From an uncultured Prevotellaceae bacterium (GTDB lineage: Bacteria > Bacteroidota > Bacteroidia > Bacteroidales > Bacteroidaceae): 64,000 nt of DNA. A program made the translations under genes and the position numbers. Numbering within the stretch: the first letter of the stretch is position 1; each line of letters opens with the position of its first letter. Below are positions 1 to 64,000 of this stretch, piece by piece. The DNA is taken from the NCBI GenBank assembly GCA_902761905.1, contig CACWMK010000022.1, positions 25,191-89,190 on the forward strand, written 5' to 3'. The notes beneath the pieces were generated by a model, which searched no databases, was not told where the DNA came from, and worked only from the letters and a program-made list of their open reading frames with translations.

Positions 1-185
1 AGCAGATGAAGAAAGTACTAAGCATCGTAGACCGTCGAGAGGCTATACGCACAGCATGTATGCTGGCCGAAAAGGGCGATGTTATTCTCATTGCAGGCAA
101 GGGTCACGAAGACTATCAGGAGATAAAGGGTGTTAAGCACCACTTCGATGACAAGGAAGTAGTAAAGGAAATATTTAATTCATAA
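1..185 (+). CDS. murE: MurE, C-terminal fragment (5' end outside window)
   Basis: UDP-N-acetylmuramoyl-tripeptide synthetase adds the third residue of the peptidoglycan stem peptide in the cytoplasm. Only the last 60 codons are present, read from base 3 to a TAA at 183-185. The fragment contains the Mur-ligase C-terminal signature GKGHEDYQ followed by an acidic FDDKEVV segment, the usual end of MurE. mraY begins 10 bp downstream on the same strand, as in standard dcw clusters. The partial sequence cannot show whether the added residue is diaminopimelate or lysine. Confidence 0.88.
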
Positions 186-195
186 TAAATAGCAT

Positions 196-1467
196 ATGTT
201 ATACTATCTGTTCAGATTCCTCGATCAATACGACATACCAGGATCACACATGTGGGCCTATATATCATTCCGCTCACTATTAACGCTTATCCTTTCACTG
301 CTCATCTCAGCATGGTTCGGTGAGAAGTTTATCAAGTGGATGAAACGTAGAAACATTTTCGAGACAGAACGTGATCCAAGCATCGACCCATTCGGAGTTG
401 AAAAGAAAGGCGTGCCCACAATGGGTGGCATCATCATCATTGTAAGTATACTTGTTCCTGTATTGCTTTTCGGACGTATACGTAACACCTATCTTATCCT
501 GATGGTTATCACAACCGTTTGGCTTGGATTCCTTGGATTCCTTGATGACTACATCAAGATATTCAAGCGCAACAAGGATGGACTGAAAGGAAAATACAAA
601 ATTGTAGGTCAGGTAAGTATCGGCTTCATCGTCGGACTAACACTTTGGCTAAGTCCAGATGTTGTAGTAAGAGAGAATGTCAACGTAGCACAGCAGAATC
701 AGGAAATAGTTGTAAAACACAAAAAAGAAGCTGTGAAGTCATTGCAGACAACTATCCCTTTCATAAAGAACCACAACCTCAATTACTCTAATGTAATGTC
801 GTTCTTAGGAAAGAATAAGGTTGCTGCAGGTTGGGTATTGTTTGTTTTCATTACCATCTTTGTGGTAACAGCAATATCAAACGGAGCCAATCTTAACGAT
901 GGAATGGACGGAATGTGTGCAGGAAATTCCGCAATTATAGGAGTTGCATTGGGTATATTAGCCTACGTATCGTCACATATAGGATATGCTTCTTATTTCG
1001 ACATTATGTATATTCCCCACTCAGAGGAACTGGTAGTATTCCTTTGCGCATTCATCGGTGCTATGATAGGTTTCCTGTGGTATAACGCCTACCCTGCTCA
1101 GGTATTCATGGGCGACACAGGTTCACTCACCATCGGTGGTATCATCGGTGTTGCTGCTGTAATCATCCACAAGGAGCTATTGTTGCCCATCCTTTGCGGA
1201 ATATTCTTCGTTGAGAATCTGAGTGTTATCATCCAGACCCAATGGTTCAAGATTATGAAGCGTAAAGGTCAGCGTGTTCGTGTGTTCCGTGCAACACCTA
1301 TCCACGACAATTTCCGTAAGCTCGATTCACAACTCGACGCAACAAGTAGGTATATTCTTAAAGGTTGGCCTCATCGTCCATTCCACGAGTCGAAGATTAC
1401 TATCCGATTCTGGATTACCTCGATCATACTGGCCGCACTCACAATCATAACATTAAAGATGAGATAA
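196..1467 (+). CDS. mraY: Phospho-N-acetylmuramoyl-pentapeptide transferase MraY
   Basis: Integral membrane enzyme that transfers phospho-MurNAc-pentapeptide from UDP to undecaprenyl phosphate, making lipid I at the inner face of the cytoplasmic membrane. Visible marks are many hydrophobic segments, the LGFLDDY motif near residue 115 carrying catalytic aspartates, NLNDGMDGM near residue 235 and MGDTGSL near 305. At 423 residues it is longer than the roughly 360 of proteobacterial MraY; the extra charged stretch at about 155-205 lies in an extramembrane loop, and I recall similar lengths in other Bacteroidota. It sits 10 bp after murE and 5 bp before murD, so the genes are almost certainly cotranscribed. 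Confidence 0.95.
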   Translation: MLYYLFRFLDQYDIPGSHMWAYISFRSLLTLILSLLISAWFGEKFIKWMKRRNIFETERDPSIDPFGVEKKGVPTMGGIIIIVSILVPVLLFGRIRNTYLILMVITTVWLGFLGFLDDYIKIFKRNKDGLKGKYKIVGQVSIGFIVGLTLWLSPDVVVRENVNVAQQNQEIVVKHKKEAVKSLQTTIPFIKNHNLNYSNVMSFLGKNKVAAGWVLFVFITIFVVTAISNGANLNDGMDGMCAGNSAIIGVALGILAYVSSHIGYASYFDIMYIPHSEELVVFLCAFIGAMIGFLWYNAYPAQVFMGDTGSLTIGGIIGVAAVIIHKELLLPILCGIFFVENLSVIIQTQWFKIMKRKGQRVRVFRATPIHDNFRKLDSQLDATSRYILKGWPHRPFHESKITIRFWITSIILAALTIITLKMR

Positions 1468-1472
1468 AGGAT

Positions 1473-2804
1473 ATGAAAAGAATAGTTATATTAGGAGCAG
1501 GCGAAAGTGGCGCAGGAGCCGCCGTTCTCGCAAAGAAAGAAGGTTTCGATGTGTTTGTTTCAGACATGTCGAAGATTGCCGACAAGTACAAGAAACAGTT
1601 GGACAACCACCAGATAGAGTGGGAGGAAGGACAGCACACAGAAGAGAAAATTCTGAATGCAGATGAGATTATCAAGAGTCCTGGCATCCCAGACACTGCT
1701 CCGATGATTCAGAAGATTATCGCTAAGGGTATCCACATCATCAGCGAAATTGAGTTTGCTGGACGCTATACCAACTCTAAGATGATCTGTATCACAGGCT
1801 CAAATGGTAAGACCACAACCACCTCGCTTATCTACCACATTTTCAAGGAGGCTGGTTATGACGCAGGTTTGGCAGGAAACATCGGTAATTCTCTGGCGCT
1901 ACAGGTTGCAGAGGATCCACACGAGTATTACATCATCGAGCTCAGTTCGTTTCAGCTCGACAATATGTATGACTTCCGTGCAAACATAGCTATCCTGCTC
2001 AATATCACTCCCGACCATCTGGATCGCTATAACTTCGAGATGCAGAACTACGTGGATGCAAAGATGCGCATCATTCAGAACCAGACACCAAAGGATGCTT
2101 TCATCTATTGGGCCGACGATCCAATTATTAAGCGTGAGTTAGAGAAATACGATATCCACTCTATCCAGTACCCATTCTCTGAACTTAAGGAGAAGGGCGT
2201 GATTGGTTACATAGAGGAGGGCCAGTATAAGATTGAGAAGCCCGAGCCATTCAATATGGAGCAAGAGAGTCTCAGCCTTACTGGCAAGCACAACATCTAC
2301 AACTCATTGGCTGCAGGTATCGCTGCCGACATTGCTGGTATCAAGAAGGAAGAGATTCGAAAGAGTCTGAGCGACTTCCCCGGCGTTGAGCACCGTTTGG
2401 AAAAAGTATGCACCGTTCGTGGTGTACAATATATCAACGACTCGAAAGCCACCAACGTAGATGCCTGCTGGTATGCTCTTGAAGCAATGAAAACCAAGGT
2501 AATCCTGATTATTGGTGGCAAGGATAAGGGTAATGATTACGACCCTATCAAACCTCTGGTTAAGGAAAAATGCTCTGGCATTGTTTATCTTGGTGCCGAC
2601 AATCAAAAGCTTCACGACAACTTTGACAGTCTCGGGATCCCCGTTCGCGACACTCACTCTATGAAGGAGTGTATGGAGGCTTGTTACGAAATGGCCAAGC
2701 CTGGCGAGACCGTACTGTTGAGCCCATGCTGTGCATCGTTCGACCTCTTCAAGAATATGGAGGATCGCGGTGAGCAGTTCAAAACTCTGGCTAGAAATCT
2801 CTAA
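1473..2804 (+). CDS. murD: UDP-N-acetylmuramoylalanine--D-glutamate ligase MurD
   Basis: Cytoplasmic Mur ligase adding D-glutamate to UDP-MurNAc-L-Ala with ATP. The 443-residue protein begins MKRIVILGAGESG (N-terminal Rossmann domain), has the ATP-binding P-loop GSNGKTTTT near residue 110, the HLDRY and NDSKATN motifs of the family, and ends in the Mur C-terminal domain. The reading frame is open further upstream, to 1365 inside mraY, but the ATG at 1473 is chosen because it gives the family's usual N-terminus and follows the mraY stop by 5 bp. Length is normal for MurD. Confidence 0.95.
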   Translation: MKRIVILGAGESGAGAAVLAKKEGFDVFVSDMSKIADKYKKQLDNHQIEWEEGQHTEEKILNADEIIKSPGIPDTAPMIQKIIAKGIHIISEIEFAGRYTNSKMICITGSNGKTTTTSLIYHIFKEAGYDAGLAGNIGNSLALQVAEDPHEYYIIELSSFQLDNMYDFRANIAILLNITPDHLDRYNFEMQNYVDAKMRIIQNQTPKDAFIYWADDPIIKRELEKYDIHSIQYPFSELKEKGVIGYIEEGQYKIEKPEPFNMEQESLSLTGKHNIYNSLAAGIAADIAGIKKEEIRKSLSDFPGVEHRLEKVCTVRGVQYINDSKATNVDACWYALEAMKTKVILIIGGKDKGNDYDPIKPLVKEKCSGIVYLGADNQKLHDNFDSLGIPVRDTHSMKECMEACYEMAKPGETVLLSPCCASFDLFKNMEDRGEQFKTLARNL

Positions 2805-2824
2805 AAAGATTAGATAAAAAGAAT

Positions 2825-4060
2825 ATGAACAAGAAAATAGGAAACATCTTTAAAGGAGACAAGGTCATCTGGATGGTATTCTTCTTCCTCTGTATGATCA
2901 GTATTGTCGAAGTATTTTCTGCTTCGAGCAACCTGACGTATAAGAGCCAGAACTATATGGGCCCTATCGTCTTCCACACCGTCACCATCATTCTGGGTGC
3001 GGTGGTAGCGGTAGTCACGCTCAACATCCCTTGCCGATACTTTAAACTGATGACACCTTTCTTGCTCATTATCACCGTAGTATTACTGCTATGGGTTTTG
3101 GCTACTGGTGAACGTACCGGCGATGCCAGCCGATGGATAAATATCTTCGGTCTGACATTTCAACCATCAGAGATAGCAAAGGGGACCGTAGTTTTGGCCA
3201 CGGCTCAGATTCTGAGTGCAATGCAGAGAGAGAATGGTGCTGACAAAAAGGCATTTAAATACATACTCTGGATTGTGGTTCCAATAGCCATGCTTATTAT
3301 GGTTGAGAACCTCTCTACCGCAGCATTGCTGTGTTCTGTGGTATTCCTGATGATGTTTATCGGACGTGTCCCGATGGTTCAGCTAGGCAAGCTGGTAGGA
3401 GTTGTAGCAGCCCTAGCCTTTGCAGGTTTCCTGTTTATTATGGCTGTGGGTAACGACAACAACGTCGCTGTAGACAAAGCAAAAACCGAACAGGTATCTA
3501 AGCCCAAGGAGAAGAGTAAGTTGGAGAAAATTCTACATCGCGCTGACACCTGGAAATCGCGCATCAAGAAGTTCTCTAACAAAGAGATTATCACTCCCGA
3601 TCAGTACGACCTAGATAAAGATGCTCAGGTAGCTCACGCAAATATCGCTATCGTTTCGAGCAACATCATCGGTAAAGGTCCTGGCCAGTCAGTAGAGCGC
3701 GACTTCCTGTCGCAGGCATTCTCCGACTTCATCTTTGCTATCGTCATCGAAGAATTAGGTATTATTGGTGCCACATTTGTGGTATTCCTATACATTGTAC
3801 TTGTATATCGAACAGCCCGCATTGCCAGCAGATGTGAGAACAACTTCCCTGCATTCCTGGCTATGGGATTGGCATTACTGTTGGTAATCCAGGCAGCCTT
3901 CAATATGTTGGTTGCAGTAGGTATTGCACCAGTAACAGGTCAGCCACTCCCACTTATCAGTAAAGGTGGTACTTCTACCATCATTAACTGCGCTTATATC
4001 GGAGTTATATTAAGTGTTAGCCGTTCTGCGAAAAAAAGGATGGTAAAAATAGCAGAATAA
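2825..4060 (+). CDS. ftsW: Septal peptidoglycan polymerase FtsW (SEDS family)
   Basis: Polytopic SEDS glycosyltransferase that polymerises lipid II at the division septum with its partner PBP. The 411-residue product shows about ten hydrophobic helices, the SRWI(N)-FQPSE region near residue 100-120 and the C-terminal GQPLPLISKGGTS motif typical of FtsW/RodA. A charged insert of about 60 residues (around 210-275) sits in a large extracytoplasmic loop, the position where Bacteroidota FtsW carry longer loops. Placement between murD and murG supports FtsW rather than RodA. Confidence 0.93.
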   Translation: MNKKIGNIFKGDKVIWMVFFFLCMISIVEVFSASSNLTYKSQNYMGPIVFHTVTIILGAVVAVVTLNIPCRYFKLMTPFLLIITVVLLLWVLATGERTGDASRWINIFGLTFQPSEIAKGTVVLATAQILSAMQRENGADKKAFKYILWIVVPIAMLIMVENLSTAALLCSVVFLMMFIGRVPMVQLGKLVGVVAALAFAGFLFIMAVGNDNNVAVDKAKTEQVSKPKEKSKLEKILHRADTWKSRIKKFSNKEIITPDQYDLDKDAQVAHANIAIVSSNIIGKGPGQSVERDFLSQAFSDFIFAIVIEELGIIGATFVVFLYIVLVYRTARIASRCENNFPAFLAMGLALLLVIQAAFNMLVAVGIAPVTGQPLPLISKGGTSTIINCAYIGVILSVSRSAKKRMVKIAE

Positions 4061-4103
4061 GAAATAAATTTTGTATTTTTGCACGCGTTTAATAAAATAA
4101 TAT

Positions 4104-5210
4104 ATGGAAGAACTAAGAGTCATCATTAGCGGAGGAGGCACTGGGGGACATATTTTCCCAGCCGTCTCGATAGCGAATGCCGTAAAGGCTCTTCGTCCAG
4201 ATGCCAAGATCCTGTTTGTAGGAGCACTTGGTCGTATGGAGATGCAACGAGTACCCGCCGCAGGTTATGAGATCAAAGGTCTGCCCATCTGTGGCTTCGA
4301 CCGCAAGAATCTGCTCAAGAACTTCAAGGTTCTATACAAGATATGGAAAAGTCAGCGCATGGCCAAGTCTATCATCAAGGACTTCAAGCCACAGGTTGCC
4401 GTAGGAGTTGGCGGTTATGCCAGTGGACCTACCTTAAATAAGGCAGCAGCCATGGGTATTCCCTGTCTGATTCAGGAACAGAACTCGTACGCAGGAGTAA
4501 CCAACAAACTATTGGCCAAGAAAGCCGAGAAGATTTGCGTAGCCTACGAGGGAATGGAACGTTTCTTCCCTGCCGACAAGATAATACTTACTGGTAATCC
4601 CGTTCGTCAGGCACTTCTTGACACCAAGATCTCTCGTGAAGAAGCAATTAAGACTTTCGGTCTCGCCCCTTCAAAGAAGACAATTCTGCTTGTAGGCGGA
4701 AGTCTCGGAGCAAGAACCATCAACGAGAGTGTTCTTCAGCATCTCGATCTTATCAAGGCTGCTGATGCCCAGTTTATCTGGCAGACAGGAAAATACTATA
4801 GCGCAGAGATTGCAGAGAGACTGAAGGGAGAGAATATCCCTAATCTGGTTGTTACCGATTTCATCACCGATATGGGCGCCGCTTACAAGGCTGCCGACCT
4901 TGTTATCAGCCGCGCTGGAGCCAGCAGCATTTCAGAGTTCTGTCTCATCGGCAAGCCAGTAATCCTTGTACCAAGTCCTAATGTGGCCGAGGACCACCAG
5001 ACCAAGAATGCTTTGGCTCTGGCTAATCGCAACGCCGCTATCTATGTAAAGGATGCAGAAGCTCCTGCCACCCTACTCGAGTTGGCAATCAAGACCGTTG
5101 CCGACGAGCAAAAGCTCCAGTCGCTCAGTGAGAATGTATTGAAACTTGCCCTACCCGATTCAGCTGACATTATTGCGAAAGAGGTCATCAAACTGGCAGA
5201 AAAAAAATAA
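4104..5210 (+). CDS. murG: Lipid II synthase MurG
   Basis: Peripheral membrane GT28 enzyme that adds GlcNAc to lipid I to make lipid II. The 368-residue protein begins with the glycine-rich SGGGTGGHIFPA motif, carries VGVGGYASGP and LIQEQNS around residues 95-125, GGSLGAR near 195 and the UDP-GlcNAc-binding stretch SRAGASSISEF near 270. It follows ftsW after 43 bp, the largest gap so far in this cluster; the gap contains the -7-like box TATTTTTG at 4074-4081, which might give an extra promoter, but I see no -33 element. Confidence 0.95.
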   Translation: MEELRVIISGGGTGGHIFPAVSIANAVKALRPDAKILFVGALGRMEMQRVPAAGYEIKGLPICGFDRKNLLKNFKVLYKIWKSQRMAKSIIKDFKPQVAVGVGGYASGPTLNKAAAMGIPCLIQEQNSYAGVTNKLLAKKAEKICVAYEGMERFFPADKIILTGNPVRQALLDTKISREEAIKTFGLAPSKKTILLVGGSLGARTINESVLQHLDLIKAADAQFIWQTGKYYSAEIAERLKGENIPNLVVTDFITDMGAAYKAADLVISRAGASSISEFCLIGKPVILVPSPNVAEDHQTKNALALANRNAAIYVKDAEAPATLLELAIKTVADEQKLQSLSENVLKLALPDSADIIAKEVIKLAEKK

Positions 5211-5217
5211 AGGAATT

Positions 5218-6603
5218 ATGGAATTAAAAGATATCAAAGCAGTATATTTTGTAGGAGCAGGTGGCATTGGCATGAGCGCCATCGCCCGCTACTTTATTAA
5301 GAAAGGTCTTGTGGTAGCCGGCTACGACAAGACACCATCCGACCTCACAAAGAGACTCGAGACCGAAGGTATGCTCATCCATTACGAAGAGAATGTGGAT
5401 GAGATACCCCACGAGTGCAAGAAGAAGGAGTCGTGTCTGGTAATCTTTACTCCAGCCATCCCTGCAGAGCACAAGGAACTCACATTCTTCCGCGAGAATG
5501 GTTTCGAGATACAGAAGCGTGCCCAGGTCCTTGGCACACTTACCAAGAGCCACAAAGGTCTCTGTGTAGCAGGCACACACGGCAAGACAACCACTTCTAC
5601 CATGTGTGCGCACATCATGCACCAGAGTCATCTCGACTGTAATGCCTTCCTTGGAGGTATCTCAAAGAACTACGGCACCAACTATATCCTGTCAGACTCA
5701 GACTTCGTAGTAATCGAAGCCGATGAGTTTGACCGTTCCTTCCACTGGCTACGCCCTTGGATGAGCGTCATCACATCTACCGACCCCGACCACTTGGATA
5801 TCTATGGTACTAAAGAGGCTTATCTGGAAAGCTTCCGTCACTACACAGAACTTATTCAGCCAGGTGGCGCGCTTATCATCCATCGCGATTTGGAAATGAA
5901 AGAGAACATTCAACCAGATGTTCGTCGTTATGACTATAGTCTCAACGAAGGCGATTTCCACGCAGAGAACATCTGCATAGAGAATGGCGAGATAACCTTC
6001 GACTTCATTTCTCCTATTGAGAGTATCAAAGGAATTCAGTTAGGTCAGCCTGTACCTATTAATATCGAAAATGGTATTGCAGCAATGGCCATGGCACAGC
6101 TTAATGGATGCACAGCCGAAGAACTGAAGTATGGCATGCAGACCTATGGAGGCGTTGACCGTCGTTTCGACTTCAAGATCAAAACCTGCAAAATGGTATT
6201 CCTGAGCGATTATGCTCATCATCCAAAGGAGATTTACCAAAGCGCCAAGAGTATACGTGAGTTATATAAGGATAAGCACATCACAGCTATCTTCCAGCCT
6301 CATCTATACACTCGCACTCGTGACTTCTACAAAGATTTCGCTGACGCACTTAGTCAGCTCGACGAGGTAATTCTCACTGAGATCTACCCAGCCCGAGAAC
6401 TTCCTATCGAAGGCGTGACCTCAAAACTGATTTACGACAATCTTAAACCTGGCGTAAAGAAGGAGATGATACAGAAGGCCGATGTGCTCAACTATATCAA
6501 GGAGCACGACTTCGAAGTGCTCATCGTGCTTGGTGCCGGCGACCTCGATAATCAGGTTCCACAGATCACCAAATTGTTAAATAGTAAATTGGAAAATAGT
6601 TAA
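5218..6603 (+). CDS. murC: UDP-N-acetylmuramate--L-alanine ligase MurC
   Basis: First ATP-dependent Mur ligase, adding L-alanine to UDP-MurNAc. The 461-residue product starts MELKDIKAVYFVGAGGIGMSA, with the GxGGxGMS dinucleotide-fold motif diagnostic of MurC, then the P-loop AGTHGKTTT near residue 120, EADEFDRSF and TDPDHLD. The frame is open upstream to 5146 within murG, but the ATG at 5218, 7 bp after the murG stop, gives the correct N-terminus. Last Mur ligase of the cluster; ddl is absent between murC and ftsQ, as is usual in this phylum. Confidence 0.95.
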   Translation: MELKDIKAVYFVGAGGIGMSAIARYFIKKGLVVAGYDKTPSDLTKRLETEGMLIHYEENVDEIPHECKKKESCLVIFTPAIPAEHKELTFFRENGFEIQKRAQVLGTLTKSHKGLCVAGTHGKTTTSTMCAHIMHQSHLDCNAFLGGISKNYGTNYILSDSDFVVIEADEFDRSFHWLRPWMSVITSTDPDHLDIYGTKEAYLESFRHYTELIQPGGALIIHRDLEMKENIQPDVRRYDYSLNEGDFHAENICIENGEITFDFISPIESIKGIQLGQPVPINIENGIAAMAMAQLNGCTAEELKYGMQTYGGVDRRFDFKIKTCKMVFLSDYAHHPKEIYQSAKSIRELYKDKHITAIFQPHLYTRTRDFYKDFADALSQLDEVILTEIYPARELPIEGVTSKLIYDNLKPGVKKEMIQKADVLNYIKEHDFEVLIVLGAGDLDNQVPQITKLLNSKLENS

Positions 6604-6619
6604 ATAGTCAAATAACGCA

Positions 6620-7369
6620 ATGACCATCAACTGGAAACAAACCCTCATGGTAGCCTGCAACATAGTTGTTGGCATCTACCTGGTTATGGCCGTCACCGCA
6701 TTCAACGATCCTGACGAGGCCATGGCCAAGGAATGCACTGAGGTAGAAATCGACATCGAAAAAGAGTCGATGGAGGGTTTCCTTAATCCAGGCGAGGTTA
6801 AAAAGTTGCTCACACAGCATAAGCTATACCCACTATCCCAACCTATGAGTTCCATCTCGCCACGCAAGATGGAAGAGACTCTGCAGAAGAGTCCATTTGT
6901 AGAGAAGGCCGAGTGCTATAAGACACTGAGTGGACACGTATGTATTAACATCAAACAGCGCATACCAGTAATCCGCATTATGTCTGATAATGACGACAAT
7001 TACTATCTCGACAATCATGGCAATATCATGCCCGAGGCAGGTTATGCCACAGATATTCTGATAGCGACGGGACACATAAGCAAGAAATACGCACAAAATG
7101 TTTTGTCGAAGATTGCCAACCACATAGTAAGCAACACTTTCTGGAAGAATCAGACAGTACAACTTAATGTACTTACAAACGGGACGCTAGAAATGGTTCC
7201 TCGTGTTGGTGACCATATTGTATTTCTTGGCTCGCCCACAAATATTGACAACAAACTGGAGCGACTTCGTAAGTTCTATATCTACGGACTGAACAAGGCT
7301 GGTTGGAACAAGTACAGCTATATCAATGTGGAGTTCAACAACCAGATTATATGTAAAAAGAATAATTGA
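6620..7369 (+). CDS. ftsQ: Cell division protein FtsQ/DivIB
   Basis: Bitopic divisome protein: short cytoplasmic tail, one membrane helix (about residues 10-28) and a periplasmic POTRA-like and beta domain. The sequence is weakly conserved, as always for FtsQ; the call rests on the topology, the POTRA-like stretch around SPRKMEETLQKSPFVEKAECYK followed by IKQRIPVIRI, and position between murC and ftsA. Length of 249 residues fits. It is preceded by a short AT-rich spacer with repeats of AAATAGT. Confidence 0.85.
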   Translation: MTINWKQTLMVACNIVVGIYLVMAVTAFNDPDEAMAKECTEVEIDIEKESMEGFLNPGEVKKLLTQHKLYPLSQPMSSISPRKMEETLQKSPFVEKAECYKTLSGHVCINIKQRIPVIRIMSDNDDNYYLDNHGNIMPEAGYATDILIATGHISKKYAQNVLSKIANHIVSNTFWKNQTVQLNVLTNGTLEMVPRVGDHIVFLGSPTNIDNKLERLRKFYIYGLNKAGWNKYSYINVEFNNQIICKKNN

Positions 7370-7386
7370 CAAACAAATAATAAGAG

Positions 7387-8838
7387 ATGGCAGCAAAGGA
7401 TTTTATTGTAGCAATCGAACTCGGTTCGTCCAAAGTAACCGGAATCGCGGGACAGAAGAATCTCGACGGCAGCATCAACGTGCTTGCTGTAGTCAAAGAG
7501 CAGTCTTCGTCGTTTATCCGCAAAGGTGTGGTTTACAACATCGACAAAACCGCACAATGCCTCACCAGTATCATTAAGAAACTGGAGACTCAGCTCAAGA
7601 CACAGATTACTCAGGTCTACGTTGGTGTTGGCGGACAGTCTATCCGCAGCGTAAAGAACGTAGTAACCAAGGATCTTCCAGGCGAAACCATCATTACTCA
7701 GGACATGGTGATTGAACTGATGGACGCAAACCGCAACATGACCTATCAAGACCAGGAAATACTCGATGCTGCCGTACAGGAATACAAGGTAGGAACCCAG
7801 TTCCAGTTGGATCCCGTTGGTATTCAGGCCACCCATCTCGAGGGAAACTTCCTGAATATACTTGAGCGCAAGGCCTTCTATCGCAACCTCAACAAGTGCT
7901 TCGAGACGGCCGGCATCAATGTAGCAGAGATGTATCTGGCTCCACTTGCACTTGCCGACAGTGTACTTACCGAAGTTGAAAAGCGTTCGGGTTGTGCACT
8001 CGTCGATATAGGTTCTGATACTACTACGGTATCAGTCTACTCTAAGAACATACTCCGCCACCTTGCCGTCATCCCTCTTGGAAGCAATAATATCACTAAG
8101 GACATCGCTAGCCTGCAGATGGAAGAGAGCGATGCCGAGAAGATGAAACTGAAGTATGGTTCGGCTTATACCGACAACAATGATATCGACAATAACCTGA
8201 AATACTCTATCGACACAGAGCGTCAGGTTGAGAGCCGCAAGTTTATCGAGATTGTTGAGGGCCGTCTTGAGGAAATCATCGAGAACGTTTGGTATCAGAT
8301 TCCATCTGAATACTACGACAAGTTGTTGGGTGGCATCATCCTTACTGGTGGTGGCTCAAACATGAAGAATATCGAAAAGGCATTTATCAACCACACTCAT
8401 GTTGATAAGATCCGCATAGCTAAGTTCGTTTCGCAGACCATCCTTACTAACAATGATGAAATCAAGTCGCGCAACGGTATGATGAACACCGTATTAGGAC
8501 TACTAGCCAAGGGCGACATCAACTGCGCTGGCGACGCATACGATCCCAACGGCGACCTTTTTGCTAGTTTGAAACCTCAGACAGCTCATCCTACAAACGA
8601 TCAGCGCCCAGCTCGTCAGGCTACAGATATTCCTGCAGGTGTAATCCGTACTGAAGCAGAGAAGCAGAAAGCTGAGGAGGAGAAGCGCCGCCAGCAGGAA
8701 GAGGAGGAGCGTGCACGTCAGGAAGAGGAGCGCCGCCAGCAGGAAGAAGAAGCACGTATCCGCAAGGAGAACAGTGCGTGGAACAAGTTCAAGAAGGGGC
8801 TCATGAACTTTGGAAAGAAGATGGTTGAAGAAGAATAA
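7387..8838 (+). CDS. ftsA: Cell division protein FtsA
   Basis: Actin-like ATPase that tethers FtsZ to the membrane. The 483-residue protein has the phosphate-1 region IVAIELGSSKVTGIAG at the N-terminus, the phosphate-2 motif ALVDIGSDTTTV near residue 203 and the adenosine motif GIILTGGGSNM near residue 318. After the actin fold comes a highly charged coiled-coil-like segment rich in E, Q and R (about 420-460), then a basic-amphipathic C-terminus (KFKKGLMNFGKKMVEEE) that fits the membrane-targeting helix. The long charged linker makes it longer than the E. coli protein (about 420 residues). Confidence 0.94.
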   Translation: MAAKDFIVAIELGSSKVTGIAGQKNLDGSINVLAVVKEQSSSFIRKGVVYNIDKTAQCLTSIIKKLETQLKTQITQVYVGVGGQSIRSVKNVVTKDLPGETIITQDMVIELMDANRNMTYQDQEILDAAVQEYKVGTQFQLDPVGIQATHLEGNFLNILERKAFYRNLNKCFETAGINVAEMYLAPLALADSVLTEVEKRSGCALVDIGSDTTTVSVYSKNILRHLAVIPLGSNNITKDIASLQMEESDAEKMKLKYGSAYTDNNDIDNNLKYSIDTERQVESRKFIEIVEGRLEEIIENVWYQIPSEYYDKLLGGIILTGGGSNMKNIEKAFINHTHVDKIRIAKFVSQTILTNNDEIKSRNGMMNTVLGLLAKGDINCAGDAYDPNGDLFASLKPQTAHPTNDQRPARQATDIPAGVIRTEAEKQKAEEEKRRQQEEEERARQEEERRQQEEEARIRKENSAWNKFKKGLMNFGKKMVEEE

Positions 8839-8853
8839 AAACAAAAGAAGATT

Positions 8854-10194
8854 ATGGAGAACAATATGAATATAGACATCCTGGACTTCGGAGCACCGGA
8901 GAAGGAGCATAGCATCATCAAGGTTATTGGTGTCGGCGGTGGTGGCGGCAACGCTGTTAACCACATGTACCGCGAGGGCATTCACGACGTTACATTCGTG
9001 CTTTGCAACACCGACAATCAAGCACTTAATGATTCGCCCGTACCCGTTCATCTCCAGTTGGGAAAGGAAGGACTTGGTGCAGGAAACAAACCCGAGAAGG
9101 CTCGTCAGGCAGCCGAAGAGAGCATCGAGGATATCCGTACCATGCTAAGCGATGGTACCCGCATGGCATTCATCACTGCCGGCATGGGGGGAGGTACTGG
9201 CACCGGAGCAGCTCCAGTCATCGCCCGTGTTTCGAAGGAACTTGGGATTCTTACCGTTGGAATCGTTACTATCCCATTCCGTTTCGAGGGAGATCGCAAG
9301 ATTGACCAAGCACTCGATGGTGTCGAAGAGATGTCGAAACATGTCGATGCCCTGTTGGTTATCAACAACGAGCGTCTACGCGAGATATATCCAGAACTAT
9401 CAGTGCTTGATGCATTTGGCAAAGCAGACGACACACTGAGCGTAGCTGCCAAGTCAATAGCAGAAATCATCACCGTTCACGGACTTATCAACCTCGACTT
9501 CAACGATGTTAAGACCGTACTTAAGGATGGTGGCGTAGCTATCATGTCAACAGGTTACGGCGAAGGCGAAGGCCGAGTAAAGAAGGCTATCGAAGATGCG
9601 CTCAACTCACCTCTGCTCAACGATAACGACATCTTCAACTCTAAGAAGATTCTGCTCTCTATTTCGTTTGCAGGCTCTAAGGATGGTCAGTCATCACTGA
9701 TGATGGAGGAGATGAACGATGTTAACGACTTCATGGCCAAGTTTGGCAACGACTTCGAAATCAAGTGGGGACTTGCTACCGACCTAGAGTTGGGTAAGAA
9801 GGTAAAGGTAACCATCCTGGCCACAGGTTTTGGTATCGAAAATGTTGACGGTATGAACGGCCACCTGAAGAAGCACGACCAGCAGGAGATTAACCGCATA
9901 GCCGAAGAGCAGGAGAAAGCTGCCGAGCGCCAGGATCGTCGTAACCGCTACTATGGTGGTGAGGGAGCAACCAAGCGCTACAAGCGTCGTCCAAACATTT
10001 ACTTGTTCCGTCCTGAGGACCTCGACAACGACGATGTTATCTCAGCCGTAGAGCAAACTCCTACCTACAAGCGCACCCGTGAGATTCTGGATAGCATCAA
10101 CTCGCAGGCAAGCAATGTCGACGAAGTTGTAACCATCGACGAGCCCGCACAGGATTCGCACGAGCCTATTCAGGGCACCATCAAGTTTATGTAA
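8854..10194 (+). CDS. ftsZ: Cell division protein FtsZ
   Basis: Tubulin-like GTPase that forms the Z ring. The 446-residue protein contains GVGGGGGNAVN near the N-terminus, the tubulin signature GMGGGTGTGAAP near residue 110 and the synergy-loop region NLDFNDVKTVL near 215. The GTPase core ends around residue 335 and is followed by a charged linker and a short conserved-looking tail (PIQGTIKFM) for FtsA or ZipA-type partners. It lies 15 bp after ftsA and closes the dcw cluster; the next gene is convergent. Confidence 0.97.
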   Translation: MENNMNIDILDFGAPEKEHSIIKVIGVGGGGGNAVNHMYREGIHDVTFVLCNTDNQALNDSPVPVHLQLGKEGLGAGNKPEKARQAAEESIEDIRTMLSDGTRMAFITAGMGGGTGTGAAPVIARVSKELGILTVGIVTIPFRFEGDRKIDQALDGVEEMSKHVDALLVINNERLREIYPELSVLDAFGKADDTLSVAAKSIAEIITVHGLINLDFNDVKTVLKDGGVAIMSTGYGEGEGRVKKAIEDALNSPLLNDNDIFNSKKILLSISFAGSKDGQSSLMMEEMNDVNDFMAKFGNDFEIKWGLATDLELGKKVKVTILATGFGIENVDGMNGHLKKHDQQEINRIAEEQEKAAERQDRRNRYYGGEGATKRYKRRPNIYLFRPEDLDNDDVISAVEQTPTYKRTREILDSINSQASNVDEVVTIDEPAQDSHEPIQGTIKFM

Positions 10195-10206
10195 AATCGG
10201 CATACC

Positions 10207-10932
10207 TTATTGATATAAGGCTTGCAATACATCTATCGACTTCATCTCTGGGAAATCTGGAAGATGAAGTCGATAATATTTTAGCGACACTTCGAGCAGA
10301 CGGTTGCGCTCCTGATGTGACATACGAAACAGGTGCATGGTGGGGAAGTCCATTCGCATCATCAACTGCACTTTCCGTGCCTCTTCCGGATGCAAAAAAT
10401 CACGATGTACAGGGGGAATTCTCATAAACACGCTCTCGCGCAGGTCGAAGTAATCCCCATCCTTATAATCGTCAAGATTGGGATAGAACCCCAAAAACCT
10501 GGTAAGCCTTAACAGAAAAACCAGATGGAAATTAGCAAATCGAGACTGCTGACCATCCAGCCACATGATACTATTCTCCAGATAGTCATATAGCAACTCA
10601 TTACGCTGCTCTGAGCGCAGGGCATAATACAGAAACTCGGCCACAAACAGTGAGATAGCCAACTTATCAGGTTCAAAGGGTATAGTTGCAAACGGACTCA
10701 TAAGCCTCACGTCGTGTAACTTCTGCAATTGCATCTTTGGCCTGATATCGGTCTCTATTTCTAATAAGGTGAGAGGCTGAAAAAACTGTTTCTTTATCTT
10801 TCCTTTCGGCGTCTTGGGTATGCTCACGATAAACGACTGTCTACCAAATGCTCTGGTAAACATATCTACAATCAATCTAGTCTCTCCATACTTGAGCGAA
10901 TGTAGCACAATAGCCTGAGTTTTTGTCAACAT
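10207..10932 (-). CDS. recO: DNA repair protein RecO
   Basis: RecO helps load RecA on SSB-coated DNA (RecFOR pathway). The 241-residue product begins MLTKTQAIVLHSLKYGE, the usual RecO OB-fold start, and continues with FVSIPKTPKGK-like basic strands and an all-helical C-terminal region. The frame extends to a TTG at 10941, but that codon overlaps the -7 box, so the ATG at 10932 is chosen. It converges on ftsZ with 12 bp between stops. RecO is poorly conserved; the N-terminus and length support the call. Confidence 0.85.
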   Translation of the reverse strand: MLTKTQAIVLHSLKYGETRLIVDMFTRAFGRQSFIVSIPKTPKGKIKKQFFQPLTLLEIETDIRPKMQLQKLHDVRLMSPFATIPFEPDKLAISLFVAEFLYYALRSEQRNELLYDYLENSIMWLDGQQSRFANFHLVFLLRLTRFLGFYPNLDDYKDGDYFDLRESVFMRIPPVHRDFLHPEEARKVQLMMRMDFPTMHLFRMSHQERNRLLEVSLKYYRLHLPDFPEMKSIDVLQALYQ

Positions 10933-10938
10933 ACGGTG

Positions 10939-10946
10939 CAAAGGTA
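10939..10946 (-). promoter_or_regulatory. -7 promoter box of recO, nearly leaderless
   Basis: On the minus strand the box TACCTTTG ends only 6 nt before the recO ATG. With the usual Bacteroidota distance from this box to the start of transcription, the 5' leader would be only a few nucleotides long or absent. Confidence 0.5.
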
Positions 10947-11063
10947 ATAAGAAATTTAGAATTTAGAATTAAGAAATTAGAGATTTTAGGCCTTACATAG
11001 TTAAATATGCTTAAAAATTACACTTTTCTTAATTCTAAATTCTTAATTCTTAATTAAACTTAG

Positions 11064-11071
11064 TACTTTTG
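11064..11071 (+). promoter_or_regulatory. -7 box of the tRNA-Glu / rpsT transcript
   Basis: TACTTTTG lies 18 bp before the mature tRNA-Glu 5' end. The same box precedes tRNA-Asn at 62813. No convincing TTTG is seen at -33 because the upstream stretch is made of AATTCTTAATT-type repeats. Confidence 0.55.
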
Positions 11072-11089
11072 CACCCGCATTTTCGCGAT

Positions 11090-11161
11090 GGTCCCTTCGT
11101 CTATCGGTTAGGACGAGAGATTTTCATTCTCTAAAGAGGAGTTCGACTCTCCTAGGGACTA
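11090..11161 (+). tRNA. tRNA-Glu (anticodon TTC)
   Basis: Cloverleaf visible by eye: acceptor GGTCCCT paired with AGGGACT (first pair G-U), D-arm containing TCGGTTAGGA, anticodon stem AGAGA/TCTCT around the loop TTTTCAT with anticodon TTC, and T-arm AGGAG-TTCGACT-CTCCT. The discriminator is A at 11161 and CCA is not encoded. It stands upstream of rpsT on the same strand. Confidence 0.93.
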
Positions 11162-11164
11162 CAA

Positions 11165-11315
11165 TATTTAAATCTATCATCTGCACAGCCATGTGCTACC
11201 AACCGTTTAAGAATGGGATAAGGTGGTAGAGGGTTCGCAAGAGCCCGCCCAGGGCAGCCTTTAACGACGTAAGACCCATAAGCTTTATATTAACAATTTA
11301 AATTTCAAAACAAAC
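11165..11315 (+). promoter_or_regulatory. Structured leader between tRNA-Glu and rpsT (candidate)
   Basis: A 150-bp region with no gene. It is less AT-rich than the neighbouring spacers and contains complementary segments: CTACCA at about 11198 with TGGTAG at about 11223, and GGGT with GCCC around an A/G-rich loop near 11230-11245. No -7 box is clear inside it, so rpsT may be read from the tRNA promoter. A ribosomal-protein leader bound by S20 is one possibility; the folding was judged only by eye. Confidence 0.35.
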
Positions 11316-11570
11316 ATGGCAAATCACAAGTCATCAGTGAAGAGAATCCGTCAGGAGAAGAAAAGAGCACTTCACAACCACTATTACGCAAAGACAATGC
11401 GTAACGCTGTTCGCAAGCTCCGTGCTACCACTAACAAGGAAGAGGCTGTAGCTCTGTATCCAAAGGTACAGAAGATGCTGGATAAGCTGGCTAAGACCAA
11501 CATAATCCACAAGAACAAGGCCGCTAACCTCAAGTCTAGCCTTGCACAGCACGTTAACAAGCTGGGATAA
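11316..11570 (+). CDS. rpsT: 30S ribosomal protein S20
   Basis: Primary 16S rRNA-binding protein of the small subunit. The 84-residue, very basic protein begins [13 protein letters not shown], the classical bS20 start, and has the two-helix pattern with [11 protein letters not shown] near the C-terminus. It is a monocistronic-looking gene behind tRNA-Glu with a strong terminator immediately after it. Confidence 0.96.
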
Positions 11571-11592
11571 TTTTCTACCCAACGATAAGTTG

Positions 11593-11632
11593 AGCCGTAG
11601 CCCTTTTAGGGTTGCGGCTTTCTTTTTTTATT
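11593..11632 (+). terminator. Rho-independent terminator of rpsT
   Basis: 11-bp stem (AGCCGTAGCCC with GGGTTGCGGCT, including a G-T pair) and a five-base loop, followed by a T-rich run TTTCTTTTTTT. Confidence 0.88.
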
Positions 11633-11671
11633 TTTTAGCAGATAAACTACGTTTATCTGAAAGTTTTTTTG

Positions 11672-11679
11672 TAACTTTG
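11672..11679 (+). promoter_or_regulatory. -7 box of gyrB
   Basis: TAACTTTG 27 bp upstream of the gyrB ATG, directly after the rpsT terminator. No clear -33 TTTG at the usual distance. Confidence 0.5.
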
Positions 11680-11705
11680 CAACCAAAATGAATATTAAGT
11701 AAGCA

Positions 11706-13682
11706 ATGACAGAAGAACAACTGAACCAAGAACAAAATTACTCCGCGAGTAACATTCAGGTACTCGAGGGTTTGGAAGCCGTACGTAAGCGTCCAGCTAT
11801 GTACATCGGCGACATAAGTGAGAAGGGTCTCCACCATCTTGTAAACGAAACCGTCGACAACTCTATCGACGAGGCAATGGCAGGATATTGTACCCACATC
11901 GAAGTAACTATCAACGAAGATAACTCTATCACCGTACAAGACAATGGTCGTGGTATCCCCGTAGACGAGCACGAGAAGATGCACAAGAGTGCACTCGAGG
12001 TTGTAATGACTGTACTCCACGCCGGAGGTAAGTTCGACAAGGGCTCTTATAAGGTGTCAGGAGGTCTGCACGGTGTAGGTGTGAGTTGTGTTAACGCACT
12101 CTCTACCCACATGATGTCGCAGGTATTCCGCAATGGCCATATCTACCAGCAGGAGTACGAGAAGGGTAAGCCACTCTACGACGTTAAGATCGTAGGCGAT
12201 ACCGACAAGACAGGTACCCGCCAGCAGTTCTGGCCCGATGGCAGCATATTTACAACTACTGAATATAAGTACGACATTATCGCCAAGCGTATGCGTGAGC
12301 TGGCATATCTTAATGCCGGCATCACCATCACGCTGACCGATCTCCGTCCTGATGAGGAGGGCAATCTGCGCCAGCCCGAGGTGTTCCACGCCAAGGAGGG
12401 ACTTAAGGAGTTTGTTCGCTACGTAGACCGTCACCGCACATCTATCATCGGCGATCCTATCTGCCTGAAGACCGAGAAGGATGGTGTGCCCATCGAGGTG
12501 GCACTGCTCTACAATAGCGACTATTCAGAGAATATCCATTCTTACGTTAACAATATCAACACCATCGAGGGTGGTACCCATCTTACTGGTTTCCGCATCG
12601 CTCTGGCTCGTGCACTCAAGAAGTATGCCGACGAGGACGATCAGCTGCGCAAGCAGATTGAGAAGGCCAAGATCGAGGTGGCTCAGGACGACTTCCGCGA
12701 GGGTCTTACAGCCATCATCTCTGTTAAGGTAGCCGAGCCTCAGTTCGAGGGTCAGACCAAAACAAAGCTGGGCAACAGCGAGGTTAACGGAGCCGTACAG
12801 AAGGCCGTAGGCGAGGCAATGACCAACTATCTGGAGGAACACCCCAAAGAGGCTCATACCATCTGCGAGAAGGTAATTCTGGCCGCTACAGCACGTATTG
12901 CAGCCCGTAAGGCTCGTGAGAGCGTACAGCGCAAGAATCCTATGACTGGTGGTGGTCTGCCTGGCAAACTGGCCGACTGCTCTAATAAGGATCCAAAGGA
13001 GTGCGAGATATTCCTCGTCGAGGGAGACTCGGCCGGTGGTTCTGCCAAGCAGGGTCGCGACCGTCATTTCCAGGCCATCCTGCCTCTGCGTGGTAAGATT
13101 CTTAACGTAGAGAAGGTACAGTGGCATCGTGTGTTCGAGGCCGAGTCTGTTATGAACATCATTCAGAGTATCGGCGTACGCTTTGGTGTTGACGGCGAAG
13201 ACTCTAAGGATGCCAATATCGATAAGCTGCGTTACGACAAGATTATCATCATGACCGACGCCGACGTCGATGGTTCTCACATCGACACACTTATCATGAC
13301 ACTCTTCTATCGCTTCATGCCACAGGTAATCCAGGGCGGCCACCTCTACATAGCTACCCCACCACTCTACAAGTGTACTTACAAGAAGACCTCTGAGTAC
13401 TGCTACACCGAGCAGCAGCGCCAGGCATTCATCGATAAGTACGTGGCTGGTAATGGCGACGACAAGGCCCTGCACACCCAGCGCTACAAAGGTCTTGGTG
13501 AGATGAACCCAGAGCAGCTTTGGGAGACCACAATGAACCCAGAGAACCGCTTGCTCAAGCAGGTTACCATCGAGAACGCTGCCGAGGCCGACGAAATCTT
13601 CTCTATGCTGATGGGCGACGACGTAGAACCACGCCGCGAGTTCATCGAGAAGAACGCCACCTACGCTAACATCGACGCGTAA
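11706..13682 (+). CDS. gyrB: DNA gyrase subunit B
   Basis: ATPase subunit of DNA gyrase, which introduces negative supercoils with GyrA. The 658-residue protein has the GHKL ATPase motifs (NETVDNSIDEA, DNGRGIPVD, GLHGVGVS), the transducer domain and the TOPRIM motifs EGDSAGG near residue 440 and DADVDGSHI near 520, ending in the GyrB C-terminal domain with QRYKGLGEMNPEQLW. Length is typical of Bacteroidota GyrB without the proteobacterial insert. A good terminator follows. Confidence 0.96.
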   Translation: MTEEQLNQEQNYSASNIQVLEGLEAVRKRPAMYIGDISEKGLHHLVNETVDNSIDEAMAGYCTHIEVTINEDNSITVQDNGRGIPVDEHEKMHKSALEVVMTVLHAGGKFDKGSYKVSGGLHGVGVSCVNALSTHMMSQVFRNGHIYQQEYEKGKPLYDVKIVGDTDKTGTRQQFWPDGSIFTTTEYKYDIIAKRMRELAYLNAGITITLTDLRPDEEGNLRQPEVFHAKEGLKEFVRYVDRHRTSIIGDPICLKTEKDGVPIEVALLYNSDYSENIHSYVNNINTIEGGTHLTGFRIALARALKKYADEDDQLRKQIEKAKIEVAQDDFREGLTAIISVKVAEPQFEGQTKTKLGNSEVNGAVQKAVGEAMTNYLEEHPKEAHTICEKVILAATARIAARKARESVQRKNPMTGGGLPGKLADCSNKDPKECEIFLVEGDSAGGSAKQGRDRHFQAILPLRGKILNVEKVQWHRVFEAESVMNIIQSIGVRFGVDGEDSKDANIDKLRYDKIIIMTDADVDGSHIDTLIMTLFYRFMPQVIQGGHLYIATPPLYKCTYKKTSEYCYTEQQRQAFIDKYVAGNGDDKALHTQRYKGLGEMNPEQLWETTMNPENRLLKQVTIENAAEADEIFSMLMGDDVEPRREFIEKNATYANIDA

Positions 13683-13707
13683 ACACCACGTTCAATTATA
13701 CATTCAA

Positions 13708-13740
13708 AGAGCTCTCGCCAATTAGCGGGAGCTCTTTTTA
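13708..13740 (+). terminator. Terminator of gyrB
   Basis: Stem AGAGCTC-TCGC with GCGG-GAGCTCT around the loop CAATTA, followed by TTTTTA. Confidence 0.85.
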
Positions 13741-13805
13741 TTAGCATACTTTAAGCCTCATAGCCAGCATGGTAGAAGTCTCCGATCTTCGACAGGTAAA
13801 AATAG

Positions 13806-15476
13806 TCAGTTAGGCAATTCTGTCACTTTGTCCTCTGGCAATACAAAATTAAACGAACAAGGACTCCATGCGGGTGGCGGTGTTGGATTCAGATACAACC
13901 ATCGGCTCCATCCTACCAACTTGTCGAAGGTTGTTTGCTCATAAGTATTGGCAAAGGTGCTGGGCCATGTGTCGGCCTTTTCAAACCCATAGTGATCAAG
14001 GTTGCCGTCGCTGCTGTCGCCACCTTCTTCAACGTAACGATAGTATTCGCGCTTACCGTCTGAATAATATACATAAGCACCTGTCAACTTAGATTCTGCT
14101 CCATTGCCCTCATAAGTGTAGACCACATAAGTACCTTTACAACCAAGCATCATACTATAGTCCACCTCATAGTGATGATCTGTCAGATACTTGCTGTGGC
14201 GCTGTCTGACGATACAGTCGTTGAAGGCATTAATGAGGCTTGAGACGAATGTCTGGTCGTACACATCGGGCAATTCCCAGAAGAGACTCTCGATATATCG
14301 TCCCATGTCGTAAAGGGGATAGTTATTATCCGCTTTCATTGCGTTAGCCGTACACAAGTCTATACGCGCACGCTGATCGTCGGTACCGTTATGGTATGTA
14401 TAGACCAATCGGTCGGTAAACTCCTTCAACACGGGAGCCAGGTCGTTCAGTCTACTGGTCTTGGTCAACGTGAAGTCGTAATAGAGAGGATCGTCGGGAT
14501 TGGTGCTCTGATAGAACTCTGCGTCCCAGTTGTCCATATTGGCATCAAGGAAATTGGAGAGCACGGCCTCCGTGTCCTGTCCAGCAGCACAATTGTCGGC
14601 AATGGCATAGAAAGCCGAGCCACCACCCCACATGACGTAAGTAGAACCAGCAATGTAGTCGGTAACGTCCTTCACATCGTAGAGAAACTCCAGATTGTTC
14701 ATCAGACAGAGGTAAGCCACGATACCATCTATATGCACCGAGGCATTTCTCACGCCACGCGCAAAACTCTTGGCAGAGAAGCATTTGTGGTCATGTCCAT
14801 CATCGAAAATCAGTCCGCGAGTCTGTGCACCATTCATTGTATTGCTGGTAGCGTCTGCTAAATCCACATGAGGCAAGTAGCCGCCACCATGGTCGGCCAT
14901 CACAAGGATGTACCTCTTGGCAGGATAGTTCCTTGCAGCCCAGTTGATGAAGTTGGTCAGCGAGTCGGGATTGGTAACATCCGCATTCGTCTCTCCGTAA
15001 GGCTCCGTTTCCTGCAGTTGCTTACGCAGAGTCTTCTCGGGATCTACCACGAAACGATAGCTCTCGCCAGCCTTTGGATGACATAAGAAGAAGTATCTCA
15101 TCAAATCCATATCTTCCATCTCGTCCTCGGACATAAACTTTGACGTTTCATCAGCCCACTTTACAATAGTTTCATAGTCAACTTGATCATAAGCCGTGGG
15201 ATTGAGCGATGTCTTATACTGAGCCACCACATTCACATGGTCGAAACTCTCGGGCTTAGCCTTGTAGAACTTGTGGAAATCGTCCAAAATAGCCGCGTCC
15301 ACGTTTCCTCCACCACACCCATACCACAGGATGGTGGCATCGGCCAGCTCTTTCTCCGGTTCAGGTGGAGCCACGGGGTTGTCGTAGTTGTCATTGGTAC
15401 AGGCGGTGAACACCGTCATTGTCATTGAGCAGCTAAGGACGGCTGCGAGCGTCATGATTGTTCTTTTCATAATCAT
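13806..15476 (-). CDS. Lipoprotein protease of the clostripain family (peptidase C11)
   Basis: Predicted surface or periplasmic cysteine protease. The signal peptide ends in a lipobox with lipidated Cys26 (VFTAC). The C11 catalytic dyad is visible as His196 in VMADHGGGY and Cys257 in YLCLMNNLE, which matches the family's His-Gly and Cys-Leu-Met signatures. Family members cut after Arg or Lys and often self-activate. The first 20 residues share the MTLAAVL signal cassette with several neighbours. Upstream on the same strand lies a 21-bp direct-repeat promoter and then a (frameshifted) TPR-HTH regulator, the same order as for the second C11 gene at 30763. Substrate unknown. Confidence 0.82.
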   Translation of the reverse strand: MIMKRTIMTLAAVLSCSMTMTVFTACTNDNYDNPVAPPEPEKELADATILWYGCGGGNVDAAILDDFHKFYKAKPESFDHVNVVAQYKTSLNPTAYDQVDYETIVKWADETSKFMSEDEMEDMDLMRYFFLCHPKAGESYRFVVDPEKTLRKQLQETEPYGETNADVTNPDSLTNFINWAARNYPAKRYILVMADHGGGYLPHVDLADATSNTMNGAQTRGLIFDDGHDHKCFSAKSFARGVRNASVHIDGIVAYLCLMNNLEFLYDVKDVTDYIAGSTYVMWGGGSAFYAIADNCAAGQDTEAVLSNFLDANMDNWDAEFYQSTNPDDPLYYDFTLTKTSRLNDLAPVLKEFTDRLVYTYHNGTDDQRARIDLCTANAMKADNNYPLYDMGRYIESLFWELPDVYDQTFVSSLINAFNDCIVRQRHSKYLTDHHYEVDYSMMLGCKGTYVVYTYEGNGAESKLTGAYVYYSDGKREYYRYVEEGGDSSDGNLDHYGFEKADTWPSTFANTYEQTTFDKLVGWSRWLYLNPTPPPAWSPCSFNFVLPEDKVTELPN

Positions 15477-15526
15477 ATTTTTATTAATAATGGTAACTTA
15501 TCTTCTTATTATCGTTGATGTTGGTG

Positions 15527-15582
15527 CAAAGGTACGGCAAACCATAAAAGTAGCTGTGCCACCCTTACAAATCTTTGTGTCA
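15527..15582 (-). promoter_or_regulatory. Regulon promoter 1: 21-bp direct repeat plus -7 box
   Basis: Minus strand: half-sites TGACACA (15582-15576) and TGGCACA (15561-15555), starts exactly 21 bp apart; the -7 box TACCTTTG (15534-15527) starts exactly 27 bp after the second half-site. The second site covers the place of the -33 element, as for a class II activator. Drives the C11 protease. Confidence 0.7.
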
Positions 15583-15620
15583 TTTCTGCAAAACCTGCTT
15601 TCCAGGCTGTGGCACAGCAT

Positions 15621-15661
15621 AAAAAAACAGAGCTTGCCGTGGTATAGCAAGCTCTGTTTTT
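15621..15661 (-). terminator. Bidirectional terminator after regulator 1
   Basis: 11-bp stem ACAGAGCTTGC / GCAAGCTCTGT with a 9-nt loop, an A-run on one side and a T-run on the other. On the minus strand it ends the regulator transcript just before the regulon promoter of the protease. Confidence 0.8.
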
Positions 15662-15682
15662 ATCGATGAAATGGGTCTTTTT

Positions 15683-17366
15683 CTACTTTTTCGCTACATG
15701 ACGATAGTCGGAAGGCGACATGGCGTAGGTTTCGCTGAAAAGACGGTAGAAGGTGCGGCGGGATAGTCCGCAGAGTTCAGCAATTAGACCCACGGAGTCG
15801 TTGGTGGTAGAAAGCAAATGCGCGGCGTGGCGCAGACGGTAACTATTGATGAAGTCGGCAGGAGTCTGATCAGCACACTCGCGAATGGCATCGTATATGT
15901 AAGTACGGTTGGTGCCTAGCATACGTGCCAGCGAATCCGGATTTGTGTCGGGATCGGTGAAGATGTCAGGCTGCTTCATCAGTTCACATAGGCGTCGGTA
16001 AAGTTGCTGACCATTGGTAAGCTCAGTCTCGGGTGTAGCCTCCAACTGCTCAATAGCCTGTTGCTGCTCCTGTTCGCGCTGTTCAATCTCAGCCAGTAAG
16101 CGGCGGTTTTTCTCCGTCAGTACCTTATTATATTTATAGGAGCGCCAAAGCAGGTAAGCGATGAGCAAGATGATGATGAAGGCAGCAACAGAAATGATGC
16201 GATGCAGGGAAACCGAGAATTGCATATCTTTTAATTGCAAATCGCGTTCATGTGTTTGATAGATGACAGCCAGTTCCATCGTCTTGTCGCGGCGTTCCCA
16301 TAACTTAGCCGAATCGAGTGCAGTAATTATTCGGGTGGCTACAGCCAAGGCTGAATCACGCTCACCAGCACCCAAGAAGGCATCAAACCTCAGCTTTACA
16401 AACCCTTGCAGGTTCTCAATGTCGTATCTCATCCCTCTCTTATGGAGCAGAGGCTCTATTTCTTCCGAATTGGCTACAGCCTCGTCGAAACGATGGGCTA
16501 TGTTAAGATATGTCACCGAATTCGCCCGTCCTATCGCTGTGTTGTATAGGTGATTCTTCTGATATTCCTCGTAAGCCTTAGCGGCCTCATCATGACGACC
16601 TTCTATTTCGAGCAAGAAAGATTTAATAGCTAACAACTGTAACTGAATATAAGGATGATTCACATCCATCTCCTCAGGATGCTTAGCTAAATCATTCAAG
16701 ATTTTTTCTATGTATTCTACCCACACCCTGCCACGCTCATATTGGAACATATTACAATATCCAATCATAGCATCAACGGCTATCTTCAGACGATACGTTT
16801 TCAATTCCTTCAAACTTGAGTGCTCGTTTCAGATATTCCTCGGCTTGTTCATAACGCTCCAGGAAAATGTTACATCGGGCCATATTACTTAGCGTCTGTA
16901 CAAAGCTCGACAGGAGCAACTCATGGCTATTAATATAATCCATGTCGGCGTTGATTATATGCCGCTGCCCCTTGCGCAGTGCTAAATCATAATGCAGGTT
17001 TGCTACGTCCTTATCAATATCAAGTCCCTGAACCATGAAATGGAAGAAGCGGTCTTGCTCTGTCACCACCTTGCGAGCCAAAGCAGAGTCGATGATTGCC
17101 ATAGCATGTTTAGGGTTGTGATGATACATGACGCATGCTACATAGTAATCGCCGGTAATATCGCCTATTACGCCTTTATCCTTCAGGCTATCTACCAGAT
17201 GACATATTGATACGGTATCGTGGACTGTATTCAAAGTACTGTCTATCTCGGTTGGATTGAAATCACGATTGCGCGGGGCTTTGCCACACGAAAATATCAT
17301 TAATACTGCAGCTGCCAAGACTGCTAGCGGTAAGAATTTTCGGATGATTAAATTTGTCTTCTTCAT
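15683..17366 (-). pseudogene. TPR-transmembrane-AraC regulator 1, frameshifted
   Basis: Same architecture as the intact regulators at 17657, 24981 and 28941: lipoprotein signal (lipobox FSC), periplasmic helical repeats, one membrane helix followed by the KYNKVLTEKNRRLL coiled coil, and a C-terminal AraC-type HTH. Here the N-terminal frame (17366-16773, 197 codons) and the C-terminal frame (from about 16813 to 15683, starting only at TTG) overlap by 41 bp in different frames. The full span of 1684 bp is 561 codons plus one base, and intact paralogs have 560-564 residues, so a single indel near 16780-16813 explains it. No canonical slippery heptamer is visible. It could be a real pseudogene, a split gene or a sequence error. 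Confidence 0.75.
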
Positions 17367-17367
17367 T

Positions 17368-17395
17368 TATCTTTGCAAATTTGTTTGCAAAGATA
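17368..17395. repeat. 28-bp palindrome upstream of regulator 1
   Basis: TATCTTTGCAAA and its exact reverse complement separated by TTTG, directly in front of the regulator 1 ATG. Each arm begins with or contains a TATCTTTG -7-like box, so it may hold divergent promoters or an autoregulatory site. Confidence 0.5.
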
Positions 17396-17545
17396 CGAAC
17401 TTATTTTATATTAACGAATTATTAATAAGGAAAAATATAAAAAAAAAGTTGTGTGTTTCGGAACTTTTTCACTTTGAGTTGCCTGATCCTGAGGAAGTAA
17501 CAGGTCATGAATAAGTGACTCTAAAACTCGAAGGCAACGATTATG

Positions 17546-17586
17546 GCGGGCGAAGATAGCGAAACACGCATCTTCGCCCGCTTTTT
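17546..17586 (+). terminator. Strong terminator without an upstream gene
   Basis: 12-bp perfect stem GCGGGCGAAGAT / ATCTTCGCCCGC, then TTTTT. It points to the right, yet no plus-strand gene precedes it; the 290-bp gap 17367-17656 otherwise holds only AT-rich sequence and a short stretch (about 17460-17515) that might be the tail of a lost gene. Confidence 0.65.
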
Positions 17587-17629
17587 GCATTTTTTACGGG
17601 AAAACGATGTATAATTGAAATAATATGCT

Positions 17630-17637
17630 TACCTTTG
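17630..17637 (+). promoter_or_regulatory. -7 box of regulator 2
   Basis: TACCTTTG 19 bp before the ATG at 17657. The TGRNACA direct repeat found at the target promoters is not present here. Confidence 0.5.
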
Positions 17638-17656
17638 CCCCTGAAATTATTTAAAC

Positions 17657-19339
17657 ATGCGACACTCCATATACCTAACACTATTATGCACCGTGCTAGC
17701 CATGATGGCATCTTGCACTAATTGCAGCGAGACGAAGGACGACGAGAAGGTAAAAGCAGCGTGGCAGCGCTATCACGAAGCCTACCATGCTAAGGATCTG
17801 AACCGCGCCTTGGTCGTCATCGACAGCATGGAGACAGAGAAGATTGTCAGTAAGCCAAAGGCTAACCAGCTGCGTGGACATGTCTACGACCAAGGTTGGC
17901 AGATGAAAATTGCTGAACAATTCTACAAGAAGTCTTGTCAAGGCTATGCCTCAGACCCTTCACAGGATTGGGGCTCCTATACCGATGCGGGCTACCGCTG
18001 GGCCTGTTTGCTCTTTCGTCGAGGTGACACTGAGGGAGCAATGAACATCACCACCGGGCTGCTGCAACAAGCAAAAGAAAACGAAGCGTTCCCCAAAGAT
18101 CAAGAGGCTACCTTGCTGATGCTCATGGCTGATATCCAGCTACAGCTGCACCAATACGACGAGGTACGTCTCACAGGGCTGAAAGTCTATGAGGTAATAG
18201 AACAAGAAGCTAATAATGGGAACGAAAGAGAATTGGATATAGCATGGACCTGTATCAACTTATCTGATATTCACCACAAAGCAGGAGACAGCGAAGGGGC
18301 AATGGCATGGCTTGACCGCTGTGCACAAGCGCTAACCCGTGCCAAACAAGGCGACTCGCTGATGATTGAGAAATGGAAAGGCCATATTTCCCTCAAACGA
18401 GCATTGTTTCTATTAGAAACGGGTCACGCTGCCCAAGCCCAGGCCACTTATGCAGCCATCCCCCGTAGTCGCCTGATGGAACCATTAGGCTACATAGAGG
18501 CTGCCGACTACCTGATGGCTGCTGGTCGCTACGACGAGGCAGCTGAATGGTATGAACGCATTGATAGCACCTATTTAGCTACCGACGGCGCCAAGATGAC
18601 TTTCGATATTATCGCTGAACGCCTCTCTCCCCGCTACATAGCCTACCGAAAGGCTGGCCGAAATGCCGACGCATTGCTACTTGCCGACAGTGTTAGCGCT
18701 GCCATCGACTCTGCCCTCGTCTGGCAGAAGCAAAACGATGCGGCTGAACTGGCAGTCATCTACCAGACCCATGAAAAGGAACTGGCACTGAACGATGCCA
18801 AAAGCGAGACTCGCATCCACCGTGTACTGCTTGCCGCTGCTATCCTTGTCATCCTGCTCATAGGCTACCTGTTCTGGCGTACACGAAAATATAATAAGGA
18901 ACTCCTTGAGAAGAACCGCCGATTGTTGACTGAGATAGAACAGCGCGAACAGGAGCAGCAACAGGTTATTGAACAGTTGGAGGCCGCGCCAGAGGCAGAA
19001 CTCACCACTGGTCAGCAAATCTACCGCCGCCTATGTGAACTGATGAAGCAACCCAACGTCTTCACCGACCCTGACACCAATCAAGACACGCTGGCACGTA
19101 TGCTAGGCACCAACCGAACGTACATCCAAGATGCCATTCGCGAGTGTGCCGACAAGACTCCTGCCGACTTCATCAACAGTTACCGTCTGCGTCACGCCAC
19201 TCACTTGCTTTCTACCACTGACGACTCTGTTGGTCTCATAGCCGAACTCTGCGGACTATCCCGTCGCACCTTCTATCGTCTTTTCAGCGAAACTTACGCT
19301 ATGTCGCCTTCCGACTATCGTCATGTAGCCAAAAAGTAG
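17657..19339 (+). CDS. TPR-transmembrane-AraC regulator 2
   Basis: A one-component membrane regulator of 560 residues. N-terminal signal with lipobox MASC (Cys20); helical TPR-like repeats to about residue 375; one membrane helix at about 389-408; an acidic-basic coiled coil (EKNRRLLTEIEQREQEQQQ); and an AraC-type HTH domain over the last about 120 residues, with the two helix-turn-helix units around LARMLGTNRTYIQDAI and GLIAELCGLSRRTFYRLF. This predicts periplasmic sensing and cytoplasmic DNA binding. The C-terminal part is almost identical to regulators 1, 3 and 4, while the sensor part is not. A regulon promoter starts 12 bp after its stop with no terminator between. The ligand is unknown. 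Confidence 0.8.
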   Translation: MRHSIYLTLLCTVLAMMASCTNCSETKDDEKVKAAWQRYHEAYHAKDLNRALVVIDSMETEKIVSKPKANQLRGHVYDQGWQMKIAEQFYKKSCQGYASDPSQDWGSYTDAGYRWACLLFRRGDTEGAMNITTGLLQQAKENEAFPKDQEATLLMLMADIQLQLHQYDEVRLTGLKVYEVIEQEANNGNERELDIAWTCINLSDIHHKAGDSEGAMAWLDRCAQALTRAKQGDSLMIEKWKGHISLKRALFLLETGHAAQAQATYAAIPRSRLMEPLGYIEAADYLMAAGRYDEAAEWYERIDSTYLATDGAKMTFDIIAERLSPRYIAYRKAGRNADALLLADSVSAAIDSALVWQKQNDAAELAVIYQTHEKELALNDAKSETRIHRVLLAAAILVILLIGYLFWRTRKYNKELLEKNRRLLTEIEQREQEQQQVIEQLEAAPEAELTTGQQIYRRLCELMKQPNVFTDPDTNQDTLARMLGTNRTYIQDAIRECADKTPADFINSYRLRHATHLLSTTDDSVGLIAELCGLSRRTFYRLFSETYAMSPSDYRHVAKK

Positions 19340-19351
19340 ATTTTGCAGAAT

Positions 19352-19407
19352 TGGCACAAAGATTTGCAATGGTGGCACACATATTTCCCCATCTTGCCGT
19401 ACCTTTG
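19352..19407 (+). promoter_or_regulatory. Regulon promoter 2: 21-bp direct repeat plus -7 box
   Basis: Half-sites TGGCACA at 19352-19358 and 19373-19379 (21 bp apart), -7 box TACCTTTG at 19400-19407 (27 bp from the second site). Between the half-sites lies AAGATTTGCA, also found in promoters 1, 4 and 5. Drives the small membrane protein and two lipoproteins. Confidence 0.72.
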
Positions 19408-19437
19408 CCACCGAGTTAACAATCAAATGTAAAGCGT

Positions 19438-19620
19438 ATGGAAATAAGTCTTATCCTCACCGTAGCCCTCGCTGCCTCCTTCATCGTGGTAGTACTGGTG
19501 CTGGTGGCTGTCATTGTTTACCAGCGATGGCAGATTGGCGACAAGAACGCCACACTGGGACGCTTCATCGACGAGAATGAGAAGATACGCCGCAAGATTG
19601 AACGCGCTGGAATCATATAA
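19438..19620 (+). CDS. Small membrane protein, 60 residues (copy 1)
   Basis: Not a family I recognise. One strong membrane helix (about residues 5-28, rich in V, L and A), then YQRWQIGDKNATLGRFIDENEK and a basic C-terminus, so probably N-out and C-in or the reverse with a charged cytoplasmic tail. A close paralog is at 24618-24800, and a relic of its first codons is at 26864. All three stand as first gene behind a regulon promoter, so the protein is a fixed part of this system. It starts 31 bp after the -7 box. Confidence 0.75.
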   Translation: MEISLILTVALAASFIVVVLVLVAVIVYQRWQIGDKNATLGRFIDENEKIRRKIERAGII

Positions 19621-19649
19621 CCCCTTATACCTATATATTTTATAAGATT

Positions 19650-20492
19650 ATGAAAAAGTATTTTATGACGCTCGCAGCCGTTCTTTGCTGCACAATTTCC
19701 GTGACAGTGGGCCTCACATCGTGCTCACAGATTGATAATCCCGTTGAGGCGCAACCTGAGAAGCAGGTCGCCATGGCCGATGTCATAACCATCGATGGTG
19801 CACGACAATCGCTCTACAAACTCGACACCAAGGAGGTACTGCCCTTCTACATCGCAGTGAACAGTGCCTACAAGGACGAGAATGGCGATATGCAGTTCTA
19901 CGATCTCTCCACGATTACCGAGGTGAAGATAAATGATGACATGTTCCTCGTCGATCCCAGCCATCTGGCCGACAACGGTTACATCAAGTTGACGCCCAAT
20001 CCGAATTCACAGGAATTCAAGGACATATTAGAGGATATCGAGTTTGTTGACGCCACTGAATGGAGCACGGATGTAATGATTGAGTTAACCAACAACCGTG
20101 GCGAGAAGTTGGAGAAAACTCTTTCGCTGGTCTATTACCCAAAGAATGAGCAGAAGGATGTGCTGAACATCAAGATGTCTGACCTGAACGAGAACAACGA
20201 AATTGTGCTCGAACCCGAAATCATTAAACAGCTAAATCTTTCGGATTGGCCTAACCAGAGGAAAGGAGATTACACATTTAGAGACTTGAACGATCTGCGC
20301 AATGCTGAAATAACGGACGATGGCAAACTAATTGTCAGCACATGGGGCTATGCTCCCGAGCCAGATGATGTAAACAAGTTGTCACTGGTCTTTACCCGTA
20401 GCCTTACAGGTAGCCCCTATCCGATGCTTCCAGAAGGCGAGGGCCTGATGATTAACTTCCGTTACGAATTAGAATTGAACATCACCGAATAA
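19650..20492 (+). CDS. Lipoprotein of unknown function, 280 residues
   Basis: Signal peptide with the recurring MTLAAVLCC core and a lipobox LTSC (Cys25), so probably anchored in a membrane, likely the outer membrane. The rest is acidic and looks beta-rich, without cysteines or recognisable catalytic motifs. It follows the small membrane protein by 29 bp and precedes another lipoprotein by 19 bp, so all three are probably one transcript from the regulon promoter at 19352. I do not recognise the fold. Confidence 0.72.
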   Translation: MKKYFMTLAAVLCCTISVTVGLTSCSQIDNPVEAQPEKQVAMADVITIDGARQSLYKLDTKEVLPFYIAVNSAYKDENGDMQFYDLSTITEVKINDDMFLVDPSHLADNGYIKLTPNPNSQEFKDILEDIEFVDATEWSTDVMIELTNNRGEKLEKTLSLVYYPKNEQKDVLNIKMSDLNENNEIVLEPEIIKQLNLSDWPNQRKGDYTFRDLNDLRNAEITDDGKLIVSTWGYAPEPDDVNKLSLVFTRSLTGSPYPMLPEGEGLMINFRYELELNITE

Positions 20493-20511
20493 ATAAATAT
20501 TAAAAACAGAT

Positions 20512-21105
20512 ATGAAAACAAGCAAATTCTTTCTGGCAGCACTGGCAGTGATGTGCGCCATGACAACAGTGCTTACCGCCTGCGGAAGCGACAATAATGA
20601 TGACAACAACACACCGAGAACTGCCGAAGTGAAAGGCATCGGTGCACACTACACATTCAGCGTGACGGAGCAGATGTCGCAACTCTGCGACTACACCATC
20701 ACCTACTACGACATCGGTGGCAAACTGGAAACCGAGAAAGTCACATGGGCCGTTACGAATGGTGTGGCCACATGGGAGAAGACTGTCAGCAACACAACTT
20801 TCCCTGCTACCTTTGGAATAAAGGTCAGCGTGAGTGTGAAGAGCGACGCACAGCTCGAAGGTGTGAAGGTAGATAACGTCTATCCTGTCACTGAAAAGTT
20901 GTTCGTCGAGGGTGTTACCACCGAAGGCAAGCCTGCCTGGGAAAAGACAATCTTCTTCAATGGTAATGTCAGCACTCATGCCAGCACCAGTGGCGACAAA
21001 CTGAATGCGTTCTTTGAAGCTATGGAGAACCATGGTGGCATGGTGAACAAGTGCTACACCTTCGACAAGGAAGGCAACGAGATTGCCACCGCCTCAATAG
21101 AATAA
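20512..21105 (+). CDS. Lipoprotein of unknown function, 197 residues
   Basis: Lipobox LTAC (Cys24) followed by an acidic, asparagine-rich linker typical of Bacteroidota surface lipoproteins (SDNNDDNN). The C-terminal part ends in CYTFDKEGNEIATASIE. The lipoprotein at 21873-22475 has a similar layout and a related ending (FTFTFDKDGKMSTTKE), so they are distant paralogs. Last gene of the operon; a hairpin terminator follows at 21137. Confidence 0.72.
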   Translation: MKTSKFFLAALAVMCAMTTVLTACGSDNNDDNNTPRTAEVKGIGAHYTFSVTEQMSQLCDYTITYYDIGGKLETEKVTWAVTNGVATWEKTVSNTTFPATFGIKVSVSVKSDAQLEGVKVDNVYPVTEKLFVEGVTTEGKPAWEKTIFFNGNVSTHASTSGDKLNAFFEAMENHGGMVNKCYTFDKEGNEIATASIE

Positions 21106-21136
21106 ATTCTCGCCTTATACATATTTTATTTAATTA

Positions 21137-21170
21137 CCGCCAGCGAAACAGATGTTTCACTGGCGGTTTG
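21137..21170 (+). terminator. Terminator after the lipoprotein operon
   Basis: 14-bp stem CCGCCAGCGAAACA / TGTTTCACTGGCGG (one mismatch) with a GA loop, followed only by TTTG; the T-run is short. Confidence 0.6.
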
Positions 21171-21222
21171 AATTATGCTACCCAATATAGGTTTTACAGA
21201 ATATCAATGCGGAGTGCTATAA

Positions 21223-21747
21223 CTGTCGGAAGCCAGCAGCCATATAGTCATCGAGCTTACCGATCATGTCTTGGCCGCACAGATAGCTTTAGACGCCATA
21301 GAAGCCTCGGGCATTGAGAGGGCCAGTCATCTGGCGTTCAAATTATTGTTGGATGATGGATGTGAAACTGTAGAGTTTACCACAAACCATAGAGCTGCAG
21401 TCCGTGCGCTTTCTCTGGTACTAGATAATGCCCGTAAGTTTACAGCTCCTGCTGAGGCTTATGGACAACATGCCGCAACGGATGGGAAAGAACGTGTCGT
21501 TTTGAGACTTAGCGTCGCTGACGGCGGCGTGCAGTTCATCGTCGAAGATACGGGTATCGGCATCCCTGCAACCGAGGCCGAGCGTATTTTCGATGAGTTC
21601 GTACAACTAAATGAATACTACGATGGCACAGGCATCGGACTAACCGTAGCTCGCAGCTTATCCCGCCGTCTGGGTGGTGATATCCAACTTGATACTACCT
21701 ATACCGATGGCGCTCGATTTGTGATGACATTACCCATTCCGGCCTAA
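21223..21747 (+). pseudogene. Histidine kinase C-terminal fragment (ATPase domain only)
   Basis: The frame is open from 21223 after a TAA at 21220, but there is no good start codon before a TTG at 21271. It carries the HATPase motifs in order: N-box LVLDNARKFT, G1 VEDTGIGIP, G2 GTGIGLTVARS and a closing GGDIQLDTTYTDGARFVMTLP. The dimerisation and phosphoacceptor region and any sensor are missing. The ending resembles that of the kinase at 37989. I read it as a remnant of a deleted two-component sensor. Confidence 0.7.
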
Positions 21748-21790
21748 CGGTTACACTCTCCGCCTAATTGATATAAGCAAATTATTAACA

Positions 21791-21821
21791 GGAAAAAAAT
21801 AAAAAAGCTGGCGTCCGCCAG
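21791..21821 (-). terminator. Terminator of the chimeric lipoprotein gene
   Basis: Minus strand: CTGGCG-GA-CGCCAG followed by CTTTTTTATTTTTTT. It lies 52 bp downstream of the stop at 21873. Confidence 0.7.
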
Positions 21822-21872
21822 GGACCACCAACTCTGTTCGACGGATGAAAACTTACCTTCCGTCTAAAAACG

Positions 21873-22475
21873 TTATTCTTTGGTGGTCGACATTTTGCCA
21901 TCCTTGTCGAACGTGAAGGTGAAATTTTGGTTCAGACGGCCGGCATTGATTATTTCAGCCACTTTGTTGCCAGCGCCTTCACCGCCTCCCTTTGATGTAT
22001 ATGATTCGCCGTTATTTATCAAAAAGCCAGCATCGTTGTAGAGTCCATAGATGTATGCATAGCCACGGCTGTATTTGAATTTCTCTATCGAATCGATTGA
22101 TCCCTTGAGTTTGACCTCACGTTTGAAGGTAAAGGTGGCGGGCAGACCGTCGTAAGCCACGGTAATCTCGCACGCATAATTCTTATCAATGTTGTTCTCG
22201 TTCAAAACAAGAAATCTTGGCTCGTAACCATCGTTGTAATAAATAGTCTCCTCGCAGTTATCAAGCATGTCCTGAGTGGTGTAGACAGTGAAAGTCATAG
22301 CTACTTTAGCAGGAGTCTTGTCATCCTTGTTGTCTTTGTTGTTGTCATCGTCGCTGCTGCAGGCGCTGAATATGGTCATTGTCATTGCGCAGCAAAGAAC
22401 GGCTGCTAGCGTCATGATTGTCTTTTTCAATTGCTGCTTCTTGGCCTCAATTTGTTCATTTGTAAGTGTTGCCAT
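21873..22475 (-). CDS. Chimeric lipoprotein: peptide-leader start fused to a lipoprotein
   Basis: The first 16 codons (MATLTNEQIEAKKQQL) are those of the peptide gene at 36933, followed directly by KKTIMTLAAVLCCAMTMT, the normal start of the neighbouring lipoproteins, with lipobox FSAC. The body is 150 residues of unknown fold with an Asp/Asn/Lys linker. The promoter and leader codons are part of a 180-bp inverted repeat shared with 36803-36982. The signal peptide thus has an unusually long charged n-region; whether it is still exported cannot be told. An internal ATG five codons into the fused signal could serve as an alternative start. Confidence 0.75.
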   Translation of the reverse strand: MATLTNEQIEAKKQQLKKTIMTLAAVLCCAMTMTIFSACSSDDDNNKDNKDDKTPAKVAMTFTVYTTQDMLDNCEETIYYNDGYEPRFLVLNENNIDKNYACEITVAYDGLPATFTFKREVKLKGSIDSIEKFKYSRGYAYIYGLYNDAGFLINNGESYTSKGGGEGAGNKVAEIINAGRLNQNFTFTFDKDGKMSTTKE

Positions 22476-22605
22476 AATTTTTAATATTTTGTTGATTAAT
22501 AATTGAATTCGGTTGCAAAATTACAAACAATTATCCAAACTAATGTCTCACTAGCGGAAAAATATGTTTCATTTTTGGAATTTTCTTCATTTTGTTAATT
22601 TTGCA
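22426..22605 (-). repeat. 180-bp inverted repeat, left copy
   Basis: Reverse complement of 36803-36982 with four differences in 180 positions. It contains, in minus-strand order, the last codons of a glycosyltransferase gene (AKLTK then TGA in place of TAA), a regulon promoter and the first 16 codons of a double-glycine peptide gene. The two copies point outward from the 14.2-kb segment between them. Confidence 0.9.
22516..22571 (-). promoter_or_regulatory. Regulon promoter 3 (in the left inverted repeat)
   Basis: Minus strand: TGAAACA (22571-22565) and TGAGACA (22550-22544), 21 bp apart; -7 box TAATTTTG (22523-22516) 27 bp from the second site. It drives the chimeric lipoprotein. Confidence 0.65.
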
Positions 22606-22620
22606 ATAGAATTAATGATA

Positions 22621-23247
22621 CTATTTTACTAAGTGGTTTAAGTCGTTCTTGTCGAAAGGCTGGAAACTGATGGCCCAGCTGCCGCCATCCTTCTCCCATG
22701 AGGAGACTTGTACCTCGATTGAGCCATCGGCAGAAAGGTAGAGGTAGGTGAGGTCGGCATTGAAGTCGTCGAACTTGATTTCCCCCTTATTTACAAATCC
22801 GTTGCGTTCCAACTCGGCCATAACAGGTTCTAGAGGCATGGGAAAGAAATAGTCGTATGAAACGAGGTAGAGATTGGTCCCGTCGGCATTGGCAAAGTAG
22901 AAACCCAACTTACACTTGCCTTTGGTGTACTCCTTACAATAGGAACGACCTCCCTCATATTCGAAAGTGTTCAGGTCACTTGCTTTCCACTCGGCATAGT
23001 CTGCGTATGTTGCCTTGAGGTACTTCTCTACGTCGGCCAGCGAGGAACCGAAAGCCATGTAGGGCTTAATTTCGATCGAGTCGAGGTTAATCACTAAGGC
23101 CGTAGAATCTTCCGACATCTCTGTCGTTGCGGTCTTGTCTCTGTTGTCGCAGGCGGTGAATACTGTTGTTGTCATTACGCAGCAAAGGACGGCTGCAAAG
23201 GCTGCTCTCACTCGACCGTAGGTCAATGTCATGATAATCTTTTTCAT
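22621..23247 (-). CDS. Lipoprotein with an enlarged signal peptide, 208 residues
   Basis: Lipobox FTAC (Cys33). Compared with the neighbours' signal MKKIIMTLAAVLCC, nine residues (about TYGRVRAAF) are inserted after MKKIIMTL; at DNA level this is a 27-bp in-frame insertion. The mature part is acidic and looks beta-rich, with YLYLSADGSIEVQVSSWEKDGGSW near the C-terminus. No recognised family. It follows the gene at 23282-24163 by 34 bp and is probably the last gene of the operon starting at 24800. Confidence 0.7.
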   Translation of the reverse strand: MKKIIMTLTYGRVRAAFAAVLCCVMTTTVFTACDNRDKTATTEMSEDSTALVINLDSIEIKPYMAFGSSLADVEKYLKATYADYAEWKASDLNTFEYEGGRSYCKEYTKGKCKLGFYFANADGTNLYLVSYDYFFPMPLEPVMAELERNGFVNKGEIKFDDFNADLTYLYLSADGSIEVQVSSWEKDGGSWAISFQPFDKNDLNHLVK

Positions 23248-23281
23248 ATTTACTTGTTATTATTTAAGTTATTTATTTTTA

Positions 23282-24163
23282 TCAGTCGATGGAGATGACT
23301 TTGAGATTCTCGCCAGCGTCAAGAGCTGCCTTGATGTCCTTGCCACCACTCTGCACCTTGCAGCGACTGATGTCATCGCCTTCTACGGCTTCAATCTTCA
23401 ACTTGCCAATCTGCGACTTAGCCTCGCGTCCGGCAACGGTCTTGACGGTATATACGCCCAAGTGTAGTCCTTCGCAAGCGCCTTCACCACTACCTAGGTC
23501 GATGTATACCTCCTTCTGCTTATCCTTCTTGGCGGCAGCGCCCTCAATGATGTTGGCCTCCAATGGACGGTACTTGTTGAGCCAAGCGCTGATGCGATTT
23601 GAGAACCGACTGATTGCATCACGGATGGCCTTGTCAGAATCAGAGTAAGAAGAACTCCCCATGCCTGAACCGCTAAACGAAGGGCTTGCAACTACCTCGC
23701 CTGTCTTTGCATCTTTCAGTGTAAGCATCGCCTCAACCACACCTGTATAGTTGGTTGTTATCTGAGTCTTCCCGTCCTTATCTTTCCATGTGCGGCTATC
23801 TGTCTTGGCCTTTATGTTAGTGATGACGGCATCGGCCACAAGATTGCCCTCCTCCATCACATCATCCAAATTCACCAGACCTTCGTTAAATCGGAAGCGA
23901 CGAGAGTTGGATAGTCCGTTGATGATTGCGTTCTTCACGTCTTCTTCATACTTGGTAGCCTGCACGTCGGCCTTACCGGTCAGTACGCCAGACAATACCT
24001 TACCAATGGTCTCGCCAGTTGATAGTTTCTCGTTGTGGTGAGTGTACTGCACATTGCCAAGCGTGATACGATACATCCGGTTTCTGTTTGTCTGGGCATC
24101 TTGTGCCGAAACTGTGATTGCGCAGCAAAGGACGGCTGCTAGCGTCATGATTATTTTTTTCAT
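23282..24163 (-). CDS. Secreted CsgG/FlgT-like protein, 293 residues
   Basis: Signal peptide MKKIIMTLAAVLCCAITVSA cut before QDAQ; no lipobox. The mid-part (conserved-looking GNLVADAVITNIK..., then VEAMLTLKDAKTGEVVAS) resembles the CsgG-type fold of outer-membrane-associated proteins, and the C-terminal 70 residues (YIDLGSGEGACEGLHLGVYTV, then IGKLKIEAVEGDDISRCKV) resemble the FlgT C-terminal domain. Both comparisons are from memory. Role unknown; perhaps a periplasmic or outer membrane assembly factor. Same operon as 24800 and 24562. Confidence 0.62.
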   Translation of the reverse strand: MKKIIMTLAAVLCCAITVSAQDAQTNRNRMYRITLGNVQYTHHNEKLSTGETIGKVLSGVLTGKADVQATKYEEDVKNAIINGLSNSRRFRFNEGLVNLDDVMEEGNLVADAVITNIKAKTDSRTWKDKDGKTQITTNYTGVVEAMLTLKDAKTGEVVASPSFSGSGMGSSSYSDSDKAIRDAISRFSNRISAWLNKYRPLEANIIEGAAAKKDKQKEVYIDLGSGEGACEGLHLGVYTVKTVAGREAKSQIGKLKIEAVEGDDISRCKVQSGGKDIKAALDAGENLKVISID

Positions 24164-24175
24164 TGTTGTTTATGA

Positions 24176-24562
24176 TTAGAATTTGTACTCTTTAAGTATT
24201 TTTTGTCTGCCGTCAGGACGGCGGGTCTTGAAGATAACCACCTTGCCGCTTCTGCCTTGAAGCTTAGTCTTCAAGTTCTCGTAACAAGCATCGCAGGCTT
24301 CTTTCACTTGGCCATCGGCACCGCCCATGATGGGCTCGAGACCAACTGAGAATCTGATGGCAGTGTCGAATGGACCGCAGGCATCCTGATAATCGAAGTC
24401 GGTGCTGAAGGATTTGTAACTGTAGAAGGCGTTGGAATCGTACATTCCATTTAATTCGTCCTCGAGTTTTTCACATGAGGCAAGCGAGAGGCACGAAATT
24501 GTGAGCAGAAGTGTTGTCGTTACCGTCATCATTCTTGTTGTAAGTTTTTTCATAACCAACAT
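24176..24562 (-). CDS. Small lipoprotein, 128 residues
   Basis: Start at 24562 or, four codons in, at 24553. Lipobox LASC (Cys30), then an acidic segment and a compact domain with three cysteines (ACGPF, EACDACYENL) and a basic C-terminus. The gene starts 55 bp downstream of the small membrane protein gene and ends 12 bp before 24163. Family not recognised. Confidence 0.68.
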   Translation of the reverse strand: MLVMKKLTTRMMTVTTTLLLTISCLSLASCEKLEDELNGMYDSNAFYSYKSFSTDFDYQDACGPFDTAIRFSVGLEPIMGGADGQVKEACDACYENLKTKLQGRSGKVVIFKTRRPDGRQKILKEYKF

Positions 24563-24617
24563 AATGTTTAGAGTTTTAATTGTTAATACTATTTTAAATT
24601 ATAATTATTTCTATAGG

Positions 24618-24800
24618 TTACAAAAGACCCGCTTTTGATATCTTTCTGCGCATCTTTTCGTTTTCGTCGATGAAACGACCAAGTGTGGCGTTCTTGTCGC
24701 CTATCTGCCAACGCTGGTAGACGATTATAGCTATGAGCACCAATACCACTACTATCATGGTGGCTGCGAGGGCTACACTGAGGATGATACTTAACTCCAT
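24618..24800 (-). CDS. Small membrane protein, 60 residues (copy 2)
   Basis: Paralog of 19438-19620: same length, same membrane helix and the identical block YQRWQIGDKNATLGRFIDENEK; differences are conservative. First gene behind regulon promoter 4 on the minus strand, followed by lipoproteins, just as copy 1 is on the plus strand. Confidence 0.75.
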   Translation of the reverse strand: MELSIILSVALAATMIVVVLVLIAIIVYQRWQIGDKNATLGRFIDENEKMRRKISKAGLL

Positions 24801-24826
24801 AGCATTGCATTTTTGATTTCACGCTG

Positions 24827-24882
24827 CAAAGGTACAGCAAGGCGGGGAAACGGTTGTGCCACCCATGCAAATCTTTGTGCCA
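24827..24882 (-). promoter_or_regulatory. Regulon promoter 4: 21-bp direct repeat plus -7 box
   Basis: Minus strand: TGGCACA (24882-24876) and TGGCACA (24861-24855), 21 bp apart; TACCTTTG (24834-24827) 27 bp from the second site. Confidence 0.72.
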
Positions 24883-24922
24883 ATTACTCAAAAACAGCAT
24901 TTTAGCTGTGGCACAGCGTAAA

Positions 24923-24961
24923 AAAAACAAAGCCCGCCGTGACACAGCGAGCTTTGTTTTA
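24923..24961 (-). terminator. Bidirectional terminator after regulator 3
   Basis: Stem ACAAAGC / GCTTTGT with a further CGC / GCG pairing inside, A-run on one side and TTTT on the other. Same position relative to the regulator and promoter as the terminator at 15621. Confidence 0.75.
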
Positions 24962-24980
24962 TCGATGAAATGGGACTTTT

Positions 24981-26663
24981 CTACTTTTTCGCAACTTGAC
25001 GATAGTCGGAAGGCGACATGGCGTAAGTTTCGCTGAAAAGACGATAGAAGGTGCGACGGGATAGTCCGCAAAGTTCAGCGATTAGACCAACGGAGTCGTC
25101 AGTGGTAGAAAGCAAATGCGCGGCGTGGCGCAGACGGTAACTGTTGATGAAGTCGGCAGGCGTCTGGTCGGCACACTCGCGAATGGCATCGTGGATGTAT
25201 GTTCGGTTGGTGCCTAGCATACGTGCCAGTGTGTCTTGATTTGTGTCGGGATCGGTGAAGATGTCGGGTTGTTTCATCAGTTCGCAGAGTCGTCGGTAGA
25301 GTTGTTGACTAGTGGTGAGTTCAGCCTCGGGCGCGGCCTCCAACTGTTCAAGGGCCTGTTGCTGCTCTTGTTCGCGCTGTTCAATATCGGCCAACAAGCG
25401 GCGGTTCTTCTCCGTCAGTACCTTATTATATTTATAAGAACGCCAAAGCAAGTAGGCTATAAGTACACATATAAGGACTGCTGCAACGATTATGATGCGG
25501 TGGATGATTAGCGACTGGCGGCGGCTGGCAATCTCTGCCTCTTTCTGGCGGATTTCCTGCTGCTGCTCCACGTCAATCTTTCGCTCCTCCAGATGAATGG
25601 AATCGGTCAGATGGCGCATTCGGTCGGCATATACCATAGCCTCGTCCGTGCGCCCAGCCTTTTTCAATGCCTTGTAGTGGCTCATCATATAGTTGGTAAT
25701 GTAGGAGCTATTGATGGAGCTGCCCCGGGCCAGATAGAGGGAATCGGTCTGGCGGAACAGACGGATGGCTTCGTCATAGCGAGCTACTATCGTGAGGTAG
25801 CGGGCATCGGCTACCAAGTCATAGGGCGACGGATTCGGAGCCAGCCGATGTTTCTGGTATAGAGCCTCGGCCTTGTCGTAAAAGCCATTGGCTGCATAGC
25901 TCAGGGCCTGGTTGATGATAAGGTTGTTGCTGCGTAAGTTTAAAACGTTCTCCGGCATGTCTGGACAGCGGGCCATACGGGCCAGGGCCGTATCGCTGTT
26001 AGCTACCAAAGGCAGAGCCTTTTGAGGCAGGTCATGCTCAAGGTAGAACTCCGTGGTCTCTATTACGGCTATAGACAAGGCATCTATAATCCAGTAATCT
26101 TTGGGCTGTGTTACGCCCATCATCAGGTCGACGCCCTCCTGATAATAGTGTTCGGCCTGTTCGATGTGCCCCATGCGCTCCTCGCAACTGGCTTTGGTGG
26201 TAAGCGCACGACTTTTTACCCGCAGGGCCATCTGCTCGTCCAAACCACCCATGTCCACGTCGGCAATAATTTCGTCGGCCAAATGGATGGACTTTCCCCA
26301 TTCGCCATTTTTGTTTAGCAGCGAGGTAATCAGGAGAAGGGCCGAATAATAGTTAACACCTTCGCTCCTGAGTTCGGGACTATTCTTGATCTTCTCGCCG
26401 TAGAAAATAGCCAATTGTGTCTTGCCCATTTGCCCATAAACATTGGTTCTAATCAGGTTGGCCGTAGTTTCCGAAAACACGCCAACCTGCTCAGCACTGT
26501 CTACCCGCGATAATACTTGTTCTGGGTTCGAGAATAATATTTCCTGAAGCTCGTTCTTCAAGTTGGTTGCTTCCTCACTGCGGTCAGGTTTCGTGCAGCC
26601 TATCGTCAGGGCCACTACGGCGACAATAGTTGTCAAAATGATTATATATCTGCTCTTTTTCAT
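24981..26663 (-). CDS. TPR-transmembrane-AraC regulator 3
   Basis: 560 residues from the ATG at 26663 (MKKSRYIIIL), chosen because regulator 4 starts at the same conserved place; an ATG three codons upstream (26672) is possible. Lipobox TIGC, TPR-like helical region with paired A-x-x-Y repeats, membrane helix followed by LLWRSYKYNKVLTEKNRRLL, coiled coil and AraC-type HTH nearly identical to the other three copies. It reads away from the peptide genes at 26933, and its 3' end is followed by a terminator and regulon promoter 4. It therefore sits between two regulon promoters. Confidence 0.8.
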   Translation of the reverse strand: MKKSRYIIILTTIVAVVALTIGCTKPDRSEEATNLKNELQEILFSNPEQVLSRVDSAEQVGVFSETTANLIRTNVYGQMGKTQLAIFYGEKIKNSPELRSEGVNYYSALLLITSLLNKNGEWGKSIHLADEIIADVDMGGLDEQMALRVKSRALTTKASCEERMGHIEQAEHYYQEGVDLMMGVTQPKDYWIIDALSIAVIETTEFYLEHDLPQKALPLVANSDTALARMARCPDMPENVLNLRSNNLIINQALSYAANGFYDKAEALYQKHRLAPNPSPYDLVADARYLTIVARYDEAIRLFRQTDSLYLARGSSINSSYITNYMMSHYKALKKAGRTDEAMVYADRMRHLTDSIHLEERKIDVEQQQEIRQKEAEIASRRQSLIIHRIIIVAAVLICVLIAYLLWRSYKYNKVLTEKNRRLLADIEQREQEQQQALEQLEAAPEAELTTSQQLYRRLCELMKQPDIFTDPDTNQDTLARMLGTNRTYIHDAIRECADQTPADFINSYRLRHAAHLLSTTDDSVGLIAELCGLSRRTFYRLFSETYAMSPSDYRQVAKK

Positions 26664-26686
26664 AAGTGTCATTGATAAAATTGCAG

Positions 26687-26694
26687 CAAAGGTA
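26687..26694 (-). promoter_or_regulatory. -7 box of regulator 3
   Basis: Minus-strand TACCTTTG 23 bp before the ATG at 26663. About 60 bp around it (AAGTGTACCTTTGCTGCA to the start codon) is nearly the same as in front of regulator 4 at 28910. Confidence 0.55.
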
Positions 26695-26782
26695 CACTTT
26701 TTTTCCTAATAATCGAAAACTTTTTCTTTTTTTACCTCGTTTTTATGCTTTGCCACGGCCTGGAATGCAGGTTTTGCAGAAT

Positions 26783-26838
26783 TGACACAAAGATTTGCAA
26801 GGGTGGCACACATGTTTCCACGCTTTGCCGTACCTTTG
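26783..26838 (+). promoter_or_regulatory. Regulon promoter 5, in front of the peptide genes
   Basis: TGACACA at 26783-26789 and TGGCACA at 26804-26810 (21 bp apart), TACCTTTG at 26831-26838 (27 bp from the second site). Divergent from regulator 3. Confidence 0.72.
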
Positions 26839-26863
26839 CCACCGATAATAAAATATAAAGCGT

Positions 26864-26899
26864 GTGGAAATAAGTCCTATCCTCACCGTAGCACAATAG
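26864..26899 (+). pseudogene. Relic of the small membrane protein gene
   Basis: About 35 bp match the start of copy 1 at 19438, but the ATG is GTG and the frame stops after 11 codons (MEISPILTVAQ if GTG is used). The match ends abruptly at GTAGC, and the peptide gene region follows. Promoter 5 therefore used to drive a third copy of the membrane protein. Confidence 0.65.
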
Positions 26900-26932
26900 A
26901 ACAATGTCTCACCTTATAAATAATAATGTATT

Positions 26933-27121
26933 ATGGCAACAATGACAAACGAACAGATTGAGCAGAAGAAGCAGCAGTTGAAGCAACTGGCTGAAGAAGT
27001 AAAACAACTGAAGAACGAACTGGTGGAAGCCGGAGCGTGGCCCCTCAGCGAGGATGACCTCGACAACGTGGCTGGCGGTCTTCTTATGCCATGGATCCTT
27101 AACCCTGAAGCTTATTTCTAA
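26933..27121 (+). CDS. Double-glycine leader peptide A, 62 residues
   Basis: Likely precursor of a secreted peptide. A charged helical leader (MATMTNEQIEQKKQQLKQLA...) ends in DDLDNVAGG, a pattern like the Nif11/NHLP-type and Bacteroidales GG-type leaders I know from peptide natural products. Cleavage after GG would release LLMPWILNPEAYF, a 13-residue hydrophobic core without cysteine. Four relatives are in the window (27163, 33160, 33428, 36933). First intact gene behind regulon promoter 5. No protease/exporter of the C39 type is in the window. Confidence 0.75.
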   Translation: MATMTNEQIEQKKQQLKQLAEEVKQLKNELVEAGAWPLSEDDLDNVAGGLLMPWILNPEAYF

Positions 27122-27162
27122 AAAGGTAAAACGTTCATTCGTATTATTCAAATCAAAGCATC

Positions 27163-27396
27163 ATGGCAACAATGACAGTAGAACAGATTGAGCAGAAGAA
27201 GCAACTGCTCGCAGAGAAAGTGAAAGAGATGAAAGCCATCTACGACGAACTCGTGGAGGCTGGTGCAATCGAACTGTCCGAGGAAGAACTCGACAAGGCC
27301 GCCGGAGGAGATTCTTTCCAGGGATGGAGACCTCCTACATTCAATAGAGATACGAAAACAGAAGATGATCCCCTTGACTTTTCATGTGATCTCTAA
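27163..27396 (+). CDS. Double-glycine leader peptide B, 77 residues
   Basis: Leader closely related to peptide A, ending SEEELDKAAGG, followed by a 28-residue acidic core rich in Asp, Thr and Pro with one cysteine near the end (DFSCDL). 41 bp after peptide A and 28 bp before the LRR protein gene, so probably in one transcript from promoter 5. The single cysteine makes thioether rings unlikely. Confidence 0.75.
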   Translation: MATMTVEQIEQKKQLLAEKVKEMKAIYDELVEAGAIELSEEELDKAAGGDSFQGWRPPTFNRDTKTEDDPLDFSCDL

Positions 27397-27424
27397 ACAT
27401 TATTATATATTATTGGAATAAACA

Positions 27425-28735
27425 ATGAGAAAGCATTTCTATCTGCTGGTAGCCATCCTTGCGATGGCGACGCTGGGCGCGAAGGCCCAGGACAACGTGT
27501 TCAGCTACACCTACGAGGGTGCGACGCTCTACTATGTCATCGACTCGGTAGGCAACGCCGCCGTGGTGCCGCCACTGTACCCCTTCAGCACTAAAGACGA
27601 CACCAACGACAACGCCTGGGGCGACTACGACAAGCCCACGGGTGCGGTCTCTGTGCCACAGTCCGTGCCCTACCTCAGCGCGATGCACCCCGTCACCGCC
27701 GTGGCCGACTATGCCTTCTTCAACTGCAGAGAGATGACAGGCGTGACCCTGCCGCAGTCCGTCGCTTCCCTTGGCCGCAATGCCTTCGCCCAATGCCGCG
27801 CTATGCAGTCCGTCAACATCCCCGACGGCGTGACCAGCCTCAGCTATGGTTGCTTCCAGGTTTGCAGGGCGCTACAGACGATTGACATCCCCGCCAGCGT
27901 CCGCACCATCGACACGGGAGCCTTCTACAATTGCCGTGGGCTGAAAGAGGTGACCTTCCACGAAGGACTCGACAGCATCGGCCGACTGGCTTTCTGCTTC
28001 TGCACCTCGCTCGAAAGCGTTACCCTGCCCGAAGGTCTGCGCTATATCGACTACGAAGTCTTCATGCGCGACTCCCTCCTGCGCCACATCGATCTGCCCT
28101 CCACGCTCGAGGTGGTCATTGACAACGCCTTCCGCTGCAATCCGAAGCTCGAAAGCATCACCTTCCCCGACAACATGAAGTATCTCGGCGGCGGCGTCGT
28201 GATGGAATGCCCCAATCTCACCTACGTGCATCTGCCCGAGAACCTGGAGACGATGGGGCAGTTCATGCTCTGTAACACAGGCCTTGAGACCTTCGTCGTG
28301 CCGCCGCACGTGCAGACCATCGAGTATCAGGCCTTTGCCGATTGTCAGCGCCTGCACAAGGTCACCCTGCCCGCCAGCGTCACCACCCTCGGCTGGGGCC
28401 TCTTCGACAACTCGCCGATAGACACCCTAGCCGTGGAGTGCACCGTGCCGCCCACGCTTATCGAGAAACACGGCTACACCACCTTCCAGGAGTACACCGC
28501 TACCCTCATCGTCCCCGCCGGCTCTTTGGAGACCTACCGACAGCATCCCGTCTGGGGCCTCTTCACGAACATCGTCGAGGACACGACGACCGCCGTCAAG
28601 GAAATCAAAAATAGTGAATTGTCAAATAGTAAATTCTTTGACCTCAATGGGCGCCGCCTGACCAGCAAGCCCACACGCCGCGGCATATACATCAACAATG
28701 GACGCAAAATGATGATAAAGCAAGGTAACAAATAG
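27425..28735 (+). CDS. Secreted BspA-type leucine-rich repeat protein
   Basis: 436 residues: signal peptide (MRKHFYLLVAILAMATLGAKA), then about ten BspA/LRR_5 repeats of roughly 23 residues with the pattern C..L..V.LP..V..IG..AF, then a C-terminal segment FFDLNGRRLTSKPTRRGIYI-NNGRK common at the end of secreted Prevotella proteins and probably a sorting or anchoring signal. Proteins of this type bind host or microbial surfaces. Codons are clearly GC-richer than in the genes before it, suggesting separate origin. It lies in the same direction 28 bp after peptide B. Confidence 0.85.
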   Translation: MRKHFYLLVAILAMATLGAKAQDNVFSYTYEGATLYYVIDSVGNAAVVPPLYPFSTKDDTNDNAWGDYDKPTGAVSVPQSVPYLSAMHPVTAVADYAFFNCREMTGVTLPQSVASLGRNAFAQCRAMQSVNIPDGVTSLSYGCFQVCRALQTIDIPASVRTIDTGAFYNCRGLKEVTFHEGLDSIGRLAFCFCTSLESVTLPEGLRYIDYEVFMRDSLLRHIDLPSTLEVVIDNAFRCNPKLESITFPDNMKYLGGGVVMECPNLTYVHLPENLETMGQFMLCNTGLETFVVPPHVQTIEYQAFADCQRLHKVTLPASVTTLGWGLFDNSPIDTLAVECTVPPTLIEKHGYTTFQEYTATLIVPAGSLETYRQHPVWGLFTNIVEDTTTAVKEIKNSELSNSKFFDLNGRRLTSKPTRRGIYINNGRKMMIKQGNK

Positions 28736-28757
28736 TATTCACATTAAAACAAAACCA

Positions 28758-28799
28758 TTATGGCAATATTAACAAACGTGTTTGTTAATGTTGCCATAA
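28758..28799. repeat. Palindrome of two head-to-head peptide-gene starts
   Basis: Two 20-bp arms with one mismatch and a 2-bp centre. Read from either side each arm spells TTATGGCAAYATTAACAAAC, the start MA(T/I)LTN of the double-glycine peptide genes. Neither frame continues. Confidence 0.75.
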
Positions 28800-28821
28800 T
28801 TCTGATTAATTAATTGTTGAT

Positions 28822-28863
28822 ATTACTCAAAAACAGCATTTTAGCTGTGTCACAGCGTAAAAA
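28822..28863 (+). repeat. Relic of a regulator/terminator junction
   Basis: About 42 bp match 24883-24923 with one mismatch (ATTACTCAAAAACAGC through CACAGCGTAAAAA), the segment between regulon promoter 4 and the terminator of regulator 3. The rest of that module is absent here, which points to a deletion or recombination. Confidence 0.65.
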
Positions 28864-28909
28864 CGAGGCAAAAAAAAGCAAAAGTATTCGATTGTTCCGC
28901 AAAAAAGTG

Positions 28910-28917
28910 TACCTTTG
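28910..28917 (+). promoter_or_regulatory. -7 box of regulator 4
   Basis: TACCTTTG 23 bp before the ATG at 28941, with flanks nearly identical to the promoter of regulator 3. Confidence 0.55.
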
Positions 28918-28940
28918 CTGCATTGTTATCAATAACACTT

Positions 28941-30635
28941 ATGAGAAAGAGCAGATATTTCATCATATTGATAGTTTTTGTCGCTGTAGTGGCCCTGATG
29001 ACTGGCTGCTCGAAGCCTGACCGCAACGATAAAGCTGCTGCGCTGAGCAAAGAGATAGTCAACGATGGATTATCCGACGTTGAACATTCTGTGGAGCGAG
29101 TGGATAGTGCGGAGCAGGCGGGTTTGTTCACGGCAATACGTGCTAACACTATTAAAGCAATTATCTATGAGAATGCCGACCGAAGGCGGCTGGCAGCCTA
29201 TTACGCAGAGAAAGCGATTGCTGCAGAAGCGGGACATGCTGTCGCCACGTCGGCAGACAGCAACCTTTATTGTAAGGCTCGCTTGATTCTGGGTAACGGT
29301 GCATACGCCGATGGCGAGTATGGTAAATCACTCGCCCTCTCCAAGGAAATCCTTGCTTTTTTGGGTGATGGCACAACGCCAAATGATTTGGAGATGAAGT
29401 GCAGGGCACTGATGCAGATGGCAGATTGTGAAAGCAAACTGGGGCATATTGCAGAATCCGAGCAGTTGTTTCTGCAATGCATCGATGATTTGATGGCGAG
29501 TACACAGCATGCGACCGATTATGGGGAGATTGATCCGCTCATCTATACGTTGCTTTCACTCAACGACCTGTATATCGACAATAAGATGCCAGAGAAGGCA
29601 CTGCCCCTGATGGCGAAGATGGACACAGCGATGGCGCGTCTTACACGCTGTCCAAACACTCCCGACTGGGCGATGCAAAAGCGCCGCAACAACGTGACCA
29701 TCAGTAAGGCGATGGTCTATGCTGCCAATGGACAACGAGAGCAGGCGGAGATCCTTCACCGTGAATATCAACAGTTCCAAGGTCTTGGCGCGTTAGACAT
29801 GGCAGCCGAAGGTCTGTATCTGTCGATGACGGGCCGTTACGACGAGGCAGTCCGCTTGTTCGACGAAACCGACTCTATGATGCGCTCCAATGGCGAGCCC
29901 ATCAGCGACCTCTATGTAAAGACCTTGCTCAATTACAAGTATGATGCTCTGCAGAAGGCGGGACGCGCGACAGAGGCTCTGGCGCTAGGCGACCGTATAC
30001 GGCAGTTAACCGACTCCATCCGCCAGCAGGAGCGTCAGGCCGACGTGGAGCAGTTGCAGGAAATCAAGCGTCAGGAAAACGAAATCTCCAGCCGCCGCCA
30101 GTCGCTCGTCGTCCACCGTATCATCCTTGCCAGTGCCACCATTATCATCTTGCTCATCGCCTACCTGCTTTGGCGCTCCTATAAATATAATAAGGTGTTG
30201 ACCGAGAAAAATCGTCGTTTGCTGGCTGAGATTGAGCAGCGCGAGCAGGAAAACCAACAAGCTATTGAGCAGTTGGAGGCCGCACCAGAGGCTGAACTCA
30301 CTACTGGTCAGCAACTCTACCGCCAACTCTGTGAACTGATGAAGCAGCCCGACATCTTCACCGATCCCGACACTAATCCTGATACGCTGGCCCGGATGCT
30401 AGGCACCAACCGAACGTACATCTACGATGCCATTCGCGAGTGTGCTGACATGACTCCTGCTGATTTCATTAACAGTTACCGTCTGCGTCACGCCACTCAC
30501 TTGCTTTCTACCACCAACGACTCCATAGGTCTCATTGCCGAACTCTGCGGACTATCCCGCCGCACCTTCTACCGTCTTTTCAGCGAAACTTACGCCATGT
30601 CGCCTTCCGACTATCGTCATGTAGCCAAAAAGTAG
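28941..30635 (+). CDS. TPR-transmembrane-AraC regulator 4
   Basis: 564 residues from ATG 28941 (MRKSRYFIILIV); the longer frame to a TTG at 28923 overlaps the conserved leader and is not used. Lipobox MTGC (Cys25 region), TPR-like helices, one membrane helix before LLWRSYKYNKVLTEKNRRLL, coiled coil, and the conserved AraC-type HTH ending AMSPSDYRHVAKK. Closest to regulator 3, including the promoter. A regulon promoter begins 12 bp after the stop and drives a C11 protease. The four regulators share recognition helices, so they should bind the same sites while sensing different signals. Confidence 0.8.
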   Translation: MRKSRYFIILIVFVAVVALMTGCSKPDRNDKAAALSKEIVNDGLSDVEHSVERVDSAEQAGLFTAIRANTIKAIIYENADRRRLAAYYAEKAIAAEAGHAVATSADSNLYCKARLILGNGAYADGEYGKSLALSKEILAFLGDGTTPNDLEMKCRALMQMADCESKLGHIAESEQLFLQCIDDLMASTQHATDYGEIDPLIYTLLSLNDLYIDNKMPEKALPLMAKMDTAMARLTRCPNTPDWAMQKRRNNVTISKAMVYAANGQREQAEILHREYQQFQGLGALDMAAEGLYLSMTGRYDEAVRLFDETDSMMRSNGEPISDLYVKTLLNYKYDALQKAGRATEALALGDRIRQLTDSIRQQERQADVEQLQEIKRQENEISSRRQSLVVHRIILASATIIILLIAYLLWRSYKYNKVLTEKNRRLLAEIEQREQENQQAIEQLEAAPEAELTTGQQLYRQLCELMKQPDIFTDPDTNPDTLARMLGTNRTYIYDAIRECADMTPADFINSYRLRHATHLLSTTNDSIGLIAELCGLSRRTFYRLFSETYAMSPSDYRHVAKK

Positions 30636-30647
30636 ATTTTGACGAAT

Positions 30648-30703
30648 TGACACAAAGATTTGTAGGGGTGACACACTTGTTTCCCAGTCTTGCCGTACCT
30701 TTG
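30648..30703 (+). promoter_or_regulatory. Regulon promoter 6: 21-bp direct repeat plus -7 box
   Basis: TGACACA at 30648-30654 and 30669-30675 (21 bp apart), TACCTTTG at 30696-30703 (27 bp from the second site). Drives the C11 protease at 30763. Confidence 0.72.
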
Positions 30704-30762
30704 CCACCGATTTGACAATCGATAGCAATAAGAAAGAGTAATTAGCATAAATAATAAACTGT

Positions 30763-32532
30763 ATGAAAAAGATTTTCTTTCTGATGGCGATGACCATCAT
30801 GGTGCTGGGCTTCACTGCCTGCACCGACAACGACGACAACCCGACGCTGAATCCTACTGACCCCAAGGCTCTTGTGGGCACATGGGTGGGCGATCTCTCG
30901 GGCAAGACATTTACGCTGTGGAACTACGGCAAGTCGTGGAACGTATGGACGTTCAACGAAGACGGAACGGGTGTATGCGATGTGTACTTCCTGACGGGCG
31001 AAGATCCTACCGCCCTGCAACACCAGCCGTTTACATATTCAGCCGAGAACGGCAACATGACCATCACGATGGACGACGGTCCGTGGGATGCAAAATACCA
31101 GGTTGTTGACGACAAACTGACGATAGACAACGGCATCGCGATAGCCTTCGATAAGGCCGATGCCACAAAGGCCGCACAGTTCGACGAGTGGAGCAAGCGT
31201 GAACTGGTGAATGTGCCCGGCACGCAGGCCCGCTATACCATATTCGTCTATGGCAACGCCGGAGGCAATATGGACTGGATTATAGAGCAAGGATTCTGGG
31301 AGCAACTCAGACCCTACCTAAAGGACGGGAGCAAGGTGCGCGTGGCCGTCCTCTACAAGTATGGCCAGAACACTAGCGGCCAGTTGACCGACGATGGTGA
31401 CTTGGTGTGGTTTGAATTGAACAGCGAGACCGACCTCGACAACCTACACGAGCATGGATTAAACGGGCTCGGCATGAACACCCAGGCCATCGCCACCAAG
31501 CTCTACGATCCCAACACTATCCACCAGTTCATCGAGTTTAGCAGTCTCTTCTGCCCAGCCGAGGAATACATCTTTGCCATTTGGGGCCACGGCAGCGGCT
31601 TCAATCCTATGGGCGACATTCCTGGCAAGTACCATAATTCCACGCGCGGTGTCATTGGCGACGAATGGAACGACCACGAGCAGTTGGACATGTACGAACT
31701 ATCACAGGCCATCAAGGCCACGGGCCGCGCCCCGCTTAAGGCTATATTCTTTCACAACTGCCTGATGGGCAACATGGAGACGCTGACCGAGTTGCGCGAC
31801 GTAACAGAGTACATAGCCTGCTCTGCTCACGAGCTCAGCAGCAGCGGCGAGGTGCTGACAGGATTCGTTAAGGGCCTCATCGAGAAAAATAACGTGGAGG
31901 ATGCCTTCGCTTACATGCTCAACGACATCACACCCGTATGGCAGGACAGTTATAAGAATGAAGGAGGCCGTGCCATCAACGGCGACTTCAAATTGCTGCG
32001 CACCAGCGAACTCGACGGAGTCATCGATGTCGCCCGTCGACTGGCCGACCGCCTCGTCGCCCTATACCCGACGCAGCAGGAGACCATCGATCTCGCCACC
32101 AAGCAGGTTTATCGCTTCAAAACTTACGACGATGACCCCAACAATAGTTTCTACTATCCTTTCTTCGACCTACAGGACTACGCCGACAAGCTGGCCGAAA
32201 ACACTGGCGACACCGAGTTAAACTCCATCGCACATGACATGAAGCAGGCCTTCGACCAAGCCATCCTCCAACGTGCCGACGTCAACTGGAGCGTACAGCA
32301 CCTCGACCACTACAGCCTCAGTGTCTGCCTCTATCACCAGGTCTTCTACAATTTCGACTTCGTCGGAGCCGGAAGTGCCGTAAAAAGCAACATCGGCGAG
32401 GGCTATGAGCAGTGTACATTCCACAAACTGACCGGCTGGGGCAACTTCCTCCGAATTAACACCGGTCTGCCCTGGGGCAATCCCACCAGTGGTGGCGGCG
32501 GGGCCGTTGGCACGACAAAAAATTCGAACTAG
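30763..32532 (+). CDS. Lipoprotein protease of the clostripain family (C11) with N-terminal beta domain
   Basis: 589 residues. Lipobox FTAC (Cys20); residues about 35-140 form a lipocalin-like beta domain (LVGTWVGDL, WTFNEDGTG, NMTITMDDG); the C11 protease domain follows with His276 in IWGHGSGF and Cys333 in HNCLMGNME. A paralog without the beta domain is at 13806. Both are anchored by lipid and sit behind a regulon promoter next to a regulator. Possible jobs, all inferred: trimming the double-glycine peptides, activating surface proteins, or degrading host proteins. Confidence 0.83.
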   Translation: MKKIFFLMAMTIMVLGFTACTDNDDNPTLNPTDPKALVGTWVGDLSGKTFTLWNYGKSWNVWTFNEDGTGVCDVYFLTGEDPTALQHQPFTYSAENGNMTITMDDGPWDAKYQVVDDKLTIDNGIAIAFDKADATKAAQFDEWSKRELVNVPGTQARYTIFVYGNAGGNMDWIIEQGFWEQLRPYLKDGSKVRVAVLYKYGQNTSGQLTDDGDLVWFELNSETDLDNLHEHGLNGLGMNTQAIATKLYDPNTIHQFIEFSSLFCPAEEYIFAIWGHGSGFNPMGDIPGKYHNSTRGVIGDEWNDHEQLDMYELSQAIKATGRAPLKAIFFHNCLMGNMETLTELRDVTEYIACSAHELSSSGEVLTGFVKGLIEKNNVEDAFAYMLNDITPVWQDSYKNEGGRAINGDFKLLRTSELDGVIDVARRLADRLVALYPTQQETIDLATKQVYRFKTYDDDPNNSFYYPFFDLQDYADKLAENTGDTELNSIAHDMKQAFDQAILQRADVNWSVQHLDHYSLSVCLYHQVFYNFDFVGAGSAVKSNIGEGYEQCTFHKLTGWGNFLRINTGLPWGNPTSGGGGAVGTTKNSN

Positions 32533-32554
32533 AAAAAGTACAAAAAACGTGCCA

Positions 32555-32945
32555 ACTATTCATATTCTGCGATAACACACTGATAATCAAATGGTTATCT
32601 TATGAATAGTGCTCTAAAATTAATAGGGCACTATTCATAAAATGACCACTTTTTGAGTTGTAGTAAATTATTTTCAAAATGCATTTATTGGTGTTTCACT
32701 ATAGTAACAGCAACGGAAACACTTTGTTACTACAGTGGTAACACTTTGTTACGCAGGCAGAAACACTTTGTTTCTCCGTTAGTTACTATCGTGTAACTGC
32801 CATATTATCAGTACTTTAAGCCTATCTTAACGACTTAAAGAAGACACTTAAATAACGATTTATGAATAGTTGACCGCAATTTTTAAGGCACTATTCATAA
32901 TGTAACATATTGATAATAAGCAAGATAACAGCTATTATGAATAGT
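32555..32945. repeat. Intergenic array of TATGAATAGT palindromes
   Basis: The 627-bp gap 32533-33159 holds no credible gene. TATGAATAGT or its complement occurs six times in alternating orientation (32555, 32601, 32631, 32861, 32891, 32936). Two of the pairs make hairpins: 32600-32640 with a 13-bp stem (TTATGAATAGTGC) and 32860-32900 with an 11-bp stem, 260 bp apart, a layout like a small non-autonomous element or a pair of RNA hairpins. The last 200 bp contain a regulon promoter. Confidence 0.65.
32716..32781 (+). repeat. Three 22-bp tandem repeats around AACACTTTGTT
   Basis: AACACTTTGTT recurs at 32718, 32740 and 32762, a period of 22 bp, and each copy sits inside an imperfect palindrome (GTAAC-GTTAC or GAAAC-GTTTC). 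It lies between the two hairpins described for this gap. Too few and too short for a CRISPR. Confidence 0.6.
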
Positions 32946-33060
32946 TAAGTACATTTTATATAATTCTCTTAGAAATAATTATGTTGTATCATACATTTTT
33001 ACCAACTTATCTTCGTCGGATACAGCAGCCATGCTGATGGCGGAAGCTTTTTTCCTAAAA

Positions 33061-33116
33061 TGAGACATATTTTGCCTTCTATGATACATAGTTTTAAATA
33101 AAATGTTGTATTTTTG
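33061..33116 (+). promoter_or_regulatory. Regulon promoter 7, in front of peptide C and the glycosyltransferases
   Basis: TGAGACAT at 33061 and TGATACAT at 33082 (21 bp apart), TATTTTTG at 33109-33116 (27 bp from the second site). Same geometry as the others with a variable fourth base in the half-site. Confidence 0.65.
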
Positions 33117-33159
33117 CAAACGAATTCGATCATTTATCAATAATTAAATATTTAAAATT

Positions 33160-33399
33160 ATGGCTACACTTACAGAACAAGAGATTGAGCAGCTGCAGCA
33201 GCAGCTCAAGGAGAAGACAAAAGAAGTAAAGGAAATCTACGACAAGCTCGTGGAGGCCGGAGCCGTACCGATCGCCGACGACTTCCTCGACACCGTGGCA
33301 GGAGGATTAGGAGGATTATTTGGTCCTCCAACAATGCCGCCCTCGATTGTCTGGAAAAGGTATGATGACAATATTCCTAAGGGTGATCCTCGTCCGTAA
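33160..33399 (+). CDS. Double-glycine leader peptide C, 79 residues
   Basis: Leader MATLTEQEIEQLQQQLKEKT... ending DDFLDTVAGG, then a 30-residue core with four Pro-containing turns (FGPPTMPPS..., GDPRP), one Trp and no Cys. First gene behind regulon promoter 7 and followed, after the broken peptide D, by three glycosyltransferases. The Thr, Ser and Tyr residues of the core would be possible sugar acceptors; this is inference from gene order only. Confidence 0.75.
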   Translation: MATLTEQEIEQLQQQLKEKTKEVKEIYDKLVEAGAVPIADDFLDTVAGGLGGLFGPPTMPPSIVWKRYDDNIPKGDPRP

Positions 33400-33427
33400 T
33401 CGTAGGTTGTATTAAATATTTAAAATT

Positions 33428-33603
33428 ATGGCAACACTGACAGAACAAGAGATTGAGCAGCTACAGTGGAGGCCGGAGCCGTACCGATCGCCGACGATTT
33501 CCTCGACGAGGTGGCTGGAGGAGGTTTTGATGCGGGTGGTCTTTGGATAACAGTACGTCCATCTTATAGTCGGCCTGCCCCCACCCTATATTATAGACAA
33601 TAA
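33428..33603 (+). pseudogene. Double-glycine leader peptide D, broken by a 52-bp deletion
   Basis: The first 13 codons match peptide C (MATLTEQEIEQLQ); then 52 bp present in peptide C are missing, and the sequence resumes in another frame at EAGAVPIADDFLDEVAGG. From the ATG the frame ends after 40 codons at 33548. The original core frame (after GG: GFDAGGLWITVRPSYSRPAP...) stays open to the TAA at 33601-33603, directly touching the ATG of the first glycosyltransferase (TAAATG). This shows that peptide and glycosyltransferase genes were tightly coupled. Confidence 0.75.
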
Positions 33604-34665
33604 ATGCTTTACCTCTGCTATTCCATCAACGACTTCTCCATTATGGAGGCCGGCATCTCGCTGCTGAGTTTCCTGATGAACAACCCGGGCTACGAGCCTG
33701 ATGAAGTGTTCTTTGTGGACTACGGCATCCACCCGCGCAACAAGGAGCGGCTCGGTGAGATTGCCGCCCGCTACGGCAAGCACGTTACCTACCTCGACGG
33801 AAAACCCATGACCGACCGCGTGAAGCGAGAATTCCCCCACTTAGGGGCGTGGCGCGGCACGATGGCCCCCAATGCCAAGGCGTTTATGGATAAGATCGTA
33901 CCCTCGTATGTGGATCGGCTCCTCTTCCTGGATGCCGACACGCTGGTGACGGGATCGGTGGCCGACTTGCAAAGCCTCGACATGGGCGGGGCAGCACTCG
34001 CCGCCGTGCCGCAGGCCTGGACTACGGCCCAAATCAGGCGCGGCCAGCTGAAGCTCTACTCCGGCAGCGACTTCTACTTCAACTCCGGAGTGCTGCTCTA
34101 CGACCTCAACGTGTGGCGACGGGAGGACTGCCACCAGATGGTGATAGACATGCTGCGGACGAAGAAGCAACTGTATTCGCCCGACCAGACATTGCTCAAC
34201 AACGCCATTCCCGCGCGGCTGCAGTATCAGCTGCCGTTGAAGTACGACCACATGACCCATTATATGCACCCCCGACAGGAACCTAAGTTCCTGGCCACAT
34301 TCGGTGTGCATAAGAAAGAGGAGATCGACGAGGCCATACAGCACCCCGTGATCGCCCACTTCACCGGCGGCGACCATCAGGCCCGTCCGTGGCACAAGGG
34401 CTGTTGGTCGTACCGCAAGGATGAGTATCTGCGCTACAAAGCGCTCTCGCCGTGGAAGGACACTCCGCTGCTCTACGACTTCCGGAAGAAGCATCCGCGA
34501 AAGGACTTCCCAGGCAAGTGCAACATGTTCATCTACTGGCTGATGGCTAAGCAACCGTCGCATACCTTGACGGCCACAGTGGCGCTGGCGCTTGACCGAG
34601 TGAATGCCCTGAGAGCACGTATATTGCACCTGCCGCCAGAGATGGAGGAAGGGGTCGAAAATTGA
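33604..34665 (+). CDS. Family 8 glycosyltransferase 1
   Basis: Nucleotide-sugar-dependent, probably cytoplasmic. 353 residues with GT8 marks in order: N-terminal LCYSINDF, metal-binding DxD in LFLDADTLV (Asp110, Asp112), FNSGVLLYDL near 159-168, DQTLLNN near 194-200 and a C-terminal HFTGG...RPWH. No signal peptide or membrane helix. It begins right at the stop of peptide D. Two tandem paralogs follow. GT8 members use UDP-glucose or UDP-galactose in lipopolysaccharide, glycogen or glycoprotein synthesis; here a peptide target is possible but unproven. Confidence 0.83.
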   Translation: MLYLCYSINDFSIMEAGISLLSFLMNNPGYEPDEVFFVDYGIHPRNKERLGEIAARYGKHVTYLDGKPMTDRVKREFPHLGAWRGTMAPNAKAFMDKIVPSYVDRLLFLDADTLVTGSVADLQSLDMGGAALAAVPQAWTTAQIRRGQLKLYSGSDFYFNSGVLLYDLNVWRREDCHQMVIDMLRTKKQLYSPDQTLLNNAIPARLQYQLPLKYDHMTHYMHPRQEPKFLATFGVHKKEEIDEAIQHPVIAHFTGGDHQARPWHKGCWSYRKDEYLRYKALSPWKDTPLLYDFRKKHPRKDFPGKCNMFIYWLMAKQPSHTLTATVALALDRVNALRARILHLPPEMEEGVEN

Positions 34666-34685
34666 TAATTGATAATTGTATAGAT

Positions 34686-35750
34686 ATGCTTTACCTCTGC
34701 TATTCCATCAACGACTTCTATGCCCGCGAGGCGGGTATCTCGATGTTGAGTTTCCTCGACAACAATCCTGACTATGAGCCACAGGAGGTGTTCTTCATCG
34801 ACTACGGCATCCATCCGCGCAACCGTGAGCGGCTCAACGAGATAGCCGCCCGCTACGGTAAGCACATCACTTACCTCGACGGCCGTCCTGTGACCGACGA
34901 GGTGAAGCGTAAGTTCCCCAACTATCCTTCATGGAAGGGGAGTATGGCGGCCTGCATCAAGCCGTTCATCGACAAGGTAATGCCCGACTACGTGGAACGG
35001 CTGCTCTATATCGATGCTGATACCATCGTGGCTGGGTCTGTAGCAGGACTGGCAAAGATGGACATGGGCGAGGCCGTGGTGGCAGGCACCATCTCGAACG
35101 TGGAAGGCATCAAATTGCAGCGGCACGAGTATGAACTCTATAGCGGTAACCATATCTATATGGGATCTGGCGTGCTGCTCTTCAACCTGAAGAACTGGCG
35201 GCGCGAGAACATCTACGAGCGGATGATCGACGTGCTGGGAAAGAAGAAACACCTGCGGCTGCCCGACCAGATGCTCATCAACAACGGCATCCCTGAAAGG
35301 CTTATGAAGGTGCTGCCCCAGAAATATAATTATGTGCATCACTCATACCATCCCTGGCAGGAGTATCACTGGATGCGGCAGTTCCGCATCTATTCGAAGG
35401 AAGAGTGCCGCGAGGCCATCAATCACCCCGTCATCATCCACTACCTGACAGGCTGGGTACTGGCTCGCCCGTGGCATGAGGACTGCCGTTCGCACCGTAA
35501 GGAGGAATACTACCACTACAAGGCGCTCTCGCCATGGAAGGACTCGCCGCTCTATCCGCCCATTCAGCAGATGTACCCACCCAAGAACCGGGAGGACAGG
35601 CTCAACCAGTGGTTCCTCATGCAGATGATGAAGCCACGCCCGTTCTTTCTGGTATGGCTGTTGTTTCAGGCACTCTGCGTCTATGGACGCATCGCATGCA
35701 AGATACAGGGCACGTCCTCACACTCGGAAGAAGGAATTGAAGTAGAATGA
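34686..35750 (+). CDS. Family 8 glycosyltransferase 2
   Basis: Paralog of glycosyltransferase 1. The ATG at 34686 (MLYLCYSINDFYAREAG) is chosen because all three paralogs start this way; the frame is open to 34662 across an AT-rich spacer with TTGATAATTGATAATTG. DxD is LYIDADTIV, then GSGVLLFNL in place of FNSGVLL, DQMLINN and HYLTGWVLARPWH. Long basic insertion near YNYVHHSYHPWQEY is shared with copy 3. A hydrophobic C-terminal stretch (FFLVWLLFQALCVYG) may attach it to the membrane. Confidence 0.82.
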   Translation: MLYLCYSINDFYAREAGISMLSFLDNNPDYEPQEVFFIDYGIHPRNRERLNEIAARYGKHITYLDGRPVTDEVKRKFPNYPSWKGSMAACIKPFIDKVMPDYVERLLYIDADTIVAGSVAGLAKMDMGEAVVAGTISNVEGIKLQRHEYELYSGNHIYMGSGVLLFNLKNWRRENIYERMIDVLGKKKHLRLPDQMLINNGIPERLMKVLPQKYNYVHHSYHPWQEYHWMRQFRIYSKEECREAINHPVIIHYLTGWVLARPWHEDCRSHRKEEYYHYKALSPWKDSPLYPPIQQMYPPKNREDRLNQWFLMQMMKPRPFFLVWLLFQALCVYGRIACKIQGTSSHSEEGIEVE

Positions 35751-35765
35751 AAAGTTTAGAGTGAT

Positions 35766-36821
35766 ATGTTATACATCTGTTATTCGATAAACGACTTCTA
35801 TGCCCGCGAGGCGGGTATCTCAATGATTGGTTTCTTCGAAAACAATCCCGACTATGAACCGGAGGAGGTTTTTATCCTTGACTACGGCATCCATCCCCGC
35901 AACAAGGAGCGACTCGACGGGATTGCCAGTCGTTACGGCAGACACGTCACCTTTCTGAACGCCAAGACCGTGACCGATGCTGTGAAGCGCGAGTTCCCCG
36001 ACCTGAAGGGCTGGCGCGGCTCGATGGCGCCTAACGCCAAATGCTTTGTGGAGCAAATATTCCCCGACTATGTGGAGCGGCTGCTCTTCATCGATGCCGA
36101 TACCGTGGTGGCGGGTTCCGTAGCCGAACTGAATACCATCGACATGAGCGGGGCGGCCCTCGGCGTCGTACCCGTCAACTCTGGTGCGGAAATCATCCGA
36201 GAGGGGAGTTTAAAGCTATTAAGCGGCAACCGGATATACTTCAACAGCGGCGTGCTGCTCTACAACCTGCCCGTGTGGCGACAGGAAAACTGTCACCAGA
36301 TGATCATCGACACACTCCACAAAAAAATCGACCTGGAATGGCCCGACCAGAATCTTCTCAACAACGCCATCCCCGAACGAGTCATCAAGACGCTGCCGCA
36401 GAAGTTCAACTACTGTACACACCACTATCATCCCCGCCAGGAGCGCAGCTGGCTGCGGATAGGTCACTACTACAGCGATGAGGAGATAGATGAGGCCATC
36501 CAGCATCCCGCCATCGTTCATTATCTGAGCGGCTGGATCATGGCCCGTCCCTGGTACAAGGTCTGTCGCTCGCATTGTCAGGAGCCCTACCTGCGCTACA
36601 AGGCCCTCTCGCCGTGGAAGGACTCTCCGCTATTCACGCCCAACTACGAGTCCATTCCGGTCAAGGGCCTGATGCAAAAACTAGACCGATGGCAGGCCCT
36701 CCTGGCGTTCAACCAGCCCTCATTCACAATCGCCCACCTCGCCGCCCTGGCGTATGAGAAAATAAACAGGGTATACCATAAAATGAATAGAAAGAAAATA
36801 AATGCAAAATTAACAAAATAA
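35766..36821 (+). CDS. Family 8 glycosyltransferase 3
   Basis: 351 residues, 15 bp after copy 2. Same order of motifs: LCYSINDF variant ICYSINDFYAREAG, DxD in LFIDADTVV, FNSGVLLYNL, DQNLLNN, HYLSGWIMARPWY. A hydrophobic-basic C-terminus follows. Its last six codons lie inside the 180-bp inverted repeat, whose left copy near 22.6 kb carries the same codons without the gene. Confidence 0.82.
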   Translation: MLYICYSINDFYAREAGISMIGFFENNPDYEPEEVFILDYGIHPRNKERLDGIASRYGRHVTFLNAKTVTDAVKREFPDLKGWRGSMAPNAKCFVEQIFPDYVERLLFIDADTVVAGSVAELNTIDMSGAALGVVPVNSGAEIIREGSLKLLSGNRIYFNSGVLLYNLPVWRQENCHQMIIDTLHKKIDLEWPDQNLLNNAIPERVIKTLPQKFNYCTHHYHPRQERSWLRIGHYYSDEEIDEAIQHPAIVHYLSGWIMARPWYKVCRSHCQEPYLRYKALSPWKDSPLFTPNYESIPVKGLMQKLDRWQALLAFNQPSFTIAHLAALAYEKINRVYHKMNRKKINAKLTK

Positions 36822-36982
36822 AGAAAATTCCAAAAATGAAACATATTTTTCCGCTAGTGAGACATTAGTTTGGATAATTGTTTGTAACTTTGCAACCGAA
36901 TTCAATTATTAATCAACAAAATATTAAAAATTATGGCAACACTTACAAATGAACAGATTGAGGCCAAGAAGCAGCAACTGAA
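36803..36982 (+). repeat. 180-bp inverted repeat, right copy
   Basis: Matches the complement of 22426-22605 at 176 of 180 positions. It starts in the last codons of glycosyltransferase 3 and ends in codon 17 of peptide E. Because this copy is embedded in intact genes on both sides, it is more likely the source and the left copy the transplant. Confidence 0.9.
36837..36892 (+). promoter_or_regulatory. Regulon promoter 8, in front of peptide E
   Basis: TGAAACAT at 36837 and TGAGACAT at 36858 (21 bp apart), TAACTTTG at 36885-36892 (27 bp from the second site). Confidence 0.68.
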
Positions 36983-37115
36983 GCAGTTGGCTGTAGAGGC
37001 AGAGAAGTTGAAGAACGAATTAATTGAGGCTGGAGCTTGGCCCCTCGACGAGGATGACCTCGACAAAGTGGATGGTGGATTTCCTCGAACAAGTCCAGTA
37101 TTACCCCCCCTGTAA
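36933..37115 (+). CDS. Double-glycine leader peptide E, 60 residues
   Basis: Leader MATLTNEQIEAKKQQLKQLA... ending DDLDKVDGG, then the 11-residue core FPRTSPVLPPL, Pro-rich with one Ser and one Thr. It follows glycosyltransferase 3 by 111 bp with its own regulon promoter and is closed by a clear terminator. The GG is preceded by Asp (VDGG) instead of Ala as in the other copies. Confidence 0.75.
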   Translation: MATLTNEQIEAKKQQLKQLAVEAEKLKNELIEAGAWPLDEDDLDKVDGGFPRTSPVLPPL

Positions 37116-37131
37116 AACTTGTATAATATAA

Positions 37132-37165
37132 AGAGAGGGTGTTGGTAATAACGCCCTCTCTTTTT
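37132..37165 (+). terminator. Terminator of peptide E
   Basis: Stem AGAGAGGG / CCCTCTCT with inner GTT / AAC pairing, then TTTTT. Confidence 0.88.
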
Positions 37166-37213
37166 ATTATAATGTAACAAGCAAAGGGAACTCGCGATGA
37201 GTCCCCAATATAA

Positions 37214-37819
37214 CTATTCTGCAACTTCCTGATAGGTATAGAAGCTAAAGAATGTAGGCTCATCCTGATTGGCATTACCAGCATCCTTCAGATATTTGCC
37301 TGTACCAATATTCTTAATAGCAAAGCCCTGGCCTGCCACATACTCAATGTTCCATACGGCACCATTTTGGATATCCTGACCATACTGGTCTCCACCCAGT
37401 CCAAGGATAAAGCTGCACCAACCTGTCTCCAGAGCCTGTGCATTAAGATAACCAGGACTACCCCAAATAGAATACTCTTCACCTGCAGGAGTGATAGCAC
37501 GCAACAGATAGTTGTCATTAAATGCCTCTGCTTTGAAAGCAATGTTAGCATTTGTCTTCTTCAAGGCTTCAGCAATGTCACCAAAGGCCAGGTTCTGGTT
37601 GTCTGGTCCATAGAATGCCTTCAGTTCTGCTACATTAACGATTACAAATGGTGTAGAACCAATCTCATTCAGATCTGTTACCTCCTGAACAAGCTCAAAG
37701 TCACCCTTTGGGAAAGATGGCTCATCAACAACGATTGGGTTGTCAAGTTTAGCACATGACGCCATTCCAAATACTGCCACAGCTACAGCGGCGAGCGAAA
37801 AAAACTTTTTCATTTTCAT
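37214..37819 (-). CDS. Lipoprotein of unknown function, 201 residues
   Basis: Signal peptide with lipobox MASC (Cys22). The signal differs from the MTLAAVLCC cassette of the lipoproteins at 15-24 kb. The C-terminal 60 residues (GAVWNIEYVAGQGFAIKNIGTGKYL) resemble one ricin-type beta-trefoil or similar carbohydrate-binding unit, but only one copy is seen, so this is weak. A -7 box (TATCTTTG, minus strand) lies near 37890; no 21-bp direct repeat is found there, so it is probably outside the regulon. Confidence 0.68.
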   Translation of the reverse strand: MKMKKFFSLAAVAVAVFGMASCAKLDNPIVVDEPSFPKGDFELVQEVTDLNEIGSTPFVIVNVAELKAFYGPDNQNLAFGDIAEALKKTNANIAFKAEAFNDNYLLRAITPAGEEYSIWGSPGYLNAQALETGWCSFILGLGGDQYGQDIQNGAVWNIEYVAGQGFAIKNIGTGKYLKDAGNANQDEPTFFSFYTYQEVAE

Positions 37820-37988
37820 AATTTTAAAATTTTGTTAGTTACTGATATTAATAATAAAATATATTTGGCATTTAGATTAAATTCCGTGTGCAAAGATATT
37901 ACTATTTATCGAGATGGGCTTTTTTATTTGTTACATTTTGTTTATAAAAACAATCTTATATATAAAATACGGCTCTTTTTCCTACTTT

Positions 37989-39887
37989 TCACCTTAATAT
38001 ATTAAGTACAAACCGGCAACCGTCGTGATAAGTGGGGTCGAAGATGATATCACCGCCAAGGTTTTGAGCATGGCGCTTGGCTAGGGGTAGACCTAGGCCC
38101 AGACCCTCAGAAAGGTCGTCGACTTTGGTGAAGAACTTGAACAGCTGCTCGCTGTCGGCCTCGGAGATTCCCCTGCCTGTGTCTTCTACTATAAAGTTGA
38201 CAGCATCATCGGTAAGCGAGATGCGTAACACCACATGCTGGCCATCGGAATACTTGGCAGAGTTGTAGAGCAACTCGCGAAGTGTACGCATAAGATACAG
38301 GCGATTGGTCTCAATGCAGAAATCGTCGGCCAACTGGGTTTCCATGTTAATATTTACATCAGGATAGTGAAACTTAACGAAGCTTACAGCCTCGCGAGCC
38401 ACTTCGTTGCACGACACACGATCGTTCTTATGACTCTCTAACTCTTGAAAGAGTCCTGTGTCGGAACTGTCGAACAGCATCTGAACCATACGGGCCAGCT
38501 GCTTGGCGTTGTGGCTCATCGTATCGGTGATACTCTTCTTTTCCTCGTCAGACAGACTGCCACTGCCAGCATCGCCAATCACCTGAGTAAAGCCCATAAT
38601 GATATTGAGCGGAGTACGTATCTGATGGGTAACGTTCTGGATAAAGGCCGTTTTCTGTCTGTCGGCCTCCTGAACCATCTGGGTGGCATGCAGCAGTTCC
38701 TCGTTTTTACGCTGAGTCTGCTCACTGATATAGCGAACACTGCCCATGTGGAAGTTGAGCGATTCGAGCATAGAAGCAAAGCTGTTCTGCAGTCGGCCGA
38801 TAACATCGGTTCGTGTGGTGCGAGGGATATATACCTCCATATTGCCCGAGGCTACAATCTGTGTTTTATCGAGCAACTGATATAGCGGGCTGATGGTATG
38901 GCCCAAAGCCCTGTAACACAACAGAATGATGACCAACAGGCCTATGAGAAGTAGCGACACAACGATATATGTGAGTTTGTGGTAGCCAGCCATCACATCG
39001 CTATCAGGGCAGACAATGCCCAGACTCCACGATGTGCCAGGCACTGGCTGATAGCACACGATACAGTCGGCACCGTCTACCTTTACCATCATACTGCCAC
39101 GCTTGCCACTGGTCATCTCGTGGCCCAGAACTATCAAGTCGGCCTGTTTGCGGGTGTCGGCACCAGTAAAGATGGTCTGCTTGAAAAGGCGTGTAGAGTC
39201 AGGATGCACAAAGTAGCGGCCCTCCTCGTCTATCATCATGAAATAAGAGTGAGGATAAGGTTTCATCTTTGACATCGACCTCGAGAGGCGCAACAGCGAG
39301 AGATCGGTAGAGATAATACCAACAAAGGAACTGTCGGCTCTGTATAGCGGTCGGCCATACGAAGCCACCATACCGTCGAGAGTAAGTTCGAGCGAGTCAG
39401 CCTCATCATAGTAAGCCACCCAACAAGGGCCATGGAGGTCGCGTGGGGTTTTATACCATATCTTATTAATATAGTCGTAAGGCTCTTCGATAACGGTAGT
39501 GATAGAGTCTGGTTCTCTTACGGTATAAGCCGAGAAATAGCGGCCATACTTGGGGAACACATCAGGCTCGGCACTAATAGAGCAACCATCGATGTGAGGA
39601 TTAAGACTAACTATATGATTAGTGAAGTGCAATATCGAATCGGGGGTAAACGACTGCTCCACCTGCCAAAGGTTGACATTGGTGGCTGTTTCGATGGTGA
39701 TGAGGTTACGACGCAGTTGCTGCATGGTGGCACCAAGCACACTGCTGGCGTGGCCGATAGCCTCGTTGCGTATCATCTTGCGCGACTGAGTGAACAATAC
39801 GCCTAGCGACACAACAAAGATAGGCACAGCTAACAGAAATAGTGCAACGCTGAGTTTCTTTGAGAACGATCGTCGGATATTAATCAT
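37989..39887 (-). CDS. Sensor histidine kinase with periplasmic Cache-like domain
   Basis: 632 residues: membrane helix at about 12-33, periplasmic double-Cache-like sensor to about 305, second helix about 306-326, HAMP domain, coiled coil, phosphoacceptor His421 in NVTHQIRTPLN, and HATPase with N-box LRELLYNSAKY, G1 VEDTGRGIS and G2 GLGLGLPLAKR. No receiver domain and no response regulator gene nearby. The start ATG overlaps the stop of the upstream gene (ATGATTAA), so translation is coupled. Last gene of the ptb-buk operon. Confidence 0.9.
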   Translation of the reverse strand: MINIRRSFSKKLSVALFLLAVPIFVVSLGVLFTQSRKMIRNEAIGHASSVLGATMQQLRRNLITIETATNVNLWQVEQSFTPDSILHFTNHIVSLNPHIDGCSISAEPDVFPKYGRYFSAYTVREPDSITTVIEEPYDYINKIWYKTPRDLHGPCWVAYYDEADSLELTLDGMVASYGRPLYRADSSFVGIISTDLSLLRLSRSMSKMKPYPHSYFMMIDEEGRYFVHPDSTRLFKQTIFTGADTRKQADLIVLGHEMTSGKRGSMMVKVDGADCIVCYQPVPGTSWSLGIVCPDSDVMAGYHKLTYIVVSLLLIGLLVIILLCYRALGHTISPLYQLLDKTQIVASGNMEVYIPRTTRTDVIGRLQNSFASMLESLNFHMGSVRYISEQTQRKNEELLHATQMVQEADRQKTAFIQNVTHQIRTPLNIIMGFTQVIGDAGSGSLSDEEKKSITDTMSHNAKQLARMVQMLFDSSDTGLFQELESHKNDRVSCNEVAREAVSFVKFHYPDVNINMETQLADDFCIETNRLYLMRTLRELLYNSAKYSDGQHVVLRISLTDDAVNFIVEDTGRGISEADSEQLFKFFTKVDDLSEGLGLGLPLAKRHAQNLGGDIIFDPTYHDGCRFVLNILR

Positions 39888-41232
39888 CGGCGGCCTCCTT
39901 TCTCATTTCATCGTCCGACATCGAAATCAGATTCTTAAGCAGTTCGGTAATGGCCTTACCGTTTTGCTGTATGTCGGCAACCACCTTAGTGGGATTGCAC
40001 TCCGACTTGCTGCACAACAGGTCGACATCCTTCTCGATAGCCTCAGCAGGGGCCATCATCTGGTTGGTCATATTGTGCAGGAATGATGTCTTCATGCGGT
40101 CAGCCTTCTTGGCCTGATCATAAGCCACACGCAATACTTCGCCTCGCTCGCTCAAGGTATTCTTAAGTGCTTCAAGTTCGCCAATATGACTAGCCAACGA
40201 CTTCTGCATAAGTTGGAAATTGTCCTGTAGTCGACCTATCTCATCGATATGACGGCTATCGGGGATAGTCTCGTTGAAGTTGCCTTCGGCTATATACTGT
40301 GCCTTTTCTGTAAGCATCAGCAGAGGTTTAATTCGGCTACGGATGATGGTATAGCTGAGCAAATACATCAGTAGCAGACCAACTATGGTAATGGCTAGTA
40401 CGTAGTAGATCAGCCTGTTGTAATCGCCAAAAATATCATTGGCTGGATATATTATGCCTGCACTCCAACCTAGCTTGGCAGCAACACGACCACGAATGTC
40501 ACCACGCGTAAACGGTTTATAGAACACGTAGAAGTCTTCGCCATACAGATTGAATGGCATATAGCCCGTCTGGCCAGAAACCATAGCCTTGACAGCCTCA
40601 CCTATCGATGAATCGCCGCTGTTTTCGGAAATCTCGATGGCTGACTGATTCATAAGATTATCGGCATCGGGGTGTACGATAAACTCGCCAAGACTGTCGA
40701 GCAATATGCACGAAGAATTCTGCGACGGCTTAGCTTCGGCCACAATACGTGAGAGCAACCCCAGCGACACGTCTACACTGATTTCACCCATAGGCTTGCC
40801 GTCACGATCAACAAATGGCAGACAGAAACATATAAGAGGTTCTTTACCAACCTTGGCCGGCTTAATAAACCATTGCTGCTCTGTAAAGTCACACTTGCCG
40901 TAAGTTATATTGCAATCTGTAATATAAGGGCTACTCTCAACCAACTTGCGGCTATAGATGCGAGTAGCTTGGGAATCAGCTAGATGTGGCAACATGCTGA
41001 AGTAGACATTACCCGTGGCCTGTTCTACGCTCAGCAGGATATTATCAATATTCTGTATAGTACCATCAAGCGTCTGCATGGCCTCCTGCAGAGCCTCATC
41101 CTTTACGTTTTTCCTGGAATAAAGCAACATAACTATCATCGAAGCTATGAGCAAAACAGCCATAGCCGAAACTGCCATAAGACTTATCTTTATTGACAGT
41201 CTGCTTCTGATTAATCTAGTTAGTTGCTTCAT
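39880..41232 (-). CDS. Cache-HAMP sensor without kinase domain (pseudo-histidine kinase)
   Basis: 450 residues from the ATG at 41232 (MKQLTRLIRSRL); the frame upstream overlaps buk and is ignored. Layout matches the next gene up to the phosphoacceptor helix: helix about 17-37, Cache-like periplasmic domain, second helix about 277-300, HAMP. The expected motif N-x-T-H-Q is N-M-T-N-Q here, with Asn390 at the His position, and the protein ends about 60 residues later with no ATPase domain. It therefore cannot autophosphorylate and may work as a partner or decoy subunit of the kinase with which it is translationally coupled. Confidence 0.82.
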   Translation of the reverse strand: MKQLTRLIRSRLSIKISLMAVSAMAVLLIASMIVMLLYSRKNVKDEALQEAMQTLDGTIQNIDNILLSVEQATGNVYFSMLPHLADSQATRIYSRKLVESSPYITDCNITYGKCDFTEQQWFIKPAKVGKEPLICFCLPFVDRDGKPMGEISVDVSLGLLSRIVAEAKPSQNSSCILLDSLGEFIVHPDADNLMNQSAIEISENSGDSSIGEAVKAMVSGQTGYMPFNLYGEDFYVFYKPFTRGDIRGRVAAKLGWSAGIIYPANDIFGDYNRLIYYVLAITIVGLLLMYLLSYTIIRSRIKPLLMLTEKAQYIAEGNFNETIPDSRHIDEIGRLQDNFQLMQKSLASHIGELEALKNTLSERGEVLRVAYDQAKKADRMKTSFLHNMTNQMMAPAEAIEKDVDLLCSKSECNPTKVVADIQQNGKAITELLKNLISMSDDEMRKEAADD

Positions 41233-41242
41233 ATCATCGTAA

Positions 41243-42313
41243 TTACTTATATTCTTTTGCCTTTCGCTTGCCACGAAGAACGGCCAGCGCATTTAGAGCC
41301 AGGGCTTCCATCTCGTCTTCGCCAGGGAAACAGCGGATGGGAGCCAGAAAACCTACACGCTGGCGAATGCGACTCACTATATATTCGCTACGAGCCAAGC
41401 CGCCAGTAAGCAGGATGGCATCGATCTGTCCACAGAGCACAGCCGACTCAGAGGCAATGCTCTTAGCCACATGATATATCATTGCATCGAGAATGAGTTT
41501 GGCGTGCTGGTCGCCATAGTCCTCAATACGTCGCAGCACCTCGCGCACATCGTTGGTACCCAAATGGGCATTCAGTCCGGCCTTGCCGGCAATTCGCTTA
41601 AGCAGTTGCTTCTCGTTATACTTACCACTAAAACACAGGCGGATAAGGTCGGAAGCAGGCAAAGAGCCTGCACGCTCTGGTGAGAATGGTCCTTCACCAT
41701 CGAGTGCATTGTTGGCATCGACGGCACGTCCCTTCTCGTGAGCAGCTATAGATATACCACCCCCCATGTGACAGATTATCAGATTAAGATCCTCGTACTC
41801 CTTGCCTATCTCAGACGCATAGCGACGGGCTATGGCTCGCTGATTAAGCGCGTGCCAGATGCATATTCGATTCATCAGAGGAGAACCAGAGATGCGAGCG
41901 TAATCGTTCAATTCGTCGACCACTCCTGGGTCGGCAATAAACGAACGACAATGAGGTATAGTGGCTGCAATCTCGTGAGCTATCAAGCAACCAAGATTGC
42001 AAGCATGATTATGTAGGGCTATACCACTATGGGTATCCTTAATCATCAGGTCATTAATCTCGTATACACCACCTTCGAGAGGTTTCACCAGTCCACCTCG
42101 GCCGATAACGGCATCGAACTCTACAGGAATATCGGCCTGACGCAACTCGTCAAGCACCAACTGCCGACGGAAGTCCTGCTGCTCAATAACATCGTCGAAG
42201 TGCGTAAGTTCGTCGGCACTATGGACTATGGTGCGAACCAGTATAGGCGATTCGTCCTCAAAGACGGCTATCTTTGTGGAAGTAGAACCTGGATTGATCA
42301 CAAGGATTCTCAT
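41243..42313 (-). CDS. buk: Butyrate kinase (branched-chain carboxylate kinase)
   Basis: Converts acyl phosphate plus ADP to acid plus ATP. 356 residues of the acetate/butyrate kinase fold: phosphate-1 NPGSTSTKIAVFE at the N-terminus, GRGGLVKPLEGGVYEIN near 70-85, HMGGGISIAAH near 185 and ILLTGGLARS near 303. Buk rather than AckA from the GRGGL and length. With ptb it forms the acyl-CoA to acid route; in Prevotella this might serve branched-chain acids from amino acids rather than butyrate. 10 bp before the pseudo-kinase gene. Confidence 0.93.
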   Translation of the reverse strand: MRILVINPGSTSTKIAVFEDESPILVRTIVHSADELTHFDDVIEQQDFRRQLVLDELRQADIPVEFDAVIGRGGLVKPLEGGVYEINDLMIKDTHSGIALHNHACNLGCLIAHEIAATIPHCRSFIADPGVVDELNDYARISGSPLMNRICIWHALNQRAIARRYASEIGKEYEDLNLIICHMGGGISIAAHEKGRAVDANNALDGEGPFSPERAGSLPASDLIRLCFSGKYNEKQLLKRIAGKAGLNAHLGTNDVREVLRRIEDYGDQHAKLILDAMIYHVAKSIASESAVLCGQIDAILLTGGLARSEYIVSRIRQRVGFLAPIRCFPGEDEMEALALNALAVLRGKRKAKEYK

Positions 42314-42343
42314 AATTCAGAATTGAGAATTTAGAATTAAGAG
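42314..42343. repeat. Dispersed AT-rich repeat between buk and ptb
   Basis: Contains GAATTTAGAATTAAGAG, also at 47160 and, less exact, at 10950. It fills the whole gap between the two genes. Confidence 0.5.
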
Positions 42344-43180
42344 TTAGATGGCGGCTAGAGCCAAACTGTAGTATTTAGAATCGGGGCTGTCGGCTCTCGA
42401 TGGGAGCACACAACAGCATTGAGTGCCCTGAAGCACACCTGCAGTCTTGGCATAACCAAACAGCGTGATGGTCTTATAGAACACATTACCAGCTACAATA
42501 TCTGGGAAGATAAGCGCATCAGCCTGACCGTCGATAACACTATGTATACCTTTCTCACGCAGACTCACACTATCGAGCGATGTCTTAAGGTCGAGAGGGC
42601 CATCGATGATGCATCGACCGAACTTTCCTGTCTGAGCCTCAGCGATAATCTCAAGATAATCCACTGTATAAGGGAATGTCTTAGCACTTACTTTCTCGGC
42701 ACAGTGAATGAGTGAAATGCGTGGTTCCTCGATACCGAGGGCATGACACACATAATTCATATAATGTATCTGTTGGCGGCGCTGAGCCTCAGTAGGAACA
42801 GGTATAACAGCAGCATCGGTAAAGAATAACAGCTTCTCATACTTAGGAATCTCGGCCATTGCAACATGGGTGAGCACATGACCAGGGCGCAGTATGCCAT
42901 TCTCTTTATCTAGTATTGCCTTGAGCAGCACATCGGTATTTACCAAACCCTTCATAAGAATGTCGGCCTCACCACTCTTGCATAGTGCAACAGCACGACG
43001 CGCACATTCCTCCTTATCGTCGCCATCAACATATATCGGCTCGATAAATCCCATCTCTTTACCCTTTTCTACGGCATATCTGGTTGAAGCATCGTTGGCA
43101 CAAACCACTGCTACTCGCTTCTTGTCTCCACGCTGCTGGAGAAAGACAATCATATCGTTTAATGTTCTAATAGACTGCAT
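42344..43180 (-). CDS. ptb: Phosphate butyryltransferase
   Basis: Transfers an acyl group from CoA to phosphate, feeding buk. 278 residues from ATG 43180 (MQSIRTLNDMIVFLQQRG); the frame runs on upstream over the promoter and is not used. Family marks are VVCANDASTRYAVEKG, ADILMKGLVNTDVLLKAIL and the C-terminal GVLQGTQCCCVLPSRADS in place of the more usual PVVLTSRADS. The repeat at 42314 separates it from buk. Confidence 0.9.
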   Translation of the reverse strand: MQSIRTLNDMIVFLQQRGDKKRVAVVCANDASTRYAVEKGKEMGFIEPIYVDGDDKEECARRAVALCKSGEADILMKGLVNTDVLLKAILDKENGILRPGHVLTHVAMAEIPKYEKLLFFTDAAVIPVPTEAQRRQQIHYMNYVCHALGIEEPRISLIHCAEKVSAKTFPYTVDYLEIIAEAQTGKFGRCIIDGPLDLKTSLDSVSLREKGIHSVIDGQADALIFPDIVAGNVFYKTITLFGYAKTAGVLQGTQCCCVLPSRADSPDSKYYSLALAAI

Positions 43181-43210
43181 AGGTTTATTAATTTTATCGG
43201 TTTTATGGCG

Positions 43211-43242
43211 CAAATATACAAACTTTTTCGTATCTTTGCAAA
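43211..43242. promoter_or_regulatory. Overlapping divergent promoters of ptb and the GH95 gene
   Basis: For ptb (minus strand): TTTG at 43242-43239, 20 bp spacer, TATATTTG at 43218-43211, a good match to the Bacteroidota consensus. For the GH95 gene (plus strand): TATCTTTG at 43231-43238, 31 bp before the ATG. The -33 element of ptb lies next to the -7 box of the other promoter, so the two may exclude each other. Confidence 0.65.
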
Positions 43243-43269
43243 CAGAATACAATAAAAACGAAAAAAAAT

Positions 43270-45645
43270 ATGAGAAATTACCTACTATTATCGGCTATGA
43301 CATGCCTAACAGTAATGGCTCAGGAGCAGGCACCGATGGTACTGCAGTATGACAAACCTGCAACTTACTTTGAGGAGTCATTACCAATTGGTAACGGCAA
43401 ATTGGGTGCTCTCATTTATGGAAGTACCGATGATAATGTGATTTACCTGAACGACATCACGCTATGGACAGGAAAGCCTGTAGACCGCAACTTGGATGCT
43501 GATGCACATAAGTGGATACCGGCTATTCGCAAGGCGCTGTTCGAGGAGAACTATGCGTTGGCCGACTCACTGCAGTTGCACGTACAGGGCCCAAACTCGC
43601 AGTATTATCAGCCACTGGGAACTCTCCACATCAAAGATCTGAATCTGGGTGAGATAAAACAATACCAGCGCACACTGAATATCGACTCAGCCATCGTTCG
43701 CGACAGCTATCAGCGAAACGGCAAACTCATCACTCGTGAGTATTTTGCCTCTAATCCTGATAAGCTGATTGCCATCAGACTTCGCGGCGACATCAACTGT
43801 CAGATAGCTCTGACAGCACAAGTACCACATCAGGTGAAGAGCACTCTGGGACAGCTCACAATGACAGGACACGCCACTGGTGATCCACAGGAGAGTACAC
43901 ACTTCTGCACTATGCTTAGTATTAAGACCGACGGAGAAATGGCAGCTAGCGATTCATCGCTTACTATCACTAAAGCCAAGGAGGCGATTATCTACATCGT
44001 TAACGAGACGAGTTTTAACGGATTCGACAAGCATCCCGTTAAAGAAGGAGCAAACTATTTGGAAGCTGTTACCAACGACATGTGGCATACACAGAATTAC
44101 ACATACGATGAGTTCTATGCCCGCCACTTAGCTGATTATAAGAGCATTTACGACCGCGTGAAGATATGTCTGAATAAGGAAGATCGCAACCCAAACGATC
44201 TGCCAGGTGCAAAGGACCGCAGACTGACAGACCAGTTGTTGCTTGACTATACCAATGGTGGCGACCAGTCGCAATATCTGGAGGAACTTTACTTCCAGTT
44301 CGGACGTTATCTGCTAATTTCATCATCGAGAACCAAGAATGTTCCGGCTAACCTACAGGGACTTTGGGCACCACAGCTATGGTCGCCCTGGCGTGGAAAC
44401 TATACGGTAAACATTAATCTTGAGGAAAACTACTGGCCCGCATTTGTGGCAAACATGGCCGAGATGGCCGAGCCTCTGGACGGTTTCATTGCAGGACTTG
44501 CTGCCAACGGAAAGTACACCGCCAAGAACTATTATAATATAGGTGAAGGATGGTGCTCTAGCCATAACAGCGACATCTGGGCAATGACCAACCCTGTAGG
44601 CGAGAAACGCGAGAGTCCGGAATGGAGCAACTGGAACTTGGGTGGTGCATGGCTGGTAAACACTCTGTGGGAGCGATACCAGTTTACACAAGACAAGGAG
44701 TATCTGCGCAATGTGGCCTATCCACTGATGAGTGATGCAGCACAGTTCTGTCTGCGCTGGCTCATCGAGAACCCAAAGCAACCAGGCGAACTGATTACCG
44801 CACCAAGCACATCGCCTGAAAATGAGTATAAGACCGACAAAGGCTATCATGGCACAACATGCTATGGCGGTACTGCCGACCTGGCTATTATTCGCGAGCT
44901 GTTTATCAACACCATTGCCGCAGGCAAAGTCATCGGAAAGAAAAACAAAGAGATGGAGAAAGCTCTGGCCAAACTACATCCCTACACAATCGGTCACATG
45001 GGCGACCTGAACGAGTGGTACTACGACTGGGATGACTGGGATTTCCAGCATCGCCATCAGAGCCATCTCATAGGCCTATATCCTGGCAATCATCTTACTG
45101 ATGCCACTCTGCAGAAAGCAGCTGAGCGCTCGCTTGAAATCAAGGGCGACAAGACCACTGGTTGGAGTACTGGTTGGCGCATCAACCTCTGGGCTCGTCT
45201 GCACAAACCTCAGCAAGCTTATCACATCTACCAGAAGCTGCTCACACCTATAGCTCCACGCGGCTCGAAGAAAACCGATTGGAAAGAGTGGCACAAAGGC
45301 GGCGGCACCTACCCCAACCTGTTTGATGCTCACCCACCCTTCCAGATTGACGGTAACTTTGGTGGTACAGCTGGCGTTTGCGAGATGCTTATGCAATCGA
45401 CACTGAAAGACGGACAGGCAACAATTGAACTTCTGCCCGCAGCTGCTGAAGCTTGGAAGGAAGGCTTCGTTAGCGGACTATGTGCCCGTGGCGGATATGA
45501 AGTAAGCTTTGAGTGGAAAGACGGTAAAGTACGCGATTGCAGCATTAAAGCCAAGAAAGCAGGAGCCGTCACCTTATTATTTAATGGACAGCAAAAGACA
45601 ATTAAGCTGAAAGCTGGACAAGAACAAAATATCAAGACATGGTAA
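43270..45645 (+). CDS. Glycoside hydrolase family 95 (alpha-L-fucosidase or alpha-L-galactosidase)
   Basis: 791 residues: signal peptide (to about QAQEQ), N-terminal beta domain with [19 protein letters not shown] and [10 protein letters not shown], the (alpha/alpha)6 barrel, and [11 protein letters not shown], a stretch conserved near the general acid of GH95. [16 protein letters not shown] near residue 695 and the C-terminal beta domain follow. GH95 enzymes release terminal alpha-1,2-fucose or alpha-galactose from plant xyloglucan or host glycans; the position of the active residues cannot separate these by eye. It overlaps the AraC gene by 7 bp. Confidence 0.93.
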
Positions 45646-46526
45646 AGAATACAAAAGCAATACCAATACAGACCACCGAGTTTGTAAAAGCTAAGAATTG
45701 GGAAGGATCAGTATGTCTGGGCAATGACCTATTGCTATCCGACCAGATAAACAAGGCGCCTATGCCAAGTGAGCCTAGAAAGATGAACTTCATCCTGATA
45801 GGTCTCTGCACTAAAGGCAGCATACGATACAGAATGAACACCCAAGAGGTGACTGTGCATGCAGGAGAAATGCTGGTAGTGAGCGAACGCCACGTGATTG
45901 ACGGCTATCAGCCATCAAAGGATATGGAGGGACTCTGTATTATGATGAGTGTTGATTTCTTCCACGAAATAATCAAGTCGGTACACGACGTCAGCTCGCT
46001 GTTTGTCGTGGCTCGAATGCAGCCTGTTATGAAGCTTGAAGACGACGAGATAGAAACATTCAAGGAATACTTCCAGGTGGTAAGACAGAAGATAATTGAC
46101 AACCATAACCACTTCCGCAAGGACTTGATCCGCACACTGATGCTAGCAATGTTCTACGATGTGGGCAATGTAATCTACAGAGTAAAGAACTTCGATGAGT
46201 CGCTTCGCCGTTCGGAAAAGGTGTTTACCAACTTCCTTAAGATGGTAGAGGAAAATTGTCGAAAAGAACGTCGAGTGGCTTGGTACGCTCAACAGCAGAA
46301 TATAACGCCTAAATATCTGTCAGAAGCCGTTAAGCGCGTTAGCGGTCGAACTGCTGTAGAATGGGTTGAGAACTATGTAACAATGGAACTCAGAGTGCTA
46401 CTTAAGAACTCTACAAAGACAATCAAGGAGATTGCCAACGAGATGAACTTCCCCAACCAGAGTTTCTTGGGCAAGTACTTTAGGGAACACGTGGGGGTTA
46501 CACCTTCAGAGTACCGAAAATCATAG
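45639..46526 (+). CDS. AraC family transcriptional regulator
   Basis: 295 residues: N-terminal cupin-like sensor ([21 protein letters not shown]) and C-terminal AraC domain with two HTH units, ending [23 protein letters not shown]. Unlike the TPR regulators it has no membrane segment. The ATG overlaps the stop of the GH95 gene (ATGGTAA), so the two are cotranslated and the regulator probably acts on that enzyme or its polysaccharide locus. Its last codons overlap the convergent DUF3109 gene by 6 bp. Confidence 0.9.
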
Positions 46527-47153
46527 GTAGCCCTGTTCCTTAAGTTGGCGTACGGTATCGAGTAACTCCTGATACCAAGCGTCGCCAAAACGACGGATAA
46601 GGGGATCGCGAAGGAACTGATAAAGGTATAGGTTCTCCTGAATGCCCTTGGCAATAGCCATCTTGCATACACTCCAGCGGTTGTAGTTAAGGCCTATAAG
46701 ACCTTCACCGAGTTGTTTTTCGCGAATAGGATAAAGAGCACAGCTGATAGGCTTGCAGAAGTGGGTACGCCCTGCTCTGTAAGCCTTTTCTAATGCACAT
46801 AGGCAACAGTTCTTGATTGGCAGGTGGGTGTTCCAATCCTCAATATCACCATAATAAGTAAACACACAATCTTTTCCTCCTACAATACTAGTAACAAGGT
46901 CGCCTTCCTGGTCAGTATAGGCCACGCCTTGCTTATCGATAACAGCCTGAGCCGATGCTGAAAGGTCGTCCCAGACAGCATCTACACATTCTTCGATAGC
47001 AGCTATCTCATCCATAGTGACAGGAGCTCCTGCGTCGCCTTCTACACAGCATTCACCCTTGCAAACGCTCAGGTCACAACAAAACTTCTCAGTCAGAATC
47101 TCTGACGAGAGCAGCACATCGCCTACTTGTATGATAGGGGGAATTGTATTCAA
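46521..47153 (-). CDS. DUF3109 family protein (cysteine-rich, YkgJ-like)
   Basis: 210 residues with cysteine motifs of the DUF3109 / CxxCxxCC type: FCCDLSVCKGECCVEGDAGAP near the start, then NCCLCALE, HFCKPISCALYPIR and VCKMA. About ten cysteines, several in pairs, suggest a zinc or iron-sulphur site. Function unknown; widespread and conserved in Bacteroidota. Convergent with the AraC gene. Confidence 0.82.
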   Translation of the reverse strand: MNTIPPIIQVGDVLLSSEILTEKFCCDLSVCKGECCVEGDAGAPVTMDEIAAIEECVDAVWDDLSASAQAVIDKQGVAYTDQEGDLVTSIVGGKDCVFTYYGDIEDWNTHLPIKNCCLCALEKAYRAGRTHFCKPISCALYPIREKQLGEGLIGLNYNRWSVCKMAIAKGIQENLYLYQFLRDPLIRRFGDAWYQELLDTVRQLKEQGYL

Positions 47154-47181
47154 TTTAGAATTGGGAATTTAGAATTAAGAG
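47154..47181. repeat. Dispersed AT-rich repeat before the DUF3109 gene
   Basis: Contains GGGAATTTAGAATTAAGAG, same family as 42314 and 10950. Confidence 0.5.
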
Positions 47182-47185
47182 ATGT

Positions 47186-47851
47186 TTACCAGATAATGGG
47201 GGGTTGGCCGTTCTGCTCTAAATAAGCATTACAACGTGAGAATTGATGTTGTCCGAACCAGCCACCACGATTAGCGCTTAGGGGTGAGGGATGAACAGAT
47301 TCTAGAACCAAATTTTTCTGTTTATCAATCATATATGCCTTAGAACGTGCATAGCCTCCCCACAGCATATATACCAGGTGCTCACGATTTTGAGCCAGTG
47401 CCTGTATAGCGGCATCGGTAAACTTCTGCCAACCTAAGGCCGAATGGCTGTTTGCCTGATGGGCACGAACAGTGAGCGATGCATTAAGCAGCAGGACACC
47501 CTGTTCAGCCCAACGGGTAAGATTGCCCGAGGTAGGAATAGTTGTGCCGAGGTCGGCCTGTATCTCCTTAAAGATGTTCTGCAGCGAGGGCGGAAACTGG
47601 ATACCGTCCTGAACCGAGAAACTCAGTCCGTGAGCCTGTCCGGGCTCATGATAAGGGTCCTGACCGATAATTACCACCTTCACCTTGTCGAACGGACATA
47701 GATTAAAGGCATTAAAAATAAGCTTACCCGGGGGATAGCACGTGTATTGCTGATACTCTGTACGAACAGAATTGGTGAGCCCGACAAAATAGTCTTTGTC
47801 GAACTCACCAAGTAAATGCTGTTTCCAGCTTGGTTCTATCTGAACATTCAT
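47186..47851 (-). CDS. ung: Uracil-DNA glycosylase (family 1)
   Basis: Removes uracil from DNA. 221 residues with all family-1 motifs: GQDPYHEPGQAHGLSFSV (water-activating Asp), LLLNASLTVR, the uracil-binding region and the DNA-intercalating HPSPLSANRG. Its ATG overlaps the stop of gpmI by one base (TAATG). Confidence 0.95.
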   Translation of the reverse strand: MNVQIEPSWKQHLLGEFDKDYFVGLTNSVRTEYQQYTCYPPGKLIFNAFNLCPFDKVKVVIIGQDPYHEPGQAHGLSFSVQDGIQFPPSLQNIFKEIQADLGTTIPTSGNLTRWAEQGVLLLNASLTVRAHQANSHSALGWQKFTDAAIQALAQNREHLVYMLWGGYARSKAYMIDKQKNLVLESVHPSPLSANRGGWFGQHQFSRCNAYLEQNGQPPIIW

Positions 47852-49326
47852 TATTTATTGTCCTGAATCAGATTCTCACCAGTCATGTCGGCAGGCTGCT
47901 CCAAACCCATGATGTGCAGGATTGAAGGAGCCACGTCGGCCAGACGACCGTCCTTAACTGTAGCCGAGTTGTTGTTGGTTACATAGATGAAAGGAACGGG
48001 GTTCAGTGAGTGAGCGGTATTTGGTGTACCATCGGCGTTGATAGCGTTATCGGCATTACCGTGGTCGGCAATGATGATAGCCTCATAATCGTTAGCCTTT
48101 GCAGCCTCGATAACGTCCTTCACACAGTTGTCAACAGCCCAAACAGCCTTAGCAATAGCGTTGTAGATACCTGTGTGACCTACCATATCACCATTAGCAA
48201 AGTTAACAACGATGAAGTCGTACTTAGCCTCGTTGATAGCAGCCACCAGCTTATCCTTTACCTCGAAGGCACTCATCTCAGGCTTCAAGTCGTAGGTAGC
48301 AACCTTTGGACTTGGAACCAGGATACGATCCTCGCCATCGTATGGCTGCTCGCGGCCACCGTTGAAGAAGAATGTTACGTGAGCATACTTCTCGGTCTCG
48401 GCAGTGTGCAACTGCTTCTTGCCCTGCTTGCTCAGATACTCACCCAGAGTGTTCTCAACATTCTCTTTGGGGAAGAGGATGTTCACACCCTTGAAGTTAG
48501 CATCGTATGGAGTCATGCAGTAGTACTGCAGACCAGGGATTGTCTTCATGCCCTGCTCTGGCATATCCTCCTGAGTCAGTGCGATAGTCATCTCCTTGGC
48601 ACGGTCGTTACGGAAGTTGATGAAGATTACTACATCACCCTCTTCGATGCAACCATTTACTGCGGCATTGTGGATTGGCTTGATGAACTCATCAGTTACG
48701 CCCTCGTCGTAGCTCTCCTGCATGGCAGCAACCATATCTGTGCTCTGCTTACCAGTTCCGTTAACAATCAGATCGTAACCCTCCTTTACACGCTCCCAAC
48801 GCTTATCGCGGTCCATAGCGTAGAAACGACCAACGATTGATGCGATTGCTGCATCGTTATCGGCACAAACCTTGCTTATCTGCTCGATAAAGCCCTTTCC
48901 GCTCTTAGGGTCGGTATCACGACCGTCCATGAAGCAGTGAACGAAGGTCTGGTTCTTCAGGCCATAAGCCTTACCAATCTCTATGAGCTTGAACAGGTGG
49001 TCGAGTGAAGAGTGCACACCACCATCAGAGGTCAGACCCATCAGGTGCAGCTTCTTGTTGTTCTCCTTGGCGTAGGTGTAAGCAGCCTTAACCTGAGGAT
49101 TCTCCATGATAGAGCCGTCCTTGCAGGCACGGTTAATCTTTACGAGGTCCTGATAAACGATGCGTCCAGCACCGATGTTCAGGTGACCCACCTCAGAGTT
49201 ACCCATCTGTCCATCGGGCAGACCAACATCCTCACCAGATGCCTGGAGCTGAGAGTGAGCTGAAGTAGCTGTTAACAGATCGAGGTAAGGAGTTGGTGTG
49301 TTGAAGATAACGTCACCCTTACCATG
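47851..49326 (-). pseudogene. gpmI: Phosphoglycerate mutase (cofactor-independent), 5' end missing
   Basis: The body is a normal 2,3-bisphosphoglycerate-independent mutase: nucleophile Ser in [14 protein letters not shown], then [20 protein letters not shown] and the C-terminal metal motifs ADHGNADNA and GTPNTAHS. In-frame homology continues upstream of the first ATG (49206) as GQMG-DVGLPDG-...[12 protein letters not shown] up to His at 49326, but then becomes unrelated (FFRRNFK) and no start codon precedes a stop. The family's first 17-20 residues, with the metal-binding Asp of M-I-L-D-G-W-G, are absent. If translated from 49206 (451 residues) it would be inactive. Deletion in the genome or assembly error are both possible. 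Confidence 0.85.
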
Positions 49327-49359
49327 CTTAAAATTTCTTCGAAAGAAGAAAGAAAAAAA

Positions 49360-49989
49360 TCAGAAATCTCCAAAGTCGATGCTTAATTGTCCATCACCCA
49401 GCAGATTGTAACTCTTGCGGTGATATGGTGTTATACCAAATTGTTTGATAGCCTCACGGTGTTTCTTTGTGGGATAGCCCTTGTTAGAAAGCCAGTCGTA
49501 TTGAGGATATTCCTCGGCCAACTGGTTCATATAATCATCACGATAGGTCTTGGCCAGAATACTGGCTGCAGCAATAGCCAGATACTTTCCATCACCCTTA
49601 ACTATAGTGGTATGAGGCAACTGCTTACCATCAGCAGGGTCCTTATAAGGTTTGAATCGGTTGCCATCCACGATGACAGCCTCAGGACGAACCTTGAGTT
49701 GGTCAAGGGCTCGATGCATTGCCAGGATAGAAGCGTTGAGAATATTGATTTTGTCGATTTCATCGTGCGTAACGATACCTACAGCCCACGCCACTGCATC
49801 ACGCTCAATGATTTCACGAAGTTGGTAACGCTTCTTCTCCGACAGTTGTTTCGAGTCGTTCAGCAACTCATTTTGATAACCCTCGGGCAGAATTACTGCT
49901 GCAGCATACACGCTACCGGCCAGACAACCACGCCCAGCCTCGTCGCAACCAGCTTCTATCTTGCCTTCGTAATATTTGTTGAGCAACAT
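49360..49989 (-). CDS. rnhB: Ribonuclease HII
   Basis: Removes ribonucleotides from DNA. 209 residues: active-site GCDEAGRGCLAG (first Asp and Glu), DSKQLSEKKR, VDGN and ASILAKTYRDDYM. Two bases separate its start from the sufS stop. The 33 bp after its stop, leading into the truncated gpmI, contain TTCTTTCGAAGAA, a short inverted repeat that could be a weak terminator. Confidence 0.94.
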   Translation of the reverse strand: MLLNKYYEGKIEAGCDEAGRGCLAGSVYAAAVILPEGYQNELLNDSKQLSEKKRYQLREIIERDAVAWAVGIVTHDEIDKINILNASILAMHRALDQLKVRPEAVIVDGNRFKPYKDPADGKQLPHTTIVKGDGKYLAIAAASILAKTYRDDYMNQLAEEYPQYDWLSNKGYPTKKHREAIKQFGITPYHRKSYNLLGDGQLSIDFGDF

Positions 49990-49991
49990 AA

Positions 49992-51212
49992 TCAGAACAT
50001 TTGAGCCACACGACGTATACCTGCAACAAGCGTATCTATCTCATCCTTAGTATTATAGAGTGCGAACGACGCACGAACGGTTCCACTAATCTTCAGGCGA
50101 TCCATCAAAGGTTGAGCACAATGATGACCTGTGCGGACTGCAATACCAAGTCGATCGAGCAATGTTCCCATATCCAAGTGGTGTATATCGCCAACATTGA
50201 ACGATACGACCGCATCTTTCTTCGAAGCATCCATCGGACCATAAATCTTCATTCCATCGATAGTCATCAGTTGCTCCATACAGTAGCGGGTAAGCTCTTG
50301 CTCGTGCTGCTGAATGGAATCAAAACCGATGGAATCGATATATTCGATGGCTTTTGCCAATCCGTGGGTTGCAACATAATCAGGAGTACCAGCCTCAAAC
50401 TTGAATGGCAAACGCTCAAAAGTGGTCTTCTCCCAAGTCACCTTATCAATCATCTCACCACCGCCCTGGTAGGGGGGTAACTTCTCCAGCCATTCCTCTT
50501 TACCATATAGCACTCCGATACCGGTAGGACCGTACATCTTATGACCGCTAAAGGCAAAAAAGTCGCAATCCATCGACTGTACATCCACCTTGAAGTGTGG
50601 TGCACTCTGGGCACCATCCACCAATACAGGGATGTTGTGTGAATGTGCAATCTTGATAATCTGCTCTACAGGATTAACCGTTCCCAGTACATTGCTCACA
50701 TGGGCCACACTGATGATCTTAGTCTTCGATGAAATCAGCGATTCCAGTTGATCTACACAGAGGACACCATCATCGGCGATGGGAATATGTTTTACAATAA
50801 TTCCCCGTTTCATCGCCTGAAGCTGCCAACTTACGATGTTAGAGTGATGTTCCATTCCTGTCACAATCACTTCGTCGCCAGCCTGCATCTGACTCTCGCA
50901 GAACGACTGAGCCACCAGGTTTATCGCCTCTGTGGTACCACGCGTAAAAATGATCTCCTCTATCTTACGGGCATTGACAAAACCACGCACAGTCTCACGA
51001 GCCGCCTCGTGTAGATCGGTAGCCTGCTGCGAGAGGTAATGAACGCCACGATGTACGTTTGCATTCACATTGAGGTATTCATCCCTCATGGCGTCTAGCA
51101 CCATAAGTGGTTTCTGTGTGGTAGCCGCATTGTCTAGATAAACCAACGGCTTGTTGTATACCTCACGACCCAGAATGGGGAAATCTTCGCGAACCTTATT
51201 TATATTGAACAT
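49992..51212 (-). CDS. sufS: Cysteine desulfurase SufS
   Basis: PLP enzyme that takes sulfur from cysteine for iron-sulfur cluster assembly. 406 residues, class II (SufS/CsdB): NAATTQKP, TRGTTEAINLVA, GMEHHSN, the PLP lysine in FSGHKMYGPTG and active Cys in TGHHCAQPLM. No sufE or sufU is seen in the window. Last gene of the suf operon on the minus strand. Confidence 0.95.
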   Translation of the reverse strand: MFNINKVREDFPILGREVYNKPLVYLDNAATTQKPLMVLDAMRDEYLNVNANVHRGVHYLSQQATDLHEAARETVRGFVNARKIEEIIFTRGTTEAINLVAQSFCESQMQAGDEVIVTGMEHHSNIVSWQLQAMKRGIIVKHIPIADDGVLCVDQLESLISSKTKIISVAHVSNVLGTVNPVEQIIKIAHSHNIPVLVDGAQSAPHFKVDVQSMDCDFFAFSGHKMYGPTGIGVLYGKEEWLEKLPPYQGGGEMIDKVTWEKTTFERLPFKFEAGTPDYVATHGLAKAIEYIDSIGFDSIQQHEQELTRYCMEQLMTIDGMKIYGPMDASKKDAVVSFNVGDIHHLDMGTLLDRLGIAVRTGHHCAQPLMDRLKISGTVRASFALYNTKDEIDTLVAGIRRVAQMF

Positions 51213-51235
51213 TGATTATTGAACATTGAACATTA

Positions 51236-52591
51236 TTACTTGCAGAGCTTACAACCTGAGCATTTGTTCAGTTCTCCGCGGAAACGCTTTTCAACCAAGT
51301 AGTGCAAGCGATCGCGAAGAGGTTCTAACTGCATGTGGTCGATAACCTCATTGATGAATGCATTCTGCAGCAGCACTTTTGCTTCCTGCAACGATATACC
51401 ACGCTGTCGCATATAGAACAAAGCCGCATCGTTAAGCTGACCAACCGTAGAGCCATGAGCACACTTCACGTCGTCGGCATAAATCTCCAGCATAGGCTGG
51501 GTGTACATACGAGCCTCTTTGGTTGCAATGAGATTCTGATTAGTCATCTGCGATGTAGTCTTCTGGGCACCATGCTCTACCAATACACGGCCAGCAAAAG
51601 CGCCAGTCGACTTATCGTCGAGCACATATTTGTACAGCTCCTGCGAGTTGCAGTGAGGCACCTTGTGCACTATCAGAGTATTGTTGTCCACGTGTTGCTG
51701 CTTGTCGGCTATCACGCAACCATAGCACTGGCACTCGGCACCTTCACCCGAGAAAGTAAGGTCGAGTTTGTTGCGAGTAATACCATTGTGCAGGGTGATA
51801 ACATTGTGATTAACACGACTGTTGGCCTGCTGGTCGATATATACATTGCTTACACGCACATTCTTATGATGTGTCTCCTCCATGCAATACAGGTCGAGTG
51901 ATGCATTCTCGCCTACATAGGCCTCAATGACCTGTGTGGCCAGGAAGTTACGATCATCGGCTGCGTGATCGCAGAATAGCATTTTTATTTCTGCACCCTC
52001 TTCAAGCACGATGAGTACACGACGATTCACCATCAGGTCGGGCACTACTCGCTGAGCGTTCTGTGGTGTTGCCTTCAGGATATTAATCACCTGGATAGCG
52101 CGATCTACCTTCACGTTCTTAGGCACATAAACCAGCATACCATCCTGCGCAAGCATAGTGTTAAGCGCAGTGATTGCATCTTCGCCAGTCTTAGCCAACT
52201 TGGTGTAGTACTTGCTAACCAACTCTGGATTATCTCGCATAGAACCGATAACTACTCCCTCTGGCAGATGTCCCTTTGGCTTTTCGTCGTGATAGAACAT
52301 ATCGTTAACCACAAAGTACAGACTAGTACTCAGGTTAGGCACATCACAATGGAATGCCTCGTAGGGATCAACGGGTATCTGAAGACGATTGATATTTACA
52401 CCGAAATCGGGCTCAAAGAGCTTCTGGATATCAGTGTACTTGTATCGCTCCACCTTTTTGGATGGGAAGCCCTGGGCCTTGAAATCCTCAAAAGCCTGAT
52501 CGCGCACCACGTTCATCGACTCTGGGGCATGCTTGATAATCATCTCGCGTGCCTGCTCGTAGAGTTCTATGTATTGTTGCTCGCTACCCAT
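51236..52591 (-). CDS. sufD: Fe-S assembly scaffold protein SufD
   Basis: Partner of SufB in the SufBC2D scaffold. 451 residues with the SufBD beta-helix (YVPKNVKVDRAIQV, CYGCVIADKQQHVDNNT, KTTSQMTNQNLI, DVKCAHGSTVGQL). The C-terminus after RFRGELNK is CSGCKLCK, a C-x2-C-x2-C motif I do not expect in SufD. Overlaps sufC by one base (TAATG). Confidence 0.92.
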   Translation of the reverse strand: MGSEQQYIELYEQAREMIIKHAPESMNVVRDQAFEDFKAQGFPSKKVERYKYTDIQKLFEPDFGVNINRLQIPVDPYEAFHCDVPNLSTSLYFVVNDMFYHDEKPKGHLPEGVVIGSMRDNPELVSKYYTKLAKTGEDAITALNTMLAQDGMLVYVPKNVKVDRAIQVINILKATPQNAQRVVPDLMVNRRVLIVLEEGAEIKMLFCDHAADDRNFLATQVIEAYVGENASLDLYCMEETHHKNVRVSNVYIDQQANSRVNHNVITLHNGITRNKLDLTFSGEGAECQCYGCVIADKQQHVDNNTLIVHKVPHCNSQELYKYVLDDKSTGAFAGRVLVEHGAQKTTSQMTNQNLIATKEARMYTQPMLEIYADDVKCAHGSTVGQLNDAALFYMRQRGISLQEAKVLLQNAFINEVIDHMQLEPLRDRLHYLVEKRFRGELNKCSGCKLCK

Positions 52592-53346
52592 TATTCTTCT
52601 CCTATTTCTTCCTTAATCCAATCGTAGCCGTGCTCCTGAATCTGTACTGCCAGTTCTGGACCACCTGTCTTCACGATGCGTCCCTTATAGAGTACATGTA
52701 CAAACTGAGGTTTGATCATCTCCAGCAATCGGTCGTAATGAGTTATGACGATGCACGATGTCTCTGGTGTCTGCAGTTTGTTCACACCCTCGGCCACAAT
52801 ACGCATAGCATCAACATCAAGACCAGAGTCGGTCTCATCGAGGATACTGAGTTTTGGCTCCAGCATAGCCATCTGGAATATCTCGTTGCGTTTCTTCTCA
52901 CCACCGCTAAAGCCCTCGTTTACCGAGCGGTTAGCCAGCTTAGAGTCGAGCTCTACTATCTTACGCTTCTCACGCTGAAGCTTCAGAAACTCAGCAGCGT
53001 TCATTGGCTCCAGGCCCTGATACTTACGCTTCTCGTTGATGGCAGCTTTCATAAAGTTGGTCATCGACACGCCAGGTATCTCAACGGGATACTGAAACGA
53101 CAGGAACAGTCCCTCGTGGGCACGATCTTCAGGCTTCATCTCAAGCAGGTTCTTACCATTGAAGTAGGCCTCACCTTCAGTCACCTCATAAAGAGGGTTG
53201 CCCACTAGTACGGCACTCAAGGTAGATTTTCCAGAACCATTTGGTCCCATGATAGCATGAGTCTCACCATCGTTAATCACGAGGTCGATGCCTTTTAATA
53301 TCTCTTTATCGCCAATCTTGGCGTGTAAGTTCTTAACCTCTAACAT
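52591..53346 (-). CDS. sufC: Fe-S assembly ATPase SufC
   Basis: ABC-type ATPase of the SufBCD complex. 251 residues: Walker A GPNGSGKST, SufC-type signature FSGGEKKRNEI, Walker B LSILDETDSGLD, and the H-loop ITHYDRL. Length and signature are normal. Followed upstream (28 bp) by a purine permease that separates it from sufB. Confidence 0.96.
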   Translation of the reverse strand: MLEVKNLHAKIGDKEILKGIDLVINDGETHAIMGPNGSGKSTLSAVLVGNPLYEVTEGEAYFNGKNLLEMKPEDRAHEGLFLSFQYPVEIPGVSMTNFMKAAINEKRKYQGLEPMNAAEFLKLQREKRKIVELDSKLANRSVNEGFSGGEKKRNEIFQMAMLEPKLSILDETDSGLDVDAMRIVAEGVNKLQTPETSCIVITHYDRLLEMIKPQFVHVLYKGRIVKTGGPELAVQIQEHGYDWIKEEIGEE

Positions 53347-53374
53347 ATTATTTCTTTATTCTTCGATCAAAAAA

Positions 53375-54682
53375 CTATAGGAATGCATAGCGGCAAACAA
53401 ACAATGCAGCCAACAGGATTGTGGCCCAGTTCATGTTGTTACGCTCGTCCTTATCTTTCATTGTACCCGACAGCAGGTGGATAAGCACATACGAAATCAC
53501 ACCCATCAGAATACCATCTGATATGCTATATGTAAGCGGCATCATCACGATACATACGAAGCATGGTATTGCCGTAACATAGTCGCTGAAGTCAACTTTA
53601 CGGATGTCGTGCATCATCATCACACCTACCAGGATAAGTGCAGCAGCTGTAGCCTGAGATGGGATAGCAAGGAACAGCGGTGCAAAGAGCAGTGCTACAG
53701 CAAAGCAGATGGCTGTAGTAAGACTGGTCAATCCTGAGCGACCACCTACGTTTACACCCGAGGCGCTCTCTACATAAGTGGTAACTGTAGATGTTCCAAG
53801 CATAGCACCAACGGTAGTACCGATAGCATCGGCCATAAATGCCTGATTCAGATTCTTTACGTTACCGTTGTCATCCACCATGCCTGCACGGTTTGATACA
53901 CCAATCAGTGTTCCGATAGTATCAAACATATCGATAAACAGGAAGGTGAGTACTACTACCACCATATCTACCGTAAAGATGTTGTGGAACTCAAACTGCC
54001 AGAAGATAGGGGCGATTGATGGGGGTGTAGACATGATGCCTGTATAATTGGTAACACCCAGAGGTATACCTGCGATTGTGGTTACCAGGATACCGATGAG
54101 CAATGAGCCTGTAACCTTTCTTACCAACAGGGCCGAAGTAAGGATAATGCCGAATATGGCCAACAGCACAGCGGGATCGTGCAGATTACCCAGTGTGATA
54201 AATGTTGATTCTGAGGCACTTACGATACCAGCACCCTTAAGTCCTACGAATGCGATAAACAGTCCGATACCAGGACTGATGGCTCGACGCAGTACCAAAG
54301 GTATAGCATTAACAATATGCTTGCGCAAGCCTGTTATTGTCAGCAGGATGAATATCAATCCCTCTATCAGCACAGCGGTAAGCGCAAACTGCCATGTATA
54401 GCCCATAGTAAGCACTACAGTGAATGCAAAAAATGCATTCAATCCCATACCAGGAGCCAGTGCGAAAGGCAACTTGGCGTAGATAGCCATTACCAATGTA
54501 CCTACTACAGCTGCGATACATGTAGTTGTGAATACGGCCCCAGCATCCATACCAGTAGCCGAGAGAATACTTGGGTTAACGGCCAAGATGTAAGCCATTG
54601 TTAAGAAAGTGGTAATACCACCGATAACCTCCTTGCGCAATGTCATTGTGGAGGGATCGAATCCGAATAGTTTCTGAATCAT
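53375..54682 (-). CDS. Guanine/hypoxanthine permease (AzgA-type NCS2 family)
   Basis: 435 residues with about 12 membrane helices and AzgA-type motifs: GGITTFLTMAYILAVNP near the start, the substrate region ALAPGMGLNAFFAF and GTSTVTTYVESASG. Family members import hypoxanthine, guanine or adenine with protons. It lies inside the suf operon with 28 and 7 bp gaps, so it is cotranscribed with the suf genes; no functional link is known to me. Confidence 0.9.
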   Translation of the reverse strand: MIQKLFGFDPSTMTLRKEVIGGITTFLTMAYILAVNPSILSATGMDAGAVFTTTCIAAVVGTLVMAIYAKLPFALAPGMGLNAFFAFTVVLTMGYTWQFALTAVLIEGLIFILLTITGLRKHIVNAIPLVLRRAISPGIGLFIAFVGLKGAGIVSASESTFITLGNLHDPAVLLAIFGIILTSALLVRKVTGSLLIGILVTTIAGIPLGVTNYTGIMSTPPSIAPIFWQFEFHNIFTVDMVVVVLTFLFIDMFDTIGTLIGVSNRAGMVDDNGNVKNLNQAFMADAIGTTVGAMLGTSTVTTYVESASGVNVGGRSGLTSLTTAICFAVALLFAPLFLAIPSQATAAALILVGVMMMHDIRKVDFSDYVTAIPCFVCIVMMPLTYSISDGILMGVISYVLIHLLSGTMKDKDERNNMNWATILLAALFVCRYAFL

Positions 54683-54689
54683 ATTGTTT

Positions 54690-56118
54690 TTATCCTACAG
54701 TTCCTTCTAATGATACACTTAATAGTTTCTGAGCCTCAACGGCAAACTCCATAGGCAACTTCTGCAGCACCTCTTTGGCGTAGCCGTTTACGATAAGTCC
54801 TACGGCCTGCTCTGTGGGGATACCACGCTGATTACAATAGAACAGCTGGTCTTCTGATATCTTCGAGGTGGTAGCCTCGTGTTCAAACACGGCAGTGTCG
54901 TTGTGCACATCCATATATGGGAAGGTGTGTGCTCCGCAATCAGAACCTAACAGCAGCGAGTCGCAGCTAGAGTAGTTGCGGGCATTGTCGGCTGTAGATG
55001 CAGCGCGCACCAGTCCGCGATATGAGTTCTGCGAATGACCTGCCGAAATACCCTTGGAGATGATAGTACTCTTGGTGTTCTTGCCGATGTGAATCATCTT
55101 AGTACCCGTGTCGGCCTCCTGATAGTTGTTGGTAACAGCTACTGAATAGAACTCAGCCTGCGAGTTGTCGCCACGCAGTATGCACGATGGATACTTCCAT
55201 GTGATGGCGCTACCCGTCTCTACCTGAGTCCACGACAACTTACTGTCAACACCACGCAGGTCGCCACGCTTGGTCACCAGATTAAGCACACCGCCCTTAC
55301 CGTTCTCATCGCCTGGATACCAGTTCTGTACGGTCGAGTACTTCACCTCAGCACGATTCATCACGATAATCTCTACGATTGCAGCATGCAACTGGTTCTC
55401 GTCGCGCATCGGGGCTGTACATCCCTCCAGATACGATACGTAAGCATCGTCGTCGGCAATAATCAGTGTACGCTCAAACTGGCCGGTATTCCTTGCGTTG
55501 ATACGGAAATATGAGCTCAGTTCCATTGGGCAGCGTACACCCTTGGGGATGTAAACAAACGAACCATCGCTGAATACAGCCGAATTGAGTGCTGCAAAGA
55601 AGTTATCCTTGTAAGGTACAACTGTGCCCAGGTACTGACGCACCAGATCGCCATGCTCCTTGATAGCCTCGCCGATAGAGCAGAATATGACACCCTTTTC
55701 GCGCAATTTCTCTTTGAAAGTAGTCTTTACGCTCACAGAGTCCATGATGGCATCTACGGCAGTATTGCCGCTCAGTGCCAGTCGCTCCTCGAGGGGGATA
55801 CCCAGCTTATCGAAGGTTTTCTCGAGCTCAGGATCAATCTTGCCATCGCCTTCGGGTTTCTTGGCCAACGGGTCGGCATAGTAGCTAATGGCCTGATAAT
55901 CAATCTCTGGCACATGCACATGACCCCATTTAGGCTCCTGCTGCTCTCGCCAGTAGCGGAACGCTTTCAAGCGGAACTCGAGCATCCACTCGGGCTCCCC
56001 TTTCTTAGCAGAGATGAGCCGAACGATATCCTCGTTCAGCCCTTTCTTCGGTGGTGAAGCCAAATTCATACTTCTGCTCAGCCACCTGACGTACAAATTC
56101 ATTTTTCTTTTCTGACAT
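54690..56118 (-). pseudogene. sufB: Fe-S assembly protein SufB with an early frameshift
   Basis: SufB is the core scaffold of the SUF system and usually essential. Starting 2 bp after the infB stop, the frame from ATG 56118 reads [20 protein letters not shown], the family start, then [11 protein letters not shown] and stops after 37 codons. The rest of SufB ([20 protein letters not shown] to the end) is intact in another frame that has its own ATG only at 56102. The segment expected between FTT and KGLNED (about DVHTEIIP) is missing. The span of 1429 bp is 476 codons plus one base, as after a deletion of about 20 bp. The alternative, a 470-residue protein from 56102, has an unrelated N-terminus ([12 protein letters not shown]). 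Confidence 0.85.
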
Positions 56119-56120
56119 TA

Positions 56121-59018
56121 TTACAGTTTCTGTTCTACCTCAATCTCAGTGAAGGTCTCGATGATATCACCTACCTGGATATCGTTGAAGTTAACCAGCG
56201 AGATACCACACTCCAGTCCGGTTGCCACTTCCTTGGCATCGTCCTTGTAACGCTTCAAGGCGTCGATAGGAGCAGTGTGGATAACGATACCATCGCGGAT
56301 GACGCGGGCTTTATCCTTGTTGTGAACCTTACCGTCGGTAACCAGACCACCGGCAACGGTACCAACCTTAGATATCTTGAATACCTGCTTAACCTCGATC
56401 TCACCAGAGATGATTTCCTTCTTAACCTTGTCGAGCATACCCTGCATGGTCTGCTTCACATCGTCGATAGCGTCGTAAATAATAGAATATGTATTGATTT
56501 CAACACCCTCGCGATCGGCAGCTCTGCGGGCATCGGCCGATGGACGTACCTGGAATCCGATGATGATGGCCTCTGATGCAGAAGCAAGCATTACATCGTT
56601 CTCAGAAATCTGACCTACAGCCTTAGAGATTACGTTAACCTGAACCTTCTCTGTGCTCAGCTTGATGAACGAGTCAGAGAGAGCCTCGATAGATCCGTCG
56701 GTGTCACCCTTAACGATGATGTTCAACTCGTGGAACTCACCCAGAGCGATACGGTGCGACAGCTCGTCGAGACCAAGCTTGGTAGTGGTACGCAGGCTCT
56801 GCTCACGCTGCAACTGGATACGCTTGTTGGCGATTTCGCGGGCCTCCTGCTCACTCTCCATTACGTGGAACGAGTCACCTGCAGTAGGAGCACCGTTCAA
56901 TCCCAGGATGATAGCTGGCTCAGCAGGTCCGGCTGTCTCGATGCGCTGGTTACGCTCATTGAACATAGCCTTTACACGGCCCCAGGCTGTACCTGCGATA
57001 ACTACATCACCTATCTTGAGTGTACCGTTTGATACGAGTACTGTCGATACATATCCACGCCCCTTGTCGAGCGAACTCTCGATGATAGAACCGGTAGCTC
57101 TACGGTTAGGATTAGCCTTCAGATCGAGCATCTCGGCCTCGAGCAGTACCTTTTCGAGCAGCTCTTCTACGCCGATACCCTTCTTGGCACTGATCTCCTG
57201 ACACTGATACTTACCACCCCACTCTTCTACCAGCAGGTTCATGTTGGCCAGGTCCTCACGAATCTTGTCGGGGTTAGCACCTGGCTTATCTATCTTGTTG
57301 ATAGCGAATACCATAGGTACGTTGGCTGCCTGTGCGTGGGCGATGGCCTCCTTGGTGGTAGGCATCACTGAGTCGTCGGCTGCTACGATGATGATGGCGA
57401 TATCAGTTACCTGAGCACCACGGGCACGCATGGCTGTGAAGGCCTCGTGTCCAGGAGTATCCAGGAATGTTATCTGTCGTCCGTCCTTCAGCTCTACGTT
57501 GTAAGCACCGATGTGCTGTGTGATACCACCAGCCTCACCAGCGATAACGTTGGTATTGCGGATGTGGTCGAGCAGCGAAGTCTTACCGTGGTCTACGTGT
57601 CCCATCACTGTCACGATAGGAGCGCGAGTTACGAGATCGTTTTCATCGTCCTCCTCCTCAGTGATAGCGTTCTGTACTTCGGCAGATACATACTCGGTGG
57701 TGAATCCGAACTCCTCGGCTACGATGTTGATGGTCTCAGCATCCAGACGCTGGTTGATCGACACCATGATACCGATACTCATACATGTACCGATAACCTG
57801 GTTCACGCCAACGTTCATCATCGTTGCAAGCTCTGACACTGTCACAAACTCCGTCAGCTTCAGTACCTTACTCTGTGCTGCCTCCTGTGCCATCTCCTCG
57901 TTCATACGCTCGGCTACTGCGTCACGCTTCTCACGACGATACTTGGCCCCCTTCTTGTTCTGATTCTTCGAAGTCAAGCGGGCCAGTGTCTCTTTTACCT
58001 GACGTGCTACTGCCTCGTCGTCTACCTCCAGTGGCTTCTGGATAGGACGGTTCTTCTTGTTCTTCTTACCGCCGCCACCGTTGTTTCCATCCTGGAAGTT
58101 CTGGTTGCCACCCTTGTTCTTCTTATTGTTGTTCTGGTTGCCGCCCTTGTTCTCATTGGCTGCAGCCTCGATGTCAACACGCTCCTTGCCGCCGTGTATG
58201 CGCTCGCGCTTCTTCTTCTCGCCGTGCATCTGAGCCTGCTTCTCCTCGCGCTCCTTACGACGTTCCTCCTTCGACTTCTTCTTAGGACGAGTGCTCTGGT
58301 TCAGCGAGTCGAGGTCTATCTTACCTACCACGTTGAAGTTTGGCGCCATCTTCTTCTCGCTCTTCAGTGTGAAGATTGATGTCTCAGCAGGCTTCTCTTC
58401 CTGCTTTGGCTCAGCCTTCTGCTCAGGCTTGGGCTGCTGGGCAACTGGCTGCTGTGCGGCAGGCTTCTGTTCCTGCTTTGGTGCAGCTGCCTCAGGTGCC
58501 TTAGGCTGTGGCTGTGGCTCGGGCTTAACCTCGGGCTTGGGCTGTGGTGCTGGCTCCTGCTTTGGTTCGGGCTTCACCTCAGGCTTTGGCTCGGGTTTGG
58601 GCTCGGGCTTGGGCTGTGGTGCTGGCTGAACGACAACTGGCTTCTGCTCCTGCTTAGGTGCAGCTGCCTCGGGGGCCTTGGGTTTTTCTTCCTGATGCTT
58701 GGGCTTACCCACAGTGCTCAGGTCTATCTTTCCTAGCGGAGTAAATGTCTGCTTAGCCTCTTCCTTTGCCACTGTTGGCTCGGGCTTCTGTTCTGGCTTA
58801 GCTTTCTTCTCCTTCTTGGGGAAAATCATACCGGCCTGGGTCTTCACGTCCTTGTCGCCCTTAAACTCCTTTACCAGCGCATTGTACTGTTCGTCGCTGA
58901 TTTTGGTGTTTACGGTAGCATCTTTGATGTCGCCCAGATTCTTTTTCTTCAGATAGTCGATAGCTGTCTGAAGTCCGATATTCAGTTCTCCTAATACTTT
59001 ATTTAATCTAACACCCAT
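56121..59018 (-). CDS. infB: Translation initiation factor IF-2
   Basis: GTPase that brings fMet-tRNA to the 30S subunit. 965 residues: N-terminal IF2_N-like domain ([13 protein letters not shown]), a long low-complexity linker of KPEPKPE, QPKPE and AAAPKQEQ repeats (about 85-230), a Lys/Asn/Gly-rich patch, second IF2_N domain near 375, then the G domain ([26 protein letters not shown]) and domains II-IV. The linker repeats in nucleotides are a likely site of length variation. Part of rimP-nusA-infB. Confidence 0.96.
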
Positions 59019-59056
59019 CTAATTCAAATTGATAATTGAAAATTGATAATTGAAAA

Positions 59057-60316
59057 TTACTCGAATTCTGCGCTAAGCACATCCAGCAGTTGGTCAACTG
59101 TCTCCTCCTCCAGGTCAGCCTTTTCAATCAGCATCTCACGTGGAGCATTGAGCACAGCCTTGGCTGTATCCAGTCCGATGGCCTTGATGGCGTCGATAAC
59201 CCACTGGTCGATCTCGTCAGAGAACTCATCCAGGTAGATATCCTCATCGGCCTCACCCTCGTTAAGTACGCGGAATACATCGATGGTATACTCTGTAAGC
59301 ATCGAAGCCAGCTTGATGTTCATACCGCCACGACCGATGGCCAGCGATACCTCCTCGGGCTGCAGGTAAACCTCTGCCTTGTGGTTCTCCTCATCCAGAT
59401 TGATGCTTGAGATCTTAGCAGGGCTAAGAGCACGCTGGATGAACAGCTGGGTGTTGCTTGAGTAGTTTATCACGTCGATATTCTCATTGCAGAGCTCGCG
59501 AACGATACCGTGCACACGACTACCCTTCACACCTACGCAGGCTCCTACTGGGTCGATACGGTCATCGTAGCTCTCAACGGCAACCTTGGCACGATCGCCA
59601 GGGATACGGGCCACACGCTTGATGGTGATAAGTCCGTCCTGAATCTCAGGCACCTCGGCCTCGAGCAGACGCTCAAGGAACTCAGGGCTTGTACGGCTCA
59701 GGATGATGCGAGGATTGTTGTTCTCGTTCTGCACCTCCTTTACTACGGCACGTACGGTCTCACCCTTGCGGTAGTTGTCTGACGGGATCTGCTCAGCCTT
59801 TGGCAAGTGGAGCTCGTTACCCTCATCGTCAACCAGCAGCACCTCGCGCTTCCAGATCTGATATACCTCGCCGCTCACTACCTGGTGTACTTTGTCCTTG
59901 TACTTCTGGTAGAGTGAATCGTGCTCCAGCTCCAGAATCTTCGAAGCCAGTGTCTGACGCAGGTTCAGGATGGCGCGACGGCCAAACTTAGCAAACTCAA
60001 CCTCCTCAGATACTTCCTCGCCTACCTCGTAGTCGGGCTCAATCTTCTGAGCCTCGCTCAGCTCGATCTCCTTGTTCTCATCTATCACCTCACCGTCGGG
60101 TACTACCACACGGTTGCGGTGAATCTCAAAGTCGCCCTTGTCGGGGTTAACGATCACGTCAAAATTCTCGTCCGAACCGAAGATCTTAGCGATAACGTTG
60201 CGGAAGCTTTCCTCCAGCACGCTCACCAGTGTGGTGCGGTCGATGTTTTTGGTCTCCTTGAATTCCTGGAAGGTCTCAATCATTGAGGGGCCCTTCACGT
60301 CTTTTTTGATTGCCAT
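59057..60316 (-). CDS. nusA: Transcription termination/antitermination factor NusA
   Basis: 419 residues: N-terminal RNA polymerase-binding domain (residues 1 to about 130), S1 domain, KH1 and KH2 domains (GVKGSRVHGIVRELCNENIDV and AIGRGGMNIKLASML), and a short acidic C-terminus. Order rimP-nusA-infB is the standard one. The 38-bp gap to infB contains direct repeats of TTGATAATTGAAAA. Confidence 0.95.
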   Translation of the reverse strand: MAIKKDVKGPSMIETFQEFKETKNIDRTTLVSVLEESFRNVIAKIFGSDENFDVIVNPDKGDFEIHRNRVVVPDGEVIDENKEIELSEAQKIEPDYEVGEEVSEEVEFAKFGRRAILNLRQTLASKILELEHDSLYQKYKDKVHQVVSGEVYQIWKREVLLVDDEGNELHLPKAEQIPSDNYRKGETVRAVVKEVQNENNNPRIILSRTSPEFLERLLEAEVPEIQDGLITIKRVARIPGDRAKVAVESYDDRIDPVGACVGVKGSRVHGIVRELCNENIDVINYSSNTQLFIQRALSPAKISSINLDEENHKAEVYLQPEEVSLAIGRGGMNIKLASMLTEYTIDVFRVLNEGEADEDIYLDEFSDEIDQWVIDAIKAIGLDTAKAVLNAPREMLIEKADLEEETVDQLLDVLSAEFE

Positions 60317-60331
60317 TGTATTATTATTTTT

Positions 60332-60799
60332 TTATTTGAATGCGAGTAAATATTTAGCGTACTTCACCTCGTCCATCTGGTAGGTCTTGTCTACGTCTAC
60401 CAGCACTGGGCGCTTCTTGCCTTCCTGCTTCTGCTTTTCCTGTACGGTGATGGTGAAGCTTGGGGCGTCAACTGCCTTAAGCACACCCTGTACTTTCTTG
60501 CCATCGGCCTGCAGCACCTCGAGTGTGTCGCCGATGTGGTTGATGTACTGCTGGGCCACCTTGAATGGCTGTCCCAGTCCGGCACTGCCCACTTCGAGTT
60601 CGTATTCTCCGAGTTCCTCGCCCAGGCGCTCCTGCAGGAATCGGCTCAATTCTGCACAATCCTCGATCCATACGCCGTCGGCGTGGTCGATTTCAATCAC
60701 GATGCGGTCATCAGCCGCAAAGTTCACGTCTACCAGGAAGTACTCGTTGCCCTGCAACCACTCTTCCGTCAATGTCTTTACAATTTCCTTATTTATCAT
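60332..60799 (-). CDS. rimP: Ribosome maturation factor RimP
   Basis: 155 residues, assists 30S assembly. N-terminal domain with DDRIVIEIDHADGVWIEDCAELSRFL and EVGSAGLGQPFK, and a C-terminal SH3-like domain (VQGVLKAVDAPSFTITV). First gene of the operon; its promoter and a 5' hairpin are described separately. Confidence 0.93.
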   Translation of the reverse strand: MINKEIVKTLTEEWLQGNEYFLVDVNFAADDRIVIEIDHADGVWIEDCAELSRFLQERLGEELGEYELEVGSAGLGQPFKVAQQYINHIGDTLEVLQADGKKVQGVLKAVDAPSFTITVQEKQKQEGKKRPVLVDVDKTYQMDEVKYAKYLLAFK

Positions 60800-60819
60800 C
60801 TATCAGTTATTAAATATAA

Positions 60820-60849
60820 GAATGAGAGACTCTTGCGAGCCCCTCATTC
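60820..60849 (-). promoter_or_regulatory. Hairpin in the rimP 5' untranslated region
   Basis: Minus strand: 13-bp stem (GAATGAGGGGCTC with GAGTCTCTCATTC, two G-U pairs) closed by a GCAA tetraloop, about 20 bp before the rimP ATG. No T-run follows, so it is not a terminator. It may stabilise or regulate the rimP-nusA-infB mRNA. Confidence 0.55.
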
Positions 60850-60862
60850 CGCTGAACGGGTG

Positions 60863-60894
60863 CAAAATTACGAATATTTCCGCAATCCGCCAAA
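60863..60894 (-). promoter_or_regulatory. Promoter of rimP-nusA-infB(-suf)
   Basis: Minus strand: TTTG at 60894-60891, 20 bp spacer, TAATTTTG at 60870-60863. Full match to the Bacteroidota pattern. Confidence 0.75.
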
Positions 60895-60909
60895 TTTTTC
60901 GCCACTTTT

Positions 60910-62670
60910 TTACGCTAATTCACTAAAAATCATCTGTTTAGGTGCTTTTTCGGTGATATTTACAGGCGATTTCTTCTGTAGCAGTATCAGCTGAGCTGTC
61001 TGCTTCTGCTTTTTGGGCTGCAGCACTTTCTTGTACTCTTCAGGATTCTTAAGCAGTCGGATGGCCTCCTTCATCTGCTTGTCGTAGGCCAGTCCGGCCT
61101 CGATGGCTCCACGCTGATAGTAGTAGGCCGATATGATGTCGCTTTCAAGCACCTGGCGCAGCACCTTTTCGTGCTTGTCCAGATCGGTGGCCACGTTGTG
61201 GTTCAGCTGTTTTTCCAGCTCGTCGAATGTCTGCTTGGCATCGTCGTAGTAGCCCTCAAACTTGGCTGTCTTAACCAGTTCGGCCAGCTGTTTCTTGCTC
61301 ACTGGGTCGTAGGTAAAACCGCTCTTTATCACACGGCTCTTAAACTCCTGCCAGTCGGCATCGCTGATGTGGAATTCGGCTGCTGGAGCTATCTGTGGGT
61401 GCTTCGATATGTAGTCCACCACGTAGTCGAACATCACTTCAGTAGAATCCTGACCACTGGCACTCAGATAGTAAGCGATGTTAGGTATGGTGTCGGCCTT
61501 CAACTCTACATCGGGCATAATGCCGCCGCCATCGCGCACCTCACGACCGTTGCGAGTATAGAACACCTTGGTCAGCGAGTCAGGGATATGCTCCTGATAG
61601 CCCATGCCGCGCTTGTAGTTGTAGGCCTGTATGCAGCGACCGCTAGGGATGTAGTATTTAGATGTCGTTACCTTCATGTTAGTGTTGTATGGCAGGTCGA
61701 TAGGTATCTGTACCAGTCCCTTTCCATACGTGCGCGTACCTAATATAGTGGCACGGTCCAGGTCTTGCAATGCTCCGCTGGTAATCTCGCTGGCCGATGC
61801 TGTCTCGCTGTTAACTAGCACCACCATTGGCATCACTGTGTCGACTGGCTCCACACGGGTCTCGTAAGCCTTGGTGGCCTGACGTATCTTACCACGATTC
61901 TCAACCACCTTAACGCCTTTGGGCAACCAGATGTTCAGAATGTCAACGGCCTCCTGCTCCGATCCGCCACCATTGCCACGCAGGTCGAATATCAACTGCT
62001 TGGCGCCCTGTTTCTTCAGGTCTACAAATGCACGGCGCACTTCCTTGGCGCATCCCTCAGTAAACTGGTTCAGCACTATGTAGCCCACACCGTCTTTCAG
62101 TCCGTAGTATGGCAACTCGGGCAACTTGATGTTGCGACGGGTTATCTTAAAGTTCATCAGCTTGCCAGTAGATGGGCGCATTGCCTTCAGCACGAAAGTG
62201 GTGCCAGGCTCGCCGCGCAGATGACTGCTCACGTAGCCCACCTCCTTCGATGTCATCATCGAGTCGTCGATACTCAGTATGATGTCGCCCTTCTTCAGTC
62301 CGGCCTCGGCAGCTGGCATGTTCTCGTAGGGCTCGTCGATAACCACACGATCCAGCTTCTGGTGCTTGCGCACGATGGCACCTATGCCCGCGTACTTACC
62401 TGTCAGCATCTGTCGCAGGTTCTTGGTATCCTCCTGCGCGTAGTATTCGGTATAGGGGTCCAGACTGCGAAGCATGGCGTTGATGGCTGTTCCGATGGTT
62501 GTCTTTGGGTTCAGCGTGTCCACGTATAGCAGGTCCAGATTCTTATACACATGGTTCAGTATGTCCAACTGCTTACCCACCTCAAAATTGTGGTCGCTGG
62601 GTTTCTGAGCCATCACTGTGTTGGCCGATAGTGCCATTGCACACAGAGCTATGATTATTTGTTTCTTCAT
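60910..62670 (-). CDS. C-terminal processing peptidase (S41 family, CtpA-like)
   Basis: Periplasmic serine protease. From ATG 62670 it has 586 residues: signal peptide (MKKQIIIALCAMALSANTVMA), an N-terminal helical domain, PDZ domain (ENMPAAEAGLKKGDIILSIDD), then the S41 core with DLRGNGGG, catalytic Ser in SASEI and Lys in RTYGKGLVQIP, and a long helical C-terminus ending in a Lys-rich tail. The frame continues upstream to 62733 without a signal-like start, so 62670 is preferred. Confidence 0.9.
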   Translation of the reverse strand: MKKQIIIALCAMALSANTVMAQKPSDHNFEVGKQLDILNHVYKNLDLLYVDTLNPKTTIGTAINAMLRSLDPYTEYYAQEDTKNLRQMLTGKYAGIGAIVRKHQKLDRVVIDEPYENMPAAEAGLKKGDIILSIDDSMMTSKEVGYVSSHLRGEPGTTFVLKAMRPSTGKLMNFKITRRNIKLPELPYYGLKDGVGYIVLNQFTEGCAKEVRRAFVDLKKQGAKQLIFDLRGNGGGSEQEAVDILNIWLPKGVKVVENRGKIRQATKAYETRVEPVDTVMPMVVLVNSETASASEITSGALQDLDRATILGTRTYGKGLVQIPIDLPYNTNMKVTTSKYYIPSGRCIQAYNYKRGMGYQEHIPDSLTKVFYTRNGREVRDGGGIMPDVELKADTIPNIAYYLSASGQDSTEVMFDYVVDYISKHPQIAPAAEFHISDADWQEFKSRVIKSGFTYDPVSKKQLAELVKTAKFEGYYDDAKQTFDELEKQLNHNVATDLDKHEKVLRQVLESDIISAYYYQRGAIEAGLAYDKQMKEAIRLLKNPEEYKKVLQPKKQKQTAQLILLQKKSPVNITEKAPKQMIFSELA

Positions 62671-62788
62671 AACGTTGCGAATTAATGTTGTTATTGGGTG
62701 CAAAATTACAGATTTACCTCGAAAAACGTGCATTTTTGTTGGAAAAATGAAAAAAATTAAGGTTTCTAGTCATTTTTTTCCAAAAATA

Positions 62789-62820
62789 TTTGGTAGTTTC
62801 AAAAAAACCTCGTACTTTTG
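62789..62820 (+). promoter_or_regulatory. Promoter of tRNA-Asn
   Basis: TTTG at 62789-62792, 20 bp spacer, TACTTTTG at 62813-62820; 22 bp to the tRNA. Confidence 0.75.
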
Positions 62821-62842
62821 CACCCGCTTACAAGAAAGCACT

Positions 62843-62919
62843 GCTTCAGTAGCTCAGTTGGTTAGAGCACCTGACTGTTAATCAGGGGGTCGTTGGTTCA
62901 AGCCCATCCTGAAGCGCCA
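62843..62919 (+). tRNA. tRNA-Asn (anticodon GTT)
   Basis: Acceptor GCTTCAG/CTGAAGC, D-arm with CAGTTGGTTAGAG, anticodon stem CCTGA/TCAGG around CTGTTAA (GTT), T-arm with GGTTCAAGCC, discriminator G and encoded CCA at 62917-62919. The T-stem (GTTGG-TTCAAGC-CCATC) looks weak by eye, with at least one mismatch. Confidence 0.9.
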
Positions 62920-62938
62920 GTACAAAACGCTGGAAATG

Positions 62939-62975
62939 AGAGAGTTAGACGAAAGTTTGACTCTCTTTTTCTTTT
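62939..62975 (+). terminator. Terminator of tRNA-Asn
   Basis: Stem AGAGAGT / ACTCTCT with a 14-nt loop, then TTTTTCTTTTTC. The remaining gap to 63325 (about 350 bp) is AT-rich with no gene; the only feature seen is the promoter at 63232. Confidence 0.75.
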
Positions 62976-63231
62976 TCACTTTTGCTTGTCTGAACAAATT
63001 TTGGTTATCTATTTATGTTTTTTTAAGTATCAGCTCATATAAAATCATGACATTCAGCGATACTTTGGCAAGCATTTTATAAAGTATCATAGCACATTTT
63101 AAACAAAATAAGATTACTTTGCCAATGATTTCCTTAACACATTACTATTTCGTGTTCTTTTGAATCTTGTATCTTATTAGCGTATTGGGCTACTTTTTAC
63201 AAATTTCAAGTTCATTCTTGAAAACTTTTAG

Positions 63232-63239
63232 TAACTTTG
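63232..63239 (+). promoter_or_regulatory. -7 box of the LuxR-type regulator gene
   Basis: TAACTTTG 86 bp before the ATG at 63326. No clear -33 TTTG. Confidence 0.5.
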
Positions 63240-63325
63240 CAGCCAAACAACCGCTGACGATGGAACAGAAATTCGGAGCAGTGAGAGCAGAGTCAAGCTT
63301 ATAATCGAATAAAACAAAGAGCAAT

Positions 63326-64000
63326 ATGGCACAGATAGACGATTTCTTTATGTACGAGAACCGCGTGGAGGGCATCACCGATGCCGACTACCAGCGGGCG
63401 AAGCCTTACGTGGAGGCGGCGCAGGCATTCGCACAGACCACCTACCAGAGCATCTACATCATCGACTACTACCGCAAGAACTTCCTCTACGTGTCGGACA
63501 ACGAGGTACGCCAGATGGGCTATGGTTTCTACCTGAGCCACGTGCCTGAGGATGAGGTGCCGATGCTGACCGAACTGAATCGATCCGGCTTCCGCGCCTT
63601 CTACGACGAGCCCGTGGAGAACCGCCGCCAGTGCATGATGTCTTACGACTTCCACATCACCCACGGCGACCGTCAGCTACTTGTCAATCACAAGATTACG
63701 CCCCTTGCCATGACCGACGAAGGCCGCGTCTGGCTCGCCCTCTGCACCGTCTCGCTCTCGCCCCACAAGGATGCCGGACACATCGAGTTTTTCCAGTTCC
63801 ATACAGGTGAGAAGCGCGAGTACTCACTGGAGGGCCACCGCTGGAAGAGTCGCGAGACGATTACCCTGAAGCCCGAAGAGAAGCAGATCCTGACGCTCTC
63901 AGCCCAGGGCTACACCATGAAGGAGATAGCCGAGAAGATGCTCCGCTCGTTCGACACCGTGAAGTTCTACCGCCGCCAAATTTTCGAGAAGCTCGACGTG
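63326..64000 (+). CDS. LuxR-type HTH transcriptional regulator (3' end outside window)
   Basis: 225 codons are visible. The N-terminal half (MAQIDDFFMYENRVEGITDADYQ..., YIIDYYRKNFLYVSDNEV) looks like a PAS-type sensor. The last visible 60 residues are a LuxR/FixJ-type HTH (ETITLKPEEKQILTLSAQGYTMKEIAEKML...). GC-rich codons compared with its surroundings. It stands alone behind tRNA-Asn. Such stand-alone PAS-LuxR proteins are frequent in Prevotella; the target is unknown. Confidence 0.78.
   Translation, partial: MAQIDDFFMYENRVEGITDADYQRAKPYVEAAQAFAQTTYQSIYIIDYYRKNFLYVSDNEVRQMGYGFYLSHVPEDEVPMLTELNRSGFRAFYDEPVENRRQCMMSYDFHITHGDRQLLVNHKITPLAMTDEGRVWLALCTVSLSPHKDAGHIEFFQFHTGEKREYSLEGHRWKSRETITLKPEEKQILTLSAQGYTMKEIAEKMLRSFDTVKFYRRQIFEKLDV

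Follow-up and report, generated by a model that had tools for sequence, protein, structure and literature searches.

Sixteen direct-repeat promoters in an uncultured Prevotellaceae bacterium and their very probable regulators, membrane-anchored AraC-type proteins encoded nearby

Introduction

A 64,000-nt stretch of DNA from an uncultured Prevotellaceae bacterium (GCA_902761905.1, contig CACWMK010000022.1, positions 25,191-89,190, forward strand; hereafter the window) raises the question of which proteins act at a set of promoters with a common architecture, and whether these constitute one regulon or more. A sequence-only reading of this DNA had described eight promoters, each with TGRNACA heptamers repeated at 21 bp and followed at 27 bp by TAnnTTTG, and had assigned them to one regulon controlled by four TPR-AraC regulators. 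We report that the genome contains sixteen such sites, which are very probably switches bound by membrane-anchored AraC-type regulators encoded nearby, and that there are probably two regulons instead of one regulon of four regulators.

Results

The window promoters and the extent of their operators

All eight promoters read exactly as had been described, at the correct coordinates and strands, and both the five C-type and the three A/G/T-type heptamer classes are present and interleaved. With up to two mismatches allowed, a scan of the window gives exactly eight matches to the 56-bp pattern, each with 0 mismatches, and 100 dinucleotide shuffles of the window give a mean of 0.00 matches. A chance origin of the eight sites is ruled out by these shuffles (0) and by a reversed whole-genome control (0). 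The full operators and promoters are as follows (R1 to R4 are the window regulators described below):

15527..15594, minus strand: class C operator/promoter of the C11 protease gene 13806-15476, 2 x TTTTSC-N5-TGRCACA, 20 bp, TACCTTTG
19340..19407, plus strand: class C operator/promoter beginning 1 base past the R2 stop codon; heads the small membrane protein and lipoproteins
22516..22583, minus strand: A/G-class operator/promoter ahead of a lipoprotein gene
24827..24894, minus strand: class C operator/promoter with its heptamer 98 bp past R3; heads the small membrane protein and lipoproteins
26771..26838, plus strand: class C operator/promoter, oriented divergently to R3, in front of genes for two double-glycine peptides and a BspA-type LRR protein
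30636..30703, plus strand: class C operator/promoter beginning 1 base past the R4 stop codon; heads a C11 protease
33049..33116, plus strand: G/T-class operator/promoter (the 33061 site), in front of genes for one double-glycine peptide and three GT8 glycosyltransferases
36825..36892, plus strand: A/G-class operator/promoter (the 36837 site) of a double-glycine peptide

The heptamers and spacings of the sequence-only reading stand, but its site limits do not, as the operator begins about 12 bp upstream of the first base it had assigned. Each heptamer is preceded by TTTT(C/G)C, letters that were no part of the search pattern, and the full operator is 2 x [TTTTSC-N5-TGRNACA] with a period of 21 bp, reaching the -33 position. 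The heptamers are separated by a gap of 14 bp and the second lies 20 bp from TAnnTTTG, an arrangement that we refer to as the 14/20 geometry; the TTTTSC-type half-site is 19 bp long, and the proximal one ends at -33, 20 bp before TAnnTTTG. The Bacteroidota -7 box is given as TANNTTTGY in PMC12632263. No TTTG box is visible at -33 in the profile of the sites, so the core promoter would appear to be weak unaided.

The TTTTSC box was also examined in a pattern scan of contigs irrespective of genus, which returned at least 116 stretches, 80 loci of which, with titles, were split by hand into taxon groups. Among the matches listed, the box precedes the distal heptamer in 29 and the proximal heptamer in 31 of 48 Bacteroidales/Bacteroidia sites (43 loci), and is found at 0/37 distal and 1/37 proximal positions in other phyla or other Bacteroidota orders (37 loci). 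A further 36 of the at least 116 stretches, checked for boxes alone, contain 36 sites, 15 with a distal and 14 with a proximal box. A search for the TTTTSC boxes with 3 mismatches allowed, its pattern shifted by one base, yielded nothing new, as 7 of the 9 hits were sites already known and 2 hits came from the reversed control. The non-Bacteroidales loci among the matches listed are chance hits mixed with true Bacteroidales sites; relatives with a site include Xylanibacter ruminicola D31d and Prevotella ruminicola KHT3.

Genes downstream of the sites

The gene content proposed for these promoters (two C11 proteases, two small membrane proteins, lipoproteins and double-glycine peptides) is borne out by ORF and domain searches:

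13806..15476, minus strand: C11 (clostripain family) protease with a lipoprotein-like N-terminus (PF03415, 83.7 bits)
30763..32532, plus strand: C11 (clostripain family) protease with a lipoprotein-like N-terminus (PF03415, 72.9 bits)
19438..19620, plus strand: 60-aa small membrane protein, one TM, YxRWx...FIxEN, first gene behind its operator
24618..24800, minus strand: 60-aa small membrane protein, second copy
26933..27121, plus strand: double-glycine leader peptide
27163..27396, plus strand: double-glycine leader peptide
33160..33399, plus strand: double-glycine leader peptide
36933..37115, plus strand: double-glycine leader peptide
21873..22475, minus strand: lipoprotein-like protein; its ORF opens with the ~18 N-terminal residues of a double-glycine leader, duplicated together with the promoter
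27425..28735, plus strand: BspA-type leucine-rich repeat protein (PF13306, 228 bits)
33604..36821, plus strand: three GT8-family glycosyltransferases (PF01501) located after the peptide gene of the 33061 site

Profile searches of the organism's own genome for double-glycine peptides gave 22 hits above 30 bits, every one of which has a site upstream of it on the same strand. There is a resemblance to NHLP-type bacteriocin/RiPP export, as the leaders are of the double-glycine type and an exporter on contig C14 (L033:8369-10510) passes TIGR03796 (892.4 bits, cut-off 853.3); however, the HlyD-like adaptor does not pass TIGR03794 (99 against 156.2), and none of the four leader peptides scanned reaches the cut-off of the NHLP or the Nif11 leader model (best TIGR03793 18.2 against 50.9, TIGR03798 13.5 against 32.3). 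The small membrane protein gene follows several regulators. Its product gives a weak profile match to the regulator juxtamembrane part (probability 27.8, E 6e-4), and its origin as a copy of that part is a lead only.

Regulators encoded beside the sites

The description of four TPR-AraC regulators holds for the AraC-type HTH but only in part for the rest, as TPR repeats exceed the Pfam cut-off in R2 alone and R1 is split over two overlapping ORFs:

15683..16813, minus strand: R1, TM and AraC HTH part, overlapping the ORF 16773-17366 that holds its N-terminal part
16773..17366, minus strand: R1 N-terminal lipoprotein-like part in another frame, with one sub-threshold TPR hit
17657..19339, plus strand: R2, TPR-TM-AraC regulator
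24981..26672, minus strand: R3, TPR-like-TM-AraC regulator
28923..30635, plus strand: R4, TPR-like-TM-AraC regulator

R1-R4 match PF12833 at 56.5-58.4 bits (cut-off 33.6) and PF00165 at 33.5-37.4 bits (cut-off 26.6), and the related proteins on contigs C14 and C55 also exceed both cut-offs. The TPR_4 score of R2 is 32.2 against a cut-off of 27; R3, R4 and the R1 N-terminal piece have sub-threshold TPR hits only, and the C55 protein has no TPR hit at E 0.01. Compared with solved structures, the profile of the regulator family matches TPR and AraC chains of a generic kind, consensus TPR chains among them at E 2e-35. At E 0.01, R1-R4 and the C14 and C55 proteins gave no HisKA, HATPase or receiver hit. 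A signal/lipoprotein-like N-terminus and a TM helix before the HTH are predicted in R1-R4, as read from sequence. The HTH domains of R1-R4 are 90-94% identical and the sensor parts only 24-41%, and the second helix-turn-helix (HTH2) of all four is of the form ...SRRTFYR. The regulator on contig C14, a TPR-less membrane AraC protein beside the NHLP-type exporter, has an HTH2 of the ...PSR(A/V)TL(A/S)R type.

The geometry recurs in the genome, in the genus and beside distant regulators

A whole-genome scan for the spaced motif, proposed as a check by the sequence-only reading, was run on the organism's draft genome (3.45 Mb, 92% complete). With the second gap left free (18-22) there are 16 matches, every one at 20, and the reversed pattern gives 0; these are the five C-type and three A/G/T sites of the window and eight sites elsewhere. 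With both gaps free (12-16 and 16-24) across 120 genomes of the genus, the same 16 sites again fall at 14/20 (16/16), the other 119 genomes give 21 matches, of which 11 have this geometry, and the reversed control gives 3 matches in 120 genomes. The exact 14/20 site occurs in 8 of 24 other genomes that have a regulator of the family (E<=1e-30) versus 1 of 95 that lack one (Fisher 7e-6); no exact site was found in 16 of those 24.

Could these promoters be alike merely through recent duplication, with no common regulator? The 22516 site does lie within a 180-bp copy, 97.8% identical, of the 36837 promoter and peptide start, and the site labelled C10 is identical in sequence to one of those labelled C20. 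However, the same spacings are kept with other letters in other genera, beside regulators only 18-22% identical to R4 (L190, L194, L198), and the paralogue on contig C55 has its own half-site, found once in the genome, in two copies that are identical at 17 of 19 positions and have the same geometry. This fixed spacing among non-duplicate sites speaks against duplication, which we regard as barely credible as the explanation.

Some regulator genes and sites are also adjacent. Among the matches listed, a family regulator ends upstream on the same strand at 25 of 104 distinct sites (37 of the 104 being non-Bacteroidales), at a distance of 100 bp or less for 23 of the 104 and of 177 and 295 bp for the other two; of the 25 regulator matches, L040 and L046 are incomplete or weak. 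These site-adjacent regulators combine a transmembrane helix with an AraC-type HTH, and most of them also have a TPR-like part. Conversely, 97 regulators were collected by protein similarity alone, leaving out the window copies (L184, L211), and for 52 of them a TAnnTTTG lies between -60 and +400 relative to the stop codon. At a period of 21, 14 of the 97 show a 19-bp direct repeat that has at least 12 identities and is located 20 bp from TA, whereas the remaining periods between 12 and 35 give 0-3 each. All 14 belong to the 43 regulators scoring 91 bits or more, with 0 in the 54 below 91 bits. The repeat at L191 has a period of 22.

Half-site letters follow the HTH sequence

Across 24 regulator clusters, TN[RK][TS]Y in HTH1 goes with G at the sixth half-site base (6/7 versus 1/17; Fisher 3.5e-4) and xFYR in HTH2 goes with C in both heptamers (5/7 versus 0/17; Fisher 4.9e-4), with the reservation that these HTH features were picked after viewing the table and that the clusters are related by descent. 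In the mosaic regulators L048, L189 and L198 the half-site letters fit the HTH1/HTH2 pairing. L186, examined later, has RSSFFR in HTH2, and a single pair of TGRGACT heptamers lies there at precisely the 14/20 spacing. Of five new loci scanned without regard to letters, three proved to contain sites: L323 and L326, again with RSSFFR, have the heptamer TGAGACT, and L319, with PSRVTLAR, has GAAACA and a TTTTTCC box. No such site was found in the ~3.5-kb loci of the RSSFFR regulators L187 and L324 and of the regulator of L327.

These data bear on whether all 16 sites are bound alike by R1-R4 and the C14 protein, with the letter classes reflecting drift. The geometry and the TGRNACA core are common to all sites, and class C and A/G/T sites are interleaved in the window, as such a regulon would have it. 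But site class tracks HTH1 and HTH2 sequence across genomes, mosaics included, and A/G/T sites lie to either side of the C14 regulator whereas the four window regulators adjoin class C sites; a single regulon of this kind appears unlikely. AraC-type control as originally proposed fits well, but a single regulon is not supported, with the letters split by HTH2 class. Because the A/G/T letters go with the ...PSR(A/V)TL(A/S)R type of HTH2, here that of the C14 protein, there are probably two regulons, and the C14 protein is the most likely regulator of the window's three A/G/T sites and of eight others. Cross-binding between the site classes may occur.

Discussion

The interpretation that we favour, with a probability of about 0.85, is that these are class-II-type activator promoters at which R1-R4 would share the C-type sites and the C14 protein would most likely act at the A/G/T sites, together controlling a joint secretion programme. 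The geometry, the adjacency of regulator genes and the association of HTH and letters all fit the earlier suggestion of an AraC-type activator on a 21-bp direct repeat covering -33, with binding itself predicted. We infer binding, dimer formation, activation and the assignment of regulators to sites in the cell, and likewise a sensing role of the TPR-like part in the periplasm. A regulator dimer would set two HTH pairs on two 19-bp half-sites, one every 21 bp, with HTH1 reading the TTTTS box and HTH2 the TGRNACA box. As the proximal half-site ends on -33, 20 bp before TAnnTTTG, HTH2 would sit where a -33 box would be, standing in for the missing box and recruiting RNA polymerase. R1-R4 would share the five C-type sites, and the sites would jointly switch on double-glycine peptides, the NHLP-type exporter, C11 and C10 proteases, lipoproteins and the small membrane protein.

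Activation rather than repression is argued from the -33 position only, and that position can be read the other way: with -33 covered by the proximal half-site, a regulator could block it, the genes coming on when it leaves. AraC, however, activates from a 21-bp direct repeat reaching -35/-33, the profile has no TTTG at -33, such that the core promoter looks weak unaided, and the HTCS motifs of Bacteroides likewise have a 21-bp distance (PMC3878776). A repressor operator is very unlikely.

Several known systems share parts of this arrangement. RRNPP receptors (Rap, PlcR and others) are cytoplasmic TPR sensors of linear, imported peptides, and the likeness lies in a TPR sensor coupled to regulation, the regulator profile matching Rap phosphatases among many TPR chains, which is generic. 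The regulators described here differ in their signal/lipoprotein-like N-terminus, TM helix and AraC HTH, and the N-terminus and helix, as read, speak against a cytoplasmic RRNPP-type receptor. At araI1-I2 of E. coli AraC, and at class II promoters, two direct half-sites lie 21 bp apart with the proximal one overlapping -35. The sites here have the same 21-bp direct half-sites with the proximal one at -33, but the regulator is membrane-anchored and the -7 box is of the Bacteroidota type TANNTTTGY (PMC12632263). The HTCS operators of Bacteroides (Ravcheev et al. 2013) are direct-repeat motifs with an average distance of 21 bp, and HTCS regulators are often beside their own target genes (PMC3878776). 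The likeness thus comprises an AraC-type HTH in a membrane sensor, a 21-bp direct-repeat operator and a regulator near its targets, but HTCS proteins carry a histidine kinase and receiver where these regulators have a TPR-like part (or none), a TM helix and the HTH, and HTCS control polysaccharide use whereas these sites head peptides, an exporter, proteases and lipoproteins. SusR-like systems also pair a membrane regulator with a direct-repeat operator in Bacteroidota, but PMC3878776 gives 67 or 77 bp between SusR motif centres, in contrast to 21 bp here (periods scanned up to 40). GG-leader peptides in Bacteroidales RiPP clusters are covered in PMC10352776, a different subject from the present regulon. 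The binding geometry has known precedent; no description of the class of TPR-like membrane AraC regulators with this gene set was found in the open-access literature searched.

A further proposal, which we consider distinctly unlikely, is a Gram-negative peptide-signalling circuit in which double-glycine peptides exported through the NHLP-type system, or their processed cores, are sensed by periplasmic TPR-like domains, with the small membrane protein, product of the first operon gene, pairing with the regulator TM/juxtamembrane helix as feedback. In such a circuit the paralogous regulators would share one promoter code and merge many inputs into one secretion programme.

From sequence alone, this analysis outlines a set of 16 promoters and a half-site through which recognition by TPR-like membrane AraC regulators can be tested. 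The pairing of HTH motif and half-site letter amounts to a small recognition code, which may be applied to such regulators in other Bacteroidota. Secreted peptides, an exporter, C11 and C10 proteases and an unlabelled small membrane protein would be tied into one programme and, if it is true that the TPR-like part senses peptide, this would constitute a peptide-signalling route in Prevotella-like bacteria.

Distribution of the spaced promoter pattern

The sequence-only reading described eight sites in the window, each a pair of TGRNACA heptamers upstream of TAnnTTTG, and all eight have exactly the sequence claimed, with 14 bases between the heptamers and 20 bases before TAnnTTTG (14/20). Allowing up to two mismatches returned the same eight sites and none extra, and the dinucleotide-shuffled window gave a mean of 0.00 sites (100 shuffles). 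The whole-genome scan which that reading had proposed was run, with the second gap free at 18–22, on the draft genome, an assembly of 3.45 Mb in 100 contigs (92% complete) whose contig C22 includes the window. It found 16 sites, 16/16 having a gap of 20; the reversed pattern gave no matches in the same draft genome. Besides the eight in the window, sites are located on contigs C6, C10, C14 (two), C20 (three), and C48.

Genes behind the sites (window positions unless a contig is named)
15527, minus strand: C11 protease
19352, plus strand: small membrane protein and two lipoprotein-like genes
22516, minus strand: lipoprotein-like gene
24827, minus strand: small membrane protein and lipoprotein-like genes
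26783, plus strand: two double-glycine peptides and a BspA-type LRR protein
30648, plus strand: C11 protease
33061, plus strand: double-glycine peptide and three GT8 glycosyltransferases
36837, plus strand: double-glycine peptide
C14, opposite direction: small membrane protein, HlyD-like adaptor, two ABC proteins, second HlyD-type membrane-fusion protein, outer-membrane efflux protein
C48: short leader-like ORFs and a C10 protease with a Spi inhibitor domain, then another such peptide

With both gaps free (45 gap combinations), 15 of 120 genomes sampled from the genus have any match, and the reversed control matched 3 times across these 120. The other 119 genomes contain 21 of the matches, 11 of which have the 14/20 spacing, as checked with the exact pattern. 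In one of these genomes (G034), contigs C34, C44, and C68 carry a repeated promoter-like element, TGGGACAA-CAGTCCCAACGGG-TGGGACAATAA, at variable distance to TATATTTG.

Extent of the operator

A base-by-base profile was built from 54 distinct sites, 15 of the genome's own 16 (one identical copy removed) and 39 from 32 relatives' loci hand-picked because a regulator lies alongside or the title names Bacteroidales. A TTTT(C/G)C box, which lies outside the search pattern, is present at -11 to -6 and at +10 to +15 from the first heptamer, and a C immediately 3' of TAnnTTTG in 51 of the 54 sites. For an unpicked comparison we used 80 loci among the matches listed, fetched by the heptamer/-7 pattern only, scoring the box as TTT and C/G at fixed places. 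Among these matches, the distal box occurs in 29/48 sites in 43 Bacteroidales/Bacteroidia loci versus 0/37 in loci from other phyla or from Bacteroidota of other orders, and the proximal box in 31/48 versus 1/37. Because the box precedes both heptamers, the predicted operator is longer than first described, 2 x [TTTTSC-N5-TGRNACA] with a 21-bp period followed by 20 bp and TAnnTTTGC; we refer to each 19-bp unit as a half-site. The Bacteroides -7 consensus is given as TANNTTTGY (PMC12632263), and by our reckoning, counting with that numbering, position -33 coincides with the end of the proximal heptamer.

Regulators adjacent to the sites

The four membrane AraC-type regulators of the window (R1–R4) begin with a lipoprotein-like N-terminus and continue through a TPR-like middle and a single TM helix to an AraC-type double helix-turn-helix (HTH1 and HTH2). 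Their earlier description as four TPR-AraC regulators holds for the HTH, which is found in all, but only R2 passes the Pfam TPR cut-off and R1 extends over two ORFs. These ORFs (15683–17366, minus strand) overlap, reflecting either a frameshift or an assembly error. Pairwise identities are 90–94% in the HTH parts and 24–41% in the sensor parts. A fifth relative, on contig C14 (L033:6168-7016), belongs to the AraC-type regulator family and has no TPR hit, and a sixth is encoded on contig C55. An ORF at 21271–21747 (plus strand) has a histidine kinase ATPase domain only (PF02518, 71.9 bits).

The loci examined contain 104 distinct sites (including 37 from the non-Bacteroidales group), of which 25 have a same-strand family regulator ending upstream, 23 of them within 100 bp; two of the 25 regulators (L040, L046) match the family only partially or weakly. 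Behind R2, R4, and the C14 protein, the gap from stop codon to heptamer is exactly 12 bases, and the half-site therefore starts directly after the stop codon. Since pattern-fetched loci are biased towards sites, we also examined 97 regulators retrieved through protein similarity alone, leaving out L184 and L211 as copies from the window. TAnnTTTG is present within -60 to +400 of the stop codon in 52 of these, and 14 have a direct repeat of 19 bp (12 or more identities) with period 21, 20 bp from the TA; each other period from 12 to 35, again 20 bp from the TA, gave 0 to 3 regulators (3 at period 22). All 14, three of which are near-identical (L190, L192, L193), are among the 43 regulators scoring at least 91 bits, with none among the 54 below. 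In the genus sample, the exact 14/20 site occurs in 8 of 24 other genomes with a regulator (E <= 1e-30), the remaining 16 lacking it, versus 1 of 95 without (Fisher 7e-6). Downstream of a related regulator (L191) the repeat has period 22 rather than 21, is 15/19 identical, and is still 20 bp from TAATTTTG.

Correspondence between HTH and half-site letters

We grouped 37 regulator-site pairs into 24 clusters at 80% HTH identity. An HTH1 reading TN[RK][TS]Y is accompanied by G as the sixth base of each half-site in 6/7 clusters versus 1/17 others (Fisher 3.5e-4), and an HTH2 ending xFYR by C in both heptamers in 5/7 versus 0/17 (Fisher 4.9e-4; 1.8e-4 with the off-register cluster L249 left out), p-values that are a guide only, because both features were picked out from the very table on which they were then scored, and that ignore the clusters' kinship by descent. 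Three mosaics agree with the code: L048 combines a non-RTY HTH1 and a TTTTC box with an RSFYR HTH2 and TGGCACA, and L189 and L198 have NRTY with TTG, and neither FYR nor C.

TGRGACT sites stand at RSSFFR regulators in L188 and L212. With the same HTH2, L186 has a single TGRGACT pair, which has TAATTTTG at the 14/20 spacing and lies upstream of the regulator gene in divergent orientation, and no match downstream of the regulator, and no TGRGACT site was found in L187. A letter-neutral scan found a site in three of five new loci: TGAGACT sites in L323 and L326 (RSSFFR), and a TTTTTCC box with GAAACA in L319 (PSRVTLAR), with none in L324 (RSSFFR) or L327. Nine loci of this same fetch, four covering already-known places, gave 7 hits at period 21 versus 0 or 1 at each other period from 12 to 35.

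The half-site of the C55 paralogue, GTTTTGCGGAATNCTNACA, is a third type; its copies are 17/19 identical, and a genome scan allowing up to 3 mismatches found the pair once. L037:435-3648 on C55 contains the regulator with an operator of its own, a small membrane protein of 74 aa, and a lipoprotein-like gene, and is the same module in other letters.

Peptides, exporters, and a small membrane protein

Double-glycine peptides also lie behind the sites on C6, C10, C14, and C20. The first C14 ABC protein scores above the TIGR03796 NHLM_micro_ABC1 cut-off (892 versus 853 bits), and the C48 C10 protease matches PF01640 (205 bits) and the Spi inhibitor domain PF13734 (86 bits). Two leader-type profiles built from peptides of site-bearing loci gave 8 and 14 matches above 30 bits in the draft genome, and all 22 are downstream of a same-strand site, the distance being no more than about 0.9 kb for 21 of them and 2.9 kb for the other. 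Four of the five matches below 30 bits are fragments or overlaps within the same loci, and the other, on C4 (17.6 bits), is without a site.

Window segments 22426–22605 and 36803–36982 are 180-bp copies (97.8%) spanning promoter, operator, and double-glycine leader start. The former stands before a lipoprotein gene, and because that ORF starts with the copied leader residues it looks like a promoter capture. A further leader fragment (33414–33457) lies 3' of the complete peptide gene at 33160.

The small membrane protein (about 60–94 aa, one TM, YxRWx...FIxEN) lies 3' of 14 out of 130 distinct regulators, 17 having been flagged automatically and 3 rejected by eye; in one of the 14 (L195) no operator was recognised. 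Its profile matches 11 places in 6/251 family genomes. All eight with E <1e-20 are about 90–185 bp downstream of a family regulator's HTH match, although seven were themselves profile rows and the weight therefore rests on the absence of strong matches elsewhere; none of the three weaker places is beside a listed family regulator. The juxtamembrane part weakly resembles that of the regulators, and our guess is that the protein is a partner or feedback element. The C14 copy (L033:7106-7390) is extended at its C-terminus, where it includes a degenerate double-glycine-like stretch, and another leader-like match is directly behind it.

Known systems and the number of regulons

HTCS regulators of Bacteroides thetaiotaomicron are described as having direct-repeat motifs at an average distance of 21 bp, interpreted as dimers on the same face separated by two turns (PMC3878776). 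The present predicted operators share this 21-bp direct repeat, so the geometry already has a precedent in AraC HTHs that belong to other membrane sensors; they differ from the motifs of SusR-like proteins, for which 67 or 77 bp is reported (PMC3878776). A survey of Bacteroidales RiPP clusters describes PCAT exporters, GG leaders, and, in two clusters, TPR genes, and raises pheromone binding as a possibility (PMC10352776). Searches of open-access literature on the regulator class, the peptides, and promoter/operator precedents found nothing closer than these two.

The proposal of one regulon under the four window regulators is the less likely one, as the HTH-letter code and neighbourhood divide the sites between R1–R4 and the C14 protein. 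Judged by their letters, the five window sites with C as fourth heptamer base would fit R1–R4, their neighbours, and the three window A/G/T sites, together with eight elsewhere, would fit the C14 protein, which has an A/G/T site on each side. The sites would thus make up two regulons rather than one, with overlap between the two possible.
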